From Pseudomonas flavescens (GTDB lineage Bacteria; Pseudomonadota; Gammaproteobacteria; Pseudomonadales; Pseudomonadaceae), in the NCBI RefSeq assembly GCF_013408425.1, contig NZ_JACBYV010000001.1, positions 806,001 through 870,000 of the forward strand: DNA of 64,000 bases, written 5' to 3'. Of the stretch, positions 1-64,000 are shown one piece after another (the stretch's first letter is position 1; every line of letters starts with the position of its first letter). Both the position numbers and the translations under genes were made by a program. The notes under the pieces were generated by a model. That model saw only the letters and a list, made by a program, of their open reading frames with translations, was not told the DNA's origin and searched no databases.

Positions 1-592
1 GACGCTGGGCCTGTCGTTCGTGATCGAGGGGCTGGCCCAGGGGCTGATGGGCGCCCAGGTGCGGGCGCTGGATCTGGGGATCGAGGATGTGCCGCTGTTC
101 CTCGGCGAGATCATGATCAGTCAGTTCGACCTGATCGCTGCCGGGGTATCCGTGGCGCTGGTCGCGGTACTGGCCCTGCTGTTCAACAAGACCCGCATCG
201 GCATCGCCCTGCGTGCGGTGGCCGATGACACCCGTGCGGCATTGTCGGTCGGCATCAACCTGAACCGCATCTGGCAGATCGTCTGGGCCGTCGCCGGCGT
301 GGTGGGGCTGGTTGCCGGGCTGCTCTGGGGCGCTCGACAGGGCGTGCAGTTCTCGCTGTCGCTGGTGGTGCTCAAGGCACTGCCGGTGCTGATCATCGGC
401 GGCTTCACCTCGATTGGTGGCGCCATCGTCGGCGGGCTGATCGTCGGTGCCGCGGAGAACCTCGCCGAGGCCTACATCGGCCCGTTGATCGGTGGTGGCA
501 TCACACCGTGGTTCGCCTATTTCCTCGCGCTGGTCTTCCTCTACATCCGTCCTGCGGGCCTGTTCGGCGACCGCGCCATCGAACGAGTCTGA
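1..592 (+). CDS. Branched-chain amino acid-type ABC transporter permease (LivH-like), 5' partial
   Basis: Inner-membrane permease of a HAAT-family (Liv-type) ABC importer. The frame is open from base 2 and runs off the left edge, so the N-terminus is missing; about 196 residues remain. The visible part is hydrophobic with several membrane segments and carries the family pattern TRIGIALRAVADD in a cytoplasmic loop, followed by a glycine-rich C-terminal stretch (GGFTSIGGAIVGG). It ends 5 bases before the next gene (LivM-like), so the two should be co-translated. The substrate cannot be read from the permease. A LivG-type ATPase is not in the window and may lie upstream. Confidence 0.9.
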   Translation, partial: TLGLSFVIEGLAQGLMGAQVRALDLGIEDVPLFLGEIMISQFDLIAAGVSVALVAVLALLFNKTRIGIALRAVADDTRAALSVGINLNRIWQIVWAVAGVVGLVAGLLWGARQGVQFSLSLVVLKALPVLIIGGFTSIGGAIVGGLIVGAAENLAEAYIGPLIGGGITPWFAYFLALVFLYIRPAGLFGDRAIERV

Positions 593-596
593 TGCC

Positions 597-1661
597 ATGA
601 CCCTGACCACTTCCCCCCTGGCCGCGACCTATGACAACGCACCTCTGGCGCTGACCCGACGGCGCTGGCCGCTGGCTCTGACGGCACTGCTGGCGCTGGC
701 CTTCATCGGCGTACCGCTGACTGGCAGCGACTACTGGCTCAACGCGATCCTGATTCCCTTTCTGGTGCTGTCACTGGCCGGGCTGGGGCTGAACCTGCTG
801 ACCGGCTATACCGGACAGACCTCGGTAGGGGCGGCCGGCTTCATGGCCGTGGGGGCCTTCGCCACTTACGGGCTGCTGCTGCGGGTGCCGGGAATTCCGT
901 TGCCCCTGGCGCTGATGGGCGGTGGCCTGATCGCCGGCGTGGTGGGGCTGGTGTTCGGTATCCCCAGTTCGCGGATCAAGGGTTTTTACCTGATGGTCAC
1001 CACGCTGGCTGCGCAGTTCTTCATCGAGTGGGTGTTCGCCAAGTTCCCATGGTTCTACAACTATGCCTCCTCGGGAACCATCAGCGCACCGCGCCTGGAG
1101 CTGTTCGGCTACAGCCTCGGCTCACCGGTCGGTCGCTATCTGCTGACCCTGAGCTGCGTGGTGTTGCTGACCTGGGTGGCGGTGAATCTGGTGCGCAGCC
1201 AGGTGGGACGTAACTGGATGGCCATCCGCGACATGGACACCGCCGCTTCGGTGATCGGTATTCCGGTGAATCGCTACAAGCGTCTGGCTTTCGCCGTCAG
1301 CTCCTTCTACCTGGGCATCGCCGGTGCACTCTGGGCATTCGCCTACCTGGGGACCGCGAGTGCCGGCAGTTTCGATATCAACCGCTCGTTCCAGCTGCTG
1401 TTCATCATCATCATCGGTGGCATGGGCAGCATCGCGGGCAACTTCATCGGTGCGGCGTTCATCAGCCTGACCCCGATCCTGCTCAGCCACACCGGGCAAT
1501 GGTTGTTCGGCGGCCACGTCGATGCCGGGCAGTTGCAGAACCTGCAGAAGATTCTTTTCGGCGCACTGATCATCTGGTTCCTGATCAAGGAGCCTGAAGG
1601 CCTGGTGCGCCTGCTGAGCAATCTCGGCGAGCGCCTCAGGACCTGGCCGCTGCGTTTCTGA
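597..1661 (+). CDS. Branched-chain amino acid-type ABC transporter permease (LivM-like)
   Basis: Second permease of the Liv-type importer, 354 residues. I start at the ATG at 597, just after the preceding stop, because the frame is open further upstream only inside the LivH-like gene. Family signs are GLGLNLLTGYTGQTSVG near residue 60, the loop RNWMAIRDMDTAASVIGI around residue 200 and IIIIGGMGSIAGNFIGA near residue 270. About nine hydrophobic segments are visible. It pairs with the LivH-like subunit to form the channel. Two binding proteins and one ATPase follow on the same strand. The ligand is unknown; Liv-type systems also carry amides, urea and aromatic or sulfur compounds. Confidence 0.92.
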   Translation: MTLTTSPLAATYDNAPLALTRRRWPLALTALLALAFIGVPLTGSDYWLNAILIPFLVLSLAGLGLNLLTGYTGQTSVGAAGFMAVGAFATYGLLLRVPGIPLPLALMGGGLIAGVVGLVFGIPSSRIKGFYLMVTTLAAQFFIEWVFAKFPWFYNYASSGTISAPRLELFGYSLGSPVGRYLLTLSCVVLLTWVAVNLVRSQVGRNWMAIRDMDTAASVIGIPVNRYKRLAFAVSSFYLGIAGALWAFAYLGTASAGSFDINRSFQLLFIIIIGGMGSIAGNFIGAAFISLTPILLSHTGQWLFGGHVDAGQLQNLQKILFGALIIWFLIKEPEGLVRLLSNLGERLRTWPLRF

Positions 1662-1741
1662 AACCGTCTTATCGCCAACACCTTGACCCGATCACGGGAG
1701 GGGCAACCGACACCACTATCGAGAAAAGAAAAGTGAGCACC

Positions 1742-3082
1742 ATGCGCAAACCTCTGCACCGCACGTTGCTGGGCGCTGCCTTCGCCCTGGCTGCCCAGGC
1801 CTGGCTGCCGACGCTGGCTCAGGCGGCCGCCGACGAACAGTTCATCCCCATGGCCACCTACCGGGTCGGCGCCTATGCCTCCAGCGGCATTCCCTGGTGG
1901 GCTGGCGAGATCGACTACTTCCGGTACATCAACGAGGTGGAAGGTGGCGTCAATGGCGTCAAGCTGGTCTGGCAGGAGTGCGAGACCGAGTGGAGCGTGG
2001 ACCGGATCGTCGAGTGCTACGAGCGTTACAAGGGCGGCCTCGATGGTGCGCCGACGGCGTTCTTCTTCACCCACAGCACGCCTGGCTCCTATGCCCTGAT
2101 GGAAAAGGCCGCGGCTGACCGCATTCCGCTCATCGACGGCGGCGGCGGGCGCACGGAGTCCACCGACGGGCGGGTGTTCCCCTATGCCTTCCCGCTGTTG
2201 CTCAACTACTACGGCCAGGCGTCGGTGGGTATCAACTACATCGCCGAGCGCGAGGGCGGGCTGGACAAGCTCAAGGGCAAGAAGATCGCCACCGTCTATC
2301 ACGACTCCGCCTATGGCCGGGAAACCCAGGCGCCGATGAAACTGCTGGCCGAGAAGTATGGCTTCGAGAACATTCAGATTCCGGTCGCCGATCCTGGCAA
2401 CGAGCAGTCCGCGCAATGGCGTCAGGTGAGGCAGATCAAGCCGGACTGGGTGTTCCTGCGCACCTGGGGCGTGTCTACCCCGGTAGGGATCAAGACCGCC
2501 GCGCGTTTCGGCATTCCGGTCGAGCGCATCATCGGTGACGTATGGGCCGGTTCCGAGGCCGACGTGATTCCTGCCGGGCCGGCCGCCAAGGGCTATCAGG
2601 CCCTTGCGCCATTCCCCGGCGGCGACCAGTTCGAGATCCACAAGCGCCTCAGCAAGCACATCCTCGATACCGGCAAGAGCGATCTCAAGGATCAGCGCTA
2701 CTTCGGCAAGGTGTATTACAACATTGGCCTGATCAACGCGGCCATCGCCGTGGAGGCACTGCGCACCGGGCAGAAGAAGTTCGGCAACCGCCCGCTCAAT
2801 GGCGAAGAGGGGCGCTGGGCCTTCGAGCACCTGGATATCGACGCGGCACGCCTGAAAGCCATCGGCTTCGAAGGGCTGCTACCTCCCCTGAAACTGTCCT
2901 GCTCCGACCATGAAGGCGGTGGTGCGGCGCGCGTGCAGCAATGGGACGGTGACAAGTGGGTGCTGGTGACCGACTGGCTACAGGCCGATCGCGACACCCT
3001 GCGCCCGCTGATCGAGGCCAAGTCGGCCGCGTATGCCCAGGAGAAGGGCATCACCCCGCGGGACTGCAGCAGCGAACAGTGA
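1742..3082 (+). CDS. ABC transporter substrate-binding protein, Liv/amide type (first of a tandem pair)
   Basis: Periplasmic ligand-binding protein (Peripla_BP_6-type fold) of the Liv-type importer, 446 residues. A signal peptide covers roughly residues 1-27, with cleavage near AQAAADEQ. Long stretches are identical to the next gene, for example KIATVYHDSAYGRETQ and DWVFLRTWGVSTPV. I chose the ATG at 1742 because it aligns with the start of that paralogue; an in-frame GTG at 1733 is the alternative. At about 446 residues it is longer than LivJ-type proteins (about 370), as is common for the amide/aromatic branch. The C-terminal region holds Cys residues in SCSDHEGGG and RDCSSEQ, which may form a disulfide. 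Ligand unknown. Confidence 0.9.
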   Translation: MRKPLHRTLLGAAFALAAQAWLPTLAQAAADEQFIPMATYRVGAYASSGIPWWAGEIDYFRYINEVEGGVNGVKLVWQECETEWSVDRIVECYERYKGGLDGAPTAFFFTHSTPGSYALMEKAAADRIPLIDGGGGRTESTDGRVFPYAFPLLLNYYGQASVGINYIAEREGGLDKLKGKKIATVYHDSAYGRETQAPMKLLAEKYGFENIQIPVADPGNEQSAQWRQVRQIKPDWVFLRTWGVSTPVGIKTAARFGIPVERIIGDVWAGSEADVIPAGPAAKGYQALAPFPGGDQFEIHKRLSKHILDTGKSDLKDQRYFGKVYYNIGLINAAIAVEALRTGQKKFGNRPLNGEEGRWAFEHLDIDAARLKAIGFEGLLPPLKLSCSDHEGGGAARVQQWDGDKWVLVTDWLQADRDTLRPLIEAKSAAYAQEKGITPRDCSSEQ

Positions 3083-3159
3083 TCCATCGACAAGCGAGTT
3101 CCTCGACCCGAAAACGGGACAGGGCGAACCCCCAAATTTCGTCCACGGAAGTGAATCCC

Positions 3160-4494
3160 ATGCAGCATTCCTTGCAGCGTACCCTGGCCTCGGCCCTGCT
3201 GATTCTCGGCGTTCATCTGGCGGTGCCCGCGCAGGCCGCGCCCGATGAGCAGTTCTTCCCGCTGGCTACCTACCGGGTGGGTGCCTACGCCTCGAGCGGT
3301 ATTCCGGTGTGGGCCGGAATGATCGATTACCTGCGCTACATCAACGAGGTGGAAGGTGGCATAAACGGCGTCAAGCTGGTCTGGCAGGAGTGCGAGACCG
3401 AGTGGACGGCGGAGAAGGGCATCGAATGCTACGAGCGCTTCAAGAATGGTCTCAACGGTGCTCCCGTGGCGGTCTACCAGCCCAATGGTGCACCAGCGGC
3501 CTATGCCCTGGCCGACAAGGCCGAAGCCGACAGGATTCCGCTGATCACGCTCGGCTACGGCCGTACCGAGGCCACCGATGGCCGCGTGTTCCCCTACAAC
3601 TTCCCGGTGATGCTGACCTTCTACAGCGAGGCGTCGGCGTTCATCAATTACGTCGCCGAGCGCGAGGGTGGGCTGGACAAGCTCAGGGGCAAGAAGATCG
3701 CGACCGTCTACCACGACTCGGCCTATGGCCGGGAGACCCAGGGGCCGCTCAAGCTGCTGGCGGAAAAGTACGGGTTCGAGAACATCCAGATTCCGGTTGC
3801 CGACCCGGGTAACGAGCAGGCTTCGCAGTGGCGGCAGGTGCGTCAGCTCAAGCCGGACTGGGTATTCCTGCGCACCTGGGGCGTATCCACACCGGTGGCG
3901 ATCAAGACTGCCGCGCGCTTCGGCTTTCCGGTCGAGCGCATCGTCGGTGACATCTGGGCCAGCTCCAACGAAGACGTCTTGCCGGCGGGCGAAGCCGGCA
4001 AGGGCTATCTGGCGCTGACCCCGTATCCGGGCGGTGCGACGTTCGACATCCATCAGCGGATCAAGGAGCACATCCTCGACAAGGGCAAGAGCGATCTCAA
4101 GGATCCGAAGAGCTTCGGCAGCGTGTACTACAACTCCGGTCTGGTGAATGCCGCCATCGCCGTGGAAGCGATCCGTACCGGCCAGACCAGGTTCGGCAAG
4201 CGCCCGCTCAATGGCGAGGAAGGTCGCTGGGGGCTGGAGCACCTCGACCTCGATGATGCGCGGCTCAAGGAGATCGGCTTTCTCGGTCTGATGCAGCCGC
4301 TCAAGCTGTCGTGCAGCGACCATGAAGGGGGAGGTGCGGCCAAGGTACAGCAGTGGGATGGCAAGCAATGGAACCTGCTGACCGACTGGGTACAGGCAGA
4401 CCGTCAGATCCTGCGCCCGCTGATCGATGCCAAGGCGGCCGAATACGCGCAGGAGAAGAAGGTCACCGCACGTGACTGCACGGCGCAGCAATGA
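3160..4494 (+). CDS. ABC transporter substrate-binding protein, Liv/amide type (second of a tandem pair)
   Basis: Paralogue of the preceding gene, 444 residues, with its own signal peptide (cleavage near PAQAAPDEQ) and a Shine-Dalgarno-like GGAAG about 8 bases before the ATG. The hinge and C-terminal lobe are almost the same as in the first copy. Differences concentrate in the probable ligand pocket: the first copy has FFFTHSTPGSYAL and LIDGGGGRTEST, this one has VYQPNGAPAAYAL and LITLGYGRTEAT. The duplication therefore probably lets one membrane complex accept two related ligands. This is inference from sequence; no structure was modelled. Confidence 0.9.
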   Translation: MQHSLQRTLASALLILGVHLAVPAQAAPDEQFFPLATYRVGAYASSGIPVWAGMIDYLRYINEVEGGINGVKLVWQECETEWTAEKGIECYERFKNGLNGAPVAVYQPNGAPAAYALADKAEADRIPLITLGYGRTEATDGRVFPYNFPVMLTFYSEASAFINYVAEREGGLDKLRGKKIATVYHDSAYGRETQGPLKLLAEKYGFENIQIPVADPGNEQASQWRQVRQLKPDWVFLRTWGVSTPVAIKTAARFGFPVERIVGDIWASSNEDVLPAGEAGKGYLALTPYPGGATFDIHQRIKEHILDKGKSDLKDPKSFGSVYYNSGLVNAAIAVEAIRTGQTRFGKRPLNGEEGRWGLEHLDLDDARLKEIGFLGLMQPLKLSCSDHEGGGAAKVQQWDGKQWNLLTDWVQADRQILRPLIDAKAAEYAQEKKVTARDCTAQQ

Positions 4495-4567
4495 GGTTCG
4501 CGCAGCTGGCGCCCGGCCAGCGAAACCTGATCACAGGGAGGCGCTGCGGCGCCTCGGGGGAATGGCA

Positions 4568-5344
4568 ATGAACCAGGCACGTGGACCCGTCGTGCAGTCG
4601 AGCGAATTGCTCGTCGTCGACGATATCGAAGTGATCTATGACGGCGCCATCCTCGCCGTCGATGGGGTGTCGCTGCGTGTCGAGCAGGGCGGTATCGTCG
4701 CATTGCTCGGGGCCAATGGGGCCGGCAAGAGCACCACGCTCAAGGCCATCTCCGGGCTGGTCCAGGCCGACCGGGCGCGGGTCAGCCGCGGCAACATCCG
4801 TTTGCGTGGTGGCAGCACCGCCGGCATCGCGGCCAATCTGCTGGCCCGCCAAGGTGTGGTTCATGTGCTCGAAGGGCGCCATGTCTTCGCTCACCTGAGC
4901 ATCGAGGACAACCTGCGTACCGGCGGCTTTCTGCGTAACCCCGGACGCAGGGAGCTGGAGGCGGAGCTGGAGCGCATCTATGCCTGGTTTCCGCGCCTGA
5001 AGACCAAGCGCAAGACCCAGGCCGGGCTCACGTCGGGGGGCGAGCAGCAGATGCTCGCCATCGGCCGGGCATTGATGACCAGACCCAGTCTGGTGCTGCT
5101 CGATGAACCTTCCATGGGGCTGGCGCCGATCATCGTCGAGGAGATCTTCGAGATCGTCAGCCAGCTCAATGCCCGCGAAGGCGTCAGCTTTCTGGTCGCC
5201 GAGCAGAACATCAACGTCGCCCTGCGCCATGCCAGCTACGGGTACATCCTGGAAAACGGTCGTGTGGTGGGTGAGGGCAATGCCGAGCAGTTGGCCAGCC
5301 GCGATGACCTTCAGCATTTTTATCTGGGCGGCAAGGCGGGCTGA
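4568..5344 (+). CDS. ABC transporter ATP-binding protein (LivF-like)
   Basis: Cytoplasmic ATPase subunit of the Liv-type importer, 258 residues. Walker A is GANGAGKST, the signature is TSGGEQQM, Walker B is LVLLDEP, and the switch region is VAEQN, typical of LivF. The ATG at 4568 is preferred over the in-frame ATG at 4562 because the GGGGGA at 4556-4561 is then 6 bases away. Only one ATPase is visible although Liv systems use two (LivG and LivF), so the partner should lie left of the window or be shared. The gene closes the operon. Confidence 0.9.
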   Translation: MNQARGPVVQSSELLVVDDIEVIYDGAILAVDGVSLRVEQGGIVALLGANGAGKSTTLKAISGLVQADRARVSRGNIRLRGGSTAGIAANLLARQGVVHVLEGRHVFAHLSIEDNLRTGGFLRNPGRRELEAELERIYAWFPRLKTKRKTQAGLTSGGEQQMLAIGRALMTRPSLVLLDEPSMGLAPIIVEEIFEIVSQLNAREGVSFLVAEQNINVALRHASYGYILENGRVVGEGNAEQLASRDDLQHFYLGGKAG

Positions 5345-5389
5345 CCCTGTGCAAGCCGGTGGTTACGGGGCAGCCGACCGGGATGACAC

Positions 5390-5405
5390 TGTTGGTTGGC
5401 CAACA
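5390..5405. promoter_or_regulatory. Inverted repeat TGTTG-N6-CAACA, candidate activator site for the sigma-54-type promoter
   Basis: Sixteen bases, TGTTGGTTGGCCAACA, lying about 94 bases before the GG of the -24/-12 element at 5491. The same half-sites with the same 6-base spacer occur at 37201-37216 before the other sulfur flavoenzyme operon (13 of 16 bases identical). That repetition and the distance fit an upstream activating sequence for an enhancer-binding protein such as SfnR. The wider hairpin (5387-5408, 9-base stem, 4-base loop) could also act as a terminator for the Liv operon, although no T-run follows. Confidence 0.5.
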
Positions 5406-5490
5406 GTGCTTCTACAGATTGTCAGGGTGCGGCGAATCAAGAAGTCGCGGTTTTTAGCTTAACCTTTTGAATTCGCTGAATATTATTTTC

Positions 5491-5506
5491 TGGTACGCGC
5501 TATGCA
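5491..5506 (+). promoter_or_regulatory. Candidate sigma-54 (-24/-12) promoter
   Basis: TGGTACGCGCTATGCA. The GG (5492-5493) and GC (5504-5505) are exactly 10 bases apart, as sigma-54 holoenzyme requires, with one mismatch to TGGCACG and one to TTGCA. It lies 38 bases before the start of the SfnB-family gene. SfnR-type, sigma-54-dependent control of sulfone-utilisation genes is established in pseudomonads. Its use here is inferred. Confidence 0.6.
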
Positions 5507-5542
5507 AAGCCTCCTGCAACCCGATTGCAAGAGGTGAGCAGC

Positions 5543-6775
5543 ATGAGCCAGACCACGCTTTCTCCGTTCCCCCCGCAGGCCCGTTCGGCGCCAGAGCGGG
5601 CGGCCCACCTAATCCGCAGCGATGCCGAAGCCATCGAGGTCGCGCGGGAGCTGGCCGAGGCATTCGCCGTCGAAGCCGCAGCGCGTGATCGCGATCGTCG
5701 CCTGCCCTGGGCGGAGCTCGATCGGTTTTCCCAGAGTGGCCTGTGGGCGATCACGGTGCCCAGGGCCTACGGCGGTGCCGGCGTGTCCTACGCCACGCTG
5801 GTCGAGGTGATCGCGTTGATTTCAGCGGCTGACGCGTCCCTTGGCCAGTTGCCGCAGAACCACTTCGGGGTGATCAACAACCTGTCGCTCACCGCCAGCG
5901 AAGAACAGAAACAACGCTTCTTCGCCAAGGTCCTGCAGGGCTATCGCTTCGGTAACGCCTTCTCCGAAGCCAGGAGCAAGAACGTCACCGCGTTCGAAAC
6001 CCAGGTGCGCTTCGAGGGCGACAGTGTGGTGATCGAAGGAGAAAAGGCCTACTGCACCGGTGCGCTGTTCGCCCATATCGTGCCAGCGGTCGGGGTGGAT
6101 GAAGACAATCGGCCCTTCATCGCCTTCCTGCCCCGCGATGCCGAGGGGCTGAGCGTGATCGACAGTTGGGACGGCTTCGGCCAGCGCAGTACCGCCAGTG
6201 GCCAGGTGCTGCTCGACAAGGTCCGCGTACCCCGCAGCGAAGTGATCCCGGCCTGGAAGGCCTACGACCAACCTACCGCCGATGGCCCCGTGTCGCAGAT
6301 CATCCAGGCTGCGGTGGACACCGGTATCGCCCGGGGCGCCTTCGCCGAACTGCTGAAGGTCGCCAGGCAGGCAAGGCCCTGGGTCGACAGCGGCCTGCAA
6401 CATGGCTGGCAGGACCCGCTGAGCCAGGCGCTGATCGGCGACCTGGCCTGGCGCCTGAGTGCCGCCGAGGCGATTTTGCAGAAGTCAGCCAGGGCGGTGG
6501 ACCACGCCGTCGCCGAGCCCAGCGAGGACAGCGTGGCCGAGGCATCTCTGGTGGTCGGTCAGGCCAAGGTGCTGTCCACCGAAATCGCCCTGGCAGCCTC
6601 CAGCAGGCTGTTCGAACTGGGCGGTACGCGTTCGGTTTCCTCCAGCCAGGGGCTGGATCGTTTCTGGCGCAACGCGCGAACCCACACGCTGCATGATCCG
6701 GTGCGCTGGAAGTATCACCTGGTCGGCAACCTGCGCCTCAACGGCATCAAGCCACAACGTCACTCCTGGAACTGA
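5543..6775 (+). CDS. SfnB-family acyl-CoA dehydrogenase-like flavoenzyme (sulfur acquisition)
   Basis: Member of the acyl-CoA dehydrogenase fold branch that includes SfnB and DszC, 410 residues, using reduced flavin in known relatives for organosulfur compounds. The N-terminal helical domain (about 20-125) holds GLWAITVPRAYGGAGVSY. The beta domain (about 130-240) holds SEARSKNVTAFET and DSWDGFGQRSTASGQV. The C-terminal helical bundle (about 250-410) holds SSRLFELGGTRS and DRFWRNARTHTLHDP. The ATG at 5543 follows GAGGTGA by 5 bases. A sigma-54-type promoter lies just upstream, as expected for sulfur-starvation genes. The exact substrate is unknown. Confidence 0.85.
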   Translation: MSQTTLSPFPPQARSAPERAAHLIRSDAEAIEVARELAEAFAVEAAARDRDRRLPWAELDRFSQSGLWAITVPRAYGGAGVSYATLVEVIALISAADASLGQLPQNHFGVINNLSLTASEEQKQRFFAKVLQGYRFGNAFSEARSKNVTAFETQVRFEGDSVVIEGEKAYCTGALFAHIVPAVGVDEDNRPFIAFLPRDAEGLSVIDSWDGFGQRSTASGQVLLDKVRVPRSEVIPAWKAYDQPTADGPVSQIIQAAVDTGIARGAFAELLKVARQARPWVDSGLQHGWQDPLSQALIGDLAWRLSAAEAILQKSARAVDHAVAEPSEDSVAEASLVVGQAKVLSTEIALAASSRLFELGGTRSVSSSQGLDRFWRNARTHTLHDPVRWKYHLVGNLRLNGIKPQRHSWN

Positions 6776-6785
6776 GGAAACGCCC

Positions 6786-7145
6786 ATGTCCGACTCACAC
6801 ACACTGGGTGATCTGGTTTTCGCCCGTAACGCACTCAGCGCACTGGTCGAACAGCTGCGCGCGGACGCTCGCACGGATGATGCTCTGGTAATCGCCAGCG
6901 TCGGCCAGGTGCAGATCCATATCGACGCCGCCGATGCGTTGCTGGCACGTGCCGGGCGCTCGGCATCCGCCCGGGTCGAGGCGCGTCTGGCGGCAGCCGA
7001 GGCGGCCCGTCTGGCCAGTGACCTGCAGGTGGAACTGAGCGGGCAGACCTTGCCACGGCCCACGGTGGCAGACGATGAGGCGCCGCTGCACCAGCAACGT
7101 CGGCAGCTCGGCGATCACTACCTCAACGGCACTTCGTTTGAATGA
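6786..7145 (+). CDS. Small protein resembling part of an acyl-CoA dehydrogenase C-terminal helical domain
   Basis: 119 residues, starting 10 bases after the SfnB-family gene. It has no signal peptide or membrane segment and looks all-helical. The pattern VGQVQIHIDAADALLARAG followed by an Ala/Arg-rich helix resembles the four-helix region of DszC/SfnB-like enzymes, where a short 'vQv..eAAealL.rAg' helix recurs. There is no FAD/FMN-contacting N-terminal or beta domain. It may be a truncated flavoenzyme remnant or a dedicated partner of the upstream enzyme. Codon use looks like its neighbours, so it seems to be maintained. The similarity was judged by eye. Confidence 0.7.
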   Translation: MSDSHTLGDLVFARNALSALVEQLRADARTDDALVIASVGQVQIHIDAADALLARAGRSASARVEARLAAAEAARLASDLQVELSGQTLPRPTVADDEAPLHQQRRQLGDHYLNGTSFE

Positions 7146-7149
7146 TCCC

Positions 7150-7179
7150 TTCGCGGCGGCTGCGGCCGCCGCTGGCGAA
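7150..7179 (+). other. Intergenic GC-rich stem-loop before the sugar ABC operon
   Basis: GGCGGC and GCCGCC pair around a TGCG loop. An outer TTCGC/GCGAA pairing is separated from this stem by a bulge. It sits between the small orphan gene and the sugar-binding protein gene. No T-run follows, so it may act as an RNA-stability or attenuation hairpin and not as a true terminator. Confidence 0.35.
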
Positions 7180-7192
7180 CACAAGGACCGAC

Positions 7193-8179
7193 ATGAACAC
7201 GACCCTACTGCAGCGCGCCAGACGTGCGCTGACCCTGATCCTGCCGCTGGCGGCTGTGCTGGCGCAGGCAGCCTACGCGCAAACCGCTGATGTGCCCTCG
7301 CTGGCTGGCAAACGCATCGCCATCAGCATGACCGGCACCAGTCACTATTTCGACGTCAAGGCGTTCCAGGCGCAGGTCGATGAGATCAAGCGCCTGGGGG
7401 GGACGCCGATTACCCTGGATGCAGGGCGCAACGACAAGAATCTAGTGACCCAGCTGCAGACCGTGGTCACCCAGAAGCCCGACGCGGTGATCCAGACCCT
7501 CGGTACCCTCAGCGTGATCGACCCCTGGCTCAAGCGCATCAGCAAGGCTGGCATACCGCTGTTCACCATCGATGCGCCGTCGCAGCACAGTATCAACAAC
7601 ACCACGTCGGACAATGTCACCAGTGGCCGGGTCCTGGCCGAGCAGCTGGCCAGCGACGCAGGTGGCAAGGGCAATATCCTGGTGTTCAATGGCTTCTATG
7701 GCGTCCCGGTATGCGCCATCCGTTATGACGAGCTGCAGAAGGTGCTGGCCGCCCACCCGAACCTGAAGATCCTGCAGCCCGAGTTGCGCGATGTGATCCC
7801 CAATACCGTGCAGGACGCCCGTGCGCAGATAGCCGCCTTGCTCAACAAGTACCCGAAGGGCGAAATCGCCGCGATCTGGTCGGCCTGGGATATCCCTCAG
7901 CTTGGCGCCAGCCAGGCACTGATCGACGCCGGACGCACGGAAATCAAGACTTACGGCGTCGACGGCACGCCCGAAGTGCTGGAACTGCTCGCTCGCGACG
8001 CTTCGCCGGTCGGCGCAGTGGTCGCGCAGCAGCCGGAGCTGATCGGCAGGACGGCGGTGCAGAACGTGGCGCGTTACCTGGCCGGGCAGCGTGACCTGCC
8101 CAAGGAAACCCATGTGCCGACGCTGCTGACGACCCACGCCAACCTCGATCAGGTGCGGCAACTGCGGGGCGATCAGTGA
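7193..8179 (+). CDS. Sugar-type ABC transporter substrate-binding protein (RbsB-like)
   Basis: Periplasmic binding protein of the Peripla_BP_4 class, 328 residues. A signal peptide spans about 1-30 (ALTLILPLAAVLAQAAYAQ). The mature part starts with RIAISMTGTSHYFDVKAFQAQ, where RbsB-type proteins place their first ligand contacts, and contains KPDAVIQTLGT and AIWSAWDIPQLGASQAL. The ATG at 7193 has AAGGA 5 bases upstream; an earlier in-frame ATG at 7142 lacks this. It heads a complete four-gene importer. The ligand is unknown; its position after a sulfur flavoenzyme leaves open that it is not an ordinary sugar. Confidence 0.9.
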   Translation: MNTTLLQRARRALTLILPLAAVLAQAAYAQTADVPSLAGKRIAISMTGTSHYFDVKAFQAQVDEIKRLGGTPITLDAGRNDKNLVTQLQTVVTQKPDAVIQTLGTLSVIDPWLKRISKAGIPLFTIDAPSQHSINNTTSDNVTSGRVLAEQLASDAGGKGNILVFNGFYGVPVCAIRYDELQKVLAAHPNLKILQPELRDVIPNTVQDARAQIAALLNKYPKGEIAAIWSAWDIPQLGASQALIDAGRTEIKTYGVDGTPEVLELLARDASPVGAVVAQQPELIGRTAVQNVARYLAGQRDLPKETHVPTLLTTHANLDQVRQLRGDQ

Positions 8180-8210
8180 GCCGGCTCCTTTGCCGTGTGG
8201 GAGGGCTTTG

Positions 8211-9779
8211 ATGAGCGCGCTCGAACCCCGTCCGCAGCCTGAAGGTGACATCGCTCTGGAGCTGCGGGGCATCGTCAAGCAGTTCGGCGCAACCCGCGCC
8301 CTCGATGGTGCCAGTCTGCGCGTGGCCAGTGGCACCGTGCACGGGCTGGTCGGGGAGAATGGCGCTGGCAAGTCGACCCTGATCAAGGTCCTGGCTGGCA
8401 TCCATCGACCCGATGCGGGCAGCCTGCTCGTCAATGGCCAGGTTTACAGCCATTTCAGCCCTCGTCAGGTCGAGCGCCTGGGTGTGCAGTTCATCCATCA
8501 GGAACGCCTGCTACCCGCTAGCTTCAGCGTCGGCGAGGCGCTGTTCTTCGGCCAGGAGCTGCGCCGCGGGCCACTGCTCGACCGCCGCGCGCAGCAGCAT
8601 GAAGCCGAGCGTCTGCTGCGCCATTATTTCGACCTGCGTCTCCCCGGTAGCGCACTGATCGGCGAGCTGGGCAATGCCGAGCAGCAACTGGTGCAGATTA
8701 CCCGGGCGCTGATCAGCAAACCGCGTGTGCTGGTGTTCGACGAACCGAGCGTCGCCCTGGTGCAGCGCGAGGTGGAACGGTTGCTGCGCATCGTCGAACG
8801 GCTGCGCCGCGAGGGGCTTACGATCATCTACATCTCTCACTATCTGCAGGAAATCGAGGCGCTGTGCGACCGGGTCACGGTGTTGCGCAATGGCCGTGAC
8901 GTGGCCGAGGTCGATCCACGCAGCGCCACGCCCGACAGCATCGCCCGGCTGATGGTCAATCGCGAGGTCGGCGAGCTCTATCCCAAAGCGTGCACCACGC
9001 CGGGCAAGGCATTGCTGGAAGTACGCGGGCTTGGTCGTGGCGCAGCTTACAAGGACATCGACCTGCAGGTACGCCGCGGCGAGATCGTCGGCCTTACCGG
9101 CCTGGTCGGCTCCGGGGCCAAGGAGCTGCTCAGGGGCCTGTTCGGTCTGCTGCCCCCTGAGCGCGGCGAGGTACGCATCGATGGCCGTGTGCAGCGTCTG
9201 CACGGTACTTCCCAGGCCGTGCGCAACGGTATCGCCCTGCTGCCCGAGGAGCGTCGCAGGCAAGGCATCGCGCTGGACCTGAGCGTGCAGGAGAACATCA
9301 CCCTGGCCAGCCTGGGCCGCTTCAGTTGGTTCGGGCTGCTGCGTCGGCGTGTCGAGCGTCGGACCAGCGAGGCGCTGATCGGCCGCCTGCGGATCAAGGC
9401 CGCTGGCACGCAGAGCGCGCTGCGCCAGCTAAGTGGTGGCAATCAGCAGAAGGTGGCGCTGGCCAAGTGGTTCGCACGCCAGTCCAGCCTCTATCTGCTC
9501 GACGAGCCCAGCGTGGGCATCGACATCGGTGCCAAGGTGGAGATCTACCGGCTTATCGGCGAACTGGTGAGCGAGGGCGCCGGGGTATTGATCCTGTCGT
9601 CCGATCTTCCCGAGCTGCTGGGGCTGTGCGACCGCATTCACGTCATGCACCGCGGCGCGCTCGCCGCGACCTTCGCTGCCGGTGAAGCCGACAGCGACCG
9701 CCTGCTCGCCGTGGCCACCGGCGCCGAGCGCATCACCGAGCCCGTACAGGAATTGTCGCCCCATGCCATCGCTATCTGA
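8211..9779 (+). CDS. Sugar-type ABC transporter ATP-binding protein, two NBDs (RbsA/MglA-like)
   Basis: Double-ATPase subunit of the importer, 522 residues. NBD1 has Walker A GENGAGKST and Walker B VLVFDEP, but its signature is LGNAEQQL instead of LSGGQ. NBD2 has a degenerate Walker A (GLVGSGAKELL), a good signature LSGGNQQKV and Walker B LYLLDEP. One competent and one degenerate site is the usual state of RbsA/MglA proteins. The start at 8211 follows a GGAGGG. It overlaps the next permease gene by 17 bases, suggesting translational coupling. Confidence 0.93.
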   Translation: MSALEPRPQPEGDIALELRGIVKQFGATRALDGASLRVASGTVHGLVGENGAGKSTLIKVLAGIHRPDAGSLLVNGQVYSHFSPRQVERLGVQFIHQERLLPASFSVGEALFFGQELRRGPLLDRRAQQHEAERLLRHYFDLRLPGSALIGELGNAEQQLVQITRALISKPRVLVFDEPSVALVQREVERLLRIVERLRREGLTIIYISHYLQEIEALCDRVTVLRNGRDVAEVDPRSATPDSIARLMVNREVGELYPKACTTPGKALLEVRGLGRGAAYKDIDLQVRRGEIVGLTGLVGSGAKELLRGLFGLLPPERGEVRIDGRVQRLHGTSQAVRNGIALLPEERRRQGIALDLSVQENITLASLGRFSWFGLLRRRVERRTSEALIGRLRIKAAGTQSALRQLSGGNQQKVALAKWFARQSSLYLLDEPSVGIDIGAKVEIYRLIGELVSEGAGVLILSSDLPELLGLCDRIHVMHRGALAATFAAGEADSDRLLAVATGAERITEPVQELSPHAIAI

Positions 9780-10755
9780 CGTCTCGACACCCGCGCTGCC
9801 GCGACGCTTCGCTGTCAGCCTGTTGCGCAGCGGCGCATCGTTGGCGTTCGCCGCCATTCTGCTGGGGCTTGCCATCAGCGCGCCGAACTTTCTGTCGCTG
9901 GGCAACCTGCTCAACGTCCTCACCCAGTCGGCGATTCTCGGCATTCTTGCCTTCGGCCTCACGGTGGTGGTCATCGGCGGTGGTTCCAATGTCGTATCCG
10001 GTGGGCTGGACCTATCCCTGGCGGCCAACCTCGGCCTCTGCGCAGCGGTCTACGCGACCCTCAACAATGCGGGCTATGGTGCTGCGAGCGCCGTTGCGTT
10101 GACGCTGGCCTGCGGGCTGGCCATCGGCCTGCTCAACGGTGCCCTGGTGGTAGGGCTGCGCTTGCCTGCCTTGCTGGCGACGCTGGCGAGCATGAACCTG
10201 ATCGCCGGGCTGGAGCTGGTGCTTACAGAGAACACCGTGTTGCCGACCGAATCCGCGCTGCTCGACTGGTTGAGCTTTGCCGAGCCGCTGGGCGTTCCGG
10301 CGCTGGCCTGGGTGTTGACGGTGGTGGCGGCGATCCTGCTGGTGCTGGTGCAGTACACGCCCTTCGGTCTGCGGCTTTATGCGGTGGGGGAGTACCCGGA
10401 GGCAGCCACCGCTGCAGGGATCGCGGTCCCCCGCTATGTGCTCGGCAGCTATCTGATCAGCGGCCTGTGCGGCAGCCTGGCGGCGTTCTGTTCCTCGGCC
10501 TGGTTCAGTGGCAGTACCACCGGCTCCGCAGACATGCTGCTACCGGTGGTCGCCATTGCGTTTCTGGGCGTGATCTTCTCGCGCCGGCTGCAGCCGAGCA
10601 TCTCCGGAACCCTGTTGGCCACGCTGTTGGTGGGCTGCCTGATCAACGGCTTCCAGCTATTGAATATTTCCAGTTTCTGGGTCAATGGCGTGCAGGGCGT
10701 GCTGATCCTGGCGGTGGTCGCGGCATCCAGCCTGCTGCGCGGTCGGGAGGCCTGA
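9763..10755 (+). CDS. Sugar-type ABC transporter permease (RbsC-like), first
   Basis: Inner-membrane permease of the BPD_transp_2 class, 330 residues and about nine to ten hydrophobic segments. Diagnostic stretches are GGGSNVVSGGLDLSLAANLGL (the 'GGIDLSVG' motif of the family) and LPALLATLASMNLIAGLEL. I use the ATG at 9763, inside the end of the ATPase gene, since earlier in-frame codons would give a non-membrane, Pro-rich leader. It is followed one base later by a second permease, so the channel is probably a heterodimer. Confidence 0.9.
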   Translation: MPSLSDVSTPALPRRFAVSLLRSGASLAFAAILLGLAISAPNFLSLGNLLNVLTQSAILGILAFGLTVVVIGGGSNVVSGGLDLSLAANLGLCAAVYATLNNAGYGAASAVALTLACGLAIGLLNGALVVGLRLPALLATLASMNLIAGLELVLTENTVLPTESALLDWLSFAEPLGVPALAWVLTVVAAILLVLVQYTPFGLRLYAVGEYPEAATAAGIAVPRYVLGSYLISGLCGSLAAFCSSAWFSGSTTGSADMLLPVVAIAFLGVIFSRRLQPSISGTLLATLLVGCLINGFQLLNISSFWVNGVQGVLILAVVAASSLLRGREA

Positions 10756-10756
10756 G

Positions 10757-11749
10757 ATGAGCGATTCGATTGTCAGGGGCGAGCGCCTGGGGCGTGGCGC
10801 TCCGTCGTTGGTCGCATTGCTGGTGCGCCTGTTGTTGCCGATAGCCTTCCTGGCGGTGCTGACGTTCTTTGCCGTGAAGGCGCCGGGCTTCCTCAGTTCG
10901 GGCAATCTGACCAGCCTGCTGCTGAACAACTTCGTGTTGCTGGCCATCGTCGCGGTGGGCATGACCTATGCCATCGCGGCCGGGGGCATCGATCTGTCGG
11001 TGGGCACGGCGCTGGATTTTTCGGCACTGGCCTTCGTGGTTCTGCTCAATGCCGGTCACGGATTCAGCGTCGCGGTGCTGGGGGCACTGCTGGCCGGCAG
11101 CCTTACCGGCCTGTTCAATGCCGGACTGATCGCGGGGCTGGGCATTTCCCCGTTTCTGGCCACGCTGGGCACGTTGTTCATCGGCACCAGCGTGCAGCAA
11201 CTGCTGTCGGAGGGCGGACAACCGATTTACCTGGCGGCCGCCGTGCGACCTGGTGCTCTCGTCGATCCCTTGCTGGGGATTCCCTTGCCGCTGCTCCTGG
11301 TGGCGTTGCTGGCCCTGGTGTATGGCGTGCTGCTGGCGCGCGGGCGCTTTGGTCGTGAGGTTCTGGCGTTGGGTACTCAGCCTCTGGTCGCTCGCTACTC
11401 GGGGCTGTGCCTGTCGCGCGTCGCTGCGCTGGTGTTCATCGCCAGTGCATTCGCCAGTGCGGTGGCTGGCATCGTGCTGACGATGTCGGTGAACGCCTAC
11501 GTACCGATGTCCGGCAATGCCTTTCTGATGAATGCCATTGGCGCGGTGTTCATCGGAACCACGCTGAACCGCCGGGGGCGGGCGAATATCGCTGGCACGC
11601 TGCTGGGGGTTCTGTTCCTCAACGTCACGGCCAATGGCCTGTTGCTGATTGGCTGGAATTTCTACTGGCAGCAGGTCGCGACCGGTGCGCTGATTCTGCT
11701 GGTGCTGGTGTTCAGCTTCATCAGCCGCCGCCTGGTTCAGGCGCGCTGA
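10757..11749 (+). CDS. Sugar-type ABC transporter permease (RbsC-like), second
   Basis: Second BPD_transp_2-class permease, 330 residues. It carries GGIDLSVGTALDFSALA near residue 75 and ISPFLATLGTLFIGTSVQQL near residue 130, both typical of ribose/galactose-type permeases. It starts one base after the preceding stop. Like its neighbour it has the expected hydrophobic profile and no binding domain. It closes the operon that begins at the binding protein at 7193. The ligand is not deducible. Confidence 0.9.
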   Translation: MSDSIVRGERLGRGAPSLVALLVRLLLPIAFLAVLTFFAVKAPGFLSSGNLTSLLLNNFVLLAIVAVGMTYAIAAGGIDLSVGTALDFSALAFVVLLNAGHGFSVAVLGALLAGSLTGLFNAGLIAGLGISPFLATLGTLFIGTSVQQLLSEGGQPIYLAAAVRPGALVDPLLGIPLPLLLVALLALVYGVLLARGRFGREVLALGTQPLVARYSGLCLSRVAALVFIASAFASAVAGIVLTMSVNAYVPMSGNAFLMNAIGAVFIGTTLNRRGRANIAGTLLGVLFLNVTANGLLLIGWNFYWQQVATGALILLVLVFSFISRRLVQAR

Positions 11750-11871
11750 GGTGACCCGCGGCGGGTGACCGTTGCGTGGTCACGCCGAGCGGGCTATGTT
11801 GCCCGCCCATTCGGGGCGGCTTTGCCGGCTGCGAAGCTGGAAGATGTTGCCTGAGCCGTTGAAGGAACCCC

Positions 11872-12387
11872 ATGCAGGTATCACCGTTGGAGATCGCCGA
11901 AGTCGGTCCGCACGACATTGGCGCGGTAATCGATTTCGTCATGGCCGCCCGCGCGGAAATCTTTCCCATGCTCGATGCAAGGGTGCTGCCGGCAGATCTG
12001 CAGCACTTCGAGCGGGTCTACCTGAATGGGCAGGACGGTCGTTTCTGGCTGGCGCGCAGTGCGGGCGAAGTGGTCGCAGCCATTGGCTATCTGCCCTATG
12101 ACCATCGTTTCGCGCAGCTCGATTATGTCGGGCGCCGGACCGTGGAAATCGTGCGTCTGTTCGTGGCTCCGCACTTGCGCCGTTGCGGTCTGGCCAAGGC
12201 GCTGTACGAGCGGCTGCGCGAGCACGCCGCTGCCGCCGGCGTGCAGGTACTTTATCTGCATACCCATCCCTTCCTGCCGGGGGCTATCCGCTTCTGGGAG
12301 CGGCAGGGCTTCGCTGTGGTGGATGTGGAAGCAGATCCGCTCTGGCAGACGACGCATATGCAATGTGTATTGCCCGCGTTGAGCTAG
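11872..12387 (+). CDS. GNAT-family N-acetyltransferase
   Basis: Cytoplasmic acetyl-CoA-dependent transferase, 171 residues, with a GAAGGAA Shine-Dalgarno-like sequence before the ATG. Motif A of the GNAT fold is visible as RLFVAPHLRRCGLAKALYERL (R-x-x-G-x-A type). Motif B is reflected in YLHTHPFLPGAIRFWERQGF, the common 'fYek.GF' ending. It stands alone between the ABC operon and the MFS gene. The acceptor substrate cannot be read from sequence. Confidence 0.85.
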   Translation: MQVSPLEIAEVGPHDIGAVIDFVMAARAEIFPMLDARVLPADLQHFERVYLNGQDGRFWLARSAGEVVAAIGYLPYDHRFAQLDYVGRRTVEIVRLFVAPHLRRCGLAKALYERLREHAAAAGVQVLYLHTHPFLPGAIRFWERQGFAVVDVEADPLWQTTHMQCVLPALS

Positions 12388-12545
12388 AGTCACCGCCCGT
12401 CGCGAGCTTGTTCGATGGGCGAGCGTCGCCTTGCCGGTGCGTGATCCGATGTCATCGGCCCGAGGCCATGGCATTGCCGGGCATCCCATCTGTTCCATAG
12501 GCCGACGATTCGCGCGGTGCACGCCGATTCACCCCCGAGGTAACC

Positions 12546-13760
12546 ATGAACGCATCCACTTCACGCGAACACCACAGCCTGCCGCCCGCGCTGGTGCTGC
12601 TGTTCGCCTTCTGTTGCGGCGCCATCGTCGCCAATCTCTATTACGCCCAGCCGATCATCGAACTGATCGCTCCCTCGGTGGGCCTGTCGATGCACAAGGC
12701 CAGCCTGATCGTTTCCCTGACCCAGGTCGGTTACGCGGTAGGCCTGCTGTTTCTGGTGCCGCTGGCCGACCTGCTGGAGAACCGCCGGCTGATGCTGCTG
12801 ACCACCCTGGCCGCGATGGTCTGCCTGCTGGCCGCTGGCTTGTCGTCATCGCCGGGCCTGTTTCTCGGCCTGTCGCTGCTGGTCGGCCTGAGTTCGGTGT
12901 CGGTGCAGATGCTGATTCCCCTGGCTGCCCATCTGGCGCCTGAGGCCACCCGTGGTCGCGTGGTGGGCAACATCATGGCCGGGCTGCTGCTGGGTATTCT
13001 GCTGGCGCGCCCGGTCGCCAGCCTGATCGCCGAATACTTCGGCTGGCGTGCTGTGTACTTTTGCGCGGCAGCGATGATGCTGGGCATCGTGGTGGTGATC
13101 GCCACCACCATTCCCCGTCATGCGCCGGACAACCATGGCCATTACGGTCAACTGCTGCTGTCGCTGTTCGGCCTGTTGCGGCGCTATTCGACGCTGCGTC
13201 AGCGGGCGTTGTATCAGGGCCTGATGTTCGCTTCGTTCAGCCTGTTCTGGACGCTGGCTCCCCTCGAACTGGTGCGCCATTACGGCTTCAGCCAGAGCCA
13301 GGTGGCGCTGTTCGCGCTGGTCGGCGCCATCGGGGCGATCGCCGCGCCGCTCGCGGGTCGCCTGGCCGATGCCGGCCATACCCGTCGTGCAACCCTGGTG
13401 GCCTTGACGCTCGCGCCGCTGTCTTTCGCGCTGACTCTGGCCAGCCCGCTGGCCGGAGTGATCGGCCTGGTGCTGTGTGCCGTGCTGCTGGATTTCGCCG
13501 TGCAACTGAACATGGTGCTGGGCCAGCGCGAGGTGTATGCCCTGGAGCAGAACAGCCGGGCGCGGCTCAATGCGCTGTACATGACCAGCATCTTCATTGG
13601 TGGCGCCACGGGTTCGGCGATCGCCAGCCCCATCTACGAAAGCTTCGGCTGGCAGGGCGCCGCGCTGATCGGTGGCGCGTTCCCGGCCCTGGCGCTGCTG
13701 GTGGCGCTGTGCAATGGGCGCCAGGTTGAGCCGGAGCAGCGGGTGCTGTCCGGCAAGTAA
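12546..13760 (+). CDS. MFS transporter (YnfM/arabinose-efflux-like)
   Basis: Twelve-segment major facilitator protein, 404 residues. It shows the family signs FCCGAIVANLYYAQPI at the first segment, PLADLLENRRLML in the loop 2-3 region (D-x-x-x-R-R type) and LARPVASLIAEYFGWRAVYF at segment 5. This pattern matches the drug/sugar efflux branch seen in many pseudomonads. The ATG at 12546 follows a GAGG. A convergent dehydratase gene begins 8 bases downstream. The substrate is unknown. Confidence 0.88.
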   Translation: MNASTSREHHSLPPALVLLFAFCCGAIVANLYYAQPIIELIAPSVGLSMHKASLIVSLTQVGYAVGLLFLVPLADLLENRRLMLLTTLAAMVCLLAAGLSSSPGLFLGLSLLVGLSSVSVQMLIPLAAHLAPEATRGRVVGNIMAGLLLGILLARPVASLIAEYFGWRAVYFCAAAMMLGIVVVIATTIPRHAPDNHGHYGQLLLSLFGLLRRYSTLRQRALYQGLMFASFSLFWTLAPLELVRHYGFSQSQVALFALVGAIGAIAAPLAGRLADAGHTRRATLVALTLAPLSFALTLASPLAGVIGLVLCAVLLDFAVQLNMVLGQREVYALEQNSRARLNALYMTSIFIGGATGSAIASPIYESFGWQGAALIGGAFPALALLVALCNGRQVEPEQRVLSGK

Positions 13761-13768
13761 CGGGATGC

Positions 13769-14968
13769 TCAGAGCTGCGAGGTACGTACCAAGCAGTCCG
13801 CCCGATCATGCAGGCGCGGGTTCAGTGCGGTGCCCAGGCCGGCGCCGGTCGGCGGCAGGATGAAGCCGTTCTGCACGACGGGCAGGGTGGTCACCAGGTC
13901 CTGATAGAAACCGGCCAGGTAGGCGCGCACCACTTCCTGGAAGATCGCGTTGGGGCTGGACAGCCCCAGGTGCAGCGAGGCCATCAGCACCACGGGCCCG
14001 GTGCAGTCGTGGGGGGCGATGGGTTTCTGGTAGGCCTCGGCCAGGGCGGCGACTTTCTTGGCTTCGCTGATGCCGCCGCACCAGGACAGATCCAGCATCA
14101 CGTAGTCCAGCGCATCGGCGGCCAGCAGGTCGCGGAACGAACTGCGCGTCGCCAGGGTTTCGCTGCCGCACACCGGCAGGCCACTGAGGCGACGGTAATC
14201 GGCGAGGCCCTGCACGGAGTCCATCTTGATAGGGTCTTCGGACCAGAAGATGTTGTAGTCCTTCAGTTCACGGGCGATGGCTAGCGCCGTGGTGGTGTTC
14301 CACAACGAGTGGAATTCGCACATCAGCTCGATGCGGTCACCGACTGCCTTGCGGATTTTTTCGAAAGGTTCGAGGCCCTTCCTGATATCCGCCGAGCTGA
14401 TGTACTGGCCGCCGCTGGCCATGGCGAAGGCATCGAAGGGCCAGATCTTCATGGCGCTGAAGCCGTCTTCGATCAGGCTCTGGGCCAGCTCGTCGGGGCA
14501 TTCGATGAAGGCGACCTGGTCGTCGTAGCGTTCACTGACCCTGGTCTCGCCCTTGGCGATGGTGCGGCGCTGTTCGCCGCCGGTGTTGAAATTGCCACCG
14601 GCGCAGGTGTTGTAGGCCCGCATGCTGTCGTGGGCGAGACCGCCGAGCAGCTGGTAGATGGGCTGGTTCACCGCCTGGCCGAAGATATCCCAGAGGGCGA
14701 TATCCAGCGCCGAGGCCGCGCGGGTTTCCACGCCGGAACCATTGAAACCGAGGTAGCCGCGCAGCAGGGTCTTGCTGTGCCGTTCGATCTGCAACGGGTC
14801 CTTGCCCAGCAGCATGCCGGCGGAGATCGAGTGGATGTAGGCCTCCACGGCCTCCGAGCCGCGAAAGGTCTCGCCGAGACCGACCTGGCCTTCGTCGGTA
14901 TGCACCTCGACCCAGATCAGGTTGGGCAGGCTCTTCAGGCGGGTGGTGTCGATTCTGGTAATTTTCAT
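13769..14968 (-). CDS. Mandelate racemase/muconate lactonizing enzyme family protein (probable sugar-acid dehydratase)
   Basis: Enolase-superfamily enzyme, 399 residues, expected to remove the alpha-proton of a carboxylate, usually for sugar-acid dehydration. The N-terminal capping domain covers about 1-120. The barrel holds AMKIWPFD (general base/binding strand), three acidic metal ligands in MCEFHSLW, WSEDPIKMD and GSETLATRS, and a catalytic-type His in IAPHDCTGP. The PHDCTGP form is seen in galactonate/mannonate-dehydratase-like members. It is the last gene of a leftward unit, 9 bases after the dehydrogenase. The substrate is not assigned. Confidence 0.88.
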   Translation of the reverse strand: MKITRIDTTRLKSLPNLIWVEVHTDEGQVGLGETFRGSEAVEAYIHSISAGMLLGKDPLQIERHSKTLLRGYLGFNGSGVETRAASALDIALWDIFGQAVNQPIYQLLGGLAHDSMRAYNTCAGGNFNTGGEQRRTIAKGETRVSERYDDQVAFIECPDELAQSLIEDGFSAMKIWPFDAFAMASGGQYISSADIRKGLEPFEKIRKAVGDRIELMCEFHSLWNTTTALAIARELKDYNIFWSEDPIKMDSVQGLADYRRLSGLPVCGSETLATRSSFRDLLAADALDYVMLDLSWCGGISEAKKVAALAEAYQKPIAPHDCTGPVVLMASLHLGLSSPNAIFQEVVRAYLAGFYQDLVTTLPVVQNGFILPPTGAGLGTALNPRLHDRADCLVRTSQL

Positions 14969-14977
14969 GAACTGTCC

Positions 14978-15961
14978 TCAAGCCTCGCCGTAGACGACGT
15001 TATGCAGCTTCTCGCCACTTTTCAGACGCCTGATATTGGCGGCGATGAAGGCGTAGCGGCGTTCGAACAGGCCATGGGTCCAGCCGGAGATGTGCGGCGT
15101 GCAGAAGGCGTTGGGCAGCTCCTCGAAGCGGTGTCGGGCCGGCGCCACGCTGTCGCTGCTGCCTGCCGGATAGGCGTACCAGACATCGAGAAACGCCTTG
15201 GCGATCTGCCTGTCGAGCAGGGCCTGATAGAGCGCGTCTTCGTCGACCACCGCAGCGCGAGCGATATTGATCAGCACGGCGTGGTCTTTCATGGCCTGGA
15301 ACTGATCTGCGCCGAACGAGCCCCGGGTTTCATCATCGAGCGGGCACGACAACACCACGTAGTCGGCGCGGGGCAGGATTTCGTTGATCTGCGATGGTGT
15401 GTACGCCTCATGGCACGGGCCCTTCAACTGGCCGTTGAGGGCGCGGGAGGAGAGGGCGATGACCTTCAGCCCGAAGGCCTGGGCACGTACCGCCACGGCC
15501 TGGCCGATGCGCCCGAAACCAACGATCAGGACGGTTTTGCCATACAGCTCGCCGCGTGGCTTGCGGCCCAGGTAGGCGGATGCGAAACGCTCGCTGTCGA
15601 AGCTGGCACGGGCGGCGGCCAGGCCCACTTCATGTTCGAGCATGCTCGCCAGGGCATATTCGGCCATGGGGATTTCATGCTCGAACACGTTGCAGGCCAC
15701 ACTGCCTTCGGGCATCAGCGAAAAATCGATGCCATCCAGGCCCGCACCTGGGACATGGAGCAGGCGAAAGCGCGGTACTTCGGCCTTGTTCGGGCGTTTG
15801 AAGCGCATGGCGACGAGCACATCGGCACCGTCGATCTGCTCGTCCCACTCCGGCGATTCGTGAGCTTCCCGCGGCAAGGCCAGGTAGTCGGCCTCGAAGC
15901 CCAGTTCGGCGGCGATTTCATCGCGGTGGATGGCGGCTTCGCCGACCATGACGATCTTCAT
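14978..15961 (-). CDS. D-2-hydroxyacid dehydrogenase family protein (NAD(P)-dependent)
   Basis: Cytoplasmic dehydrogenase/reductase for 2-hydroxy or 2-keto acids, 327 residues. The Rossmann motif is VLIVGFGRIGQAV near residue 140. The substrate-Arg strand is LINIARAAVVDEDAL and the catalytic His is in CTPHISGWT. The ATG at 15961 has AGGAG 8 bases upstream on the minus strand; the frame stays open to 16069 but gives an Arg/His-rich leader without a ribosome site. It lies between the LacI regulator and the enolase-superfamily gene and probably acts on the same sugar acid. Confidence 0.88.
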   Translation of the reverse strand: MKIVMVGEAAIHRDEIAAELGFEADYLALPREAHESPEWDEQIDGADVLVAMRFKRPNKAEVPRFRLLHVPGAGLDGIDFSLMPEGSVACNVFEHEIPMAEYALASMLEHEVGLAAARASFDSERFASAYLGRKPRGELYGKTVLIVGFGRIGQAVAVRAQAFGLKVIALSSRALNGQLKGPCHEAYTPSQINEILPRADYVVLSCPLDDETRGSFGADQFQAMKDHAVLINIARAAVVDEDALYQALLDRQIAKAFLDVWYAYPAGSSDSVAPARHRFEELPNAFCTPHISGWTHGLFERRYAFIAANIRRLKSGEKLHNVVYGEA

Positions 15962-16057
15962 GCGTGCTTCTCCTGTATCGCGGTCATGCCTGTGCGAGCG
16001 TCCATCTGGACGCTCGCGAATGACGGTTCTCGTTCGTGGATGCGCCTGATCGATTTT

Positions 16058-16073
16058 ATGGTAGCGCAACCAT
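16058..16073. promoter_or_regulatory. LacI-type operator
   Basis: ATGGTAGCGCAACCAT, a 16-base palindrome with one mismatch pair and the central CG typical of LacI/GalR-family operators. It lies about 97 bases upstream of the dehydrogenase start and downstream of the lacI-family gene on the same strand, so it most likely controls the dehydrogenase-dehydratase pair. Confidence 0.6.
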
Positions 16074-16188
16074 TTTGCGAATCACCGTAGTGCATGACGG
16101 ACGAGGCTGACAAGTGGATTTTCTCCGTTAGCCAGGCTTCAACGGGCGGCAAGCCCTCTGCAACGAGGGTTTGCAGGGATGCGTCGAG

Positions 16189-17217
16189 TTAGCGAGTGCT
16201 TTGCCGGTCTATCAGTCGATAGCCGATATCGCGCTGCACGATCTCATCACCGTTACCCAGCAAGCGATCGAGCAGGGCGCTGGCGGCGGCATCGCCCATG
16301 ACCTTGCCATCGATCTTCACGGTCGACAGCGCGGGGTGGGTATGGGCAGCGAAGTTCATGTCGCCAAACCCCATCACCGCCACTTCATCGGGCACACGGA
16401 TGCCCTGTGCCAGCGCTTCGGTCAGCACGCCGTGGGCGAGGGTGTCCGAGCTGCAGACCACCACCAGCGGCCGTGCCGGGTTGGCGAGCAGTTTGCGCAG
16501 ACCGCTGCGGCCATGCTCCAGCGTCGGTACGCCCTCGATGCGTTCGCCCGTCACCTCGTGTATGCCATTGGCCTGCAGCTCTTCGACGAAGGCATTGAGC
16601 CGTCGTTGGCCACGTGGATCGTTGACCCCCAGGGTGGCAAAGTCGGCGTAGCCCTTGCCCAGCAGATGGCGGGCTACATCGCGGCCGATATCTTCATGGC
16701 AGAAGCCCACCAGCATGTCGATGGGGTCGCTGGTCAGGTCCCAGGTTTCCACCACGGGAACCCCCACGGCGCGCAGTCGGCGGCGGCTGGCTTCGGTGTG
16801 CAGGGTACCGGTGAGGATGATGCCGTCCGGCCGGCGACTGAGGATCACTTCGAGCAGTTCCTGCTCCTGATCGGGTTGGTAGCCGGACATACCCAGCAGC
16901 ACCTGATAGCCGGATTGGCTCAGGCGGTCGGCGATGGCCTGGAAGGTGTCGGAGAAGATCGGGTTGGTGAGGATGGGGACGATCACTGCGACCAGATGGC
17001 TGCGATTGCTGGCCAGGGCGCCGGCCACCAGATTGCGCACGTAACCGGTGTCCTCGATGGCTTTGCGCACCTTGAGCAAGGTCGCCTTCTTGACGTGATC
17101 GGGGTTGTTGAGTGCCCGTGACACGGTCATCGGCGCCACACCCGCTGCCTTGGCCACATCGATCAGGGTTACCCCTTGCGTCGACCTGCCACTGTTTCCT
17201 GCTCCCTTGACCGCCAT
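16189..17217 (-). CDS. LacI-family transcriptional regulator
   Basis: DNA-binding repressor, 342 residues. The N-terminal helix-turn-helix and hinge are typical: VTLIDVAKAAGVAPMTVSRAL at about 16-36, then a hinge helix around NLVAGALASNRS. The C-terminal sugar-binding-like domain (about 70-340) contains VAVIVPILTNPIFSD and DEVAVMGFGDMNFA. It resembles GntR-type gluconate repressors. The two downstream sugar-acid genes and the palindrome at 16058 are its likely targets, so the inducer is probably a sugar acid. Confidence 0.92.
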   Translation of the reverse strand: MAVKGAGNSGRSTQGVTLIDVAKAAGVAPMTVSRALNNPDHVKKATLLKVRKAIEDTGYVRNLVAGALASNRSHLVAVIVPILTNPIFSDTFQAIADRLSQSGYQVLLGMSGYQPDQEQELLEVILSRRPDGIILTGTLHTEASRRRLRAVGVPVVETWDLTSDPIDMLVGFCHEDIGRDVARHLLGKGYADFATLGVNDPRGQRRLNAFVEELQANGIHEVTGERIEGVPTLEHGRSGLRKLLANPARPLVVVCSSDTLAHGVLTEALAQGIRVPDEVAVMGFGDMNFAAHTHPALSTVKIDGKVMGDAAASALLDRLLGNGDEIVQRDIGYRLIDRQSTR

Positions 17218-17518
17218 AACACTTCCACGTCGATTGAGGGGGCATCCTAACAGTGCCAGCGCGCCCTGGTCATGCCGTGATTGCCTTTTGCCAGCCCCGG
17301 CAACCGGCAGCGCATGCCGAGCCTACTGCGTTGGCCGATCTACCGGGTGTTGAGGAACCTGCCCGATTCACCGCGGTCTTTCAGCAGTCGGCCAAACCGG
17401 GCGAGAGGCATGGCGTTGCGCCAGTTACGCGACCCTGCCGAGCCCCACAACAATTCATCTGGCCGACGTTAGCGCGCTGCGTCGCATTGTGTTCCACCGC
17501 CGAGTGAAGATCGTTTTT
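17218..17518. other. Intergenic region between lacI-family gene and SH3-domain gene
   Basis: About 300 bases between divergently read genes. Short open frames on the + strand (for example from 17253) have no credible ribosome site or recognisable protein. The region should hold the promoters of both neighbours. I see no clear operator or hairpin. Confidence 0.5.
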
Positions 17519-18187
17519 ATGTCCCTAGCCCGCCCGTTTTCCGCATCCTTTTCCCTGCCGCCACTTCGCGTGCTCGGGGCTTCACTGCTGTCCGGTCTGC
17601 TGCTGATCGCGGCACCGGCCCACGCACAACAGACCAGCGATGACGTGCGCTGGGTCAGCGACAGTCTGAACACCTACGTGCGCAGTGGCCCGACCGATGG
17701 CTACCGCATTGTCGGCACCCTGAGTTCCGGCATGCGTGTGCAACTGCTGCGCACCCAGGGCGATTACAGCCAGGTTCGCGGCGAGAACGGCGATGCCGTA
17801 TGGATCGCCAACCGTGACCTGCAAGAGGTGCCCGGCCAGGCCGAGCGGCTGCCGGCGCTCGAGCAGAAGGTGACCGAGTTGAGCACCGAGCTCGAAGGCA
17901 TCAACGACACCTGGAAAACCCGCGTGCAAGGCATGCAGGAGACCCTGGATTCGCGCAAGACCCTGATCGACGAGCTCGAGGCCAGCCGCAGCGCGCTGGA
18001 TATCGAGTTGAGTCAGGCGCGTTCGGAGCTGCGTGAAGCCCAGGCTCAGCTGGGCAGCGAGCAGAAGGAAGTGCTGATGCGCTACATGATCTACGGCGGC
18101 AGCATCGCCGGTGCCGGCCTGCTGGCTGGCCTGATCCTGCCGACCATGTTCCGGGTTCGTCGCAAGCGCAACGATCAGTGGGTGTGA
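17519..18187 (+). CDS. SH3 and coiled-coil membrane-anchored protein (TIGR04211-like)
   Basis: Envelope protein of 222 residues. A signal peptide (about 1-36, ending AAPAHAQQ) precedes a bacterial SH3 domain at about 45-105 (LNTYVRSGPTDGYRIVGTL). A long coiled coil follows (about 115-190, repeated Leu/Glu heptads), then one C-terminal membrane helix (YGGSIAGAGLLAGLILPTMF) and a basic tail RVRRKRN. This order is the known 'SH3 and anchor' family, suggesting a periplasmic cell-wall-associated protein tethered to the inner membrane. The ATG at 17519 is preferred; a GTG at 17504 is possible. Confidence 0.88.
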   Translation: MSLARPFSASFSLPPLRVLGASLLSGLLLIAAPAHAQQTSDDVRWVSDSLNTYVRSGPTDGYRIVGTLSSGMRVQLLRTQGDYSQVRGENGDAVWIANRDLQEVPGQAERLPALEQKVTELSTELEGINDTWKTRVQGMQETLDSRKTLIDELEASRSALDIELSQARSELREAQAQLGSEQKEVLMRYMIYGGSIAGAGLLAGLILPTMFRVRRKRNDQWV

Positions 18188-18272
18188 TGGCGGCCTGACG
18201 ACAGGTTGCGGCGTGAGTCGAAGGCCTCGATGCCGCTGCGTTGTGCGGCGGCCGACGCCGAAGCAGGTCGGG

Positions 18273-19145
18273 CTAGCTGCCGTCGGTCAGGCCCAAGACA
18301 CACGCCCGGAACAGTTTCTGGGCTGGGGATTGCCGGGAACCATAGCGGGAAATCAGCACCAGATCCCGGTGGAACGCCTTGTCTTCGAGGGGAACGATCT
18401 GCACCTTCGCCGGGTTCTCGACCCACAGGCCCGCCCGCGGAATGAGTGAGATGCCCAGGCCGCTTTCGACCATTTTCACGATCGCGTCCAGCTCATCCAG
18501 CTCCAGCACCTGACGGGGCTGGATCCTGTGCTTGCGGATGAACTGGGTGACCAGCCTGCCGCCGAAGGAACTGCGGTCGTAGCGGACGAAAGCATGCTCG
18601 GTCAGCATCTTCAGTGGGTCCTTGATCGTCGTCCCCAAGGGGGCGATCAGCACGAACTGTTCGCTTTCGACCAGCTCCAGCTCAAGCTCCTTGGGCAGTT
18701 GGAACGGCGGGCGGATGATGATGGCCAGATCGATTTCGCCGCTGTCTACCTGGTTGAGCAGATCCAGCGAAACTCCAGGAACCAGCTTGGCTTCGATGCC
18801 GGGGGCCTTGTCGCGCAACTTCAACAGAATCGCCGGCATCCGGCACGACTGCACGGTGCTGATGGCGCCGATGCGCAGCTCGCCACGGTAATCCTCGATC
18901 CGCTCGGGGGTGCCCATCAGGCTGAACTGTTCCAGGATCTTTTCCGCCAATGGCACGGCACGGGCGCCTGCCTGATTGAGTGTGGCGGTGCGCCCGGTGC
19001 GATCGAAGAGCGACAGCCCGACCGCGTCCTCCAGGTTCTTGATCTGCGCGCTGACCGCCGATTGGGTAAGGCCCACCTGCTTGCCCGCTGCAGCGAAAGT
19101 ACCGCAACGAACGACAGTCAAAAAGGTTTTCAATTCGCGCAGCAT
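18273..19145 (-). CDS. LysR-family transcriptional regulator (divergent from VOC protein)
   Basis: 290 residues. The winged helix is at about 1-60 (LKTFLTVVRCGTFAAAGKQ, then LTQSAVSAQIKNLE) and the effector domain begins near residue 90 (GELRIGAISTVQSC). The CAT at 19143-19145 gives the family-standard start (LRELKTFL). The frame is open to 19256 but that leader is hydrophobic and unlike the family. It is transcribed away from the VOC gene 113 bases off, so it probably regulates that gene and itself through the dyads at 19155-19183. Confidence 0.9.
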   Translation of the reverse strand: MLRELKTFLTVVRCGTFAAAGKQVGLTQSAVSAQIKNLEDAVGLSLFDRTGRTATLNQAGARAVPLAEKILEQFSLMGTPERIEDYRGELRIGAISTVQSCRMPAILLKLRDKAPGIEAKLVPGVSLDLLNQVDSGEIDLAIIIRPPFQLPKELELELVESEQFVLIAPLGTTIKDPLKMLTEHAFVRYDRSSFGGRLVTQFIRKHRIQPRQVLELDELDAIVKMVESGLGISLIPRAGLWVENPAKVQIVPLEDKAFHRDLVLISRYGSRQSPAQKLFRACVLGLTDGS

Positions 19146-19154
19146 ATCGGTCCA

Positions 19155-19183
19155 TTGATCGAAATTATTTGAGCTCGAATCAA
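19155..19183. promoter_or_regulatory. Candidate LysR operator in the LysR/VOC divergent promoter
   Basis: Outer repeat TTGAT (19155-19159) pairs with ATCAA (19179-19183). Inside it, TTTGAGCTCGAA (19168-19179) is a near-perfect 12-base palindrome. It lies in an AT-rich gap of a GC-rich chromosome, where LysR proteins usually bind. Confidence 0.4.
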
Positions 19184-19258
19184 AAGATATCCGCTTTCCA
19201 GGCACAGCGGCAAGCGTCAACATGGTCACCAGAAAAACATGCCAGAGGATGACCAACC

Positions 19259-19684
19259 GTGAGCCTTTCCCCTTTTCACCTCGCTATTCCCGTTTATGAC
19301 CTGCCCGCCGCACGCACCTTTTACGGCGACGTGTTCGGGCTGCCAGAAGGCCGCTCTTCGGATCATTGGGTGGACTTCGATTTCTACGGCCACCAGTTGG
19401 TGATCCACGAGCACCCCAAGACCGCGTCCCAGGAGTCCGCGCACACCAACGCCGTGGACGGTCACAACGTACCGGTCCCGCACTTCGGCATCATCCTCGG
19501 CTGGGAGGAGTGGGAAGCGCTGGCGGACCGTCTGCGTGCCCGCGAAACCCAGTTCGTGATCGAACCCTACGTACGCTTCAAGGGCCAGGTCGGCGAGCAG
19601 GCCACCATGTTCCTCTTCGACCCGTGCGGCAACGCGCTGGAGTTCAAGGCGTTCAAGGACATGAGTCTGCTGTTCGCCAAGTAA
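19259..19684 (+). CDS. VOC-family (glyoxalase/dioxygenase-fold) protein
   Basis: Vicinal-oxygen-chelate fold protein of 141 residues with the two beta-alpha-beta-beta-beta halves expected of the family. Likely metal ligands are His in SPFHLAIPV near the N-terminus, His in VPHFGIIL in the middle and Glu in NALEFKAF near the end. It starts at GTG 19259 with AGAGGAT just upstream. The divergent LysR gene is its probable regulator. The reaction is unknown; VOC proteins include dioxygenases, isomerases and resistance thiol-transferases. Confidence 0.82.
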
Positions 19685-19701
19685 GCATCCAGAGCTGGCC
19701 A

Positions 19702-19740
19702 CCAAGCGCAGCCCGGGTCCGTGGCCCGGGCTGCGCTTGG
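19702..19740. terminator. Bidirectional hairpin between convergent VOC and LysR genes
   Basis: Perfect inverted repeat with 16-base arms, starting CCAAGCGCAGCCCGGG, around a 7-base loop (19718-19724). It separates two convergent genes and probably ends both transcripts. No long T-run is present on either side. Confidence 0.7.
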
Positions 19741-19765
19741 CGCAACCGCAGGCTCAAGAAAGCGC

Positions 19766-20671
19766 TCAGCCTCCGTTCATCTCGGCAGCCACCGCCGCCC
19801 GAATGGCTTCCAGCAGCATCATGCAGGCCGGGTTGTCGTTGTTGCTGCGCCAGGTCAGGTGCAGCTCGCTCTGAATGCCGTCGCCCAGGTCGATCTCGCG
19901 AAAGGTCACGTCCTTGAACACCACGTTGGTGGCGCAGCGCGGCACCAGGGCCAGGCCCATGCCGGCGTTGACCAGCGCCAGAATGGTCAGCGACGACCCC
20001 AGCCACTGCACGTATTCCGGAGCCACTCCGGCCGAGCGGAACATGCCGGTGAGCAGTTCGTTGAAGGGTGGATAGGCGGCATGGGAATACATCAGAAACG
20101 GGGCACCATCGAGGTCCTCGACCCTGACGCGGGCCGTGTTGGCCAATGGATGCTGACTCGGGATGGCCAGCACGAACGGCTCACGCACCAGGCACTCGTT
20201 TTCGTAACCTGGTTGCAGCAATGGCTGGCGCACGATACCCAGGTCGATACGGCGGGTGCGTAGGGCTTCGTGCTGCTGGTGGGTATTCATCTCGCTCAGG
20301 GAGATCTTCACCTGGGGTTGATTGAGCCGCGCCTCGGCGATCACCTTGGGCAGGAATTCGTACACCGCGCTGCCGACGAAACTGATGCTCACCGAACCGA
20401 TATCGCCTGCCGCGAAGCGCCGTGCCGAGGCGGCAGCCTGATGGGCACGTTCGAGGAGATGCTGGGCTTCGATGAAAAACGCCCGGCCAGCGGCGGTGAG
20501 CGCGACGCTGCGCGTGCTGCGGGTAAACAGCTCGACCCCGAGGCTGTGCTCGAGCAACTGGATCTGCCGGCTCAGCGGTGGCTGGGTCATGTTCAGCCGT
20601 TCGGCGGCACGGCGAAAGTTGAGTTCGGTGGCGACGGTGGTGAAGCAGCGCAGTTGAGCGAGCTCGAACAT
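19766..20671 (-). CDS. LysR-family regulator of the glucarate genes
   Basis: 301 residues. The winged helix at 1-60 carries LRCFTTVATELNFRRAAERL and MTQPPLSRQIQLLE, and the effector domain runs from about 90. The CAT at 20669-20671 gives the standard LysR N-terminus (FELAQLRCF); the longer reading to 20722 adds 17 unlike residues. It lies divergently 50 bases from the MFS/glucarate dehydratase genes, with the dyad GGTAT-N7-ATACC between them, so it should control glucarate uptake and breakdown. The inducer is inferred to be glucarate or a product. Confidence 0.9.
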   Translation of the reverse strand: MFELAQLRCFTTVATELNFRRAAERLNMTQPPLSRQIQLLEHSLGVELFTRSTRSVALTAAGRAFFIEAQHLLERAHQAAASARRFAAGDIGSVSISFVGSAVYEFLPKVIAEARLNQPQVKISLSEMNTHQQHEALRTRRIDLGIVRQPLLQPGYENECLVREPFVLAIPSQHPLANTARVRVEDLDGAPFLMYSHAAYPPFNELLTGMFRSAGVAPEYVQWLGSSLTILALVNAGMGLALVPRCATNVVFKDVTFREIDLGDGIQSELHLTWRSNNDNPACMMLLEAIRAAVAAEMNGG

Positions 20672-20683
20672 TGATTTAATCCG

Positions 20684-20700
20684 GGTATCAATCCAATACC
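20684..20700. promoter_or_regulatory. Candidate LysR operator, GGTAT-N7-ATACC
   Basis: GGTATCAATCCAATACC, a perfect 5-base inverted repeat with a 7-base spacer in the 50-base gap between the LysR gene and the MFS gene. It has the size and symmetry expected of LysR recognition sites. Confidence 0.55.
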
Positions 20701-20721
20701 AATCTAGATTAGACGGGATCA

Positions 20722-22134
20722 ATGCCCGCGTACATGATCGGCGTATCCCACAAAAACAATGATCGGGAGTCGCCCCAATTGAATAACGTCCAGAGTTCAG
20801 CCGACCCGCAGGTTGTCGCCCGCGCGGTCTCGAAAGTGAAACGCCACGTCTTGCCGCTGTTCGTGGTCATGTTCATCGTCAACTACATCGACCGGGTGAA
20901 CATCGGCTTCGTCCGCAGCCACCTGGAAACCGATCTGGGTATCGGTGCCGCGGCCTACGGCCTGGGTGCCGGCCTGTTCTTCATCGGCTACGCGCTGTTC
21001 GAAGTGCCGTCGAACATGCTCCTGCAGCGCTACGGTGCCAAGGTGTGGCTGACCCGCATCATGTTCACCTGGGGCATCGTCGCCACCGCGATGGCTTTCG
21101 TGCCCAACGAAACCTGGTTCTACATCCTGCGCTTCCTGCTCGGCGTCGCCGAGGCCGGCTTCTTCCCGGGCGTGGTGTATTACTTCACCAAATGGCTGCC
21201 CGCCGGTGAGCGTGGCAAGGCCATGGCCATCTTCCTCAGTGGCTCGGCCATCGCGTCGATCATCTCCGGCCCGCTGTCCGGCCTGCTCTTGCAGATCGAT
21301 GGTCTGGGCATGAAGGGCTGGCAGTGGATGTTCTTCATCGAGGGCATGTTCTCGGTCGTGCTGTGCGGTTTCGTGTGGTTCTGGCTGGATTCGCTGCCCA
21401 AGGACGCCAAATGGCTGACCCGTGAGGAAAGCCAGGCGCTGACCGACTGCATCGATGAAGAGCAGCGCCAGCGCCAATTGGCAGCAGGGGAGACCGGCGC
21501 GGTCAAGCACTCGGTGTTCAAGCTGCTGCGCGACCCGCAGATCATGCTGTTCTGCTTCCTGTACTTCTCGATCTCGCTGACCATTTACGGCTGCACCTTC
21601 TGGCTGCCGAGCATCATCCGCTCCATGGGCGGGCTGGATGATATGCAGGTTGGCCTGTTCAACTCGGTGCCGTGGATCATCTCGGTGGCCGCCATGTACG
21701 CCTTCGCCAGCCTGGCTGCGCGCTACAAATGGCAGCAGGCATGGGCCTCGGCCGCTTTCGTGATCGCCGCGTTCGGGCTGTTCATGTCCACCACCGGCGG
21801 GCCGATCTTCTCCTTCATCGCCATCTGCTTCGCGGCCATTGGCTTCAAGGCGGCGTCTTCACTGTTCTGGCCGATTCCCCAGGCCTACCTGGATGCGCGT
21901 ATCGCTGCAGCGGTGATCGCCCTGATCAACTCGGTGGGCAGCCTGGGCGGCTTCGTGGCCCCGGCCACCTTCGGTTACCTCGAAGAGCACACCGGCTCCA
22001 TCGAAGGCGGCCTGATCGGTCTGGCCGTGGTTTCGCTGATCGCCGGCATCCTGGTGTTCATGACCAAGACCAGCAAAAGCGCCAAAGGCAGCGGCAACGG
22101 TGTGAGCCCCAAACCGGCGGCGTCGCCAGCCTGA
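20722..22134 (+). CDS. MFS transporter, anion:cation symporter family (probable D-glucarate uptake)
   Basis: Twelve-segment permease, 470 residues. FIVNYIDRVNIGFVRSHL near residue 55 and RFLLGVAEAGFFPGVVYYF near residue 140 are characteristic of the GudP/ExuT-type symporters for sugar acids and organic anions. It lies 61 bases before glucarate dehydratase, so glucarate is the natural substrate guess. The start is uncertain: ATG 20722 is taken, but ATG 20734 and TTG 20779 (with GGGAG about 10 bases upstream) are in frame. Confidence 0.88.
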   Translation: MPAYMIGVSHKNNDRESPQLNNVQSSADPQVVARAVSKVKRHVLPLFVVMFIVNYIDRVNIGFVRSHLETDLGIGAAAYGLGAGLFFIGYALFEVPSNMLLQRYGAKVWLTRIMFTWGIVATAMAFVPNETWFYILRFLLGVAEAGFFPGVVYYFTKWLPAGERGKAMAIFLSGSAIASIISGPLSGLLLQIDGLGMKGWQWMFFIEGMFSVVLCGFVWFWLDSLPKDAKWLTREESQALTDCIDEEQRQRQLAAGETGAVKHSVFKLLRDPQIMLFCFLYFSISLTIYGCTFWLPSIIRSMGGLDDMQVGLFNSVPWIISVAAMYAFASLAARYKWQQAWASAAFVIAAFGLFMSTTGGPIFSFIAICFAAIGFKAASSLFWPIPQAYLDARIAAAVIALINSVGSLGGFVAPATFGYLEEHTGSIEGGLIGLAVVSLIAGILVFMTKTSKSAKGSGNGVSPKPAASPA

Positions 22135-22195
22135 GACAACGCCTGCGTCGGCCCGACCGGCGCAGTAATCCTGCAAGATTCAAGGAGTTCCAATC

Positions 22196-23470
22196 ATGAG
22201 GATCAAACACGTACGCGTAACGCCGATTGCGTTCCGTGACGCACCGCTGCTCAACGCCAGCGGTATCCATGAACCCTATGCCCTGCGTTCGATCATCGAA
22301 GTGGAAAGCGACAACGGCTACATCGGTCTCGGTGAAAGCTATGGCGATGCGCCGGTGCTCAGCGTGTTGCAGGCCATGCAGGAGTCGCTGGTCGGGCTCG
22401 ATCCGTTCGACCTCAACGGCTTGCGTGCCCGTGTGGTGAAAACTGTCGCCGCTTTGAAGCCAGGCACTGCTGGCGCCGAACTGGCCCCTGGCTCGCACCC
22501 GAGCAAGCAGGTGGCGAACGCCTATTCGGCCTTCGAAGTGGCCTTTCTCGATTTGCAGGCCCGTTCTTTGGGCATGCCTCTGGTCGATCTGCTGGGTGGC
22601 GCGGTGCGCGACGAGGTGCCGTTCAGCGCCTACCTGTTCCTCAAGTACGCCGAGCATGTGGGTTCGCCCTACAAGCCGGACCGCTGGGGGGAGGGCATCA
22701 GCCCCGAGCAGATCGTTGCCCAGGCACGCACCATGATCGAGGAGAACGGCTTCAAGAGCATCAAGCTCAAGGCGGGTACCTTGCTCGGCCCGGAACACGA
22801 GGTCGCTTGCATCAAGGCGCTGCGTCAGGCGTTCCCCGGCACGCCACTGCGTATCGACCCCAACGGCAACTGGTCGGTGGAAACCTCACTGCGCATGGCC
22901 GAGCTGATGGGCGATGACCTGCAGTATTACGAAGACCCGTGCCCCGGACTGGAAGGCATGGCCGAGGTGCACAAGCGCACCGGCATTCCCCTGGCGACCA
23001 ACATGGTGGTCACCGATTTCGACGAGTTCCGCCGCAGCGTGGCGCTGAACAGCGTGCAGATCGTGCTCGCCGATCACCACTATTGGGGCGGCCTGCGTGA
23101 TACGCAGATCCTCGCGCGCATGTGCGACACCTTCGGTCTGGGCGTGTCCATGCACTCCAACTCGCACCTGGGGATCAGCCTGATGGCCATGACCCACGTG
23201 GCCGCCGCCGTTCCGAACCTGTCCTACGCCTGCGATACCCATTACCCCTGGCAGGAGCCGGATGAGGAAGTGATCAAGGGCGGCAAGCTGCCGATCGCCG
23301 ATGGCTGCGTGAAGGTCACCCGCACACCCGGCCTGGGCGTCGAGCTGGATTACGATCAACTGGCCAAGCTCAATGACCAGTACCTGACCTGCGACATTCG
23401 TTCACGTAACGACGTGACCCAGATGCAGAAGTACGACCCGAGCTGGAAAGCGCTCAAGCCGCGCTTCTGA
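22196..23470 (+). CDS. gudD: D-glucarate dehydratase
   Basis: Enolase-superfamily enzyme that dehydrates D-glucarate to 5-keto-4-deoxyglucarate, 424 residues. The barrel shows the expected KLKAG lysine strand, metal-ligand strands IDPNGNW, YYEDPCPGLEG and LATNMVVTDF, then LADHHYWGG and the catalytic-His strand MHSNSHLGISL. An AAGGAG lies 9 bases before the ATG. The permease upstream and LysR regulator fit a complete uptake-plus-first-step module. The downstream aldolase is not in the window. Confidence 0.92.
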   Translation: MRIKHVRVTPIAFRDAPLLNASGIHEPYALRSIIEVESDNGYIGLGESYGDAPVLSVLQAMQESLVGLDPFDLNGLRARVVKTVAALKPGTAGAELAPGSHPSKQVANAYSAFEVAFLDLQARSLGMPLVDLLGGAVRDEVPFSAYLFLKYAEHVGSPYKPDRWGEGISPEQIVAQARTMIEENGFKSIKLKAGTLLGPEHEVACIKALRQAFPGTPLRIDPNGNWSVETSLRMAELMGDDLQYYEDPCPGLEGMAEVHKRTGIPLATNMVVTDFDEFRRSVALNSVQIVLADHHYWGGLRDTQILARMCDTFGLGVSMHSNSHLGISLMAMTHVAAAVPNLSYACDTHYPWQEPDEEVIKGGKLPIADGCVKVTRTPGLGVELDYDQLAKLNDQYLTCDIRSRNDVTQMQKYDPSWKALKPRF

Positions 23471-23478
23471 CGTGACGG

Positions 23479-23506
23479 CGCATGGCTTCTGCAATGAAGC
23501 CATGCG
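23479..23506. terminator. Bidirectional terminator-like hairpin after gudD
   Basis: Perfect 11-base stem CGCATGGCTTC / GAAGCCATGCG with a 6-base loop, lying between convergent gudD and the leftward unknown gene at 23513. Confidence 0.7.
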
Positions 23507-23512
23507 GCTCTG

Positions 23513-23938
23513 CTACTGATTCACGATTTCTTCTATGTAGCCCACGGCCTGCCCGACCGGGATGGTGAAAATGCCGCCTTCGCCCGCGTCGAACGCGGCT
23601 TTCCAGTGCCCGTAACCCTCGGAAACATCAGGCATGGGTGCGCCCGAGCTGATCAGCTGGGTCACGCTGCTCTGCAATGCGGCCTCGCCAATGGGAAGGT
23701 GAGGCAGGTCGGTCTGCAGGCCACCTTCAATATTTGGATTCCTGAGTTTCAGGCCGTCTAGGGCAATGTGGTAGATCGGCCCGAGCTTCTCGTGCCGATC
23801 GATCTGCACGATATAAAGCTGCGAAGACTCTTCCCCTGCTCGCGTCTGGTAGTGCCAGACCTGGCCCTCTTGAACGTGTTCCGCTGCAGATGCCGACATG
23901 GCCAACCCCGCTATCAATGAAATGACTGTAGGTTTCAA
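23513..23938 (-). CDS. Uncharacterised exported protein
   Basis: 141 residues if started at the TTG at 23938, whose first bases overlap the stop of the upstream gene (TTGA), implying coupled translation. A signal peptide is visible (PTVISLIAGLAMSASAAE). The mature part begins EGQVWHYQTRAGEESSQLYI, a short beta-rich domain that I do not recognise with confidence. The longer in-frame reading to 23995 begins with an Arg/Pro-rich leader and is unlikely. Function unknown; periplasmic location is inferred. Confidence 0.65.
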   Translation of the reverse strand: MKPTVISLIAGLAMSASAAEHVQEGQVWHYQTRAGEESSQLYIVQIDRHEKLGPIYHIALDGLKLRNPNIEGGLQTDLPHLPIGEAALQSSVTQLISSGAPMPDVSEGYGHWKAAFDAGEGGIFTIPVGQAVGYIEEIVNQ

Positions 23939-24279
23939 AGGGCAGGATCCGGGAACGGCAGTTCGTCCTGGGAGACGCTGGGTTGTGCGACCCATTTCTG
24001 TCCCTGGCGGTAAAAATCCGCCTGTGTCTCACTGCTGCCGGCGCCCATTACCACTGCTACGGTGCAGGCGATCTGCCCCTCGTGTTCGGCCTCGACTGCG
24101 GGGATGCAGGTACCCAGCTTTACGCTGGCCTGCCCGCCGAGCTCATCAACAAGTTGCATCATCTCCAGAATTGCCTGGGTCGCTTGCTCCGGTGACGGGC
24201 GCGGCAGCTCCTGAGCAGGCAGGATGGTGGTGACAAACACGGAAGTGAATAGCAGGGTCGTACGGGTTGTCTTGAGCAT
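23935..24279 (-). CDS. Uncharacterised small exported protein
   Basis: 114 residues with AAGGA 7 bases before the ATG at 24279. A signal peptide spans about 1-22 (TTLLFTSVFVTTILPAQ). The mature part has two Cys (LGTCIPAV and GQIACTVAV) that could form a disulfide. I recognise no family. It overlaps the next leftward gene by 4 bases, so the two exported proteins probably work together. Confidence 0.65.
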   Translation of the reverse strand: MLKTTRTTLLFTSVFVTTILPAQELPRPSPEQATQAILEMMQLVDELGGQASVKLGTCIPAVEAEHEGQIACTVAVVMGAGSSETQADFYRQGQKWVAQPSVSQDELPFPDPAL

Positions 24280-24335
24280 GATCGGTCCTTGTGGGTGCTC
24301 TGCAGTCGGGGGGTATTGCACGGTGCGTTTCGGTG

Positions 24336-24893
24336 TCAGGGCTCGATGAGCAGCTCTCGCGCTTCACGGCAACTGATCACCTGCGCGTATTCGCCGTGCA
24401 GGTTGGCCAGCGCCATGGCATGCACGTCATCGGCGCTGCGCAGCACACCGTTATAGTCGGTCTTGGCAAAGGTAAAGCAGCCATCGGCCACCACGTAGGT
24501 GCTGAAACCCAGATTACCCGCCGTGCGTGCGCTTGCTTCCACGGAGTTGTTGGTGCTGACACCGACGATCACCGGCGACCTGATATCCCTCACCCGCAGC
24601 CAGCGCTCCAATCCCGAATTGATAAAGGCATCCGGCACGTTCTTCTCGACCACGTGCTCGCCAGGTAAAGGATGCAACGCAGGCTGAAACTCGACGCCAA
24701 ATTGCCCAGGCGCGAAGGGTGAGCCGGGGGACCTGGATATGTGGCGAACGTGCACGATTGGCGCGTGCGCCTCTCGCCAGGCCAGCAGAAGTTCTGCCAC
24801 GCGCGCCGGCGCTTCGGGATTGTTGCGCTGGCCGGCGGCCGCCTCGAGCATGCCGCGTTGCATATCGATGATGATCAGAGCCGGTAGCGGCAT
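24336..24893 (-). CDS. Isochorismatase-fold hydrolase with Ser at the usual Cys position
   Basis: 185 residues. The family Asp is in ALIIIDMQRGM and the Lys in VVEKNVPDAF. The nucleophile loop, normally T-N-x-C-V-E, reads STNNSVEASA here, so the Cys is Ser (codon TCC). The start at 24893 has GAGG on the minus strand; a longer form to 24944 lacks a ribosome site. It may be a catalytically altered hydrolase, or a fold member using another chemistry as EntB-type isochorismatases do. Cytoplasmic. The substrate is unknown. Confidence 0.8.
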   Translation of the reverse strand: MPLPALIIIDMQRGMLEAAAGQRNNPEAPARVAELLLAWREAHAPIVHVRHISRSPGSPFAPGQFGVEFQPALHPLPGEHVVEKNVPDAFINSGLERWLRVRDIRSPVIVGVSTNNSVEASARTAGNLGFSTYVVADGCFTFAKTDYNGVLRSADDVHAMALANLHGEYAQVISCREARELLIEP

Positions 24894-24974
24894 GGGTGAA
24901 ACCTCGCTTTCGGGCGTTTGGGCACTTTTGCGCAGATGGCTCATCTATAGCGTATGGACCAATGATCCCGATAT

Positions 24975-25016
24975 TGCATCTTGCACGACAGAAACATGGT
25001 CACCGTGCAGGATGCA
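24975..25016. promoter_or_regulatory. Long dyad, candidate activator-binding site
   Basis: TGCATCTTGCAC (24975-24986) and GTGCAGGATGCA (25005-25016) are inverted with 11 of 12 bases matching. It lies about 70-110 bases before the -24/-12 element at 25083, the usual range for enhancer-binding proteins. Confidence 0.45.
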
Positions 25017-25054
25017 TAGTTCAATTACTTTTTAAATAAAAATAGTCGTTATAA

Positions 25055-25067
25055 ATCAATAGCTTAT
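25055..25067 (+). promoter_or_regulatory. Candidate IHF site
   Basis: AATCAATAGCTTA matches the IHF consensus WATCAA-N4-TTR without mismatch and lies in a markedly AT-rich stretch (about 25017-25075) between the dyad and the -24/-12 element. Confidence 0.5.
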
Positions 25068-25082
25068 TTTTTATCAGAAGCT

Positions 25083-25096
25083 GGCATGCACTCTGC
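25083..25096 (+). promoter_or_regulatory. Candidate sigma-54 (-24/-12) promoter
   Basis: Read with flanks as CTGGCATGCACTCTGCAATA. GG (25083-25084) and GC (25095-25096) are 10 bases apart; TGGCA is perfect and CTGCA differs once from TTGCA. It lies 44 bases before the ATG of the 116-residue gene. Confidence 0.6.
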
Positions 25097-25139
25097 AATA
25101 TCCCTCTCATAAAGAAACACCACATAGAGGGTACGAGCC

Positions 25140-25490
25140 ATGCAATACGCCATCCAGCAGCTGATCGAAAATCTCCCGGACCATGTAGTCGATTTCAAGA
25201 AGCGCCCCGATGGGATGTTGCTGATGACGTTGCGCAAGGACGATGAAGTGGTGTTCGTGAAGGCGATCGATCGCCAGACCGTATTCTGCGAAACCCGCGT
25301 GCAGGCGCTGCTGCATGAAATCATGCGCGACAGCAAGCTGATCAGCGGCGAGATCAACTGGAAGGGGCAGGGCGCTCAGTGGATCGACCGTACCCTGCCG
25401 ACCTTCACCGGCGCGCCGATCAACCCGACTGCAGCCAAGATGATGTGGGCTCGTCGTACTCGCGACGGCGGCTATCGCGCCACTGCATAA
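25140..25490 (+). CDS. Uncharacterised 116-residue protein under a sigma-54-type promoter
   Basis: I do not recognise this protein. It is cytoplasmic (no signal or membrane segment) and has mixed alpha/beta character. Its middle holds TLRKDDEVVFVKAIDRQTVF and its C-terminal end is basic (WARRTRDGGYRATA). GAGGGTA precedes the ATG. It stands alone as a single-gene transcript bounded by a sigma-54-type promoter upstream and a strong terminator downstream, so it is probably an environmentally induced gene. Codon use is like its neighbours, arguing against recent transfer. Confidence 0.75.
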   Translation: MQYAIQQLIENLPDHVVDFKKRPDGMLLMTLRKDDEVVFVKAIDRQTVFCETRVQALLHEIMRDSKLISGEINWKGQGAQWIDRTLPTFTGAPINPTAAKMMWARRTRDGGYRATA

Positions 25491-25510
25491 CTGCAGAGTG
25501 TGACCACCCG

Positions 25511-25533
25511 AACCCCGCTTAGGCGGGGTTTTT
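25511..25533 (+). terminator. Rho-independent terminator
   Basis: AACCCCGC, a TTAG loop and GCGGGGTT, followed by a T-run. It ends the 116-residue gene's transcript. Confidence 0.85.
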
Positions 25534-25607
25534 CACGTCTGCAACGGGGCGTGTGAAGTGCTGCGACAAGCAGCCAGCGCCCCGGATAGGGCGCCGGCCG
25601 CAGCCGC

Positions 25608-27272
25608 TCAGCCGGCCAGCACGCTGTCTACCAATGCCTTGGCTTCTTCCTGAATGCGTTGCAGATGGGCATCGCCCTCGAAGCTTTCGGCGTAGATCTT
25701 GTAAACGTCTTCGGTACCGGAGGGGCGAGCGGCGAACCAGCCGTTGTCGGTGACCACCTTCAGCCCACCGATGGCCGCGCCGTTGCCCGGTGCCTCGGTG
25801 AGAATCGCGGTGATCGGCTGGCCAGCCAGCTCGCTGGCGGTCACCTGAGAGGCGGACAGTTTGCCGAGGCGAGCCTTCTGTTCGCGGTCGGCGGGGGCGT
25901 CGATGCGCTGGTAGACGGGGGCGCCGAAACGCTCGGTCAGCGCCTGATAGCGCTCGCCAGGGTCCTTGCCCGTTACCGCGGTGATCTCCGCTGCCAGCAG
26001 GCCGAGGATGATGCCGTCCTTGTCGGTGGACCAGGCGCTGCCGTCCTTGCGCAGGAACGAAGCCCCCGCGGACTCTTCACCACCAAAGCCGAAGCGGCCC
26101 TCGATCAGCCCATCGACGAACCACTTGAAGCCCACCGGCACCTCGACCACTTCGCGGTCGATGCCCTTGGCGACCCGGTCGATCATCGAGGAAGACACCA
26201 GGGTCTTGCCGATGGCCGCCTGGGCAGCCCACTGCGGACGGTGGGTGAACAGGTATTCGATGGCCACGGCCAAGTAGTGATTGGGGTTGAGCAGACCCAC
26301 CGAGCGGGCGACGATGCCGTGGCGGTCGTGGTCGGTGTCGCAGGCGAAGGACACGTCGAATCGGTCCTTGTTCTCGATCAGGCCGGCCATGGCATGGGGC
26401 GAGCTGCAATCCATGCGGATCTTGCCGTCCCAGTCGACGCGCATGAAGCGGAAGGTCGGATCGATGCGCGTCGATAGCACCTCGAGCGGCAGGCCGTAGC
26501 GTTCCGCGATGCGTGTCCAGTAGTGCACGCCTGCGCCGCCCAGCGGATCGACCGCGAACTTCAGACCTGAGCCGCGAATCGCCTGCAGATCGAGTACCTG
26601 CTCGAGATCGCCGACGTAATGCTCGATGAAGTCGTAACGCTGGGTGGTCGGTGCTTTCAGAGCGCTGGCGTAGTCGATGCGCTGTACGCCCTTGAGGCCA
26701 GCCACGAGCAGTTCGTTGGCACGCTCTTGAATCCACTTGGTGACGCCGGTGTCAGCCGGGCCCCCGTTGGTCGCGTTGTACTTGAAGCCACCGTCGGCAG
26801 GCGGGTTGTGCGACGGGGTGATGACGATACCGTCGGCCAGGCCGCTGCTGCGCCCGCGATTGTAGTCGAGGATCGCCTTGGAGATCGCCGGGGTCGGCGT
26901 GTAACCGGGTTCGCCAGCGGTTTCGCTGCAGCCGGCATCGATACGGGTTTCGATGCGGTTGGCGGCCAGGACTTCCAGTGCCGAGACGAACGCCGGCTCG
27001 GACAGCGCATGGGTGTCCATGCCGATGAACAGCGGGCCGTCGATGCCCTGGCCGCGACGGTAATCGCAGATCGCCTGGGTCACGGCGAGGATGTGCCATT
27101 CGTTGAAGCTGTTCTTCAGGGAAGAGCCGCGGTGGCCGGAGGTGCCGAACGCCACCTGCTGTGCGGGGTCGCTCGGGTCCGGACGTTCGCTGTAGTAGCG
27201 TGATACCAGGCGCGGCAGATTGGCCAGGCTGTGCTCGTCGGGAAGGCGTCCCGCATTGCTGTGGATGCTCAT
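25608..27272 (-). CDS. pgm: Phosphoglucomutase (alpha-D-glucose phosphate-specific)
   Basis: Interconverts glucose-1-phosphate and glucose-6-phosphate in the cytoplasm; 554 residues, close to the E. coli enzyme. Visible motifs are [12 protein letters not shown] at the N-terminus, the phosphoserine loop [16 protein letters not shown], the metal loop [10 protein letters not shown], the sugar-binding loop [10 protein letters not shown] and the phosphate-binding loop [11 protein letters not shown]. The ATG at 27272 has AAAGGAA 7 bases upstream. It is monocistronic here. It links central carbon to glycogen/trehalose and envelope sugar synthesis. Confidence 0.96.
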
Positions 27273-27605
27273 CAATCGTTCCTTTGATGGGATGGAGGGG
27301 CCAGGTGGCAGCGCACCGGACATCGGACTCGGGGGTTCGACACCGCAGCGGTGGCCTGGAGTTCCCCATACTCGTGGTCGCGGATGATAAAGACTGCAGA
27401 ATAAAGCGCCAGTGCCTTCGCTGGCATGGCGTTCGAGGGGCTTGCGCACCCTGAACGTTCCGTCTGTCGGCAATAGATATTGTTCATGAGCGCAATACTG
27501 TCACTTTGCTATTGTCTAGTTGCGCCCCTCCAAAAAATGGGTGGCGTGTCCCGCTGGGCCGACAGGGAGTGGTTGGTTAATACGCTCTAGTCATTCGGTG
27601 CCGCC
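27273..27605. other. Intergenic region between pgm and the chemoreceptor gene
   Basis: About 330 bases between divergent genes. It should hold both promoters. I find no protein-like frame with a ribosome site and no convincing operator or sigma-28 promoter. Confidence 0.5.
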
Positions 27606-29243
27606 ATGAACCTTCGTGATTTCAATATCGCCCCCCGTGCCGCTTTCTGTTTCGCCCTCATTACCTTGCTGGTCGTCGTGCTGGGGGCGTTCTCGCTGTT
27701 CAAACTGGGTGACCTGTACGAGGCCGAGCAGGACATCGAAGCCAACTGGATGGTGAGCATTCAGGCCACCGGCGAGATGCAGAAGGATCTGCTCAACATT
27801 CGCCTGGAAACCCTGCGGCTGCTTGCCGTTGGCGAGAGCGCCGGGCAGAAGTCGATCGACGAAAGTGCTGCGCAGAACTATCGCACCGCTCTGCAGCAGG
27901 CCCTGCAGCAGTATGGTGAAAAACTGGTCTCGAGCCCTGCCGAACGAAGCCTTTTCGACAATGTGCGCACCAGCACGCAAACCTATCTGACCGGTCAGCA
28001 GCAGATCATCGACCTGCTGCATCAGAAGCAGGTGCCCCAGGCCCTGGACCTGGCCAACGGCCAGGTGCGCAATGACGGCACCGCGCTGCAGCAACGGCTC
28101 GACGAGCTGACCGCCTATAACATGCAGGGTGCCAAGCAGGCCGGGATCACCGCCAGCAAGACCTACGATCATGGCCGCACCGGGGTGCTGGTAACCATCT
28201 CCATCGCCGTGCTGCTGACGGTGTTGCTGGCGACCCTGCTGACACGTTCCATCGCCGCACCGATCAATGAAGCGCTGCTGAGTGCCGAGACCATCGCCTC
28301 CGGTGACCTGACCCGTTCCGTGCAGGTCAGTGGCAAGGACGAGGCAGGGCGTCTGCTGGCCGCCCAGGCGACCATGCGCAAGAACCTCAACGATGCCATT
28401 CGCCAGATCAGTGAGTCCTCCACGCAACTGGCTGCGGCCGCCGAGGAAATGGCCTCGGTGACCGAGGAGAGCACCCGTGGCCTGCAGAATCAGAACGCCG
28501 AGATCGACCAGGCCGCCACTGCCGTGACGCAGATGAGTGCGGCGGTAGAGGAGGTGTCGCGCAATGCCAGTGGTGCTTCCGACGCGGCGCGTGATTCGAC
28601 GCTCTCGGCGAATGCCGGCAACCAGCATGTGGCGCGCACCGTGGCGGCGATCCGGCAGCTGTCGGGCAACGTGGTGGAGGCGTCCGATCAGGTCCAGGGG
28701 CTTGCCAACCAGGCGCGCGATATCAGCAAGGTGCTCGACGTGATTCGTAACGTCGCCGAGCAAACCAACCTGCTGGCGCTCAACGCAGCCATCGAGGCCG
28801 CCCGAGCCGGTGACCATGGCCGTGGTTTCGCCGTGGTGGCGGACGAGGTCCGCGGCCTGGCTCATCGCACCTCGGCCTCCACCCAGGAAATCGAACAGAT
28901 GATCGCCGCGATCCAGGCCGGCACCGAAAAGGCCGTGCTGGCCATGCGCAACAGCAGCCAGGAGGCGACCAACACCCTGCAGGTCGCCGATGAGGCGCGC
29001 AACGCCCTGGGGCAGATCGTCGATGCCATCGGCATGATCAACGAGCGCAACCTGCAGATCGCCACCGCTTCGGAGCAGCAGGCCCATGTGGCTCGTGAAG
29101 TCGACCGTAACCTGGTGAGCATCCGCGACCTGTCGATCCAGAGCGCTTCGGGCGCCGATCAGACATCCGCGGCGTGCAACGAACTGGCGCGACTGGCTCA
29201 GGGGTTGAATACGCTGGTCGGACGTTTCAGGCTGAGCGCCTGA
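27606..29243 (+). CDS. Methyl-accepting chemotaxis protein
   Basis: Inner-membrane chemoreceptor, 545 residues. Membrane helix 1 is at about 10-32, followed by a periplasmic four-helix ligand domain (about 35-190), membrane helix 2 ([21 protein letters not shown]), a HAMP linker (about 215-265) and the signalling hairpin with tip [20 protein letters not shown]. Repeated Ala/Gln/Glu positions in the hairpin are candidate methylation sites. It signals to CheA/CheW. There is no terminal CheR-binding pentapeptide (it ends RFRLSA). The ligand is unknown. Confidence 0.94.
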
Positions 29244-29301
29244 TCCGGCAGGTTCGGGATGGCGGCTCGGGGGCCATGGCCAATGAGCCGCCAGCCTGGC
29301 T

Positions 29302-29715
29302 ATGATGCAGGCCATGAGCCTATCGACGCCAATCCGCCATCCCTGTCCGCCTGGCGCTTGCGACTGCGAGCGTGAACGACTGCTGGAAACCACCAGTGGC
29401 GACCAGCGCATCCTGATGCTGACCAGGGCTGAGGAAAAGCGTCTGCTCGAGCGCCTGGAGAATCTCGCCAGCCTGGAAGACCTCCAGCGCATGCAGCAGC
29501 GCATGTTCGAGCAGCTGGGCATTCGCGTTGACGTTGCCCCGGGCTTCAACGAAGTACGCAGCATGCGCGGTATCGCCATCGAGGTAACGACCTTCCCGGG
29601 TCTGTGCCGCAAGACCCGTCAGGCCATTCCTGCGGCCATCCGCCGGGCTCTGGAGCGGCGCCCGGAAATCGCCTACGCACTGCTCAACGCCCACGACCTG
29701 TTTCGCGATCTGTAG
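29302..29715 (+). CDS. Uncharacterised protein with an N-terminal Cys cluster
   Basis: 137 residues. Near the N-terminus is CPPGACDCERERLL, three Cys closely spaced, followed by a helical region (LTRAEEKRLLERLENL) and a C-terminal alpha/beta part. I do not recognise the family; the Cys could bind a metal. The start is uncertain, with ATGs at 29302, 29305 and 29314 and no strong ribosome site. The stop codon TAG (29713-29715) is the first base triplet of a sequence matching the end of the MITE-like repeat seen at 59682-59754. Confidence 0.7.
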   Translation: MMQAMSLSTPIRHPCPPGACDCERERLLETTSGDQRILMLTRAEEKRLLERLENLASLEDLQRMQQRMFEQLGIRVDVAPGFNEVRSMRGIAIEVTTFPGLCRKTRQAIPAAIRRALERRPEIAYALLNAHDLFRDL

Positions 29716-29737
29716 GGGCTGTTGACGTTTCAGCTCG
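29713..29737 (+). repeat. Solitary terminal sequence of the MITE-like repeat
   Basis: TAGGGGCTGTTGACGTTTC, continuing as CAGC, matches the minus-strand end of the repeat at 59682-59754 (TAGGGTCTGTTGACGTGTC, then AGC) with few differences. No matching inverted arm is found in the following 100 bases, so it looks like a decayed or half copy. Confidence 0.45.
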
Positions 29738-29826
29738 AGCCGTTACTGCGAGAAGCCTCGCGAGGCAGAAGGTGATCGCGACCGCCAAACGGGCGACTGA
29801 CCCATCCCGTGATCAACTCCCTGTGC

Positions 29827-30276
29827 TCATAGCGTTTTCCGGGATGCCGGCAACGACTGGTAGCGGTGTTCGAAGTCATTGGCGAGATCGGCCACGCTGA
29901 TCGCGCCCAGGCGCTGCAGCAGCAACGCCTGGGCCTCGTCGAAGGCTTGGCTGAGGGCATCGTTGACCGCCTGCTCGACCAGGCATTGAGGGTGGTCGGT
30001 GGCCAGGCCGATGCTGAAGATCGACTGCGCTCCCAGCGCCTGGTGGATGTCCAGCAGGGTGATCTGCTGCAGCGGCTTGGCCAGTGCCCAGCCACCGTTG
30101 TGGCCCTTGTCCGAGGTCACGTAACCCTTTTCGCGCAGCAGACCCATGGTGCGACGTACCACCACGGGATTGGTCTCGAGCATCCTGGCGATGGTTTCCG
30201 ACGTGGTGCGCTGCTGGTGGCGATCCATATGGATCAACACGTGCAGCATGCGCGAGAGTCGGGTGTCGTTCCTCAT
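29827..30276 (-). CDS. Rrf2-family transcriptional regulator without the Fe-S cysteines
   Basis: Winged-helix regulator, 149 residues, with AGGAG 7 bases before the start at 30276. The DNA-binding part includes RTTSETIARMLETNPVVVRRT and GHNGGWALAKPL. IscR/NsrR-type members carry three Cys for a cluster; here only one Cys is visible (HPQCLVEQ), so it is probably not an Fe-S sensor of that type. It is divergent from the thioredoxin-reductase-like gene, its likely target, and may sense redox or a small molecule. Confidence 0.88.
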   Translation of the reverse strand: MRNDTRLSRMLHVLIHMDRHQQRTTSETIARMLETNPVVVRRTMGLLREKGYVTSDKGHNGGWALAKPLQQITLLDIHQALGAQSIFSIGLATDHPQCLVEQAVNDALSQAFDEAQALLLQRLGAISVADLANDFEHRYQSLPASRKTL

Positions 30277-30305
30277 TGAATTCTCCTGGCCGGGGCGGTG
30301 GCCCG

Positions 30306-30354
30306 TTACGTAATGAACCATGTTACGAGTATTGACCCGAATCCTTCATGTAAC
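30306..30354. promoter_or_regulatory. Candidate operator region between Rrf2 and oxidoreductase genes
   Basis: The palindrome TTACGTAA (30306-30313) is followed by GTTAC (30322-30326) and its inverse GTAAC (30350-30354). These recurring GTTAC/GTAAC half-sites lie in the 135-base divergent promoter and are plausible Rrf2 sites. Confidence 0.4.
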
Positions 30355-30411
30355 TCATGATGTTTCGTGATGGCCGCGGGAGAGCCGAGGTCGACACACG
30401 GGAGTTAATTC

Positions 30412-31299
30412 ATGAGCCATGACGTGATCATCGTCGGAGGTAGTTACGCGGGATTGTCCGCCGGCCTGCAACTGGTAAGGGCGCGTCGCCGCGTATTGGT
30501 GATCGACGCTGGCAAGCGACGCAATCGCTTTGCCGAACATTCCCACGGTTTTCTCGGGCAGGACGGTCGGCCACCGGCGGAGATCGCCGCCGATGGTCGT
30601 GCCGAGTTCATGGATTACCCGACAGCCGACTGGCTGACTGACAGTGCCACCAGCGTGCAGCGCGAAGGCGAAGGCTTCGTGGTCGGGGTGCGAAGCGGCG
30701 CACGCTTGCCTGCTCGTCGCCTGATTCTCGCGGGCGGCGTGCGTGATGAGCTGCCAACCATCCCTGGTCTTGTCGAACGCTGGGGGCGAAGCATCTTTCA
30801 TTGCCCGTATTGCCACGGCTACGAGCTGGATCAAGGGCGTATCGGCGTGCTGGCCGCTTCCGAGCTGTCCATGCACCATGCCCTGATGCTGCCGGACTGG
30901 GGCCACACCACGCTGTTCACCAACGGGGCTTTCGTGCCCAGTGCCGAGCAATGGGGTCAGTTGGCCAATCGCGGTGTGGTCGTGGAGCCTGAGCCGGTGC
31001 GGGCGATCAGTGGCGAGCGGGCGAACGTGCACCTGGGGGACGGCCGCGAGGTCGCGCTGGATGGTCTGTTCACCCTGACCCGCACGCATCTGGACAGCAC
31101 GCTGGTCGACCAGCTTGGCTGTCAGCTCACGGCCGGGCACACCGGCTCCTACATACAGGTGTCGGAGATCCAGGAAACCAGCGTTCCCGGCGTGTTCGCC
31201 TGCGGCGATGCAGCTCTGCCTGCGGGCTCGGTGGCCCTGGCGGTAGGCTCTGGTGCGCGAGCGGGTACCGGCGCGCACGCTTCGCTGATGTTCCGCTGA
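30412..31299 (+). CDS. Thioredoxin reductase-like FAD/NAD(P) oxidoreductase
   Basis: 295 residues. The FAD motif is VIIVGGSYAGLSAGLQL at the N-terminus, the redox pair is HCPYCHGYE near residue 140, and the C-terminal FAD motif is VFACGDAALPAGSV. The CxxC in this position is shared with thioredoxin reductases and the holomycin/gliotoxin-type thiol oxidases. The middle NAD(P)-binding loop is poor (GVLAASELSMHHA in place of GxGxxG), which hints at the oxygen-using branch. GGGAG lies 9 bases before the ATG. It is controlled, by inference, by the divergent Rrf2 protein. Confidence 0.88.
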   Translation: MSHDVIIVGGSYAGLSAGLQLVRARRRVLVIDAGKRRNRFAEHSHGFLGQDGRPPAEIAADGRAEFMDYPTADWLTDSATSVQREGEGFVVGVRSGARLPARRLILAGGVRDELPTIPGLVERWGRSIFHCPYCHGYELDQGRIGVLAASELSMHHALMLPDWGHTTLFTNGAFVPSAEQWGQLANRGVVVEPEPVRAISGERANVHLGDGREVALDGLFTLTRTHLDSTLVDQLGCQLTAGHTGSYIQVSEIQETSVPGVFACGDAALPAGSVALAVGSGARAGTGAHASLMFR

Positions 31300-31661
31300 T
31301 AGCCGCCACGCTGTGCCCCCGGGTCAGGCCACGAGTCGCCCTCAGCGCGAACTCCATGGGCGTGGCGCTTGCACGGCAAGGCCACCATCCTCGGTCCCCA
31401 GGCTCCGATCAGCGGCAAGAGGTACTCACGAACGGATGGCGGAGGGTTTTAGAGAGCGTCGTGAGGGTGTTCGACAACCAGGCGCAGATCAATGCAATCG
31501 GTTATGTCGCAGGGTAGAGTGGTACCGCTCTGCTAGCGCCCGTGACGCTGCCAGCTGCGTCGTTCCTTTCCATGCAGGTCATCGATGAGCCTTTTGCCGA
31601 CAACGCCACTATTGGCTTTCCCTGATACCCCTCGTGCCTGGCTGCCCGTGCAGGTGAGCCA
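31300..31661. other. Intergenic region before the cytochrome gene
   Basis: About 360 bases with no supported gene. A 26-codon frame (31585-31665) overlaps the cytochrome start by ATGA but lacks a ribosome site, and I do not call it. No hairpin or operator stands out. Confidence 0.45.
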
Positions 31662-32036
31662 ATGATCCGCCCGTTGCTGCTACTGCTGACGCTGTTGGCT
31701 GCGGGCCTGGCTCACGCCGAGGCAGACGTGGCCACGGGGGATGCGCTGTTCAAGCGCAATTGTGGCAATTGCCACAAGGTCGGGCAGGGAGCCCGAGCCG
31801 CGTTCGGCCCGCAGCTCAATGGCATCATTGGGCGAACCGCGGGCTCCACAACCGACTACCGCTATTCGCCAGCCATGAAGGACTCCGCCGTGGTCTGGAG
31901 CCCCGAGACCCTGAGTGCCTTCATCAAGGACTCCGAGGCGGTGGTGCCCGGCAACAAGATGCGCTTCTGGGGCATCGGCGATCAGGACAAGATCGACAGC
32001 CTGCTGCTTTATCTGCAAACCCAGCCGGCGCAATGA
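31662..32036 (+). CDS. Class I c-type cytochrome
   Basis: Periplasmic haem protein, 124 residues. The signal peptide is at about 1-20 (LLLLLTLLAAGLAHAEA). The haem-binding motif CGNCH is at about residues 34-38, and the axial Met is in VPGNKMRFWGI. The size and GNKM motif match the eukaryote-like class I soluble cytochromes. AGGTGAG precedes the ATG. It is monocistronic as far as seen. The redox partner is not indicated by context. Confidence 0.93.
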   Translation: MIRPLLLLLTLLAAGLAHAEADVATGDALFKRNCGNCHKVGQGARAAFGPQLNGIIGRTAGSTTDYRYSPAMKDSAVVWSPETLSAFIKDSEAVVPGNKMRFWGIGDQDKIDSLLLYLQTQPAQ

Positions 32037-32318
32037 GGCTGCTGCAATCCTCGCCGGCCCGGCCATCTCGCCATTCAGACTGAACAAAGCCCAGCCCACC
32101 GGCTCTGAAACAGAAGTGCAGGCCAACCAGGCTGTTTGAAAACCACTGCGCTCGGTCATGCGGCGTTAAAACCAGCTGGAATGCCAGCCCAGTCAACATG
32201 CTCATTTGCAGCACGTGAACTGCGCTTTTCGCCGGTTTTTGCCTTGCCTGACCTTCGCCCGCGACGTTTTCACACGGCCTGCAACGGCCTGCGATCTTCT
32301 TCCCGACCCGGATGTGCG

Positions 32319-34385
32319 ATGGCTATGCGTGATGAAGAACAGGTGAATTGGCTGGTCGAGCAGTCCATGCTCCACACCGCGAAACAGCGAGCCCGGCTAT
32401 ACGCTGGCCAGCCCAGGCTCTGGCAGCATCCCTATGCTTTGGCGCGGCCGCGCAGCGTCACGGCGGTGGCTTCGGTGTGGATCGCCGTCTACCCGGCCGC
32501 CATCATCACCACGCCTGAGGGTTCCGTTCTCCAGGCCCTGGGCGACGAACGCCTGTGGGCCGCGCTCTCGGAACTGGGCGTGCAGGGCATCCATACCGGG
32601 CCGATGCGCCGCTCCGGAGGCCTCCACGGGCGTACCTACACGCCCACCGTGGACGGCAATTTCGACCGGATCAGCCTGCAGGTCGATCCGCGCTACGGTA
32701 CCGAGGAGCAGCTCATTCACCTCAGCCGCGTGGCTGCCGCACACAATGCGGTGACCATCGATGACTCCATCCCTTCGCACACCGGCAAGGGCGCTGATTT
32801 CCGTCTGGCGGAAATGGCCTATGGCGACTATCCGGGCCTCTTCCACATGGTCGAGATCCAGGAGGCCGACTGGGCGATGCTGCCCGATGTCCCGGCCGGC
32901 CGTGACGCGGTGAACCTGCCGCCGACGGTGGTCGACGCCTTGCGCGACAAGCACTACATCGTCGGGCAACTGCAGCGGGTGATCTTCTTCGAGCCAGGCG
33001 TCAAGGAGACCGACTGGAGTGCCACCGCCGAAGTGGAAGGGGTGGATGGCAAGGTGCGCCGTTGGGTGTATCTGCATTACTTCAAGGAAGGTCAGCCGTC
33101 GCTGAACTGGCTGGACCCCACCTTCGCGGCCCAGCAACTGGTCACTGGCGAAGCCCTGCATGCCATCGACGTGATCGGTTCACGGGTGTTGCGCCTGGAC
33201 GCCAACGGCTTTCTCGGCGTCGAGCGGCGCAGCCAGGGCAATGCGTGGTCGGAGAGCCATCCGCTGTCGCAGACCGGTAACCAGTTGCTTGGCGGCATGA
33301 TCCGCAAGGCCGGTGCCTTCAGTTTTCAGGAGCTGAACCTGACGCTGGACGACATCGCCGCGATGTCCCAGGGCGGTGCCGATCTGTCCTATGACTTCAT
33401 CACCCGGCCGGCCTATCAGCATGCCCTGCTTACCGGTGACGTGGAGTTCCTGCGGCTGATGCTGCACCAGATGCACGACTTCGGCATCGACCCCGCCTCA
33501 CTGATCCATGCCCTGCAGAACCATGACGAACTGACCCTGGAGCTGGTGCATTTCTGGACCCTGCATGCCAACGACACCTACGTGTTCCGCGGGCAGAGCC
33601 TGCCGGGCAACATATTGCGCGAGCAGATCCGCGCCGAAATGTACGAGCACCTGGCCGGCGCCAACGCACCCTACAACCTCAAGTTCGTCACCAATGGCGT
33701 GGCCTGCACCACGGTCAGCATCATTACCGCGGCCCTGGGTATCAGTGACCTGAACGCCATCAGCGAAGCGGATGTGGCGAAGATTCGCCAGGTGCACCTG
33801 TTGTTGCTGATGTACAACGCCATGCAGCCGGGCGTGGTCGCCCTGTCGGGCTGGGACCTGGTGGGGGCCTTGCCGCTGGAAGTGGATCAGGTCAGCGAAC
33901 TGATCGCTGACGGCGACACCCGCTGGATCAACCGCGGCGGCTACGACTTGGTCGATCTCGACCCGCAAGCGCTGCTGTCTGCCGAGGGCCTGCCCAAGGC
34001 GCGCAACCTCTATGGCAGCCTGAGCGAGCAGTTGAAGGACCCCGAGTCGTTCGCTTCCCAAGCACGGCGCATGTTCGCAGCGCGTCGCTCCTACGGCGTG
34101 GCTTCCAGCAAGCAGGTCGCGGTGCCACTCACCAGTCATCCGGCCCTGCTGATCATGGTCCACGAGTTGCCGGCCGGGCGTGGTACCCAGGTCACGGCCC
34201 TGAATTTCGGTGCCGAGCCACTGACCGAGGTAGTGACCCTGACCGATGTCGAGCCAGGGCCCGTGGTGGACATCATCCACGAACGCCTGGTCGGTGACCT
34301 GAACGCCGAGGGCGAGCTGCACATCGAGCTGGCGCCCTATGAAGGCCTGGCACTGCGGGTGGTGAGCATGGCCCACGGCATCTGA
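32319..34385 (+). CDS. treS: Trehalose synthase / maltose alpha-D-glucosyltransferase (GH13), P. stutzeri type
   Basis: Cytoplasmic enzyme interconverting maltose and trehalose, 688 residues, the length of the P. stutzeri trehalose synthase I remember, which it closely resembles. GH13 regions are [16 protein letters not shown], the nucleophile Asp in [11 protein letters not shown], the acid Glu in [10 protein letters not shown] and [11 protein letters not shown] start at ATG 32319 (next ATG 32325); the frame is open 183 bases further upstream but that leader has no family counterpart. No other trehalose gene is adjacent. Confidence 0.88.
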
Positions 34386-34396
34386 GGTGGGCAGGC

Positions 34397-35635
34397 TCAG
34401 GCCTGCTTGGCACCGCCACCGATCTGCCAGACGTAAGGGGGCTCGGTGCCGTTGATTTCCCAGTCGCCGATGATCCGCTCCTTGTAGATCAGCGGGTTGT
34501 GCGAGGCCGCGGTGCGGGCGTTGCGCCAGTGGCGGTCGAGTTGCCGGGTGAGGCTGGTCGCCGAGGCGCCGAGGGCGTTGAACAGCTTGCTGGTGGCGTC
34601 GAGCACCAGCTCCGCGACCGCCACCTGGGCCTGGGCCGACTCCAGTTCGGCGTCGATATTGGCGTCGCGCTCCTGCTGCAGGTCTCCATTCAGACGTGCC
34701 AGGTAAGCGCGTTGCGCGGCATGCGCTGCCCGCAGTGTCGCGGCTTCGGCGCTGTACACCTGGGCCGAAGCCTTGCCGACCACCTGCTGGATCTGCGGGT
34801 CCTGATCGGCCGAGGGGCCGTTGCCGTGGCTGTAGATGCGCGTGCGCTGGCCGACCTGCCTGGCGAAGTCGTTGACCGCAGCGCGCCCCGAGCCGACCAG
34901 CACTGCATTGAGTACCAACTGGTAGAAGGCGGTCTGGTATTTGAAACGGGTGGCGAAGTCGATGATGTTCTGTTCCTCGACCACGGCGTTGTCGAACACC
35001 GTCGTGCCGCTGCCCGTGGTGCGCTGACCGAAACCATCCCAGTCGTCGCTCAGGGTCACCCCAGGCTGCTGAGTGCGGATGGCTGCGATCACATCCGCTC
35101 CGCTATCGTCACGTTGGGCGAAGAGGTCGATCCAGTCGGAAAAGATGCTGCCGGTGCTGTAGTACTTGGTGCCGTTGACCACCCATTTGTCGCCCTGGCG
35201 GGAGACCCGTGTGAGCACTTCGCCGATCTTCACGGCACCGATTTCCGTCCAGGCGCATCCCACCAGGTCGCCAGCCACGAAGCGTTGAAACCAGGTGTCC
35301 TGTGGCGAGCTGGCGTGGGCATTGAGACGGTCCTCGACGAAGGCGAAATGACCGCGCAGCGCCTGGGGAATGTTCGAGTCGGCCGCCGCCAGCTCGATCA
35401 GCAACTGGAACAGCTGTGGCAGCGAGGCACCGCCACCGCCATGTTCCTGTGCCACGCGAACGGCGCCGAAACCGGCAGCCTTGAGCCAGCGGATCTGTTC
35501 ATGGGGCAGGCTGCGATTGCGCTCACGTTCCACGGCACCTTCGGCGATACGCGCGAAGATCGGCCGGAAGCGCTGCGCGAGTTGTTCGTAGTCGGTTTCC
35601 TGGGGCAGCGGTTTGACGGGCTGGAGGCTGGTCAT
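34397..35635 (-). CDS. DszC/SfnB-like acyl-CoA dehydrogenase-family monooxygenase
   Basis: 412 residues, second gene of a leftward sulfur operon. The ACAD-type N-terminal helices hold KAAGFGAVRVAQEHGGGGAS, the beta domain holds GCAWTEIGAVKIGEVLTRV, with DDWDGFGQRTTGSGT, and the C-terminal bundle ends with TRQLDRHWRNARTAASHNP. Relatives use reduced FMN to oxygenate sulfides, sulfones or sulfonates. AGAGGAA lies before the start. It is paired with the DszA-like gene 17 bases upstream. The substrate is unknown. Confidence 0.88.
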   Translation of the reverse strand: MTSLQPVKPLPQETDYEQLAQRFRPIFARIAEGAVERERNRSLPHEQIRWLKAAGFGAVRVAQEHGGGGASLPQLFQLLIELAAADSNIPQALRGHFAFVEDRLNAHASSPQDTWFQRFVAGDLVGCAWTEIGAVKIGEVLTRVSRQGDKWVVNGTKYYSTGSIFSDWIDLFAQRDDSGADVIAAIRTQQPGVTLSDDWDGFGQRTTGSGTTVFDNAVVEEQNIIDFATRFKYQTAFYQLVLNAVLVGSGRAAVNDFARQVGQRTRIYSHGNGPSADQDPQIQQVVGKASAQVYSAEAATLRAAHAAQRAYLARLNGDLQQERDANIDAELESAQAQVAVAELVLDATSKLFNALGASATSLTRQLDRHWRNARTAASHNPLIYKERIIGDWEINGTEPPYVWQIGGGAKQA

Positions 35636-35652
35636 GGTGGGATTCCTCTGGG

Positions 35653-37080
35653 TCAGGTCAGCGTGGCGAAAGGAGAGGGCTTGGTGTGGTCGGTGGTGTT
35701 GGCACCCTCGCTGAATGCGCCGCGATAGCGGGCCGCCGGATGGTCCGCTGCGGCATGGGGCGAATCGCTGTCGAGCAGGTTTTCACGCAGGGTGCTGGCG
35801 CCGTAGGCGCTGCGCACCCGGCCGCGGCGTTGCAGTTCGGGGACGATGAACTCGATGAAGTCTTCGAAGGTGCCGGGCGTGATGGCATAGGCGAGGTTGA
35901 AGCCGTCGATGCCACCGACATCGACCCAGCGTTCGAGCTCATCGGCTACCCGTTGAGGGCCGCCGATCAGCACCGGGCCGAGGCCGCCGATGCTGCGGTG
36001 TTCGACGATGTCGCGCGGTGTCCATTTGCGGTTCGGGTCGGCGGTGGCGAGCAATTCGAGCACCGAGCGAATGCTGTCGTTGTCGATGGCCTCCAGCGGT
36101 TGATCCGGGTCGTATTCGGAGAAGTCGACCCCGGTCCAGCCACCATAGAAGGACAGCATGCCCTCGCCATTGGCATAACTCAGGTAGTCCTGGTACTTGG
36201 CTTCGGCGGCGGCATCGCTTTCTGCGGTGATCACCGTGAGCAGGGCGAAGATCTTCAGGGCGTCCCGCGAACGGCCCGCCTGTTCGGCGCGGTCGCGGAT
36301 GTCGTCGGCCACCTCGCGAGCCTGCTCGACCGTGGCCGGGCTGATGAAGACCCCTTCGGCATGCTTGGCGGCGAAGGCCCGGCCGCGGCTGGAGGCGCCG
36401 GCCTGGAAGATCACCGGAGTGCGCTGTGGCGAGGGTTCCGAGAGGTGGATACCCGGCACCTCGAAGTATTTGCCCTTGTGGCCGATGGGATGCACCTTGC
36501 TCGGGTCGGTGAAGATCCCTCGCTCGCGATCGCGCAGCACCGCGCCCTCGTCCCAGGAGCCCTCCCAGAGCTTGTAGGTGACATCGAGGAACTCATCGGC
36601 GATGTCGTAGCGCTCGTCATGGGAGATCTGCTGCTTGAGGCCCAGGTTGACCGCCGCGCTGTTCAGGTAGGAGGTCACCACGTTCCAGGCCACCCGGCCC
36701 TTGGTCAGGTGATCGAGGGTCGAGAATTTGCGCGCCAGGGCGTAGGGCAGCTCGTAGGTGAGTGCCGAGGTCACGCCGAAACCGAGATGCCTGGTCGCGG
36801 CTGCCATGGCTGGTACCTGAAAGAACGGGTCGTTGACCGGCACCTGATCGGCATCGATCAGCGAGGTTTCCACCGAGCCCCGGTAGATGTCGTAGACGCC
36901 CACCACATCGGCGATGAACAGTGAATCGAAGTACCCGCGTTCGAGCAGTTTGGCCAGGTCGACCCAGTAGTCCAGGTCGTTGTAGCGCCATGCCTGGCTC
37001 TGTGGATGTCGCCATGTGCCAGCGGCCTGGTGACTGACGCAGGTCATGTCGAATGCATTGAGAATGATGCGAGATGGCAT
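35653..37080 (-). CDS. LLM-class flavin-dependent monooxygenase (DszA/NtaA/SnaA-like)
   Basis: 475 residues, TIM-barrel flavin monooxygenase of the NtaA/SnaA/DszA branch. The N-terminus has the DMTCVSHQAAGTWRHP pattern, then GYFDSLFIADVVGVYD and KGRVAWNVVTSYLNSAAVN, all characteristic of that branch. In known systems DszA-type enzymes cleave C-S bonds of sulfones. It is the first gene of the operon behind the sigma-54-type promoter at 37131-37148, so it is probably expressed when sulfate is short. Requires a flavin reductase not seen in the window. Confidence 0.9.
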   Translation of the reverse strand: MPSRIILNAFDMTCVSHQAAGTWRHPQSQAWRYNDLDYWVDLAKLLERGYFDSLFIADVVGVYDIYRGSVETSLIDADQVPVNDPFFQVPAMAAATRHLGFGVTSALTYELPYALARKFSTLDHLTKGRVAWNVVTSYLNSAAVNLGLKQQISHDERYDIADEFLDVTYKLWEGSWDEGAVLRDRERGIFTDPSKVHPIGHKGKYFEVPGIHLSEPSPQRTPVIFQAGASSRGRAFAAKHAEGVFISPATVEQAREVADDIRDRAEQAGRSRDALKIFALLTVITAESDAAAEAKYQDYLSYANGEGMLSFYGGWTGVDFSEYDPDQPLEAIDNDSIRSVLELLATADPNRKWTPRDIVEHRSIGGLGPVLIGGPQRVADELERWVDVGGIDGFNLAYAITPGTFEDFIEFIVPELQRRGRVRSAYGASTLRENLLDSDSPHAAADHPAARYRGAFSEGANTTDHTKPSPFATLT

Positions 37081-37130
37081 AGTCGTCTGACTCCCCTGAT
37101 TGAGTGCCGGATGGCGGGTCCCAGAGGTGT

Positions 37131-37148
37131 TTGCAGACTTTGTGCCGG
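37131..37148 (-). promoter_or_regulatory. Candidate sigma-54 (-24/-12) promoter of the DszA/DszC-like operon
   Basis: On the minus strand CCGGCACAAAGTCTGCAA. The GG (plus positions 37145-37146) and GC (37133-37134) are 10 bases apart. It differs from TGGCACG-N4-TTGCA at three positions. It lies about 53 bases upstream of the DszA-like start. Confidence 0.5.
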
Positions 37149-37200
37149 GGCGCAGAACCCCGCGCGATAGCGGCTTCAGCGTGTCTTGGATGGCCGCGAA

Positions 37201-37216
37201 TGTTGGTCAGGCAACA
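37201..37216. promoter_or_regulatory. Inverted repeat TGTTG-N6-CAACA, candidate activator site
   Basis: TGTTGGTCAGGCAACA, 13 of 16 bases the same as the repeat at 5390-5405, lying about 62 bases before the -24/-12 element. A second weaker copy, TTTG-TCAGG-CAAA (37218-37230), sits next to it. Confidence 0.5.
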
Positions 37217-37266
37217 CTTTGTCAGGCAAATGAGTCCCAGCGAACAGTCGTTGCTGCTGGTGCCGA

Positions 37267-38169
37267 TCAGTCGTCGCTATCGCTTCGTACGATCTGCAAG
37301 GCCAGATCGCGCAGAGCCCGAGCGCTGGGCGACAGCTGCCGATAGGCGATGGCCAGTTCGTAGGGGATCGGGCTGCCCGGGCCGCTGATCTCGCACTGCA
37401 CCAGGCCACCGTGGTGCCTGTTGGCGTAAAGCCGAGGCATCAGGGCGACCCCCACCTGGCCTGCGACCAGCCCGGCCGTGGTCTGCATCTGCCGCGGCTG
37501 TTGCACCACCCGGGGCACGAAGCCGGCCTGGGCGCAGGCCAGCAGGATCCGCGCGTGCATGCCCGGCCCGTGATGGTGAGCGAACAGCACCCAGGGTTCG
37601 TCGGCGAGTTCCGCAAGGGCCAGGCGTTTGCGCCTGGCCAGGCGGTGCTCGGCGGGCAGGACCGCCACCATGCGATCGCTCAGCAGCGGTTCCAGTTGGA
37701 TGTCCCCGGCGTCGGCGATCGGCAACACGAGGATGCCGATGTCGGTGCGATCCTGCCTGAGCGCCTCCATTTGCTCGGGCGGTGTGGCTTCCTGCAAATG
37801 CAGGTCGACCTGCGGGTGGCGTACCTTGAAGTCCCGCAGCAACCGCGGCAACAGGCCGTTCACGGTGCTGTCGACGAAACTCAGACGTAGCGAACCACTC
37901 AGCCCGGCAGCTGCCAGCCGCGCGGCTGCGCAGGCGCGATCGGCCTGTTCCAGCGTACGTCGCGCTTCGAGGAGAAACACCTCGCCCGCCGCGGTCAGCC
38001 GCGAGACCCGGTTGTCGCGCTCCAGCAGGGTGACCCCCAGCTCTTCTTCCAGGCGGCGGATCGCCGTGCTCAACGGTGGCTGCGCCATGTTCAAGCGCTC
38101 GGCGGCACTGCGGAAGTTGAGGGTTTCGGCGACGGCGACGTACTGGCGGAACTGACGCAGATCGATCAT
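37267..38169 (-). CDS. LysR-family transcriptional regulator
   Basis: 300 residues. The N-terminal winged helix carries LRQFRQYVAVAETLNFRSAA and MAQPPLSTAIRRLEEELG, and the effector domain holds GSLRLSFVDSTVNGLLPR. It lies upstream of the sulfur operon on the same strand and divergent from the gluconolactonase-like lipoprotein gene. The dyad TATTTC-N15-GAAATA lies just 11 bases before its start. It may control the lipoprotein gene, the sulfur genes, or both; the dyad position favours the former. Confidence 0.9.
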   Translation of the reverse strand: MIDLRQFRQYVAVAETLNFRSAAERLNMAQPPLSTAIRRLEEELGVTLLERDNRVSRLTAAGEVFLLEARRTLEQADRACAAARLAAAGLSGSLRLSFVDSTVNGLLPRLLRDFKVRHPQVDLHLQEATPPEQMEALRQDRTDIGILVLPIADAGDIQLEPLLSDRMVAVLPAEHRLARRKRLALAELADEPWVLFAHHHGPGMHARILLACAQAGFVPRVVQQPRQMQTTAGLVAGQVGVALMPRLYANRHHGGLVQCEISGPGSPIPYELAIAYRQLSPSARALRDLALQIVRSDSDD

Positions 38170-38507
38170 GGGTGATATCTATTTCGTATCGCAAGTTAAT
38201 GAAATAAGTATGTTACATATCGCCACGCCTTGCCTAGACTCGCCCTCGCGCAGGGCTCCCGCACCGGGACAAGGGCTGTCAGGCAGCGGGCGCTGGCCAT
38301 GAGCGGTCAGTGGCGGCATCACTCGTCTGGCAAGCGCCATTCCCCCTCGCAACCCTCGAGCGATCCCTTCCGACACCTCTGGCGAGATGTCTGCTCCGTG
38401 ACCAGAAACTTGGCAGAGCAGAGGGGTGACACTCGCCCCCCGCCGCAGTCGTATGCATGATGCCTGCGCCCAATCCGCGCCTTTACCGCACATTCAAAGG
38501 AGAAACC
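38170..38507. other. Divergent promoter region between LysR and lipoprotein genes
   Basis: About 340 bases. Apart from the dyad at 38180-38206 I see no protein-like frame with a ribosome site; the open stretch around 38230-38460 has none. It should contain both promoters. Confidence 0.45.
38180..38206. promoter_or_regulatory. Candidate LysR operator, TATTTC-N15-GAAATA
   Basis: Perfect 6-base inverted repeat in an AT-rich stretch beginning 11 bases upstream of the LysR start. It suits autoregulation and control of the divergent gene. Confidence 0.45.
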
Positions 38508-39515
38508 ATGAAGGACATGGCAAGACTGACACGCTGCTCGACCCTGGCTCTGTTGCTCGGCCCACTGATCGGCTGCACGGCCGCCCCCGAGCAGGATCCA
38601 CGTGTCGAACTCATCGCCGACAGCCCGAGCTTCAATGAGCTGATTGCAGCGAATCCGCGTGTCGAGTCGATCACCACCGATGCCGTGTGGGCGGAGGGGC
38701 CGGTTTGCCTGGCCGATGGTCGGTTGATCTGGAGCGATGTGAAACGGAACAGCGTGATGAGCTGGAAAGAAGGGCAGGACGTACAGACATGGCTGGCCAA
38801 GTCCGACTTCCAGAACGGCCACGCACTCGATCATGACGGCCGGGTCATCGCGGCATCCCACGGCCAGCGCGCGATCGTACGCCGCGAGGCGGGTGGCCGC
38901 TGGCGGGTACTGGTCGACAGGTATCAGGGCAAACGCCTGAACAGCCCCAACGATGTGGTGGTCGCGGCCGATGGCGGTATCTGGTTCAGTGACCCCACCT
39001 TCGGACTGTTCAACGAGAAGGAAGGCTATGGCGGGACTCAGGAGCAGGATGGCGAGTACGTCTACCGTTATGACCCGCTGACCAACAGCCTGACGCGCAT
39101 GGCCACGCCTGAGGTGCATGCACCCAATGGCCTGGCGTTCTCACCCGACGGCGATCGTCTGTATATAGCCGATTCCCAGCAGGCCCATGACTTCAACGAC
39201 GAATCCCTCGCTCACCATATCGTCGTCTACGACGTGAAGGACAATGCCTTGAGCGGTGCTCGTGTCTTCGCGGAAATCTCGCCGGGGATTCCCGATGGCA
39301 TCAAGGTGGACGAGAACGGCAACGTCTGGAGCAGCAGCAAGGAGGGGCTGCAGGTGTTTTCCCCTCAGGGTGAAAGGCTTGGCATGATCCGTGTGGCCTC
39401 CAGCGACACGGGCAACCTGACGTTCTGCAGCACGGACGATCAGCACTGGTTGTACATCACCGCCGCCAATCAGGTGCTGCGTATCGCCTCCAAGGTCGGC
39501 GGCGCGGGTCGTTGA
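38508..39515 (+). CDS. SMP-30/gluconolactonase-like lipoprotein
   Basis: 335 residues, six-bladed propeller of the SMP-30/gluconolactonase/LRE family, which hydrolyses sugar or other lactones using a divalent metal. Likely metal ligands are Glu in AVWAEGPVCL, Asn in LNSPNDVVVA and Asp in GIPDGIKVDENG, with PNGLAFSPDG also present. The lipobox LIGC at about residues 20-23 indicates a lipid-anchored exported protein. The ATG at 38508 has AAAGGAG 7 bases upstream. The divergent LysR gene is the probable regulator. Confidence 0.87.
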   Translation: MKDMARLTRCSTLALLLGPLIGCTAAPEQDPRVELIADSPSFNELIAANPRVESITTDAVWAEGPVCLADGRLIWSDVKRNSVMSWKEGQDVQTWLAKSDFQNGHALDHDGRVIAASHGQRAIVRREAGGRWRVLVDRYQGKRLNSPNDVVVAADGGIWFSDPTFGLFNEKEGYGGTQEQDGEYVYRYDPLTNSLTRMATPEVHAPNGLAFSPDGDRLYIADSQQAHDFNDESLAHHIVVYDVKDNALSGARVFAEISPGIPDGIKVDENGNVWSSSKEGLQVFSPQGERLGMIRVASSDTGNLTFCSTDDQHWLYITAANQVLRIASKVGGAGR

Positions 39516-39924
39516 TCTGCGTGTTTCCCTTCGCTTTCCCGCCCTGATGCGGTGAATGCCTGTGGGGCCGGCAGCCATGTCTGCCGGCCCCGTCGCCAGT
39601 GGCCGAGGTGACTCGGCCAGCCGGTCAGGCTCGCTCGCAACCCGCTGCGCCGCGTTTTTCCCAAAACAGCAATGCTCCCGCGTTGTCGCAATAGCCACGG
39701 GCCTGACTTTTCCATGGCTGGCGTCGGCGAGTCCGTATATGTGTTTTTCGCATATCGAAAGAATCAATGGATATTTGGAGCCCATGGCACTGCCGCCCTA
39801 TCGTCGGGGCACGCATGCCGGGGCTGTGCCTTCGAACCTTCGAGGTGCTGTCGGGCGCCGCTATACCGCTTGAACGAATAACCGAGTGAGCCTCTTGCGC
39901 CGCTCTTTTTACCCGAGGAATTCC
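39516..39924. other. Intergenic region with a terminator-like hairpin
   Basis: About 410 bases. A perfect 11-base hairpin, GGGGCCGGCAG / CTGCCGGCCCC with a 6-base loop (39564-39591), probably ends the lipoprotein transcript. The rest should hold the epsC promoter; an AT-rich stretch lies at about 39735-39780. No supported gene. Confidence 0.55.
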
Positions 39925-40887
39925 ATGAACAGCACGTTCGCCACCGCCGTTGCCGGTGGGGCCGATACAGAGAAGCAGAGTCGCTCGACCAACTGGGAGC
40001 TGGAGCAGATCGTCGAGGGCCTGCGTTCGGCCCGCGCCGACTGGCGCAACCGGGCAGGCCGCGACCCGGAGCAGGGTGGCCGTGAGCTGCCTTCGCGGCA
40101 GGCCGTGGCAGCGATTCTCACCGAGCTGTGTGGCGTGCTGTTCCCCATGCGTCTGGGGCCGGCGGATCTGCGCGAAGAGAGCGAGGACTACTACGTCGGG
40201 CATACCCTGGATCACGCCTTGAACAGCCTGTTGGCCCAGGTACGCCTCGAGCTGCGTTACGACGCCCGCCAGCGTGGCGACGAGGTCGGCAGCGTGGAGG
40301 CTCGGGCCGTGCATATCGTCCGCGAGTTCGCTGCGGCACTGCCGGCGCTGCGCCGCCTGCTCGATCGCGATGTGGTCGCGGCCTACAGCGGCGATCCGGC
40401 GGCGCGCAGCGTCGACGAGGTGCTGCTCTGCTACCCCGGCGTGCTGGCCGTGATCTATCACCGTCTGGCTCACCATCTTTACCGCGCCGGCCTGCCGCTG
40501 CTGGCGCGCATCGGTGCCGAGACCGCCCACGGTGCCACCGGTATCGACATCCACCCTGGCGCACAGATCGGCCACGGCTTCTTCATCGATCACGGCACCG
40601 GCGTGGTGATCGGCGAAACGGCGATCATCGGCGACAACGTGCGCATCTATCAGGCCGTGACCCTCGGCGCCAAGCGTTTCACCAGCGACGAGAGCGGCTT
40701 GCTGCACAAGGGGCAGCCGCGCCACCCGATCGTCGAAGACGATGTGGTGATCTATGCCGGTGCCACCATTCTTGGCCGTATCACCATCGGCAAGGGCTCG
40801 GTAATCGGCGGTAACGTCTGGCTCACCCGCAGTGTCGAGCCAGGGAGTAATGTATCTCAGGCCAGCGCTCAGCAACGTGAATGCTGA
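39925..40887 (+). CDS. epsC: Serine O-acetyltransferase (EpsC type)
   Basis: Acetylates L-serine with acetyl-CoA, the step before cysteine synthesis; 320 residues. The N-terminal helical half precedes a left-handed beta-helix of hexapeptide repeats (IDIHPGAQIGHGFFIDH, VVIGETAIIGDNVRIYQAV). The substrate His pair is expected at the HGATGIDIHPG turn. GAGGAA precedes the ATG at 39925; the frame is open further up but the leader is unlike the family. A cysteine-biosynthesis gene here suits the nearby sulfur-scavenging genes. Longer than CysE (about 270), as EpsC is. Confidence 0.92.
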   Translation: MNSTFATAVAGGADTEKQSRSTNWELEQIVEGLRSARADWRNRAGRDPEQGGRELPSRQAVAAILTELCGVLFPMRLGPADLREESEDYYVGHTLDHALNSLLAQVRLELRYDARQRGDEVGSVEARAVHIVREFAAALPALRRLLDRDVVAAYSGDPAARSVDEVLLCYPGVLAVIYHRLAHHLYRAGLPLLARIGAETAHGATGIDIHPGAQIGHGFFIDHGTGVVIGETAIIGDNVRIYQAVTLGAKRFTSDESGLLHKGQPRHPIVEDDVVIYAGATILGRITIGKGSVIGGNVWLTRSVEPGSNVSQASAQQREC

Positions 40888-40976
40888 ACTGCGATGGCTT
40901 GATCCGTGTCACAGGATAGTCACCGAAACTTCGTAGACTCGGTGCGAGACCAAAGAGAAAGGAAAGGAGAAGAGAG

Positions 40977-41063
40977 ATGGACGATTATCAGGAAGAGCTG
41001 CTCGAGTCCCGTGCCCTGGAACAGGACGTACCCGAGTTCGCCGAAGACGCGACCGAGCTGTAA
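40977..41063 (+). CDS. 28-residue acidic peptide
   Basis: A short gene, ATG to TAA, with an excellent AAGGAGA ribosome site 6 bases upstream. The product begins MDDYQEELLESRALEQ and ends AEDATEL, strongly acidic, without signal or membrane segment. Third-position GC is high, like its neighbours. It stands 89 bases after epsC and just before a strong terminator, so it may share the epsC transcript. I do not know its function; I have a vague memory of similar peptides in other pseudomonads but cannot confirm it. Confidence 0.6.
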   Translation: MDDYQEELLESRALEQDVPEFAEDATEL

Positions 41064-41130
41064 CCGCCCGGTCCGGGCGCCGTGGAGACTCGAACGGCAA
41101 TCCGTTCAGCCCACGAGCCAGAATCAAAAG

Positions 41131-41162
41131 AAAAGGCCCGATGCCTATGCATCGGGCCTTTT
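41131..41162. terminator. Strong bidirectional terminator
   Basis: AAAAGGCCCGATGC and GCATCGGGCCTTTT pair perfectly (14 bases, 4-base loop). The A and T ends supply a T-run in both directions, ending the epsC side and the leftward metal operon. Confidence 0.9.
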
Positions 41163-41190
41163 CGTCAACGGCCGGTACGCATCGCCATGC

Positions 41191-42078
41191 TTACTGCGTC
41201 AGGGCCTTCACCAGGCTACCGACATTGCCTTCCAGCTCGGCCAGCGGATCATCGCTTTCGGTCTCCAGCACCAGCAGGGGAATGCCGGCGGCCTTGACCG
41301 CGTCCGCCACCGGCTGCGACGGCTTGCGATGGTGCAGTACCAGCGCCACATCGTCTTCCTTCAGGGCGCTGGTCAGCGCTTTCAGTGATTCTGCATCCCA
41401 GTCACGGTCATCACGGCTGTCGCTGCTGACCAGATCCAGGTTGAGGCCGCTGACCAGATAATCCAGACGACTGCTCAGGCTGTAGACCGACAGGTTGTCG
41501 GCCTTGGCCAGTTCGGCTTCGCTGTGGGCATTGAGTTTGAGCAGACGCTGCTTGAGCGTCGCCAGGTTCTGCTCGACCTTGCCCTTGGCATCCGGTGCCA
41601 GGCGCACCAGATCGGCGGCCATCACGTCGGCCATGCGGCCCATGTTGTTGATCGCCAGCCATGGGTAGCTGGCCAGGTCGTTTTCGCCAGCGCTCTCGGC
41701 CTGGGTGGCGATGCCCGGCAGGGCGCCGTCCACTGGCCGTGCTGCATCGATTTCGACGATGCGGATATTGCTGCGGCGGGCCATGGGGTAGAGCGGGTCT
41801 TCCGACCACAACGAGCGCAGGGCGATGGCCGCATCGGCGTCGGCCGCGACCTTTTGCAGGTTGGTGGCGCCACGGCCGGCGAAGTACGACACCTGACGAC
41901 TGGCCGGCAGGTTGGCCGGTGCGGCGCGTTCGATGCGCACCGCGGTGCCTTCCAGCAGATCGGTGGCGAGGCCGAAGGTGACGGGTTGCGAGACCAGAAC
42001 GCTGACGTCCTTGGCCAGGGCGAGGCCGGGCAGGCTGAGGAGCAGGGCGAGGCCGAGTTGGTGAAGTCTATGGGTCAT
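41191..42078 (-). CDS. Metal-ABC-operon SBP-like protein lacking the usual histidine ligands
   Basis: 295 residues, last gene of the leftward operon, overlapping the permease stop by ATGA. It has a signal peptide (LGLALLLSLPGLALAKD) and the general layout of a cluster A-I (TroA/ZnuA-like) binding protein, including a long linker helix (about 140-175). Where such proteins carry ligand His (NPHAYE, NPHTFL in its neighbour) it has SRQVSYFAGRG and YPWLAINNMGR. The only His residues are in other places. It may bind a chelated metal or another ligand, or assist the other SBP. Confidence 0.75.
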   Translation of the reverse strand: MTHRLHQLGLALLLSLPGLALAKDVSVLVSQPVTFGLATDLLEGTAVRIERAAPANLPASRQVSYFAGRGATNLQKVAADADAAIALRSLWSEDPLYPMARRSNIRIVEIDAARPVDGALPGIATQAESAGENDLASYPWLAINNMGRMADVMAADLVRLAPDAKGKVEQNLATLKQRLLKLNAHSEAELAKADNLSVYSLSSRLDYLVSGLNLDLVSSDSRDDRDWDAESLKALTSALKEDDVALVLHHRKPSQPVADAVKAAGIPLLVLETESDDPLAELEGNVGSLVKALTQ

Positions 42079-42977
42079 CCCAGGTTCCCTTTCAGGCTTG
42101 GTACGACGCCGCGCGCGATGGCGGCGAGGGCGAAGGTGAAACCGGCGACCAGAATGATCGCGGCACCGGAGGGGATCGGCAGATCCAGCACGATGGGCAT
42201 GAGAATGCCGACCAGGGTGCTGATGGTGGCGATCAGCACCGACAGCCAGAAGAAGCCTTTCAGCGACTGGCTGAGCAGACGCGCCGCTGCGGCTGGAATC
42301 ACCAGCAGGGCACCGACCAGAATCGCGCCGATGACCTTGACCGCGGCCACGGTGATCAGCGTCACCAGGATCACGAACAGATAATCCAGGCTCTTCACGG
42401 CCACGCCGCGCACGGCCGCCAGCTGCGGGTTGAAGCTGGCGAGCATGATGCGGTTGTACAGCGGCAGGGCCAGGCCCATCACCAGCGCGCCGACCACCAG
42501 CAGGACCAGCAGGTCGGTACCGTTTACCGTCAGCACCGAACCGAACAGCACGTTCTCGAGAATGTGCACGTTGATGCGCCCGGCGAGAATCAGCAGCAGG
42601 CTGGCGCCCATGGCCAGGGAGACGGAGAGGAACACGCCGATCAGCGTATCCGGGGCCAGGCCGGTGCGATTGCGCAGGTAGTTGAGCAGGATGCCGAACA
42701 GCAGGGCGTAGCCGAACAGGGCACCGTAAGGGCCGGTGTAGGGTTCGCCGAGCAGGATGCCGATGGCCACGCCGGTGAGTGCCGCGTGGCCGACCGCTTC
42801 GGAAAAGAAGGCGAAACGCTTGACCACCACCAGGGTGCCGAGGCCGCCCAATACCGGGCCGATCAGCAAACCGGCGAGCAGCGCATTGATGACGAAACCG
42901 TAAGCCAGCGCTTCGGGCAGATAACCGGAGGACGCCCAGCCCTGAATCATCAGGCGGAACTGTTCGTAGTCGATCAT
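42075..42977 (-). CDS. Metal ABC transporter permease (ZnuB/MntB-like, ABC-3 family)
   Basis: Inner-membrane channel of a zinc/manganese-type importer, 300 residues and about eight to nine membrane segments. The ABC-3 signature is visible as RFAFFSEAVGHAALTGVAIG near residue 50 and AAVRGVAVKSLDYLFVILV near residue 180. It starts inside the ATPase stop codon (ATGA), so translation is coupled. An extended frame to 43139 is out of register with the ATPase gene and is not real. Confidence 0.92.
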   Translation of the reverse strand: MIDYEQFRLMIQGWASSGYLPEALAYGFVINALLAGLLIGPVLGGLGTLVVVKRFAFFSEAVGHAALTGVAIGILLGEPYTGPYGALFGYALLFGILLNYLRNRTGLAPDTLIGVFLSVSLAMGASLLLILAGRINVHILENVLFGSVLTVNGTDLLVLLVVGALVMGLALPLYNRIMLASFNPQLAAVRGVAVKSLDYLFVILVTLITVAAVKVIGAILVGALLVIPAAAARLLSQSLKGFFWLSVLIATISTLVGILMPIVLDLPIPSGAAIILVAGFTFALAAIARGVVPSLKGNLG

Positions 42978-43729
42978 GGTTGCGAGGTCCCCGCGGCACG
43001 TGCATGGGTGGAGAACAGGCTGAGCAGGCGCTCCGGGGTCAGGGCTTCGGCAGGTGGTGCATCGAACAGCACGCGGCGGCTGAGGCCGGTGACGCGGTCG
43101 GCCAGGCGCTTGACCGCTTCCAGATCGTGCTCGATCCACAGCACGCTGATGCCGGCGCGACGCCAGTCACCGAGCAGGCGTTCGAAAACCTGGATGCCGG
43201 CTTCGTCCAGTGCCGACATCGGCTCGTCGAGGACCAGCAACTGCGGTGTGGGGATCAGCCCCTGGGCGAGCAGCACGCGCTGACGTTCACCACCGGACAG
43301 CGCGCCCATGCGCCGCTTGCGCTTTTCCAGCATGCCGACGCGGGCCAGGGCGTCATCGATGGCTCCGGTGTAGTGCTTCGACAGGCCGAGGAAGGCCGGG
43401 CGACGCTGGCACATGGCAGCCATGAAATCGTCCACGGTCATCGGCAGGCCACGGTCGAACTCCAGCGCCTGGGGCACGTAGCCGATGGTGCCGACGGCGT
43501 CGGGCCACTGCAGGCTGAGCGTGCCCTGGTGGGGCATCTGGCCGAGCAGGGTCTTGATCAGCGAGCTCTTGCCGCCGCCGTTGGGGCCAACCAGGGCATG
43601 CACGCTGCCCGGTTTGACCTGGAAACTGACATTCTCGAGGATCTGCGTGCGGCCCAGCACCAGGCTGACCTGCTGAAAATCGATGGTCGGGCCAATGGCC
43701 GTCACGCTCAGGTTTTCCGCCACGCTCAT
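42974..43729 (-). CDS. Metal ABC transporter ATP-binding protein (ZnuC-like)
   Basis: Cytoplasmic ATPase of the metal importer, 251 residues. Walker A is GPNGGGKSS, the Q-loop is GYVPQALEF, the signature is LSGGERQRV, Walker B is LLVLDEP and the H-loop is WIEHD. The GGG in Walker A is usual in the ABC-3 metal transporters. It overlaps both neighbours by 4 bases, so SBP, ATPase and permease are translated as one unit. Confidence 0.93.
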   Translation of the reverse strand: MSVAENLSVTAIGPTIDFQQVSLVLGRTQILENVSFQVKPGSVHALVGPNGGGKSSLIKTLLGQMPHQGTLSLQWPDAVGTIGYVPQALEFDRGLPMTVDDFMAAMCQRRPAFLGLSKHYTGAIDDALARVGMLEKRKRRMGALSGGERQRVLLAQGLIPTPQLLVLDEPMSALDEAGIQVFERLLGDWRRAGISVLWIEHDLEAVKRLADRVTGLSRRVLFDAPPAEALTPERLLSLFSTHARAAGTSQP

Positions 43730-44661
43730 TTGCCGGCTTCCTGAATGGCACGTACCACGGTGTTCATGTTGCTGGTCATTTCCTTTTCGTACTTCTCGGC
43801 GCTGTATTCGCCGTAGGAAATGTGCGACAGCGGATAGAGCTTGACGCCCGACTCGCGCTGAATGGTGTCGACATAGGTGGACGGGAAGTCCAGCTCGGAG
43901 AAGATCACTTTGACGTCCAGTTCACGCAACTGGTCGATGGTCTTCTTCAACTGGCTGGGGCTCGGCTCGATGCCGTGGGCCGGTTCTACCACCGCAGTGA
44001 CTTCCAGGCCGAATTCACGCAGCAGATAGTCGTAGGCCGCGTGCACGGTGGCTACGCGCAGATCGGCGTTCGGCGCCTCGGTCAGTTGGGCGAGGGCGTC
44101 GGCACGCAGCTTGCGCAGGCGTTTGCCGTAGGCGCGGGCGTTTTGCGTGTAGGTCTTGGCGTTGGCCGGATCGAGCTTGCCCAGTTCCCGGGCGATATTG
44201 TTGATCTGCGCGATGGAGGCGCTGATCGACAGGAAGGTGTGCGGGTTGACCACCTTGCCGGCGCCCCGTGCGGCGATGCCGGTCGCGGCCAGCAGCGGTA
44301 CGTTGGCGTTGGCTTCGATGACTTCGATATCCGGCTTCTCGCTGGCGGCGATCATGCGGTCGGCGAAGTCGTCATGGCCGACGCCGTTGAGCACTACCAC
44401 GTCCAGCGAGCCGATGCGCTTGATGTCTTCCGAGCGCGGCTCGTAGGCATGGGGGTTGAAGCCGGCCGGAATCAGCGGCACCACCTCGGCCTTGTCGCCG
44501 ACGATGTTGCTCACGTAGCTGTAATAGGGGTGCAGGGTAATGCCGATACGCAGGCGCTTGGCGTCGGCGGCACTGGCGGCGCCGATGAACAGCAGGGCGA
44601 ACAGGCCGATGGCCAGGCGTGACAGCAGGGGACGTGCGCGAAACAGACGGAAAATGGGCAT
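43726..44661 (-). CDS. Metal ABC transporter substrate-binding protein (cluster A-I)
   Basis: Periplasmic metal-binding protein, 311 residues, with a signal peptide (LAIGLFALLFIGAASAADA). Likely ligands are His in GFNPHAYEP near residue 70, His in VVNPHTFLS near residue 140, His in VATVHAAYDYLL near residue 205 and an acidic residue in FSELDFPS near residue 270. This is the three-His-plus-acid set of zinc/manganese SBPs. There is no His-rich loop of the kind found in ZnuA, so manganese or another metal remains possible. Confidence 0.9.
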   Translation of the reverse strand: MPIFRLFRARPLLSRLAIGLFALLFIGAASAADAKRLRIGITLHPYYSYVSNIVGDKAEVVPLIPAGFNPHAYEPRSEDIKRIGSLDVVVLNGVGHDDFADRMIAASEKPDIEVIEANANVPLLAATGIAARGAGKVVNPHTFLSISASIAQINNIARELGKLDPANAKTYTQNARAYGKRLRKLRADALAQLTEAPNADLRVATVHAAYDYLLREFGLEVTAVVEPAHGIEPSPSQLKKTIDQLRELDVKVIFSELDFPSTYVDTIQRESGVKLYPLSHISYGEYSAEKYEKEMTSNMNTVVRAIQEAGK

Positions 44662-44697
44662 TGGCGGGCGGTCTTCTGTCGGGTGGATCGGAGGTGA

Positions 44698-45264
44698 TCA
44701 GTGGCGATGTTGCCGGGTCACACCTGCGTCGTACTGGGAGGCGATCTGCTGCCAGCCGGCAGTGATCAGGCTTTGCGCGTCCAGACTGGAAGGCGCGCTG
44801 GCGCTGTTGCGGTTGAGCCAGACGTCGGCCTGTTCATGCTCGGCGTCGATCAGCATGAGCATCGAGCCGGCCACGTCCAGTGCCTGGCTGGCACCGAAAT
44901 AGGCAGCCTGGTCAGCGGGCAGCAATTGCCACTGGTGGCTGCCACGGCTGGTCGCGCTGGCATCGGCTCCGAACGGCGGAAAGCCTTCGTCTGCCAGCTC
45001 AGCGGGGCTGAGCAGCGTCTGCTCTTCGTCACGGCGGATGCGGATCTCGTCGGAGGCCACGCGCAGGTCAGCGTAGATGCCCTGTTCAGCGGCGGTGAGG
45101 TCACGACGCGCATCGATCTGATGGCTCTCGATGCTGGTTTCGCTTTCCGTCTCGCCATGCCAGGCCACGACCGAGCCGGCCGCCAGCAGGATGGCCAGGC
45201 ACAGCAGCAGTACGTAGAGGGTTTCGTGACCGGCACCGGCGGGGCGTACGACCTGAACCGTCAT
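44698..45264 (-). CDS. Uncharacterised single-helix membrane protein in metal-ABC operon
   Basis: 188 residues. One N-terminal membrane helix (LYVLLLCLAILLAAGSVVAW) is followed by a periplasmic domain that begins acidic (HGETESETSIESHQ). It ends TRQHRH, weakly His-rich. From memory it resembles what databases call DUF6162, found beside metal-ABC genes in pseudomonads; I could not check this. It overlaps the upstream gene by 4 bases and lies 36 bases before the metal SBP, so it should act in the same process, perhaps metal handling in the periplasm. Confidence 0.75.
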   Translation of the reverse strand: MTVQVVRPAGAGHETLYVLLLCLAILLAAGSVVAWHGETESETSIESHQIDARRDLTAAEQGIYADLRVASDEIRIRRDEEQTLLSPAELADEGFPPFGADASATSRGSHQWQLLPADQAAYFGASQALDVAGSMLMLIDAEHEQADVWLNRNSASAPSSLDAQSLITAGWQQIASQYDAGVTRQHRH

Positions 45265-45587
45265 GGGGCCTCGATTTCCGTGTGGTCGATTTCCACGATA
45301 TGGCCGGGGCCCGCATCGAACAGCACGTAGAACTCGCCTTCGGGGCGCTTGAAGGTGATGGTCGAGTCTTCGGCCAGCTTGCCGGGCACCAGAATGCTTT
45401 CGTCATAGCCGATCACGTCGAGGGTCACGCCGGCTGCACCGCTGCCGTCGGAAAAACCACCGGTGCAGCGGATGTGTTCGGCGTCGATGTCTTCGCACTG
45501 GCACATCGGATTGTGCGCCAGGGCAGCACCGCTGAGCGACAGCAGGGCGATGCCTGCGGCCAGACGCAGGGATTTGGAATTGATCAT
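45261..45587 (-). CDS. Small exported Cys-containing protein in metal-ABC operon
   Basis: 108 residues with an ideal AAGGAGG 5 bases before the start at 45587. A signal peptide (LAAGIALLSLSGAALAHN) is followed at once by NPMCQCEDIDAEHIRCTGG, three Cys and two His that could hold a metal. The rest is beta-rich (GHIVEIDHTEIEAP). No family recognised. A periplasmic metal chaperone is a reasonable guess but only inference from the Cys/His cluster and operon. Confidence 0.75.
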   Translation of the reverse strand: MINSKSLRLAAGIALLSLSGAALAHNPMCQCEDIDAEHIRCTGGFSDGSGAAGVTLDVIGYDESILVPGKLAEDSTITFKRPEGEFYVLFDAGPGHIVEIDHTEIEAP

Positions 45588-46129
45588 TACTTGCCTCCTT
45601 GTTGTTTCTTCAGCCAGGCGACGGTGGACGGGGATGCCTGCTCGAGGGGCACGGCGGCCTGGTGTACGGAACCGTCCCAGCCCTCCATGGTGATCCACAG
45701 TTCGGCATCGGGCTTGGTGCGAGCCGGCAGCGGCACGGTGGCACCCATGCGGTGGGCGGTGCCGAAGAAGATGCCACCGGCTGCACGCAGGCTGCGTGGC
45801 TTGCCGATGCGCAGGTAGGTGGCCTTGACCTGGCTGGCGCATTCGGCACACAGCGCGCCATTGAAGGATTTCATGTAACCGGCCGGGCCATCGAGCTCCG
45901 GAGGGCCCGCACGAAATTCGGCCAGGCGGATCGACCAGGGGCCGACCGCCACGTCACCGATCATGCGTTCGCCCAGGCCGCTGGTGCCGGTGAACAGCGC
46001 GACATCGGCGAAGTACTTGGGCATGAAGGCCAGCGGAATGATCACCAGCAGAATGTTGATGTGGAAGCGCCACTTGTACCAGAGGCGGCTCAATGGTGAG
46101 GCGGGGCGTGCGGCGACGGCCTTGCTCAT
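45587..46129 (-). CDS. Uncharacterised single-helix membrane protein with a CxxC motif in metal-ABC operon
   Basis: 180 residues. One membrane helix near residues 25-42 (INILLVIIPLAFMPKYF) anchors a periplasmic domain that contains NGALCAECASQV, a CxxC pair. The N-terminal tail is basic, so the domain should face the periplasm. Start and stop overlap its neighbours by one and four bases. I do not recognise the family. CxxC suggests metal or thiol chemistry, in line with a PepSY protein upstream. Confidence 0.75.
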   Translation of the reverse strand: MSKAVAARPASPLSRLWYKWRFHINILLVIIPLAFMPKYFADVALFTGTSGLGERMIGDVAVGPWSIRLAEFRAGPPELDGPAGYMKSFNGALCAECASQVKATYLRIGKPRSLRAAGGIFFGTAHRMGATVPLPARTKPDAELWITMEGWDGSVHQAAVPLEQASPSTVAWLKKQQGGK

Positions 46130-47313
46130 GCCTTGACCTCCGTGTTGTCGCTGGCGGTATCGGCGGCGCGGCTGCGGGCCGGCCGCTTGATCACCTTGGC
46201 GGTGGCCTGTGCGGTACGTTTGGTCCAGATCAGCAGGCCGCTGAGCACCATCATGCTGAGCACCAGGCCGAAGAAGAACCAGATCATCTTGACCCAGATG
46301 CCGCCGAAGTCACCGGTGTGCAGCGGACGCATGGATTCGGTGACGAACTCCAGTTTGGAGCGATCTTCCAGCAGGCGCTGTTGCGCCACTTCACCGGTAT
46401 AGGGGTTGATCGATGCGCTCTGGAACATCAGCGGATACCAGCCGCGCCCGCTGACGGAAATATGATCGTAGGCATTGCTCGGCAGCCGCGTGAAACTGAC
46501 GTCCAGGCTCGGCACCTTGCTGATGGCGATGCGCGCGGCTTCGTCCACGCCGATCATCGGAATCGGCTCGCCGGGCCGGACGATCGGCACGTCTTCGCGC
46601 GCCACGATGGCAGGCACACCTTCGGTCGAGATGGAAATCTGGTTATCGAACAGGATCGCCTGGATCAGGAACCAGATGCCGGTGATCGACACCACGGCGA
46701 TGAACCAGATCGACCAGATACCACTCAGGCGGTGGAAGTCGCCCCAGAAGATCCGCGCGCCCTGGTTGAAACGCAGGCGTGGCTTGAAGAAGCCTTTCCA
46801 GAATTTCTTGTAGACCACCAGGCCGGTGATCAGTGACAGCAGCATGGGGATGCCCATCATCGACACCAGGTACCAGCCCCAACTGAACCCATTGGTGAAC
46901 GGCACCAGCCACCAGCCGTGCAGGGCGCGGGTGAACTGGCGGAAATCGAACTGCGGGCTGACGCCCTGGATGTCCCCGGTGTACGGGTTGACGTACAGCG
47001 TCGGCGTGCTGCCATCCGGGTAGGCCACCCGGGCGGTGAGGGCGAAATGGGATTCGTCCGGCCGGCTGATGGTCTGCACGATGGTCTGCGGCTCGGCCTT
47101 GTTGATGGCCGCCAGTACCTCTCCGAAGGTCAGCAGCTCGGCGTCGTCCGACGGTTTGGTGGCGCGCACGTCAGGGTTGGCCAGCCAGACGATCTCCTGA
47201 CTGACCACTGCCAGGGTGCCGGTGACGCAGACGATCAGCACGAAGAACCAGATGGGCAGAGCGAGCCAGCTGTGGACCAGGAACCAGATTTTGGAGCGCG
47301 ACTTCTTGGACAT
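46126..47313 (-). CDS. PepSY-associated TM domain protein (iron-/metal-regulated type)
   Basis: 395 residues and four membrane helices. The first helix follows KIWFLVHSWLALPIWFFV; the second and third carry LHGWWLVPF and DFHRLSGIWSIWFIA; the last is near IWFFFGLVLSMMVLSGLLIW. Conserved His in or near the helices (HSW, HGWW, DFHR) are typical and are proposed haem or redox sites. Relatives (PiuB-like) are iron-regulated and linked to siderophore or metal reduction. It is the first gene of the eight-gene operon, with a Fur-like box about 190 bases upstream. Confidence 0.88.
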   Translation of the reverse strand: MSKKSRSKIWFLVHSWLALPIWFFVLIVCVTGTLAVVSQEIVWLANPDVRATKPSDDAELLTFGEVLAAINKAEPQTIVQTISRPDESHFALTARVAYPDGSTPTLYVNPYTGDIQGVSPQFDFRQFTRALHGWWLVPFTNGFSWGWYLVSMMGIPMLLSLITGLVVYKKFWKGFFKPRLRFNQGARIFWGDFHRLSGIWSIWFIAVVSITGIWFLIQAILFDNQISISTEGVPAIVAREDVPIVRPGEPIPMIGVDEAARIAISKVPSLDVSFTRLPSNAYDHISVSGRGWYPLMFQSASINPYTGEVAQQRLLEDRSKLEFVTESMRPLHTGDFGGIWVKMIWFFFGLVLSMMVLSGLLIWTKRTAQATAKVIKRPARSRAADTASDNTEVKA

Positions 47314-47498
47314 TGAATATCAGTCTTGTTGGGAGGCCTCGAACGCCGGGCGGCTCGGCGAGCGGGCTCTTTATTAACGAACGAAACCCCGCCTGCCTTG
47401 CGGCCTGCGAGGGTGGAAATCCGTGGCGGGCGTGATTATCGCGCGCTTTGTGGGTCGGTTACCTATTAAGACGGATGAGAAGCGTAAAACCCGCAGGC

Positions 47499-47517
47499 GC
47501 AAATGAAAATAATTATT
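47499..47517. promoter_or_regulatory. Candidate Fur (or Zur) box upstream of the metal operon
   Basis: GCAAATGAAAATAATTATT matches the 19-base Fur consensus GATAATGATAATCATTATC at 14 positions. Its core AAATAATTATTT (47508-47519 region) is a palindrome. It overlaps the 3' end of the araC-family gene and lies 186 bases before the PepSY start. Fur and Zur boxes are similar, so the metal is not decided. Confidence 0.5.
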
Positions 47518-48574
47518 TCAAAGATTCAGACAGTTTGGCCATGCCCAGCCGATGGGTGCGACGCAGCTCGCCGGGCGTCTGCTGCAGCCAGCGTTTGAAG
47601 GCGCGCTGAAAGGCTTCCGCCGAGGCGAATCCGAGCAGGTAGGCGATCTCTCCGAACGTCAGTTCGGTATCGCGTACGTAGGCGGTGGCCAGATCCCGGC
47701 GGGTTTCATTGACGATGCTGCTGAACCGCGTGCCTTCCTCGGCCAGGCGCCGGCGCAGGGTCCAGCTCGGCAGCTGCAACTGCCGGGCGATGTCGTCCAT
47801 GTCCGGTTCGCGGCCATGCAGACGCGGGCCGAGCAGTTGGCTGACCCGCTCACGCAGGCTGTGGGTGCGGGTCAGGCGCTGCAGTTGCTGCTCACAGAGT
47901 TGCAGCAGTTCCTGCCAGGTGCCGGGGCAGTGCTGGGGGTTGCGCAGGTTCAGGGTCGGCTGGTCGAGGCGCAGGCCATTGAAGGCAGCATCGAAGGTGG
48001 GCAGGCAGCGAACTTCGCATTCGTAGCGTTCGGCGTAGGCAGGCGGCGAGCATTCCAGATGCAGCGCCTCGGCCTGCAATTCGGTTCCCACGAGCGTGCC
48101 CAACTGCTGCAGCCAGCCAGCCAGTACCGAATCGACCACGAAACGGTTGTAGGCGTTGTAAGGGCCTATCGAGTGAAAGCGCAGCCAGGCGCCCTGGCTG
48201 TCTTCCTGGAGGCTCGAGCGACCACGGTAGTTGGAGGCATACAGCAGTTCGAAGCGGGTCAGCGTGCGCGCCGCCTCACGCACCGTGGGTGCCTGGGCGG
48301 CGGTGATACCGGCGAGGCCCAATTGCTGCAGACGGGCGAAACGGCCCATCAGCAGGCCCAGCGCCGGCTCGCCGGTCAGTTCGATGGCGCTGTGCCCCAG
48401 GTGCATGTAGCGCGGAATCGACAGCCTGGCCTGTGGCTCGGCCAGGCGCGGGGCATCGAAACCATAGTGTTCCAGCAAGGGGTGTGGCTCATGCCCGAGG
48501 TGGCGCACGGCGTCGGCCAGGCTGTAGAGAAAGCCGACGGAGAGATCGCCCAGGCGAATACGTGCGGGGTTCAT
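47513..48574 (-). CDS. AraC-family transcriptional regulator (OruR/ArgR-like with arabinose-binding-type N-domain)
   Basis: 353 residues. The N-terminal ligand domain (about 20-210, with HSAIELTGEPALGLLMG) is of the type found in OruR/MmsR-like regulators. The C-terminal AraC double helix-turn-helix contains DDIARQLQLPSWTLRRRL and FGEIAYLLGFASAEAFQRAF. The start at 48574 is 195 bases from the fadH start on the other strand, so it probably regulates fadH or itself. The inducer is not known; fatty-acid derivatives are plausible. Confidence 0.9.
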   Translation of the reverse strand: MNPARIRLGDLSVGFLYSLADAVRHLGHEPHPLLEHYGFDAPRLAEPQARLSIPRYMHLGHSAIELTGEPALGLLMGRFARLQQLGLAGITAAQAPTVREAARTLTRFELLYASNYRGRSSLQEDSQGAWLRFHSIGPYNAYNRFVVDSVLAGWLQQLGTLVGTELQAEALHLECSPPAYAERYECEVRCLPTFDAAFNGLRLDQPTLNLRNPQHCPGTWQELLQLCEQQLQRLTRTHSLRERVSQLLGPRLHGREPDMDDIARQLQLPSWTLRRRLAEEGTRFSSIVNETRRDLATAYVRDTELTFGEIAYLLGFASAEAFQRAFKRWLQQTPGELRRTHRLGMAKLSESLK

Positions 48575-48607
48575 GGGCTCTGTCGATACTGATGGACGGG
48601 CAGGTAG

Positions 48608-50806
<2,199 letters not shown>

Positions 50807-50992
50807 GACGCCACTTTTCGGCAGGTTCTACCGAACACTTCACGGTTCTGGGTTGCCATTCGTCCCGCAGCTGAATGACTGCCAACCGGTTCACACAGTG
50901 GTTCCGGTGTTCTCGCCTAGACTTGTCTGGCTGCCGCTCTGGCGTTGCAGCCGACATGGAACCGAGAACCCTCATTCGTCTGGAGAGCATCG

Positions 50993-52279
50993 ATGAGCAA
51001 GCCGCAACTGGTCGAGGCCGTGATGTTCTTCGCTGAAGACGGCAGCATCGGTAAGCAGATGTTCTACACCGAGTTCGAGACGTTGCTCGATGGCCTGGTG
51101 AAGATGCCGGTGTTCGCCGATCAGCAGGTTCGTGTCACCTACGTGGTGGTCAATGCGCGCCTGCAGATTCGCTCCGCAGTGTTCTTCTATCTGGATTTCG
51201 ACGAAAGCGGCGCGCCCGACAGCGGCTGGAACATTCCCTTGCAGCAACTGGCCGAGCGCGCTGGCCGTGGCCCTGACCTGGGTGCCGGGCCCATTCGCCT
51301 GGCCTGCCGCAGCCAGTGCCCGGTTTCCTGGCACCAGATGCACCTGTGGGATCCCAGTCTGGTCACCGGCAAGAATGATCTGGCCTTGCTGCGTGACACC
51401 GTCAAGCTCAACAGCCTGGGCATCGTACTTCAGGAAGAAGAAGCCAATAGCGTAGCGCCCGAGCGCTTGCAGGTGGCTTCCGAGGATCAATGGTACGCCG
51501 TGGATCCATCCCGGGATCTGGCCGAAAAACTGGCCGAGCGGCTGTCCCATGACTATCGGCAGAAGGCCGCGCAACTGGTCAAGCAGCAGCGTGAGCGGCT
51601 CGCCAGTCTCGGCCAGGAGCATCAGGCGGAGATGGCGCGTGTCGCGGCTCAGGCCGAGGCCCGGGTTACCGATCTGCAGGGGCAGATTCAGGCGCTGCGC
51701 CAGGCCGTGCGGCAGCAGGAAACGCTGAATCACAGTCTCAAGTCGCAGCTCACCGAACAGTTGGCCATTCAGCAGAGCGAGCGCGACGAAATGGCGGTCC
51801 GCCTGCGTGGCGCCGAGCGTCATGCACGTACCGAGCGTGACATTCTCCGCGAACAGTTCGACGACGAGCTGCGTGCGCGGATACTCGCGACCCAGGCCAG
51901 CGCTGAGGAGCAGGCCCGGCGCCGTGAAGCCGATGCATCGCAGCGTGGCGCCCATCAGGTGCTGGAACGTCTGGCCGGGCAGGGTGTGGTGTTCGTGGTG
52001 TTTCACCCGGGCGCCGGTCACGTCACCGTACCGTTGCAGGATGTCGAACGTTATCTGGCCAGTCCGCTGGCCTATGCCGCGAGCAAATGCTTCGTTTCCG
52101 AAGCCTTGTACCGCCAGTGGCTGGAGCACTATCAGCGCCCGCGTTGCGAAGGCCTGCATGCCGATGGCCAGCGTTGCGACGTTGCCGTGGAGCGCATCGA
52201 GACGCCGGGGCGTTTCGTGGTTGGCGACTCCAACTGCTGCATGGCGCACAAGGCGGCCCGCCTGCGCACAGTGGGCTGA
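50993..52279 (+). CDS. Uncharacterised coiled-coil protein with C-terminal Cys/His cluster
   Basis: 428 residues, cytoplasmic. The N-terminal alpha/beta domain (about 1-150) contains MFYTEFETLLDGLVKMPVFAD and FFYLDFDESG. A long coiled coil (about 180-310, rich in Glu/Gln/Ala/Arg) follows, then a C-terminal domain with RPRCEGLHADGQRC and GDSNCCMAHK, which looks like a metal-binding site. GGAGAG precedes the ATG at 50993. It seems to be a conserved Pseudomonas protein (near fadH and nadK). Function unknown. Confidence 0.78.
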   Translation: MSKPQLVEAVMFFAEDGSIGKQMFYTEFETLLDGLVKMPVFADQQVRVTYVVVNARLQIRSAVFFYLDFDESGAPDSGWNIPLQQLAERAGRGPDLGAGPIRLACRSQCPVSWHQMHLWDPSLVTGKNDLALLRDTVKLNSLGIVLQEEEANSVAPERLQVASEDQWYAVDPSRDLAEKLAERLSHDYRQKAAQLVKQQRERLASLGQEHQAEMARVAAQAEARVTDLQGQIQALRQAVRQQETLNHSLKSQLTEQLAIQQSERDEMAVRLRGAERHARTERDILREQFDDELRARILATQASAEEQARRREADASQRGAHQVLERLAGQGVVFVVFHPGAGHVTVPLQDVERYLASPLAYAASKCFVSEALYRQWLEHYQRPRCEGLHADGQRCDVAVERIETPGRFVVGDSNCCMAHKAARLRTVG

Positions 52280-52333
52280 GGCCGATCTGGGATACAATCG
52301 CAGGCCCTTTCACCAGGCCTCTCGCGTGCGTTC

Positions 52334-53269
52334 ATGGCGTCACTTTCCCTAACGGCCGTCAGCGCCTGGCGCCCCCATGCGCCGCTGCAGCGCCTGTCGT
52401 TCGACTGGTTGGCAGGGGTCGAGCTGGCGGTATTGCGGCTGGATCTGATCGACCCGCTGATCAGCGGCAACAAGTGGTTCAAGCTCCGGCCACATCTGCA
52501 CGCCGCTGCCAGGCAGGGCGCACGCGGCATCATCAGCCTGGGTGGTGCGCACTCCAATCATCTGCATGCACTGGCCGCCGCTGGCCAGCGTTTCTCCTTC
52601 GCCACCGTCGGCCTGCTGCGGGGGCAGCCACAGAGCACGCCAACCGTCGTGGATCTGCAGCGCTTCGGCATGCAGCTGCACTGGTTGGGCTACGGCGGTT
52701 ACCGTGATCGACACCGTGCGGATTTCTGGCTGGACTGGCATGCGCGTTATCCCGGCTTTTGCGCGGTGCCCGAGGGCGGCGGCGGTTTGCCGGGTGCCAT
52801 GGGCTGTGCGCAGTTGCCCGCGCTGGTGGCTGCGCAGTTGCCAGCGCTGGGTTGGCCCGATTATCACGGCTGGTGGCTGGCTGCGGGCACTGGCACCACC
52901 CTGGCCGGGCTGGTGATTGGAGAGGGCGCGCAGCGGGTCGTGCATGGTGCACTGGCAGTGCCCCGCGATCATGGCGTGCCGGCGCAGGTGCAGGCCCTGC
53001 TGGCGCAGGCCGGGATGGCCGATGCGGGCTATCGGCTGTTCGCTGCCTGCCGAGGCGGTTTCGCGCGGCAGGATGCCGACTTGCTGGATTTCATGGCGCA
53101 GTGCGAGGCGCAGAGCGGTCTGCCTCTCGAACCCCTGTATACCGCCAAGGCGCTGATGAGCCTGCGTGAGGCCATCGAAGGTGGCGAGATCGAGGCCGGC
53201 ACGCGGCTGATCTTCGTGCATACCGGTGGGTTGCAGGGGCGCCGCGCCGCCCTGATCCCGGCGCCATGA
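52334..53269 (+). CDS. PLP-dependent D-cysteine desulfhydrase / ACC deaminase-family protein
   Basis: 311 residues, fold-type II PLP enzyme. The PLP lysine is in SGNKWFKLRPHL near residue 45 and the next loop is SLGGAHSNHLHAL, both diagnostic of the ACC deaminase/D-cysteine desulfhydrase family. The C-terminal GGLQGRRAAL holds the last PLP-phosphate/ring contacts. Relatives break down D-cysteine or beta-substituted amino acids with loss of ammonia. No clear ribosome site is seen before ATG 52334. The exact substrate is unknown. Confidence 0.85.
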   Translation: MASLSLTAVSAWRPHAPLQRLSFDWLAGVELAVLRLDLIDPLISGNKWFKLRPHLHAAARQGARGIISLGGAHSNHLHALAAAGQRFSFATVGLLRGQPQSTPTVVDLQRFGMQLHWLGYGGYRDRHRADFWLDWHARYPGFCAVPEGGGGLPGAMGCAQLPALVAAQLPALGWPDYHGWWLAAGTGTTLAGLVIGEGAQRVVHGALAVPRDHGVPAQVQALLAQAGMADAGYRLFAACRGGFARQDADLLDFMAQCEAQSGLPLEPLYTAKALMSLREAIEGGEIEAGTRLIFVHTGGLQGRRAALIPAP

Positions 53270-53273
53270 TCAG

Positions 53274-54206
53274 CTAAGCCAGCCGTGGCCAATCATCGGC
53301 GACCAGAAACAGGCGTTGGTGCTCGTGCAGGTGGCCGTCGACGCCGGGGCGCAGATCCACCAGCAACTGCGCTTCGGCATCCGTGGGCAGCTCGCCAAGC
53401 CAGTTTTGCAGGCGAGCGAACGACCAGCCTTCCTGCACCGGCAGCCTGGCCGGGGCCAGCCAGGCGTGGCGCGGCAGCGGCTGCCAACAGGCCGCTGCAT
53501 CCTCCACCTGGAAGGCCTGCCAGTCGCGCCGGTGCAGCCACTTGCCGCGCAGGTGCTGCGGGTGAGCGTCTGGTGGTGCAGGGCAGGGGTGGCCATGGGG
53601 GTAGAACAGGTACCCGCCGATCCACATGGCCGCCTCGATGGGCTCGCTGGTCAGCGCATCCAGAGCAGGGCGTGCCACGGGCTGAGCCGAGAGTGGCAGT
53701 TGATGGCTGGCGAGATGCTCGAGCTTGATATCCAGACGATCATGGCTGCCGGGGCCGATCCATTGCGCTCTTTGTTGCGACGCCTTGCCCAGATACAGCT
53801 TGATGGCCAGTTCCAGATGATGCACGCCGCTGGCATCGCGCAGCAGCAGATCCAGCTCGCCCAGGGTGTGGCCTTGCTGGCGAATCGGCAGGTTGGCGGC
53901 CAGTACCTCGATGCCTGGGGCGGCCTCCAGGGCGAACTGCCACAGGCGCTCGTAATAGAGGCCCAGGCGGCGTACCGAGCTACGCGACAACCAGGTCTGC
54001 AGCGCAGCAGGCTCTTCATCCTGGCGCAGCAGCCAGTCCGCCAGCAGGCCCGGCTCGGCAGCCCATTTGCCATCCGTCAGCGGATGACGCTGCGTCGGGT
54101 GTGGGTGGGCCAGCAGGGGCGCAGAAAGCAGCGTCCAGGCCAGGTCGCGCACCGCTGGCTGATTCAGGCGCTGGGGGAGATCGGCGAGGGTGTCGAAGGC
54201 GTTCAT
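53274..54206 (-). CDS. DUF1853-family protein
   Basis: 310 residues, convergent with the desulfhydrase gene 4 bases away. It contains LGLYYERLWQFALEA and LGELDLLLRDASGVHHLELAIKL, an E/D-x-E-x-K style strand that recalls nuclease-fold active sites, and GWSFARLQNWLGEL at the C-terminus. This pattern matches the family I know as DUF1853, whose function is unknown. I start at 54206 (NAFDTLADLP); the frame is open to 54296 but that reading enters the repeat at 54253. Confidence 0.8.
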   Translation of the reverse strand: MNAFDTLADLPQRLNQPAVRDLAWTLLSAPLLAHPHPTQRHPLTDGKWAAEPGLLADWLLRQDEEPAALQTWLSRSSVRRLGLYYERLWQFALEAAPGIEVLAANLPIRQQGHTLGELDLLLRDASGVHHLELAIKLYLGKASQQRAQWIGPGSHDRLDIKLEHLASHQLPLSAQPVARPALDALTSEPIEAAMWIGGYLFYPHGHPCPAPPDAHPQHLRGKWLHRRDWQAFQVEDAAACWQPLPRHAWLAPARLPVQEGWSFARLQNWLGELPTDAEAQLLVDLRPGVDGHLHEHQRLFLVADDWPRLA

Positions 54207-54252
54207 CTGTGCAGCATAGGGACTTTTCCCCGATCGGTGCGGGGGGCTGTTG

Positions 54253-54395
54253 CAGGGCATCTCGAAAAATTGGACGAGGCGGTCAGCGCAAGGCAAAAAC
54301 AGGCGAAAAAGCGCAGCTTAGGAGCGGTGAGTGAGCAGTTTGAGCCAGTTCTTGACAGGGCGATGGCAGCGCAGGTGGTTTTTTGAGGTGCCCTG
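54253..54395. repeat. MITE-like intergenic repeat with terminal inverted repeats
   Basis: 143 bases. Ends CAGGGCATCTCGAAAAA and, inverted, CAGGGCACCTCAAAAAA match at 15 of 17 positions. No protein is encoded. It lies between DUF1853 and nadK. Interior has AGGCAAAAACAGGCGAAAAA. From memory similar elements are dispersed in pseudomonad intergenic regions; this needs a search. Confidence 0.6.
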
Positions 54396-54450
54396 AGGCA
54401 GTGTTTCACCCATAATCGGGCCATCAGAACCAGAGCGTCGCAGGAGCCCC

Positions 54451-55341
54451 ATGGAGCAGTTTCGTAATATCGGCATCATCGGTCGCCTGGGCAGTACCCA
54501 GGTGCTCGACACCATTCGCCGCCTGAAGAAGTTCTTGCTCGAGCGCCAGCTGCACGTGATTCTCGAGGACACCATCGCCGAGGTTCTGCCTGGCCATGGT
54601 CTGCAGACATCCGCCCGCAAGCACCTGGGCGAGTTCTGCGACCTGGTGATCGTGGTCGGTGGCGACGGCAGCATGCTCGGCGCAGGCCGCGCCCTGGCCC
54701 GGCACAAGGTGCCGGTGCTCGGCATCAACCGCGGCAATCTGGGGTTTCTCACCGATATCCGCCCGGATGAACTGGAGTCCAAGGTCGCCGAGGTGCTGGA
54801 AGGCAACTACCTCACCGAGAACCGCTTTCTGCTCGAAACCGAAGTGCGCCGTCATTCCGAGGCGATCGGCCAGGGCGACGCGCTCAACGACGTGGTGCTG
54901 CACCCGGGCAAGTCCAACCGGATGATCGAGTTCGAGCTCTACATCGACGGCCAGTTCGTCTGCAGCCAGAAGGCCGATGGTCTGATCGTCGCCACGCCGA
55001 CCGGCTCCACTGCCTACGCCCTGTCGGCTGGTGGGCCGATCATGCACCCCAAGCTGGACGCCATCGTCATCGTGCCGATGTACCCGCACACGCTGTCCAG
55101 CCGGCCGATCGTGGTGGATGGCAACAGTGAGCTGAAGATCGTCGTCTCCAAGGATCTGCAGCTCTACCCGCAGGTGTCCTGTGACGGCCAGAACCACTTC
55201 ACCTGCGCGCCCGGCGACACCATCACGGTACGCAAGAAGTCCCAGAAGCTGTGCTTGATCCACCCGCTGGATCACAACTACTACGAGATCTGCCGAACCA
55301 AGCTGGGATGGGGTAGCCGACTCGGCGGCGGAGGCGACTGA
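54451..55341 (+). CDS. nadK: NAD kinase
   Basis: Phosphorylates NAD to NADP; 296 residues. The ATP/NAD loop is VVGGDGSMLGAGRAL, then GINRGNLGFLTDI, and the conserved TPTGSTAYALSAGGPI near residue 188. The sequence NDVVLHPGK replaces the usual NEVVLHRG. The gene begins a run with the phosphoesterase and rhomboid genes, whose starts overlap preceding stops (TGATG and ATGA), so three proteins are co-translated. Confidence 0.96.
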   Translation: MEQFRNIGIIGRLGSTQVLDTIRRLKKFLLERQLHVILEDTIAEVLPGHGLQTSARKHLGEFCDLVIVVGGDGSMLGAGRALARHKVPVLGINRGNLGFLTDIRPDELESKVAEVLEGNYLTENRFLLETEVRRHSEAIGQGDALNDVVLHPGKSNRMIEFELYIDGQFVCSQKADGLIVATPTGSTAYALSAGGPIMHPKLDAIVIVPMYPHTLSSRPIVVDGNSELKIVVSKDLQLYPQVSCDGQNHFTCAPGDTITVRKKSQKLCLIHPLDHNYYEICRTKLGWGSRLGGGGD

Positions 55342-56315
55342 TGCAGCTCGACCCGTCTCGCGGCTACGACCTGATCGGTGATATCCATGGCTGCGCCAAT
55401 ACTCTGGTGCACCTGCTCGAGCGCCTGGGTTATCGCCGTCAGAACGGGGTCTGGCGCCATCCGCAACGTATGGCGGTGTTCCTCGGCGACCTGATCGATC
55501 GAGGCCCGCGCATTCGCGAGGCCGTGCACCTGGTGCACGACATGGTGCGGGCCGGTGAGGCGCTGTGCATCATGGGCAATCACGAGTTCAACGCCCTTGG
55601 CTGGATGACGCCGGCACTGCCGGGCAGCGGCCGCGACTACGTGCGTGAGCGTACCCCGCGGCACGGGCGGCTGATCGGCGAAACCCTCAAGCAGTTCGAG
55701 CCATACCCTGACGAGTGGCGCGATGTGCTGGCCTGGTTCTACGAGCTGCCGCTGTTTCTCGATGCCGGTCATTTTCGCGTGGTGCACGCCTGCTGGGACG
55801 AGGGCATGATCGCACCGCTGCGCCGGCAGTTTCCGGATGGCTGTATCGATGAGCATTTTCTGCAGGCCTCTGCCGTGCCTGGCAGCTATGCCTGCACCGT
55901 GCTCGATCGGCTGCTGCGCGGCACCGACATGCGCCTGCCCGACGGCTTGACCATGACCAGTGGTGACGGCTTCACCCGCTCGTTCTTCCGCACCAAGTTC
56001 TGGGAAGACAACCCGCAGACATACGGCGATGTGCAGTTCCAGCCCGATGCCTTGCCGGATCTGGTCGCGCAGATGCCGCTCAGCGAGCTGCAGAAGACCG
56101 AGTTGCTCAAGTACGGGCCCGATCAACCCTTGCTGTTCGTCGGCCATTACTGGCGCAGCGGCACCCCTGAACCGATCCGCCCGAACCTGGCCTGCCTGGA
56201 TTACAGCGCCGTGATGTACGGCAAGCTGGTGGCCTACCGCCTTGATCAGGAAACCCGTCTGGACCCGCGCAAGTTCGTCTGGGTCGATGTCGAGAAACCG
56301 GAGGCGCCGCGATGA
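55341..56315 (+). CDS. Metallophosphoesterase
   Basis: 324 residues, calcineurin-like phosphoesterase of the PrpE/ApaH-like kind. Metal-binding motifs are GDIHGCANT near the start, GDLIDRG, GNHEFNA, a His in VVHACWDEG and GHYWRSG. The start codon overlaps the nadK stop. Substrates of relatives include phosphoproteins and dinucleoside polyphosphates; none can be chosen here. Confidence 0.9.
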   Translation: MQLDPSRGYDLIGDIHGCANTLVHLLERLGYRRQNGVWRHPQRMAVFLGDLIDRGPRIREAVHLVHDMVRAGEALCIMGNHEFNALGWMTPALPGSGRDYVRERTPRHGRLIGETLKQFEPYPDEWRDVLAWFYELPLFLDAGHFRVVHACWDEGMIAPLRRQFPDGCIDEHFLQASAVPGSYACTVLDRLLRGTDMRLPDGLTMTSGDGFTRSFFRTKFWEDNPQTYGDVQFQPDALPDLVAQMPLSELQKTELLKYGPDQPLLFVGHYWRSGTPEPIRPNLACLDYSAVMYGKLVAYRLDQETRLDPRKFVWVDVEKPEAPR

Positions 56316-57175
56316 GCCCGGTGATCGCCTTGCGTGCACCGCTCGATGAGGACCTGACACCTTTCATCACCCTGTTGCGCAACCTGGGTGTCGCCCACCG
56401 GGTCGCCGAGCAGTCCAATGAGCAGGTGCTCTGGGTACCCGATGAACATATCGCCAGTCAGGTGCGCGAGCTATACGCCCGAGTGCCCCAGGGCGATCCC
56501 AGTGTGCAACCCGTGCAGGTTCAGCCAGCGCGCAAGCTACCTGGCTTTCTCGATCAGGCCCGGCGCAGCCCGCTGACGTTGGTCGTGCTGGCCCTGACCT
56601 TGCTGGTCGCGCTGCTGACCTGGGGCGGTGAAGATTACGATGTCGTGCGCTGGCTGAGCTTCGTCGACTTCCAGATCGAAGGTCAGTACATCTACTTCGC
56701 TTCCTTCGCCCAGGTCGTCGACAGCGGCCAGTGGTGGCGTGTGTTCACGCCGATGCTGCTGCATTTCGGCGTGCTGCACCTGGCCATGAACAGTTTGTGG
56801 TACTGGGAGCTGGGCCGACGTATCGAGGCACGCCAGGGCGCGCTCATGCTGCTGCTCCTGACCCTGTGGTTCGGCCTGGCAGCCAACGTCGCGCAATACC
56901 TGTATGGCGGCCCGGCGCTGTTCGGCGGGTTGTCAGGCGTGCTTTATGGTCTGCTCGGGCACTGCTGGCTGTTCCAGTGGCTGGCCCCGAATGCGGCTTA
57001 CAAGCTGCCACGGGGCGTGCTGGTGAGCATGCTGATCTGGCTGCTGATCTGCATGACCGGTGTATTCGAGCTGCTGCAGTTCGGCGCCATCGCCAATGCC
57101 GCCCATGTCGGTGGGCTGGTCGCGGGGTGCGTCACCGGGCTGATTGGCGGTCTGCTGGCCCGGCGACGCCGCTGA
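56312..57175 (+). CDS. Rhomboid-family intramembrane serine protease (GlpG-like)
   Basis: 287 residues. A cytoplasmic N-terminal domain (about 1-85) precedes six membrane segments. The catalytic serine is in GGLSGVLYGLLGH, the partner His in ANAAHVGGLVAG, and the oxyanion His/Asn in LHLAMNSLWYWELG. That is the full GlpG arrangement. The start overlaps the phosphoesterase stop by ATGA. Cleaves membrane-protein substrates in the inner membrane; targets unknown. Confidence 0.92.
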   Translation: MSPVIALRAPLDEDLTPFITLLRNLGVAHRVAEQSNEQVLWVPDEHIASQVRELYARVPQGDPSVQPVQVQPARKLPGFLDQARRSPLTLVVLALTLLVALLTWGGEDYDVVRWLSFVDFQIEGQYIYFASFAQVVDSGQWWRVFTPMLLHFGVLHLAMNSLWYWELGRRIEARQGALMLLLLTLWFGLAANVAQYLYGGPALFGGLSGVLYGLLGHCWLFQWLAPNAAYKLPRGVLVSMLIWLLICMTGVFELLQFGAIANAAHVGGLVAGCVTGLIGGLLARRRR

Positions 57176-57182
57176 TGTGCGC

Positions 57183-59558
57183 TTACCAGCGATAGCTTAG
57201 CGAGCCGATCAGGCTGCGTTCATCGCCATAACGACAGGTCGTGTTGCAGAACAGGTACTTCTCGTTGCCCAGGTTCTGGGCCTTGGCGGCCACTTCCCAG
57301 TGGTCGTCGATTTCATAGCTGATCAGCGCATCGAACAGCGTGTAAGCGGGGATCTTGCCTTCATAGACCGTTGGTGTGGTGCGTGTGGTGCCGGTATAGC
57401 GTGCGCCAGCTGCGAGTCGTAGCTGCGGCAGACCGAGGGCGCTCAGGCGATAGCTCGCCCACAGACTGGCACTGTGGTAAGGCACGCCTTCGATGCGTTT
57501 GCCGACATTGCTGGCGCTGCTGTCCTGGATCACGTGGGAGTCGGTATAGGCGTAGGAGGCGGTGAGGCTGAGGTTGTCGCTCGCCTCTGTCTTGGCCTCC
57601 AGTTCCAGGCCTTTGGAGCGGGTTTTCCCGTATTGCACGAATGTGGCGCTGGCGGCGTCGAAGCTCAGTGAATTTTCCTGAGTCAGTTGGTACACCGCAG
57701 CACTGATCAACGTCTGGCTGCCGGGAGGTTGATAGCGCACACCGACCTCATACTGCTCGCCTTCCAGCGGCGCGAAGGCATTGCCAGCGGCTGGATTGCT
57801 GACATTGGCCGGCTGAAACGACTGGCTGTAACTGGCGTAAGGCGCCACGCCGTTGTCCGCCATGTAGACCAAACCAATACGGCCGGTGGCTTTCTTGTCG
57901 TTGCGGGTAGCACGTGCCTCGGTCGCGAAGGTAGTGGTGCGGCTTTCCGCCCAGTCCTGACGGGCGCCCAGCAGGAGCAGCCACTTGTCGTCGAACCTGA
58001 TCTGATCCTGCAGGTAGAGGCCCTTCTGCGCGCTGTGCAGATCGGAGCCGCTTTCGGCGGCGGTGTTTTCGCCGTAGCCGGTATGGATCGGGTTGGCGAG
58101 ATCCAGCGGCGGAGCCAGTTGCGCCAGGGAGGCGCTGATATGGCGGTGGGAGTCGTATGTCTTGTGGTAGTAGTCGACCCCCACCAATAAGCTGTGTTGC
58201 CAGCGGCCACTGTCCAGCGTGTATTGCAGGTTGTTGTCGGTGGTCCAGCCGGTGGAGCGCTCGTCACGCTCGCTGTAGCGGCGCAGTAGCTGACTGCCGA
58301 CGATGGCTTGTGGAATCAGGTAGTCCCAGTCGGTGTTGGCCTGGAAATAGCGCAGGCTGTGGTTCACTTGCAGGTGGTCGTTGAAATGGTGCTCGAACAG
58401 GTACCCGAGCGTGTCCATACGGTTGTTGAAATGGTCGTAGCCGGGTTCGCCAACGAAGTCGTCGCGACCTATCTTGTAGCCCGGCGTATCGCTGTAGGTG
58501 GTCATGGTGTAGGCCGTCGGCGGGGCGAAGCCGGTAAAGGTTTCCTGATGACTGGCCAGAATGGTGAGCGAGCTGTCCTCGTTCGGACGCCAGGTCAAGG
58601 CGGGCGCGATGTAGCGGCGGTCGTCGTCGATATGATCGACCTGCGTATTGCTGTCGCGCCACAGACCGGTGAGGCGGTAGCTGAACTGGCCCTGATCGTC
58701 CAGCGGGCCGCCTAGGTCGAAGGTGTACTGGCGACGGTCGTAGTTGCCGATTTCGATACCCACTTCATGCAGCGGTTCGCTGGTCGGGCGCTTGCTGATG
58801 GTGTTGATCAGTCCACCCGGCGACAGTTGCCCATAAAGCACGGATGAGGCCCCTTTGAGCACTTCTACCCGCTCCACGCCGTAGGCTTCGATGCTGCCGT
58901 CGTAGGGGTTGGCCTGCAGTTTCATGCCGTCGCGCAGAATACCGCCGGTGCCCGCGCCCACGTTGAAGCCGCGCAAGGTGAAGTCGTCCGCGGTACGGCT
59001 GAAACCACTTGGCTGGCTGCTGAAGCCAGCGGTGTATTTCAGTGCATCGGAAAGGTTATCGCCCTTGCGGTCGTTCATTTCGTCGCGGGTTACTACCGAA
59101 ATCGACTGTGGCGTCTCGAGCAGCGATGCATCGGTCTTGGTGGCCGAGCTGCCTCGCTGGGCGACATAGCCGGAAAAGGGGGCGCCCGTGCGTTCACTGG
59201 CAATCGTGGAGTCGACGCGGGTGGCATCGAGGGTCATCGATCCGTTTTGTGGGGCCGGCTGCACGCTGAGCGTTCCGCCACTGGTGGCACGTACTTCAAG
59301 ACCGCTGCCACGCAGGGCCTGCTGTACTGCTTCGCTGGCGCTGAAGGAGCCATGTACGGGAGCGGCCTGATGGCCATCGACGTCCGCAGGGATGAACAGT
59401 ATCTGCTGGCCACTGCGTTGGCCGATTTCGATCAGCGTAGCGGCCAGCGGTGCCGCCGACAGTGCGAAATCATGGCGCTGCTGCGATGCACTGGCATTGC
59501 CATGCATGGCGACCATGAAAGCGGTGATGAAGAACGGCAAGCAAGACTGATGAGGCAT
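57183..59558 (-). CDS. TonB-dependent siderophore receptor with STN signalling domain
   Basis: Outer-membrane transducer, 791 residues. Signal peptide at about 1-25, STN domain at about 28-98 (LAATLIEIGQRSGQQILFIP), plug at about 135-245 (TPQSISVVTRDEMNDRKG, GLINTISKRPTSEP) and a barrel to the terminal aromatic (GSLSYRW). The STN domain contacts the adjacent FecR-like protein. A late pair of Cys, FCNTTCRYGDE, is typical of hydroxamate-type siderophore receptors such as FoxA/FpvB-like. The xenosiderophore is not decided. The start at 59558 has a weak ribosome site. Confidence 0.9.
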   Translation of the reverse strand: MPHQSCLPFFITAFMVAMHGNASASQQRHDFALSAAPLAATLIEIGQRSGQQILFIPADVDGHQAAPVHGSFSASEAVQQALRGSGLEVRATSGGTLSVQPAPQNGSMTLDATRVDSTIASERTGAPFSGYVAQRGSSATKTDASLLETPQSISVVTRDEMNDRKGDNLSDALKYTAGFSSQPSGFSRTADDFTLRGFNVGAGTGGILRDGMKLQANPYDGSIEAYGVERVEVLKGASSVLYGQLSPGGLINTISKRPTSEPLHEVGIEIGNYDRRQYTFDLGGPLDDQGQFSYRLTGLWRDSNTQVDHIDDDRRYIAPALTWRPNEDSSLTILASHQETFTGFAPPTAYTMTTYSDTPGYKIGRDDFVGEPGYDHFNNRMDTLGYLFEHHFNDHLQVNHSLRYFQANTDWDYLIPQAIVGSQLLRRYSERDERSTGWTTDNNLQYTLDSGRWQHSLLVGVDYYHKTYDSHRHISASLAQLAPPLDLANPIHTGYGENTAAESGSDLHSAQKGLYLQDQIRFDDKWLLLLGARQDWAESRTTTFATEARATRNDKKATGRIGLVYMADNGVAPYASYSQSFQPANVSNPAAGNAFAPLEGEQYEVGVRYQPPGSQTLISAAVYQLTQENSLSFDAASATFVQYGKTRSKGLELEAKTEASDNLSLTASYAYTDSHVIQDSSASNVGKRIEGVPYHSASLWASYRLSALGLPQLRLAAGARYTGTTRTTPTVYEGKIPAYTLFDALISYEIDDHWEVAAKAQNLGNEKYLFCNTTCRYGDERSLIGSLSYRW

Positions 59559-59681
59559 GGTGATCCAGAGCTCCGAGTCGCAGGAAACACCCCTGGCGAT
59601 CGCTTTCGCCAGAGTTCTTTACGGGTATGTGCGATGAGGCGGAGTTTTTTTCAGGCGTGGGTGAAAATTAATTCGCTGCAC

Positions 59682-59754
59682 CTAGAGTCTGTTGACGTTT
59701 CCGCGCAGCCCGTAGGGCCTGGCGCGGCCGTGCTGACACGTCAACAGACCCTAG
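59682..59754. repeat. Short MITE-like inverted-repeat element inserted at a CTAG
   Basis: Terminal arms CTAGAGTCTGTTGACGT (59682-59698) and ACGTCAACAGACCCTAG (59738-59754) pair at 16 of 17 positions around a 39-base GC-rich core that can itself fold. Both ends lie in C-TA-G, as IS630/mariner-type elements leave after insertion in CTAG with TA duplication. Its right arm contains the TAG stop of the fecR-like gene. Confidence 0.6.
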
Positions 59755-60662
59755 ACATGCTCGATACGCGTCCATACGCCCAGGTAGCTATGGACGCGTA
59801 CCGGCAGGATGTCCGCCAAGGCAGCCAGCGCCTGGGCGCTGTTATCCAGATTGAATACGCCGGAGATACGTAGATGTGCTGCATTTTGGGAAAGCTGCAG
59901 CATGCCTCGGTGATAGGGGCGCAGTTGGTCGATCAACTGGCCCAGCGTCCAGTCGTGCGCTTGCAAGAAACCGTTGACCCAGGCATCTGGGGCGCCCACG
60001 AAAGGTCGCATCCCTGTCACGCCATTGGCGAGCATGTGCACTTGTTGCCCTGGCAGCAGGGGGCGCCCGGCAATGCTTGCGCTGCCACGCAGTAGGCAGG
60101 CACGAGCGAAATCATCGTGCAGCTCCAGCACGCAGCGCCCGTCTGCCAGCTGGATCTCCCCAAAGCGACTCGCTAGAGTCACGGGGCGTAGTTCTCCACC
60201 TTGCGTGTCGATGACCAGGCTGCCTTGATGCAGGCGAACAAGGTGTCGCTCACCGGAAAGGTCGAGGTCGACGGCGCTCTGTGCATTGAGTGTCAGCCAG
60301 GCACTTGGCAATTCGATCCGCCGGCGCTCGGCGGTTTGCGTACGAAGGTCGGCGTTCCAGTTGTTCAGCGGCATGCCAGGTTTGCCGAGCAGGTGGGCGC
60401 CGACAGCCATCGTGCTGATTGCCAGCGTGCCGCGTAGCAGATTGCGGCGGCTCAGGTTCGGCGTGTTCAGCGCTTGTCTGGCTGGCGCAGCCTTCAGTGG
60501 TAGCAGCGTTTTACCAAGTCGCTGTTGTAGGGCATTCCAGGCGTCGGTGTGAGCAGGATTGGCACTCAGCCACTGCTGGAAACGTGTGTGCTCGTCATCG
60601 CCGAAGTTGCCCGAACTCTGCCGTGCATGCCACTCGATGGCTTGCTCTATCAGTGGGCTCAC
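59751..60662 (-). CDS. FecR-family anti-sigma factor / sigma regulator
   Basis: 303 residues. The N-terminal cytoplasmic part (about 1-75, with DAWNALQQRLG) should hold the ECF sigma factor. A membrane helix near SRRNLLRGTLAISTMAVGAHL (twin-Arg at its start) crosses to the periplasm, followed by a FecR beta domain (LTLASRFGEIQLADGRCVLEL). It relays the STN signal of the receptor to the sigma factor. It overlaps the sigma gene by 4 bases. The stop codon lies in the short repeat. Confidence 0.9.
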   Translation of the reverse strand: MSPLIEQAIEWHARQSSGNFGDDEHTRFQQWLSANPAHTDAWNALQQRLGKTLLPLKAAPARQALNTPNLSRRNLLRGTLAISTMAVGAHLLGKPGMPLNNWNADLRTQTAERRRIELPSAWLTLNAQSAVDLDLSGERHLVRLHQGSLVIDTQGGELRPVTLASRFGEIQLADGRCVLELHDDFARACLLRGSASIAGRPLLPGQQVHMLANGVTGMRPFVGAPDAWVNGFLQAHDWTLGQLIDQLRPYHRGMLQLSQNAAHLRISGVFNLDNSAQALAALADILPVRVHSYLGVWTRIEHV

Positions 60663-61168
60663 GTCTCGGCACCGTAGCAGGCCCTGAGCCCCTGAACGAT
60701 GTACTGATGCACCCGCGTGACGGACACGCCAAGCTCCACTGCAATCTGTGCATAGGTCAGGCCATCCAGCTGGCTGTATAAAAAGGCGGCGCGAGCCTTG
60801 CTGGAAAGCCCGTCGAGAAGCCGATCGATCTCGACAAGCGTTTCCAGCAGCAGGTAGTGATCCTCAGCAGAAGGGGCCAAGCGCTCCGGCTCGGCGGTCA
60901 ATGCCGCCAGGTAGGCACGTTCGAGGTCGCGGCGCCGCCAACTGGCGAATACCAGGCGTTTGGCAATGGTTGTCAGCAGTGCACGTGGTTCGTGGATCTT
61001 TCGCTGATCGCGCATGGCGACAACCTGAGCGAAGGTTTCGGCGGCCATGTCCGCAGCGTCGTGGCGGCAGCCAAGACGAGCGCGCAGGCGCTCGAACAAC
61101 CAGCCATGGTGCTCGCCGAACAGATTGTGAAGCATCGCCGTCCGATTGCTGGAGTTGGCAGGAAGCAT
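60659..61168 (-). CDS. FecI-type ECF sigma factor
   Basis: 169 residues. Region 2 is at about 15-80 (HHGWLFERLRARLGCRHDAAD, LTTIAKRLVFASWRRRDLE) and region 4 at about 110-165 (SKARAAFLYSQLDGLTYAQIA, ELGVSVTRVHQYI). It directs transcription of the receptor gene when ferric siderophore is sensed. Start: 61168, or 61132 at an internal ATG. A Fur box overlaps the promoter at 61185-61203. Confidence 0.92.
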   Translation of the reverse strand: MLPANSSNRTAMLHNLFGEHHGWLFERLRARLGCRHDAADMAAETFAQVVAMRDQRKIHEPRALLTTIAKRLVFASWRRRDLERAYLAALTAEPERLAPSAEDHYLLLETLVEIDRLLDGLSSKARAAFLYSQLDGLTYAQIAVELGVSVTRVHQYIVQGLRACYGAET

Positions 61169-61184
61169 GCTGGGAAGGTCACTT

Positions 61185-61203
61185 GATAGTGAAAACTATT
61201 ATC
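61185..61203. promoter_or_regulatory. Fur box of the fecI-like gene
   Basis: GATAGTGAAAACTATTATC matches the Fur consensus GATAATGATAATCATTATC at 15 of 19 bases. It lies 17 bases upstream of the sigma factor start, so iron-replete Fur should block it. Confidence 0.75.
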
Positions 61204-61328
61204 ATTTTGTCATTTGACTTCACTACTGGCAATCGCATCCGCCGCGCGATATGCGCTGTTTCGATCAATGCCCGTGCGCCGAAGCATGTGGCCCGGTAAT
61301 ATGTGACTTTTTGAGCCTGGAGCCAGCC

Positions 61329-61592
61329 ATGTCCTCCTTCGTCGAATTGATCCGCAACATCACCCCGGACGTGTATGAAAGCCTCAAGCTGGCCGTGGAG
61401 ATCGGCAAGTGGCCGGACGGCCGCAAGCTGACTCAGGAGCAGAAGGAACTGAGCCTGCAGGCGATGATCGCCTGGGAGATCGAGAACCTGCCCGAGGATC
61501 AGCGCACTGGCTACATGGGCACCTCCGAGTGTTCCTCGAAGTCCGAGCCGATCCCGAACCTGCTCTACAAGTCCTCGGAAACCCTGCACTGA
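61329..61592 (+). CDS. DUF1315 (YeaC-like) family protein
   Basis: 87 residues, cytoplasmic, helical. Contains GKWPDGRKLTQEQKELSLQA and AWEIENLPEDQRTGYM, typical of the YeaC-like family. ATG 61329 has GGAG 6 bases upstream. The stop overlaps the next start (TGATG). Function unknown, but the pair with DUF2797 and pepN is conserved in pseudomonads as I remember it. Confidence 0.85.
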   Translation: MSSFVELIRNITPDVYESLKLAVEIGKWPDGRKLTQEQKELSLQAMIAWEIENLPEDQRTGYMGTSECSSKSEPIPNLLYKSSETLH

Positions 61593-62425
61593 TGGTTGAA
61601 GTAGCCCGTGGCGCCCTGAGCAAGATGGCCACCCAGCTCGATGCGCCAGTGCAGTACGCCTTTCGCCTGGGTGACGAGCGGATCGCCGTCAATCCGATGA
61701 TCGGCAAGACCGTGCGCCTGGAGTTTCTCGGCGCGATTCATTGCAGCCATTGCGGGCGCAGAACCAAGACCAGCTTCAGTCAGGGTTATTGCTACCCCTG
61801 CATGCAGAAGCTCGCCCAGTGCGACCTGTGCATCATGAGCCCGGAACGCTGCCACTACGACGCCGGTACCTGTCGGGATCCGGGGTGGGGCGAGCAGTTC
61901 TGCATGACCGATCATGTGGTCTACCTGGCCAACTCGTCGGGCATCAAGGTGGGCATCACCCGCGCCACGCAGATCCCCACGCGCTGGATCGATCAGGGGG
62001 CCACCCAGGCGCTGCCGATCATGCGCGTCGCCACTCGCCAGCAGTCCGGTTTCGTCGAAGACCTGCTGCGCAGCCAGGTGGCCGACAAGACCAATTGGCG
62101 CGCGTTGCTCAAGGGCGATGCGACGCCGGTCGACCTGCTCGCCGTGCGCGAACAGATCTTCCATGCCTGCGCCGAAGGCATCGATGCGCTGCAGCAGCGT
62201 TTCGGCCTGCAGGCCGTGCTGCCGTTGAACGAGCAGTCGGTGGTCGATATCCGTTACCCGATCGAGGGCTATCCGGCCAAGATCACCAGCTTCAACCTGG
62301 ACAAGAATCCCGTCGCCGAAGGCACACTGCTCGGCATCAAGGGCCAGTACCTGATGTTCGATACCGGCGTGATCAATATCCGCAAGTACACCGCTTACCA
62401 GATCGCAGCCAGCTGCGCCGCCTGA
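61592..62425 (+). CDS. DUF2797-family Cys-rich protein
   Basis: 277 residues. A zinc-ribbon-like N-terminal part has HCSHCGRRTKTSFSQGYCY, then CDLCIMSPERCHYD, together about eight Cys. A GIY-YIG-like stretch follows (VYLANSSGIKVGITRA with an Arg, then RWIDQGA), which recalls the GIY-YIG endonuclease fold. Matches what I know as DUF2797. Coupled to DUF1315 by overlapping start and stop. Cytoplasmic; function unknown. Confidence 0.82.
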   Translation: MVEVARGALSKMATQLDAPVQYAFRLGDERIAVNPMIGKTVRLEFLGAIHCSHCGRRTKTSFSQGYCYPCMQKLAQCDLCIMSPERCHYDAGTCRDPGWGEQFCMTDHVVYLANSSGIKVGITRATQIPTRWIDQGATQALPIMRVATRQQSGFVEDLLRSQVADKTNWRALLKGDATPVDLLAVREQIFHACAEGIDALQQRFGLQAVLPLNEQSVVDIRYPIEGYPAKITSFNLDKNPVAEGTLLGIKGQYLMFDTGVINIRKYTAYQIAASCAA

Positions 62426-62493
62426 CCGGCAGGCGCTGCTGACGCCATTCACCTGTCTGTCACGCCAATGGGCGTGGCATCGAAGAGGTTCCC

Positions 62494-64000
62494 ATGCGCA
62501 CCGAGCAATCGAAGACCATCTACCTGAAGGACTATCAGGCGCCGGATTACCTGATCGACGAAACTCACCTGACCTTCGAGCTGTTCGAGGATCACACCCT
62601 GGTCCACGCCCAGTTGGTGATGCGCCGCAACCCGGCGCTGTCGGCCGATCTGCCCGTGCTGACCCTCGATGGTCAGCAGCTGGAGCTGCTTGAACTCAAG
62701 CTCGATGATCGCGCGCTGAGCGCCACCGACTACACGCTCACCGACAGTCACCTGACCCTGCAGCCGACCCAGGCCAGCTTCGTCGTCGACAGCAGCGTGC
62801 GCATCCACCCGGAAAGCAACACCGCGCTGGAAGGGCTGTACAAGTCCAGCGGCATGTTCTGCACCCAGTGCGAGGCCGAAGGCTTCCGCAAGATTACCTA
62901 CTACCTCGACCGCCCGGACGTGATGAGCAGCTTCACCACCACGGTGAGCGGCGACAAGCAGAAGTATCCGATCCTGCTGTCCAACGGCAACCCGGTGGCC
63001 AGCGGCCAGGAAGACGACGGTCGGCACTGGGCGACCTGGGAAGACCCGTTCAAGAAGCCGGCCTATCTGTTCGCTCTGGTCGCCGGTGATCTCTGGTGCG
63101 TGGAAGACAAGTTCACCACCGTGAGCAGCCGCGAAGTGACGCTGCGCATTTATGTCGAGCCGGAAAACATCGACAAGGTGCAGCACGCCATGGACAGCCT
63201 GAAGAAGTCCATGAAGTGGGATGAAGAGGTCTACGGTCGCGAGTACGACCTGGACATCTTCATGATCGTCGCGGTCAACGACTTCAACATGGGCGCCATG
63301 GAGAACAAGGGCCTCAACATCTTCAACTCCAGCGCCGTGCTGGCCCGCGCGGAAACCGCCACCGATGCCGCGCACCAGCGGGTCGAGGCGATCGTCGCCC
63401 ACGAGTATTTCCATAACTGGTCGGGCAACCGGGTAACCTGCCGTGACTGGTTCCAGCTGTCGCTCAAGGAAGGCTTCACGGTGTTCCGTGACGCAGCGTT
63501 CTCCGCCGACATGAACTCGGCGACGGTCAAGCGCATCCAGGACGTGGCCTACCTGCGTACCCATCAGTTCGCCGAGGATGCAGGCCCCATGGCCCACCCG
63601 GTGCGCCCGGATGCGTACATGGAGATCTCCAACTTCTACACCCTGACCATCTACGAGAAGGGTTCCGAAGTCCTGCGCATGATCCACACCCTGCTGGGCG
63701 AAGAAGCCTTCCGCAAGGGATCGGATCTGTACTTCGAGCGCCACGATGGCCAGGCCGTGACCTGCGACGACTTCGTCAAGGCCATGGAAGATGCCAGCGG
63801 CATCGACCTGACCCAGTTCAAGCGCTGGTACACCCAATCGGGCACCCCGCGCCTGGCCGTCGCCGAGCGTTACGACGCTGCCGCGAAAACCTATACCCTG
63901 ACCTTCATCCAGAGCTGCCCGGCCACTCCAGGGCAGCGCGAGAGCGACAAGTTGCCCTTCGTGATTCCGGTCGAGTTGGGGCTGCTCGATGCCCAGGGCG
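62494..64000 (+). CDS. pepN: Aminopeptidase N, 3' partial
   Basis: M1-family zinc aminopeptidase, cytoplasmic. About 502 residues are visible; the full enzyme is about 880, so it runs off the right edge with no stop. Substrate motif GAMEN (in NDFNMGAMENKGL) near residue 265 and zinc motif HEYFHNW near residue 302, with the third ligand Glu in SLKEGFTVFRD, are seen. GAGG lies before the ATG at 62494. Trims N-terminal residues of peptides. Confidence 0.95.
   Translation, partial: MRTEQSKTIYLKDYQAPDYLIDETHLTFELFEDHTLVHAQLVMRRNPALSADLPVLTLDGQQLELLELKLDDRALSATDYTLTDSHLTLQPTQASFVVDSSVRIHPESNTALEGLYKSSGMFCTQCEAEGFRKITYYLDRPDVMSSFTTTVSGDKQKYPILLSNGNPVASGQEDDGRHWATWEDPFKKPAYLFALVAGDLWCVEDKFTTVSSREVTLRIYVEPENIDKVQHAMDSLKKSMKWDEEVYGREYDLDIFMIVAVNDFNMGAMENKGLNIFNSSAVLARAETATDAAHQRVEAIVAHEYFHNWSGNRVTCRDWFQLSLKEGFTVFRDAAFSADMNSATVKRIQDVAYLRTHQFAEDAGPMAHPVRPDAYMEISNFYTLTIYEKGSEVLRMIHTLLGEEAFRKGSDLYFERHDGQAVTCDDFVKAMEDASGIDLTQFKRWYTQSGTPRLAVAERYDAAAKTYTLTFIQSCPATPGQRESDKLPFVIPVELGLLDAQG

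Follow-up and report, generated by a model that had tools for sequence, protein, structure and literature searches.

The window analysed here is a stretch of 64,000 nucleotides from Pseudomonas flavescens, in which the palindrome TGTTG-N6-CAACA occurs exactly at 5390–5405 and 37201–37216. The original prediction had described two 16-mers that share 13 of 16 bases and a 6-base spacer, each upstream of a -24/-12 element, at about 94 and 62 bases, which in turn precedes an operon for SfnB-like or DszA/DszC-like enzymes. The coordinates, identity and spacer all proved exact, and both -24/-12 elements are present. For site 1, a 22-base palindrome, CACTGTTG-N6-CAACAGTG, is the more fitting description, and the distance from palindrome to promoter is given from the palindrome centre to the GG of the -24/-12 element. 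The features of the two loci are:

5387–5408, no strand: site 1, predicted SfnR-type upstream activating site, core at 5390–5405, conserved before sfnB orthologs
5490–5505, plus strand: -24/-12 element of site 1, TGGTACGCGCTATGCA, GG at 5491, 10 of 12 positions matching TGGCACGNNNNTTGCW, GG 94 bases from the site 1 centre
5543–6775, plus strand: sfnB, TIGR04022 flavoprotein (613.8 bits, above the cut-off of 430.9)
6786–7145, plus strand: small gene for a 119-aa protein that looks like the C-terminal domain of SfnB standing alone, no Pfam match
7193–8179, plus strand: periplasmic binding protein (Peripla_BP_4) of a CUT2 ribose-type ABC transporter
8190–9779, plus strand: CUT2-type ATPase consisting of two ATP-binding halves, probably starting at 8211
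9682–10755, plus strand: CUT2-type permease 1, start uncertain
10757–11749, plus strand: CUT2-type permease 2
34397–35635, minus strand: SfnB/DszC-like flavoprotein (TIGR04022, 279 bits, below the cut-off of 430.9)
35653–37080, minus strand: NtaA/DmoA-family LLM FMN monooxygenase, TIGR03860 (555.4 bits, above the cut-off of 279.7)
37133–37148, minus strand: -24/-12 element of site 2, CGGCACAAAGTCTGCA, GG at 37147, 9 of 12 positions matching TGGCACGNNNNTTGCW, GG 62 bases from the site 2 centre
37201–37216, no strand: site 2, predicted SfnR-type upstream activating site, TGTTG-N6-CAACA, with 2 mismatches in the 14 positions of the extended ACTGTTGN6CAACAGT
37267–38169, minus strand: LysR-type regulator, on the same strand as and upstream of the site 2 operon, a rival regulator for site 2

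The operons are of the predicted kind, with SfnB behind site 1 and a monooxygenase followed by a flavoprotein behind site 2, the latter flavoprotein being SfnB-like only since it misses the cut-off of the SfnB family. Site 1 lies between neighbours annotated as LivF-like and sfnB. Of 80 named loci, five have the small gene behind sfnB.

A link of the palindrome to sulfur genes and sigma-54 elements, as opposed to an occurrence at random frequency, was also part of the original prediction, and here the count alone speaks against it while the link itself holds for every exact copy. The 5.95-Mb genome contains three exact copies of TGTTG-N6-CAACA compared with about 2.2 expected from its composition and one copy of a reversed-pattern control, and the 16-mer with at most one mismatch is at background genome-wide (97 versus 110 for the control). 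Within the window, four copies with at most one mismatch compare with a shuffle mean of 1.4, and 6 of 100 shuffles reach four. Hence, the number of palindromes is not above chance, whereas their placement is: all three exact copies lie 62–94 bases (94, 62 and 93) before a -24/-12 element, matching at 9–10 of 12 positions, of a sulfur flavoenzyme operon. The third copy, at 93 bases, precedes msuD-msuC-sfnR, which contains the activator gene:

L028:4702–5802, minus strand: sfnR ortholog, 366 aa

A weaker fourth site precedes a sulfonate-type ABC operon of the same genome. No site was found at the sfnB-sfnB-dmoA cluster (G000:C1:5933077–5936855) or within 1500 bases upstream of 17 of the 19 LLM genes present; transcription from site 3 could reach one of these 17, which directly follows sfnR.

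Across 59 genomes of the genus, the consensus of the site is ACTGTT-N8-AACAGT. It was derived with 51 distinct composites that had passed a preset gate of 90–96 bases at loci picked partly by homology, so that these serve for the consensus and not as evidence for a spacing peak. The unbiased count comes from a scan with the motif only, in which exact ACTGTTN8AACAGT occurs 53 times in the 59 genomes versus 18 times for the reversed control. When -24/-12 partners (at least 10 of 12 positions, with C and T both accepted at the C positions) were sorted by distance, 21 fell into the 90–94 base bin versus at most two in any other 5-base bin between 20 and 320 bases, and the peak across the genus lies at 92–94 bases. 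Site 2 is a weaker match located at 62 instead of 92–94 bases, which counts against the enhancer reading developed below. Exact composites, defined as the palindrome with a -24/-12 element at 91–95 bases, are present in 18 of the 38 genomes with an SfnR ortholog (at least 80% identity) versus none of the 21 genomes without one (Fisher P = 6.6e-5), whereas a control activator showed no such link (15 of 42 genomes with it versus 3 of 17 without, P = 0.22); the genomes are related, so these P values overstate independence. The 80% limit was set after inspection of the matches, in which no near-full-length one falls between 64% and 80%, and G058, with a match that is only partial (83%, residues 106–273), was placed among the positives. 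The remaining 20 of the 38 SfnR-positive genomes have no exact composite.

In relatives, 27 msuD orthologs were compared, of which 19 have the palindrome at 91–94 bases and eight lack it. For sfnB, it stands at this distance before 10 of 12 orthologs, the other two lacking it, and it is also missing before 12 of the 18 sfnB homologs with about 50% identity that were retrieved. Among 80 named loci, the 500 bases before the sfnB homolog contain a site at 92–94 bases in six (L138–L141, L143, L144), all of them among ten Pseudomonas loci, the others of which (L142, L148, L179, L192) have no site there. Matches at 139–158 bases only were seen in two further loci (L197, L209), and 72 of the 80 have no site within these 500 bases. 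sfnG is a reported target of SfnR, and four genomes have the palindrome before an sfnG gene that scores above the TIGR04021 cut-off (the loci are L233, L236, L262 and L263). Its distance from the -24/-12 element is 120 bases in G046, 167 in G044, 94 in G056 and 110 in G031. This variable spacing counts against the reading developed below, sfnG being the best established target. The LLM genes of the window genome, 19 in all, reach at most about 32% identity to the SfnG of a relative.

The sites, their spacing, their conservation and their co-occurrence with SfnR were all obtained by computation. Taken together, they suggest that the palindrome is the enhancer, i.e. the upstream activating site, of the sigma-54 activator SfnR in a small sulfur regulon that would include sfnR itself, a reading to which we assign a probability of about 0.82. 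The single regulon of the original prediction gains weight from the third site before msuD-msuC-sfnR, the spacing peak in the genus, the sfnG sites of four relatives and the restriction of exact composites to genomes with an SfnR ortholog. Counting against it are the chance-level number of exact copies, the LLM genes, the cluster and the msuD and sfnB genes that lack a site, the 20 SfnR-positive genomes with no exact composite, the weakly recognised HTH of SfnR and a sigma-70-like match at 5459–5486, about one such match being expected by chance. The name SfnR was given by context and literature titles, as the protein passes no NCBIfam equivalog cut-off; it possesses an AAA+ sigma-54 domain at residues 24–187 with a GAFTGA motif, preceded by nothing that Pfam recognises, and a putative C-terminal HTH that matches HTH_8 weakly (E 0.0044, 17.2 bits versus a cut-off of 22). 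Under sulfate starvation, this short activator, with no recognised N-terminal sensor domain, would bind both half-sites, loop to the RNA polymerase-sigma54 complex on the -24/-12 element 62–94 bases away and drive open-complex formation. The putative regulon would comprise at least the three operons with exact sites, namely sfnB-small gene-CUT2 ABC (5387–11749), dmoA-like-sfnB-like (34397–37216) and msuD-msuC-sfnR, and since sfnR sits in the last of these, SfnR would also activate its own operon.

Another sigma-54 activator, e.g. an SfnR2-like paralog, might bind the palindrome instead of the SfnR encoded in the msu operon. The genome offers 19 strong Sigma54_activat matches (24 over the cut-off), some relatives carry SfnR paralogs of 53–64% identity, and Acinetobacter populi (L209) combines an exact site at 92 bases with an SfnR homolog of just 56% within the stretch retrieved. 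We nevertheless consider this unlikely, as the window genome yields just one SfnR match with an E value of 1e-80 or lower, exact composites go together with SfnR orthologs (80% identity or more) but showed no such association with the single control activator examined, and sfnR itself lies inside one of the three exact-site operons. A LysR-type regulator would face a palindrome that is even-centred, unlike the T-N11-A pattern, a site 1 whose annotated neighbours are not LysR genes, and a spacing peak that spans unrelated operons. Binding by the product of 37267–38169 or by CysB is hence very improbable, even though the former gene is located directly upstream of site 2 and CysB is named as a regulator of sfnR in the title of a paper.

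The LivF-like stop codon is followed by site 1 after about 45 bases and the LysR stop codon, on the same strand, by site 2 after about 50, positions that would also suit transcription terminators of these preceding genes. Neither palindrome, however, is followed by a T run, a terminator scan of 5300–12600 does not list site 1, and both the bases and the spacing to the -24/-12 element are conserved at other operons, so that termination is hardly credible. Chance similarity of two 16-mers would accord with the genomic count given above, but the position of all three exact copies before a -24/-12 element and the genus-wide peak render it equally hard to believe. The LysR, terminator and chance readings were rejected or down-weighted on these grounds.

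Comparison with related genomes further suggests that SfnR governs a transporter whose present annotation is that of a sugar importer. The window genome has no separate palindrome for the ABC genes, so that these would be co-transcribed with sfnB by read-through from its promoter. The binding protein occurs in four other genomes with its own palindrome and -24/-12 element, at 92 bases in three and at 129 in the fourth, and a homolog (59–85% identity) lies near sfnB homologs in 8 of the 80 named loci; both observations lend indirect support to the predicted extension of the regulon to the small gene and the ABC operon. All four ABC proteins score below every sugar-specific curated cut-off shown (for the ATPase, the best 25 of 188 models). 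Tentatively, the 'ribose-type' ABC transporter may not import sugar at all and instead belong to the SfnR regulon as a dedicated uptake system for organosulfur compounds, common to sfnB/dmoA clusters across proteobacterial classes, which together with TonB-dependent receptors behind SfnR-type sites would form a complete uptake route for sulfur compounds from the outer to the inner membrane; we hold this possible, though not quite at even odds.

The enhancer definition, ACTGTT-N8-AACAGT mostly 92–94 bases from the -24 GG, may render sulfur-scavenging genes findable by sequence alone in Pseudomonas-type genomes, draw transporters annotated as sugar or siderophore-type into organosulfur metabolism and provide a natural promoter set for how strictly sigma-54 activation depends on enhancer distance. 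The parts of the literature available to us give no consensus of the SfnR site, and a published one may well exist. SfnR and its regulon are already known, the transporter and the TonB-receptor-like members being the newer part.

Like activators of the NtrC/FleQ/PspF type, SfnR has an AAA+ domain with GAFTGA, its best solved relatives being FlrC, NtrC, FleQ and PspF; unlike these, its 366 residues include no N-terminal sensor domain recognised by Pfam. The transporter resembles CUT2 (ribose/xylose-type) sugar importers in its Peripla_BP_4 binding protein, double ATPase and two permeases and differs from them by its place in sulfur loci, behind SfnR-type sites in relatives, and by its scores below the sugar-specific cut-offs shown. 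In strain DS1, sfnECR is driven by CysB, whereas sfnR here lies in an operon with its own site. The SfnR regulon of Pseudomonas putida DS1 and P. aeruginosa (sfnFG, sfnAB, msu) was reportedly described by Endoh in 2003 and 2005, Habe in 2007 and Lundgren in 2019, and Kouzuma in 2008 is said to have obtained SfnR footprints on sfnFG. The putative regulon described here shares with it a sigma-54 activator grouped with msu genes, -24/-12 promoters and SfnB/SfnG/MsuD enzymes. It differs in lacking an LLM gene above about 32% identity to a relative's SfnG, in the CUT2 ABC operon that follows sfnB and in an enhancer defined by comparison, ACTGTT-N8-AACAGT with its peak at 92–94 bases.

The inverted repeat TGTTG-N6-CAACA, which the original prediction had placed twice in the window, is exact at both positions with 13 of 16 bases in common, and the -24/-12 elements claimed as its partners lie 94 (site 1) and 62 bases (site 2) from the palindrome centre to the GG of the -24. 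The genes behind them likewise turned out to be sulfur flavoenzyme operons: site 1 is followed by sfnB (TIGR04022), a gene for a 119-aa protein and a ribose-type ABC transporter, and site 2 by a DmoA/NtaA-family FMN monooxygenase and an SfnB-like flavoprotein, with a LysR gene upstream on the same strand. The features are:

Site 1, window 5390-5405: exact palindrome, longer form CACTGTTG-N6-CAACAGTG
Small gene, window 6786-7145: 119 aa, behind sfnB
Site 2, window 37201-37216: exact palindrome, its -24/-12 on the minus strand
Site 3, G000:C1:1411413 (own contig): third exact copy, partner element TGGTACAGCTCTTGCT 93 bases away
Weaker site, DNA stretch L028 517-536: ACTGTT-N8-AACAGC, -24/-12 (11/12) 80 bases off

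Judged by SfnB, the closest named relative is Pseudomonas (Phytopseudomonas) dryadis (90%), in a list from which own-genome records may be absent. The gene immediately before site 1 (window 4427-5344) encodes a LivF-like ABC ATPase, which is also found close upstream of sfnB in L138-L142 (82-87% identity).

The contig containing the window (5,951,877 bases) harbors three copies of TGTTG-N6-CAACA, an ordinary number since composition alone gives about 2.2. What the genome-wide search bore out is the placement: all three exact copies precede the -24/-12 element of a sulfur flavoenzyme operon, which is not ordinary. Site 3 is followed by msuD, which scored above the cut-off of the alkanesulfonate monooxygenase model, a DszC/SfnB-like gene overlapping it by 4 bases and, after a gap of 8 bases, a 366-aa sigma-54 activator, called SfnR here from its operon context and the literature. 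This protein possesses an AAA+ sigma-54 domain (residues 24-187) with a GAFTGA motif and a weakly matching Fis-type HTH, while an N-terminal sensor was not recognised. The weaker site stands before genes for an NMT1-type binding protein, a permease and an ATPase, the last of which matches the aliphatic-sulfonate ATPase best, though below cut-off. Within 1500 bases upstream, 17 of the 19 LLM-class monooxygenase genes of this genome lack a site. A palindrome with partner promoter is likewise missing from the sfnB-sfnB-dmoA cluster at about 5.933 Mb (L273, G000:C1:5933077-5936855; two sfnB-like genes and one LLM gene), whose organosulfur genes apparently stand outside the palindrome regulon. A copy with one mismatch stands in front of another dmoA-like gene (G000:C1:802382), and no -24/-12 scoring 9/12 or better occurs 30-160 bases from it.

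Among 59 genomes of the genus, 38 encode an ortholog that is at least 80% identical to SfnR. Exact composites of palindrome and -24/-12 occur in 18 of these 38 and in none of the 21 others (Fisher p 6.6e-5), compared with 15 of 42 and 3 of 17 for the one control activator, taken from the same region and present in 42 of the 59 (p 0.22); both p values overstate independence because the genomes are related. A motif-only scan of these genomes yielded 53 exact ACTGTT-N8-AACAGT matches versus 18 for the reversed control. When all 53 were entered into the spacing count, 21 elements of at least 10/12 fell into the 90-94 base bin, and no further 5-base bin between 20 and 320 received more than two; among 51 distinct composites, gathered under a 90-96 base gate, 48 have distances of 92, 93 or 94. 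A partner at 91-95 bases accompanies 19 of 31 exact palindromes with inner G left or inner C right, 1 of 12 with inner C...G and 1 of the remaining 10. The C...G class, ACTGTTC-N6-GAACAGT (12 of 53, e.g. L218, L222, L223, L242), usually lacks a -24/-12 partner and is probably recognised by a different regulator.

For loci drawn by homology, we required a palindrome with at most 2 of 10 mismatches, 91-95 bases from a -24/-12 scoring at least 9/12. This arrangement was present at 19 of 27 msuD orthologs (at least 86% identical) and 10 of 12 sfnB orthologs (at least 67%), own genes counted, at 6 of 18 sfnB homologs of about 50% fetched from a longer list, and at none of three fetched ssuD homologs (about 72%). 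Genes following composites at 91-95 bases include msu, sfnB, dmoA, sfnG (genome G056), a sulfonate-type binding protein, a CUT2 (ribose-type) ABC operon and TonB-receptor-like genes. The last designation reflects weak PqqU matches below cut-off; of the loci with such genes after a palindrome (L228, L239, L247 and L253, from G032, G054, G051 and G030), three have a -24/-12, at 92, 94 and 82 bases, and L253 has none. In L043-L052 and at other msu promoters, the palindrome overlaps with a second copy that is displaced 15 bases upstream and lies 108 bases from the -24 GG, so that three half-sites result. Outside Pseudomonas, the same or a similar palindrome lies 92-95 bases from a -24/-12 in Acinetobacter populi (L209, GG at 884 and 6619 (-)) and Methylophilus (L197, GG at 6618 (-)); the first L209 site precedes an MsuD homolog (80%), with an SfnR homolog of 56% nearby.

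Site 2 is 31-32 bases nearer to its promoter than the 92-94 class, about three helical turns, and sfnB-like genes of relatives share its distance class (L144, 60; L233, 60; L236, 62). A simple helical rule fails for the weaker site at 80 bases and for sfnG. The exact motif precedes sfnG in four matches (TIGR04021, 613-630 bits versus a cut-off of 382.95), of which one alone fits the 92-94 peak, the distances being 120 (L233), 167 (L236), 94 (L262) and 110 (L263). In L233, L236 and L263, a single palindrome may serve two promoters, since on its other side lies a divergent sfnB-like gene whose -24/-12 is 60, 62 and 50 bases away, respectively. The sfnFG genes are a reported SfnR target. None of the 19 LLM genes in the window genome closely resembles the sfnG of these relatives, the best match reaching about 32% identity.

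The proposed extension of the regulon to the sugar-type ABC operon is indirectly supported by relatives; in the window genome this operon has no palindrome and -24/-12 of its own. Its binding protein occurs in five of the 59 genomes, each with an SfnR ortholog. Three of the four other than our own have a palindrome with a -24/-12 at 92 bases before this gene (mismatches of 14: L320, 3; L321, 1; L323, 0); in the fourth (L322; 2 mismatches) the distance is 129. Around sfnB homologs, 8 of 80 named loci contain a binding-protein homolog (59-85%) in the fetched flanks (L144, L145, L151, L159, L177, L180, L182 and L196, from Pseudomonas syringae, Paraburkholderia, Acidisoma, Caballeronia and Methylobacterium; a ninth with a 26% match was excluded), and 6 of the 80 also contain the ATPase and both permeases (at least 45%). 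In P. dryadis an acetyltransferase gene directly follows the small gene and the ABC genes are absent there, so they were either gained behind sfnB here or lost in P. dryadis. As terminator-like sites are not in excess in the site 1 operon region (6 versus 4.4 expected in shuffles), read-through from the sfnB promoter into the ABC genes is plausible.

The small gene, without a Pfam match, is kept behind sfnB in some Pseudomonas-type genomes; in 5 of 80 loci its start lies 13-15 bases past the final codon of sfnB. Profile comparison by hhalign aligned its family with the C-terminal region of SfnB (probability 96.7, E 4.6e-10; direct BLASTP E 1.6), suggesting a resemblance to a free-standing C-terminal domain of SfnB.

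Taken together, the sequence comparisons argue that the palindrome is a real, conserved enhancer of the SfnR/sigma-54 sulfur regulon, with a probability of about 0.82, kept slightly lower because the distances at sfnG vary. The regulon itself is already known; new, as far as the literature covered allows, are the site and spacing defined by comparison, an operon layout in which sfnR follows a site of its own, and, as candidate members, the transporter genes and those resembling TonB receptors.
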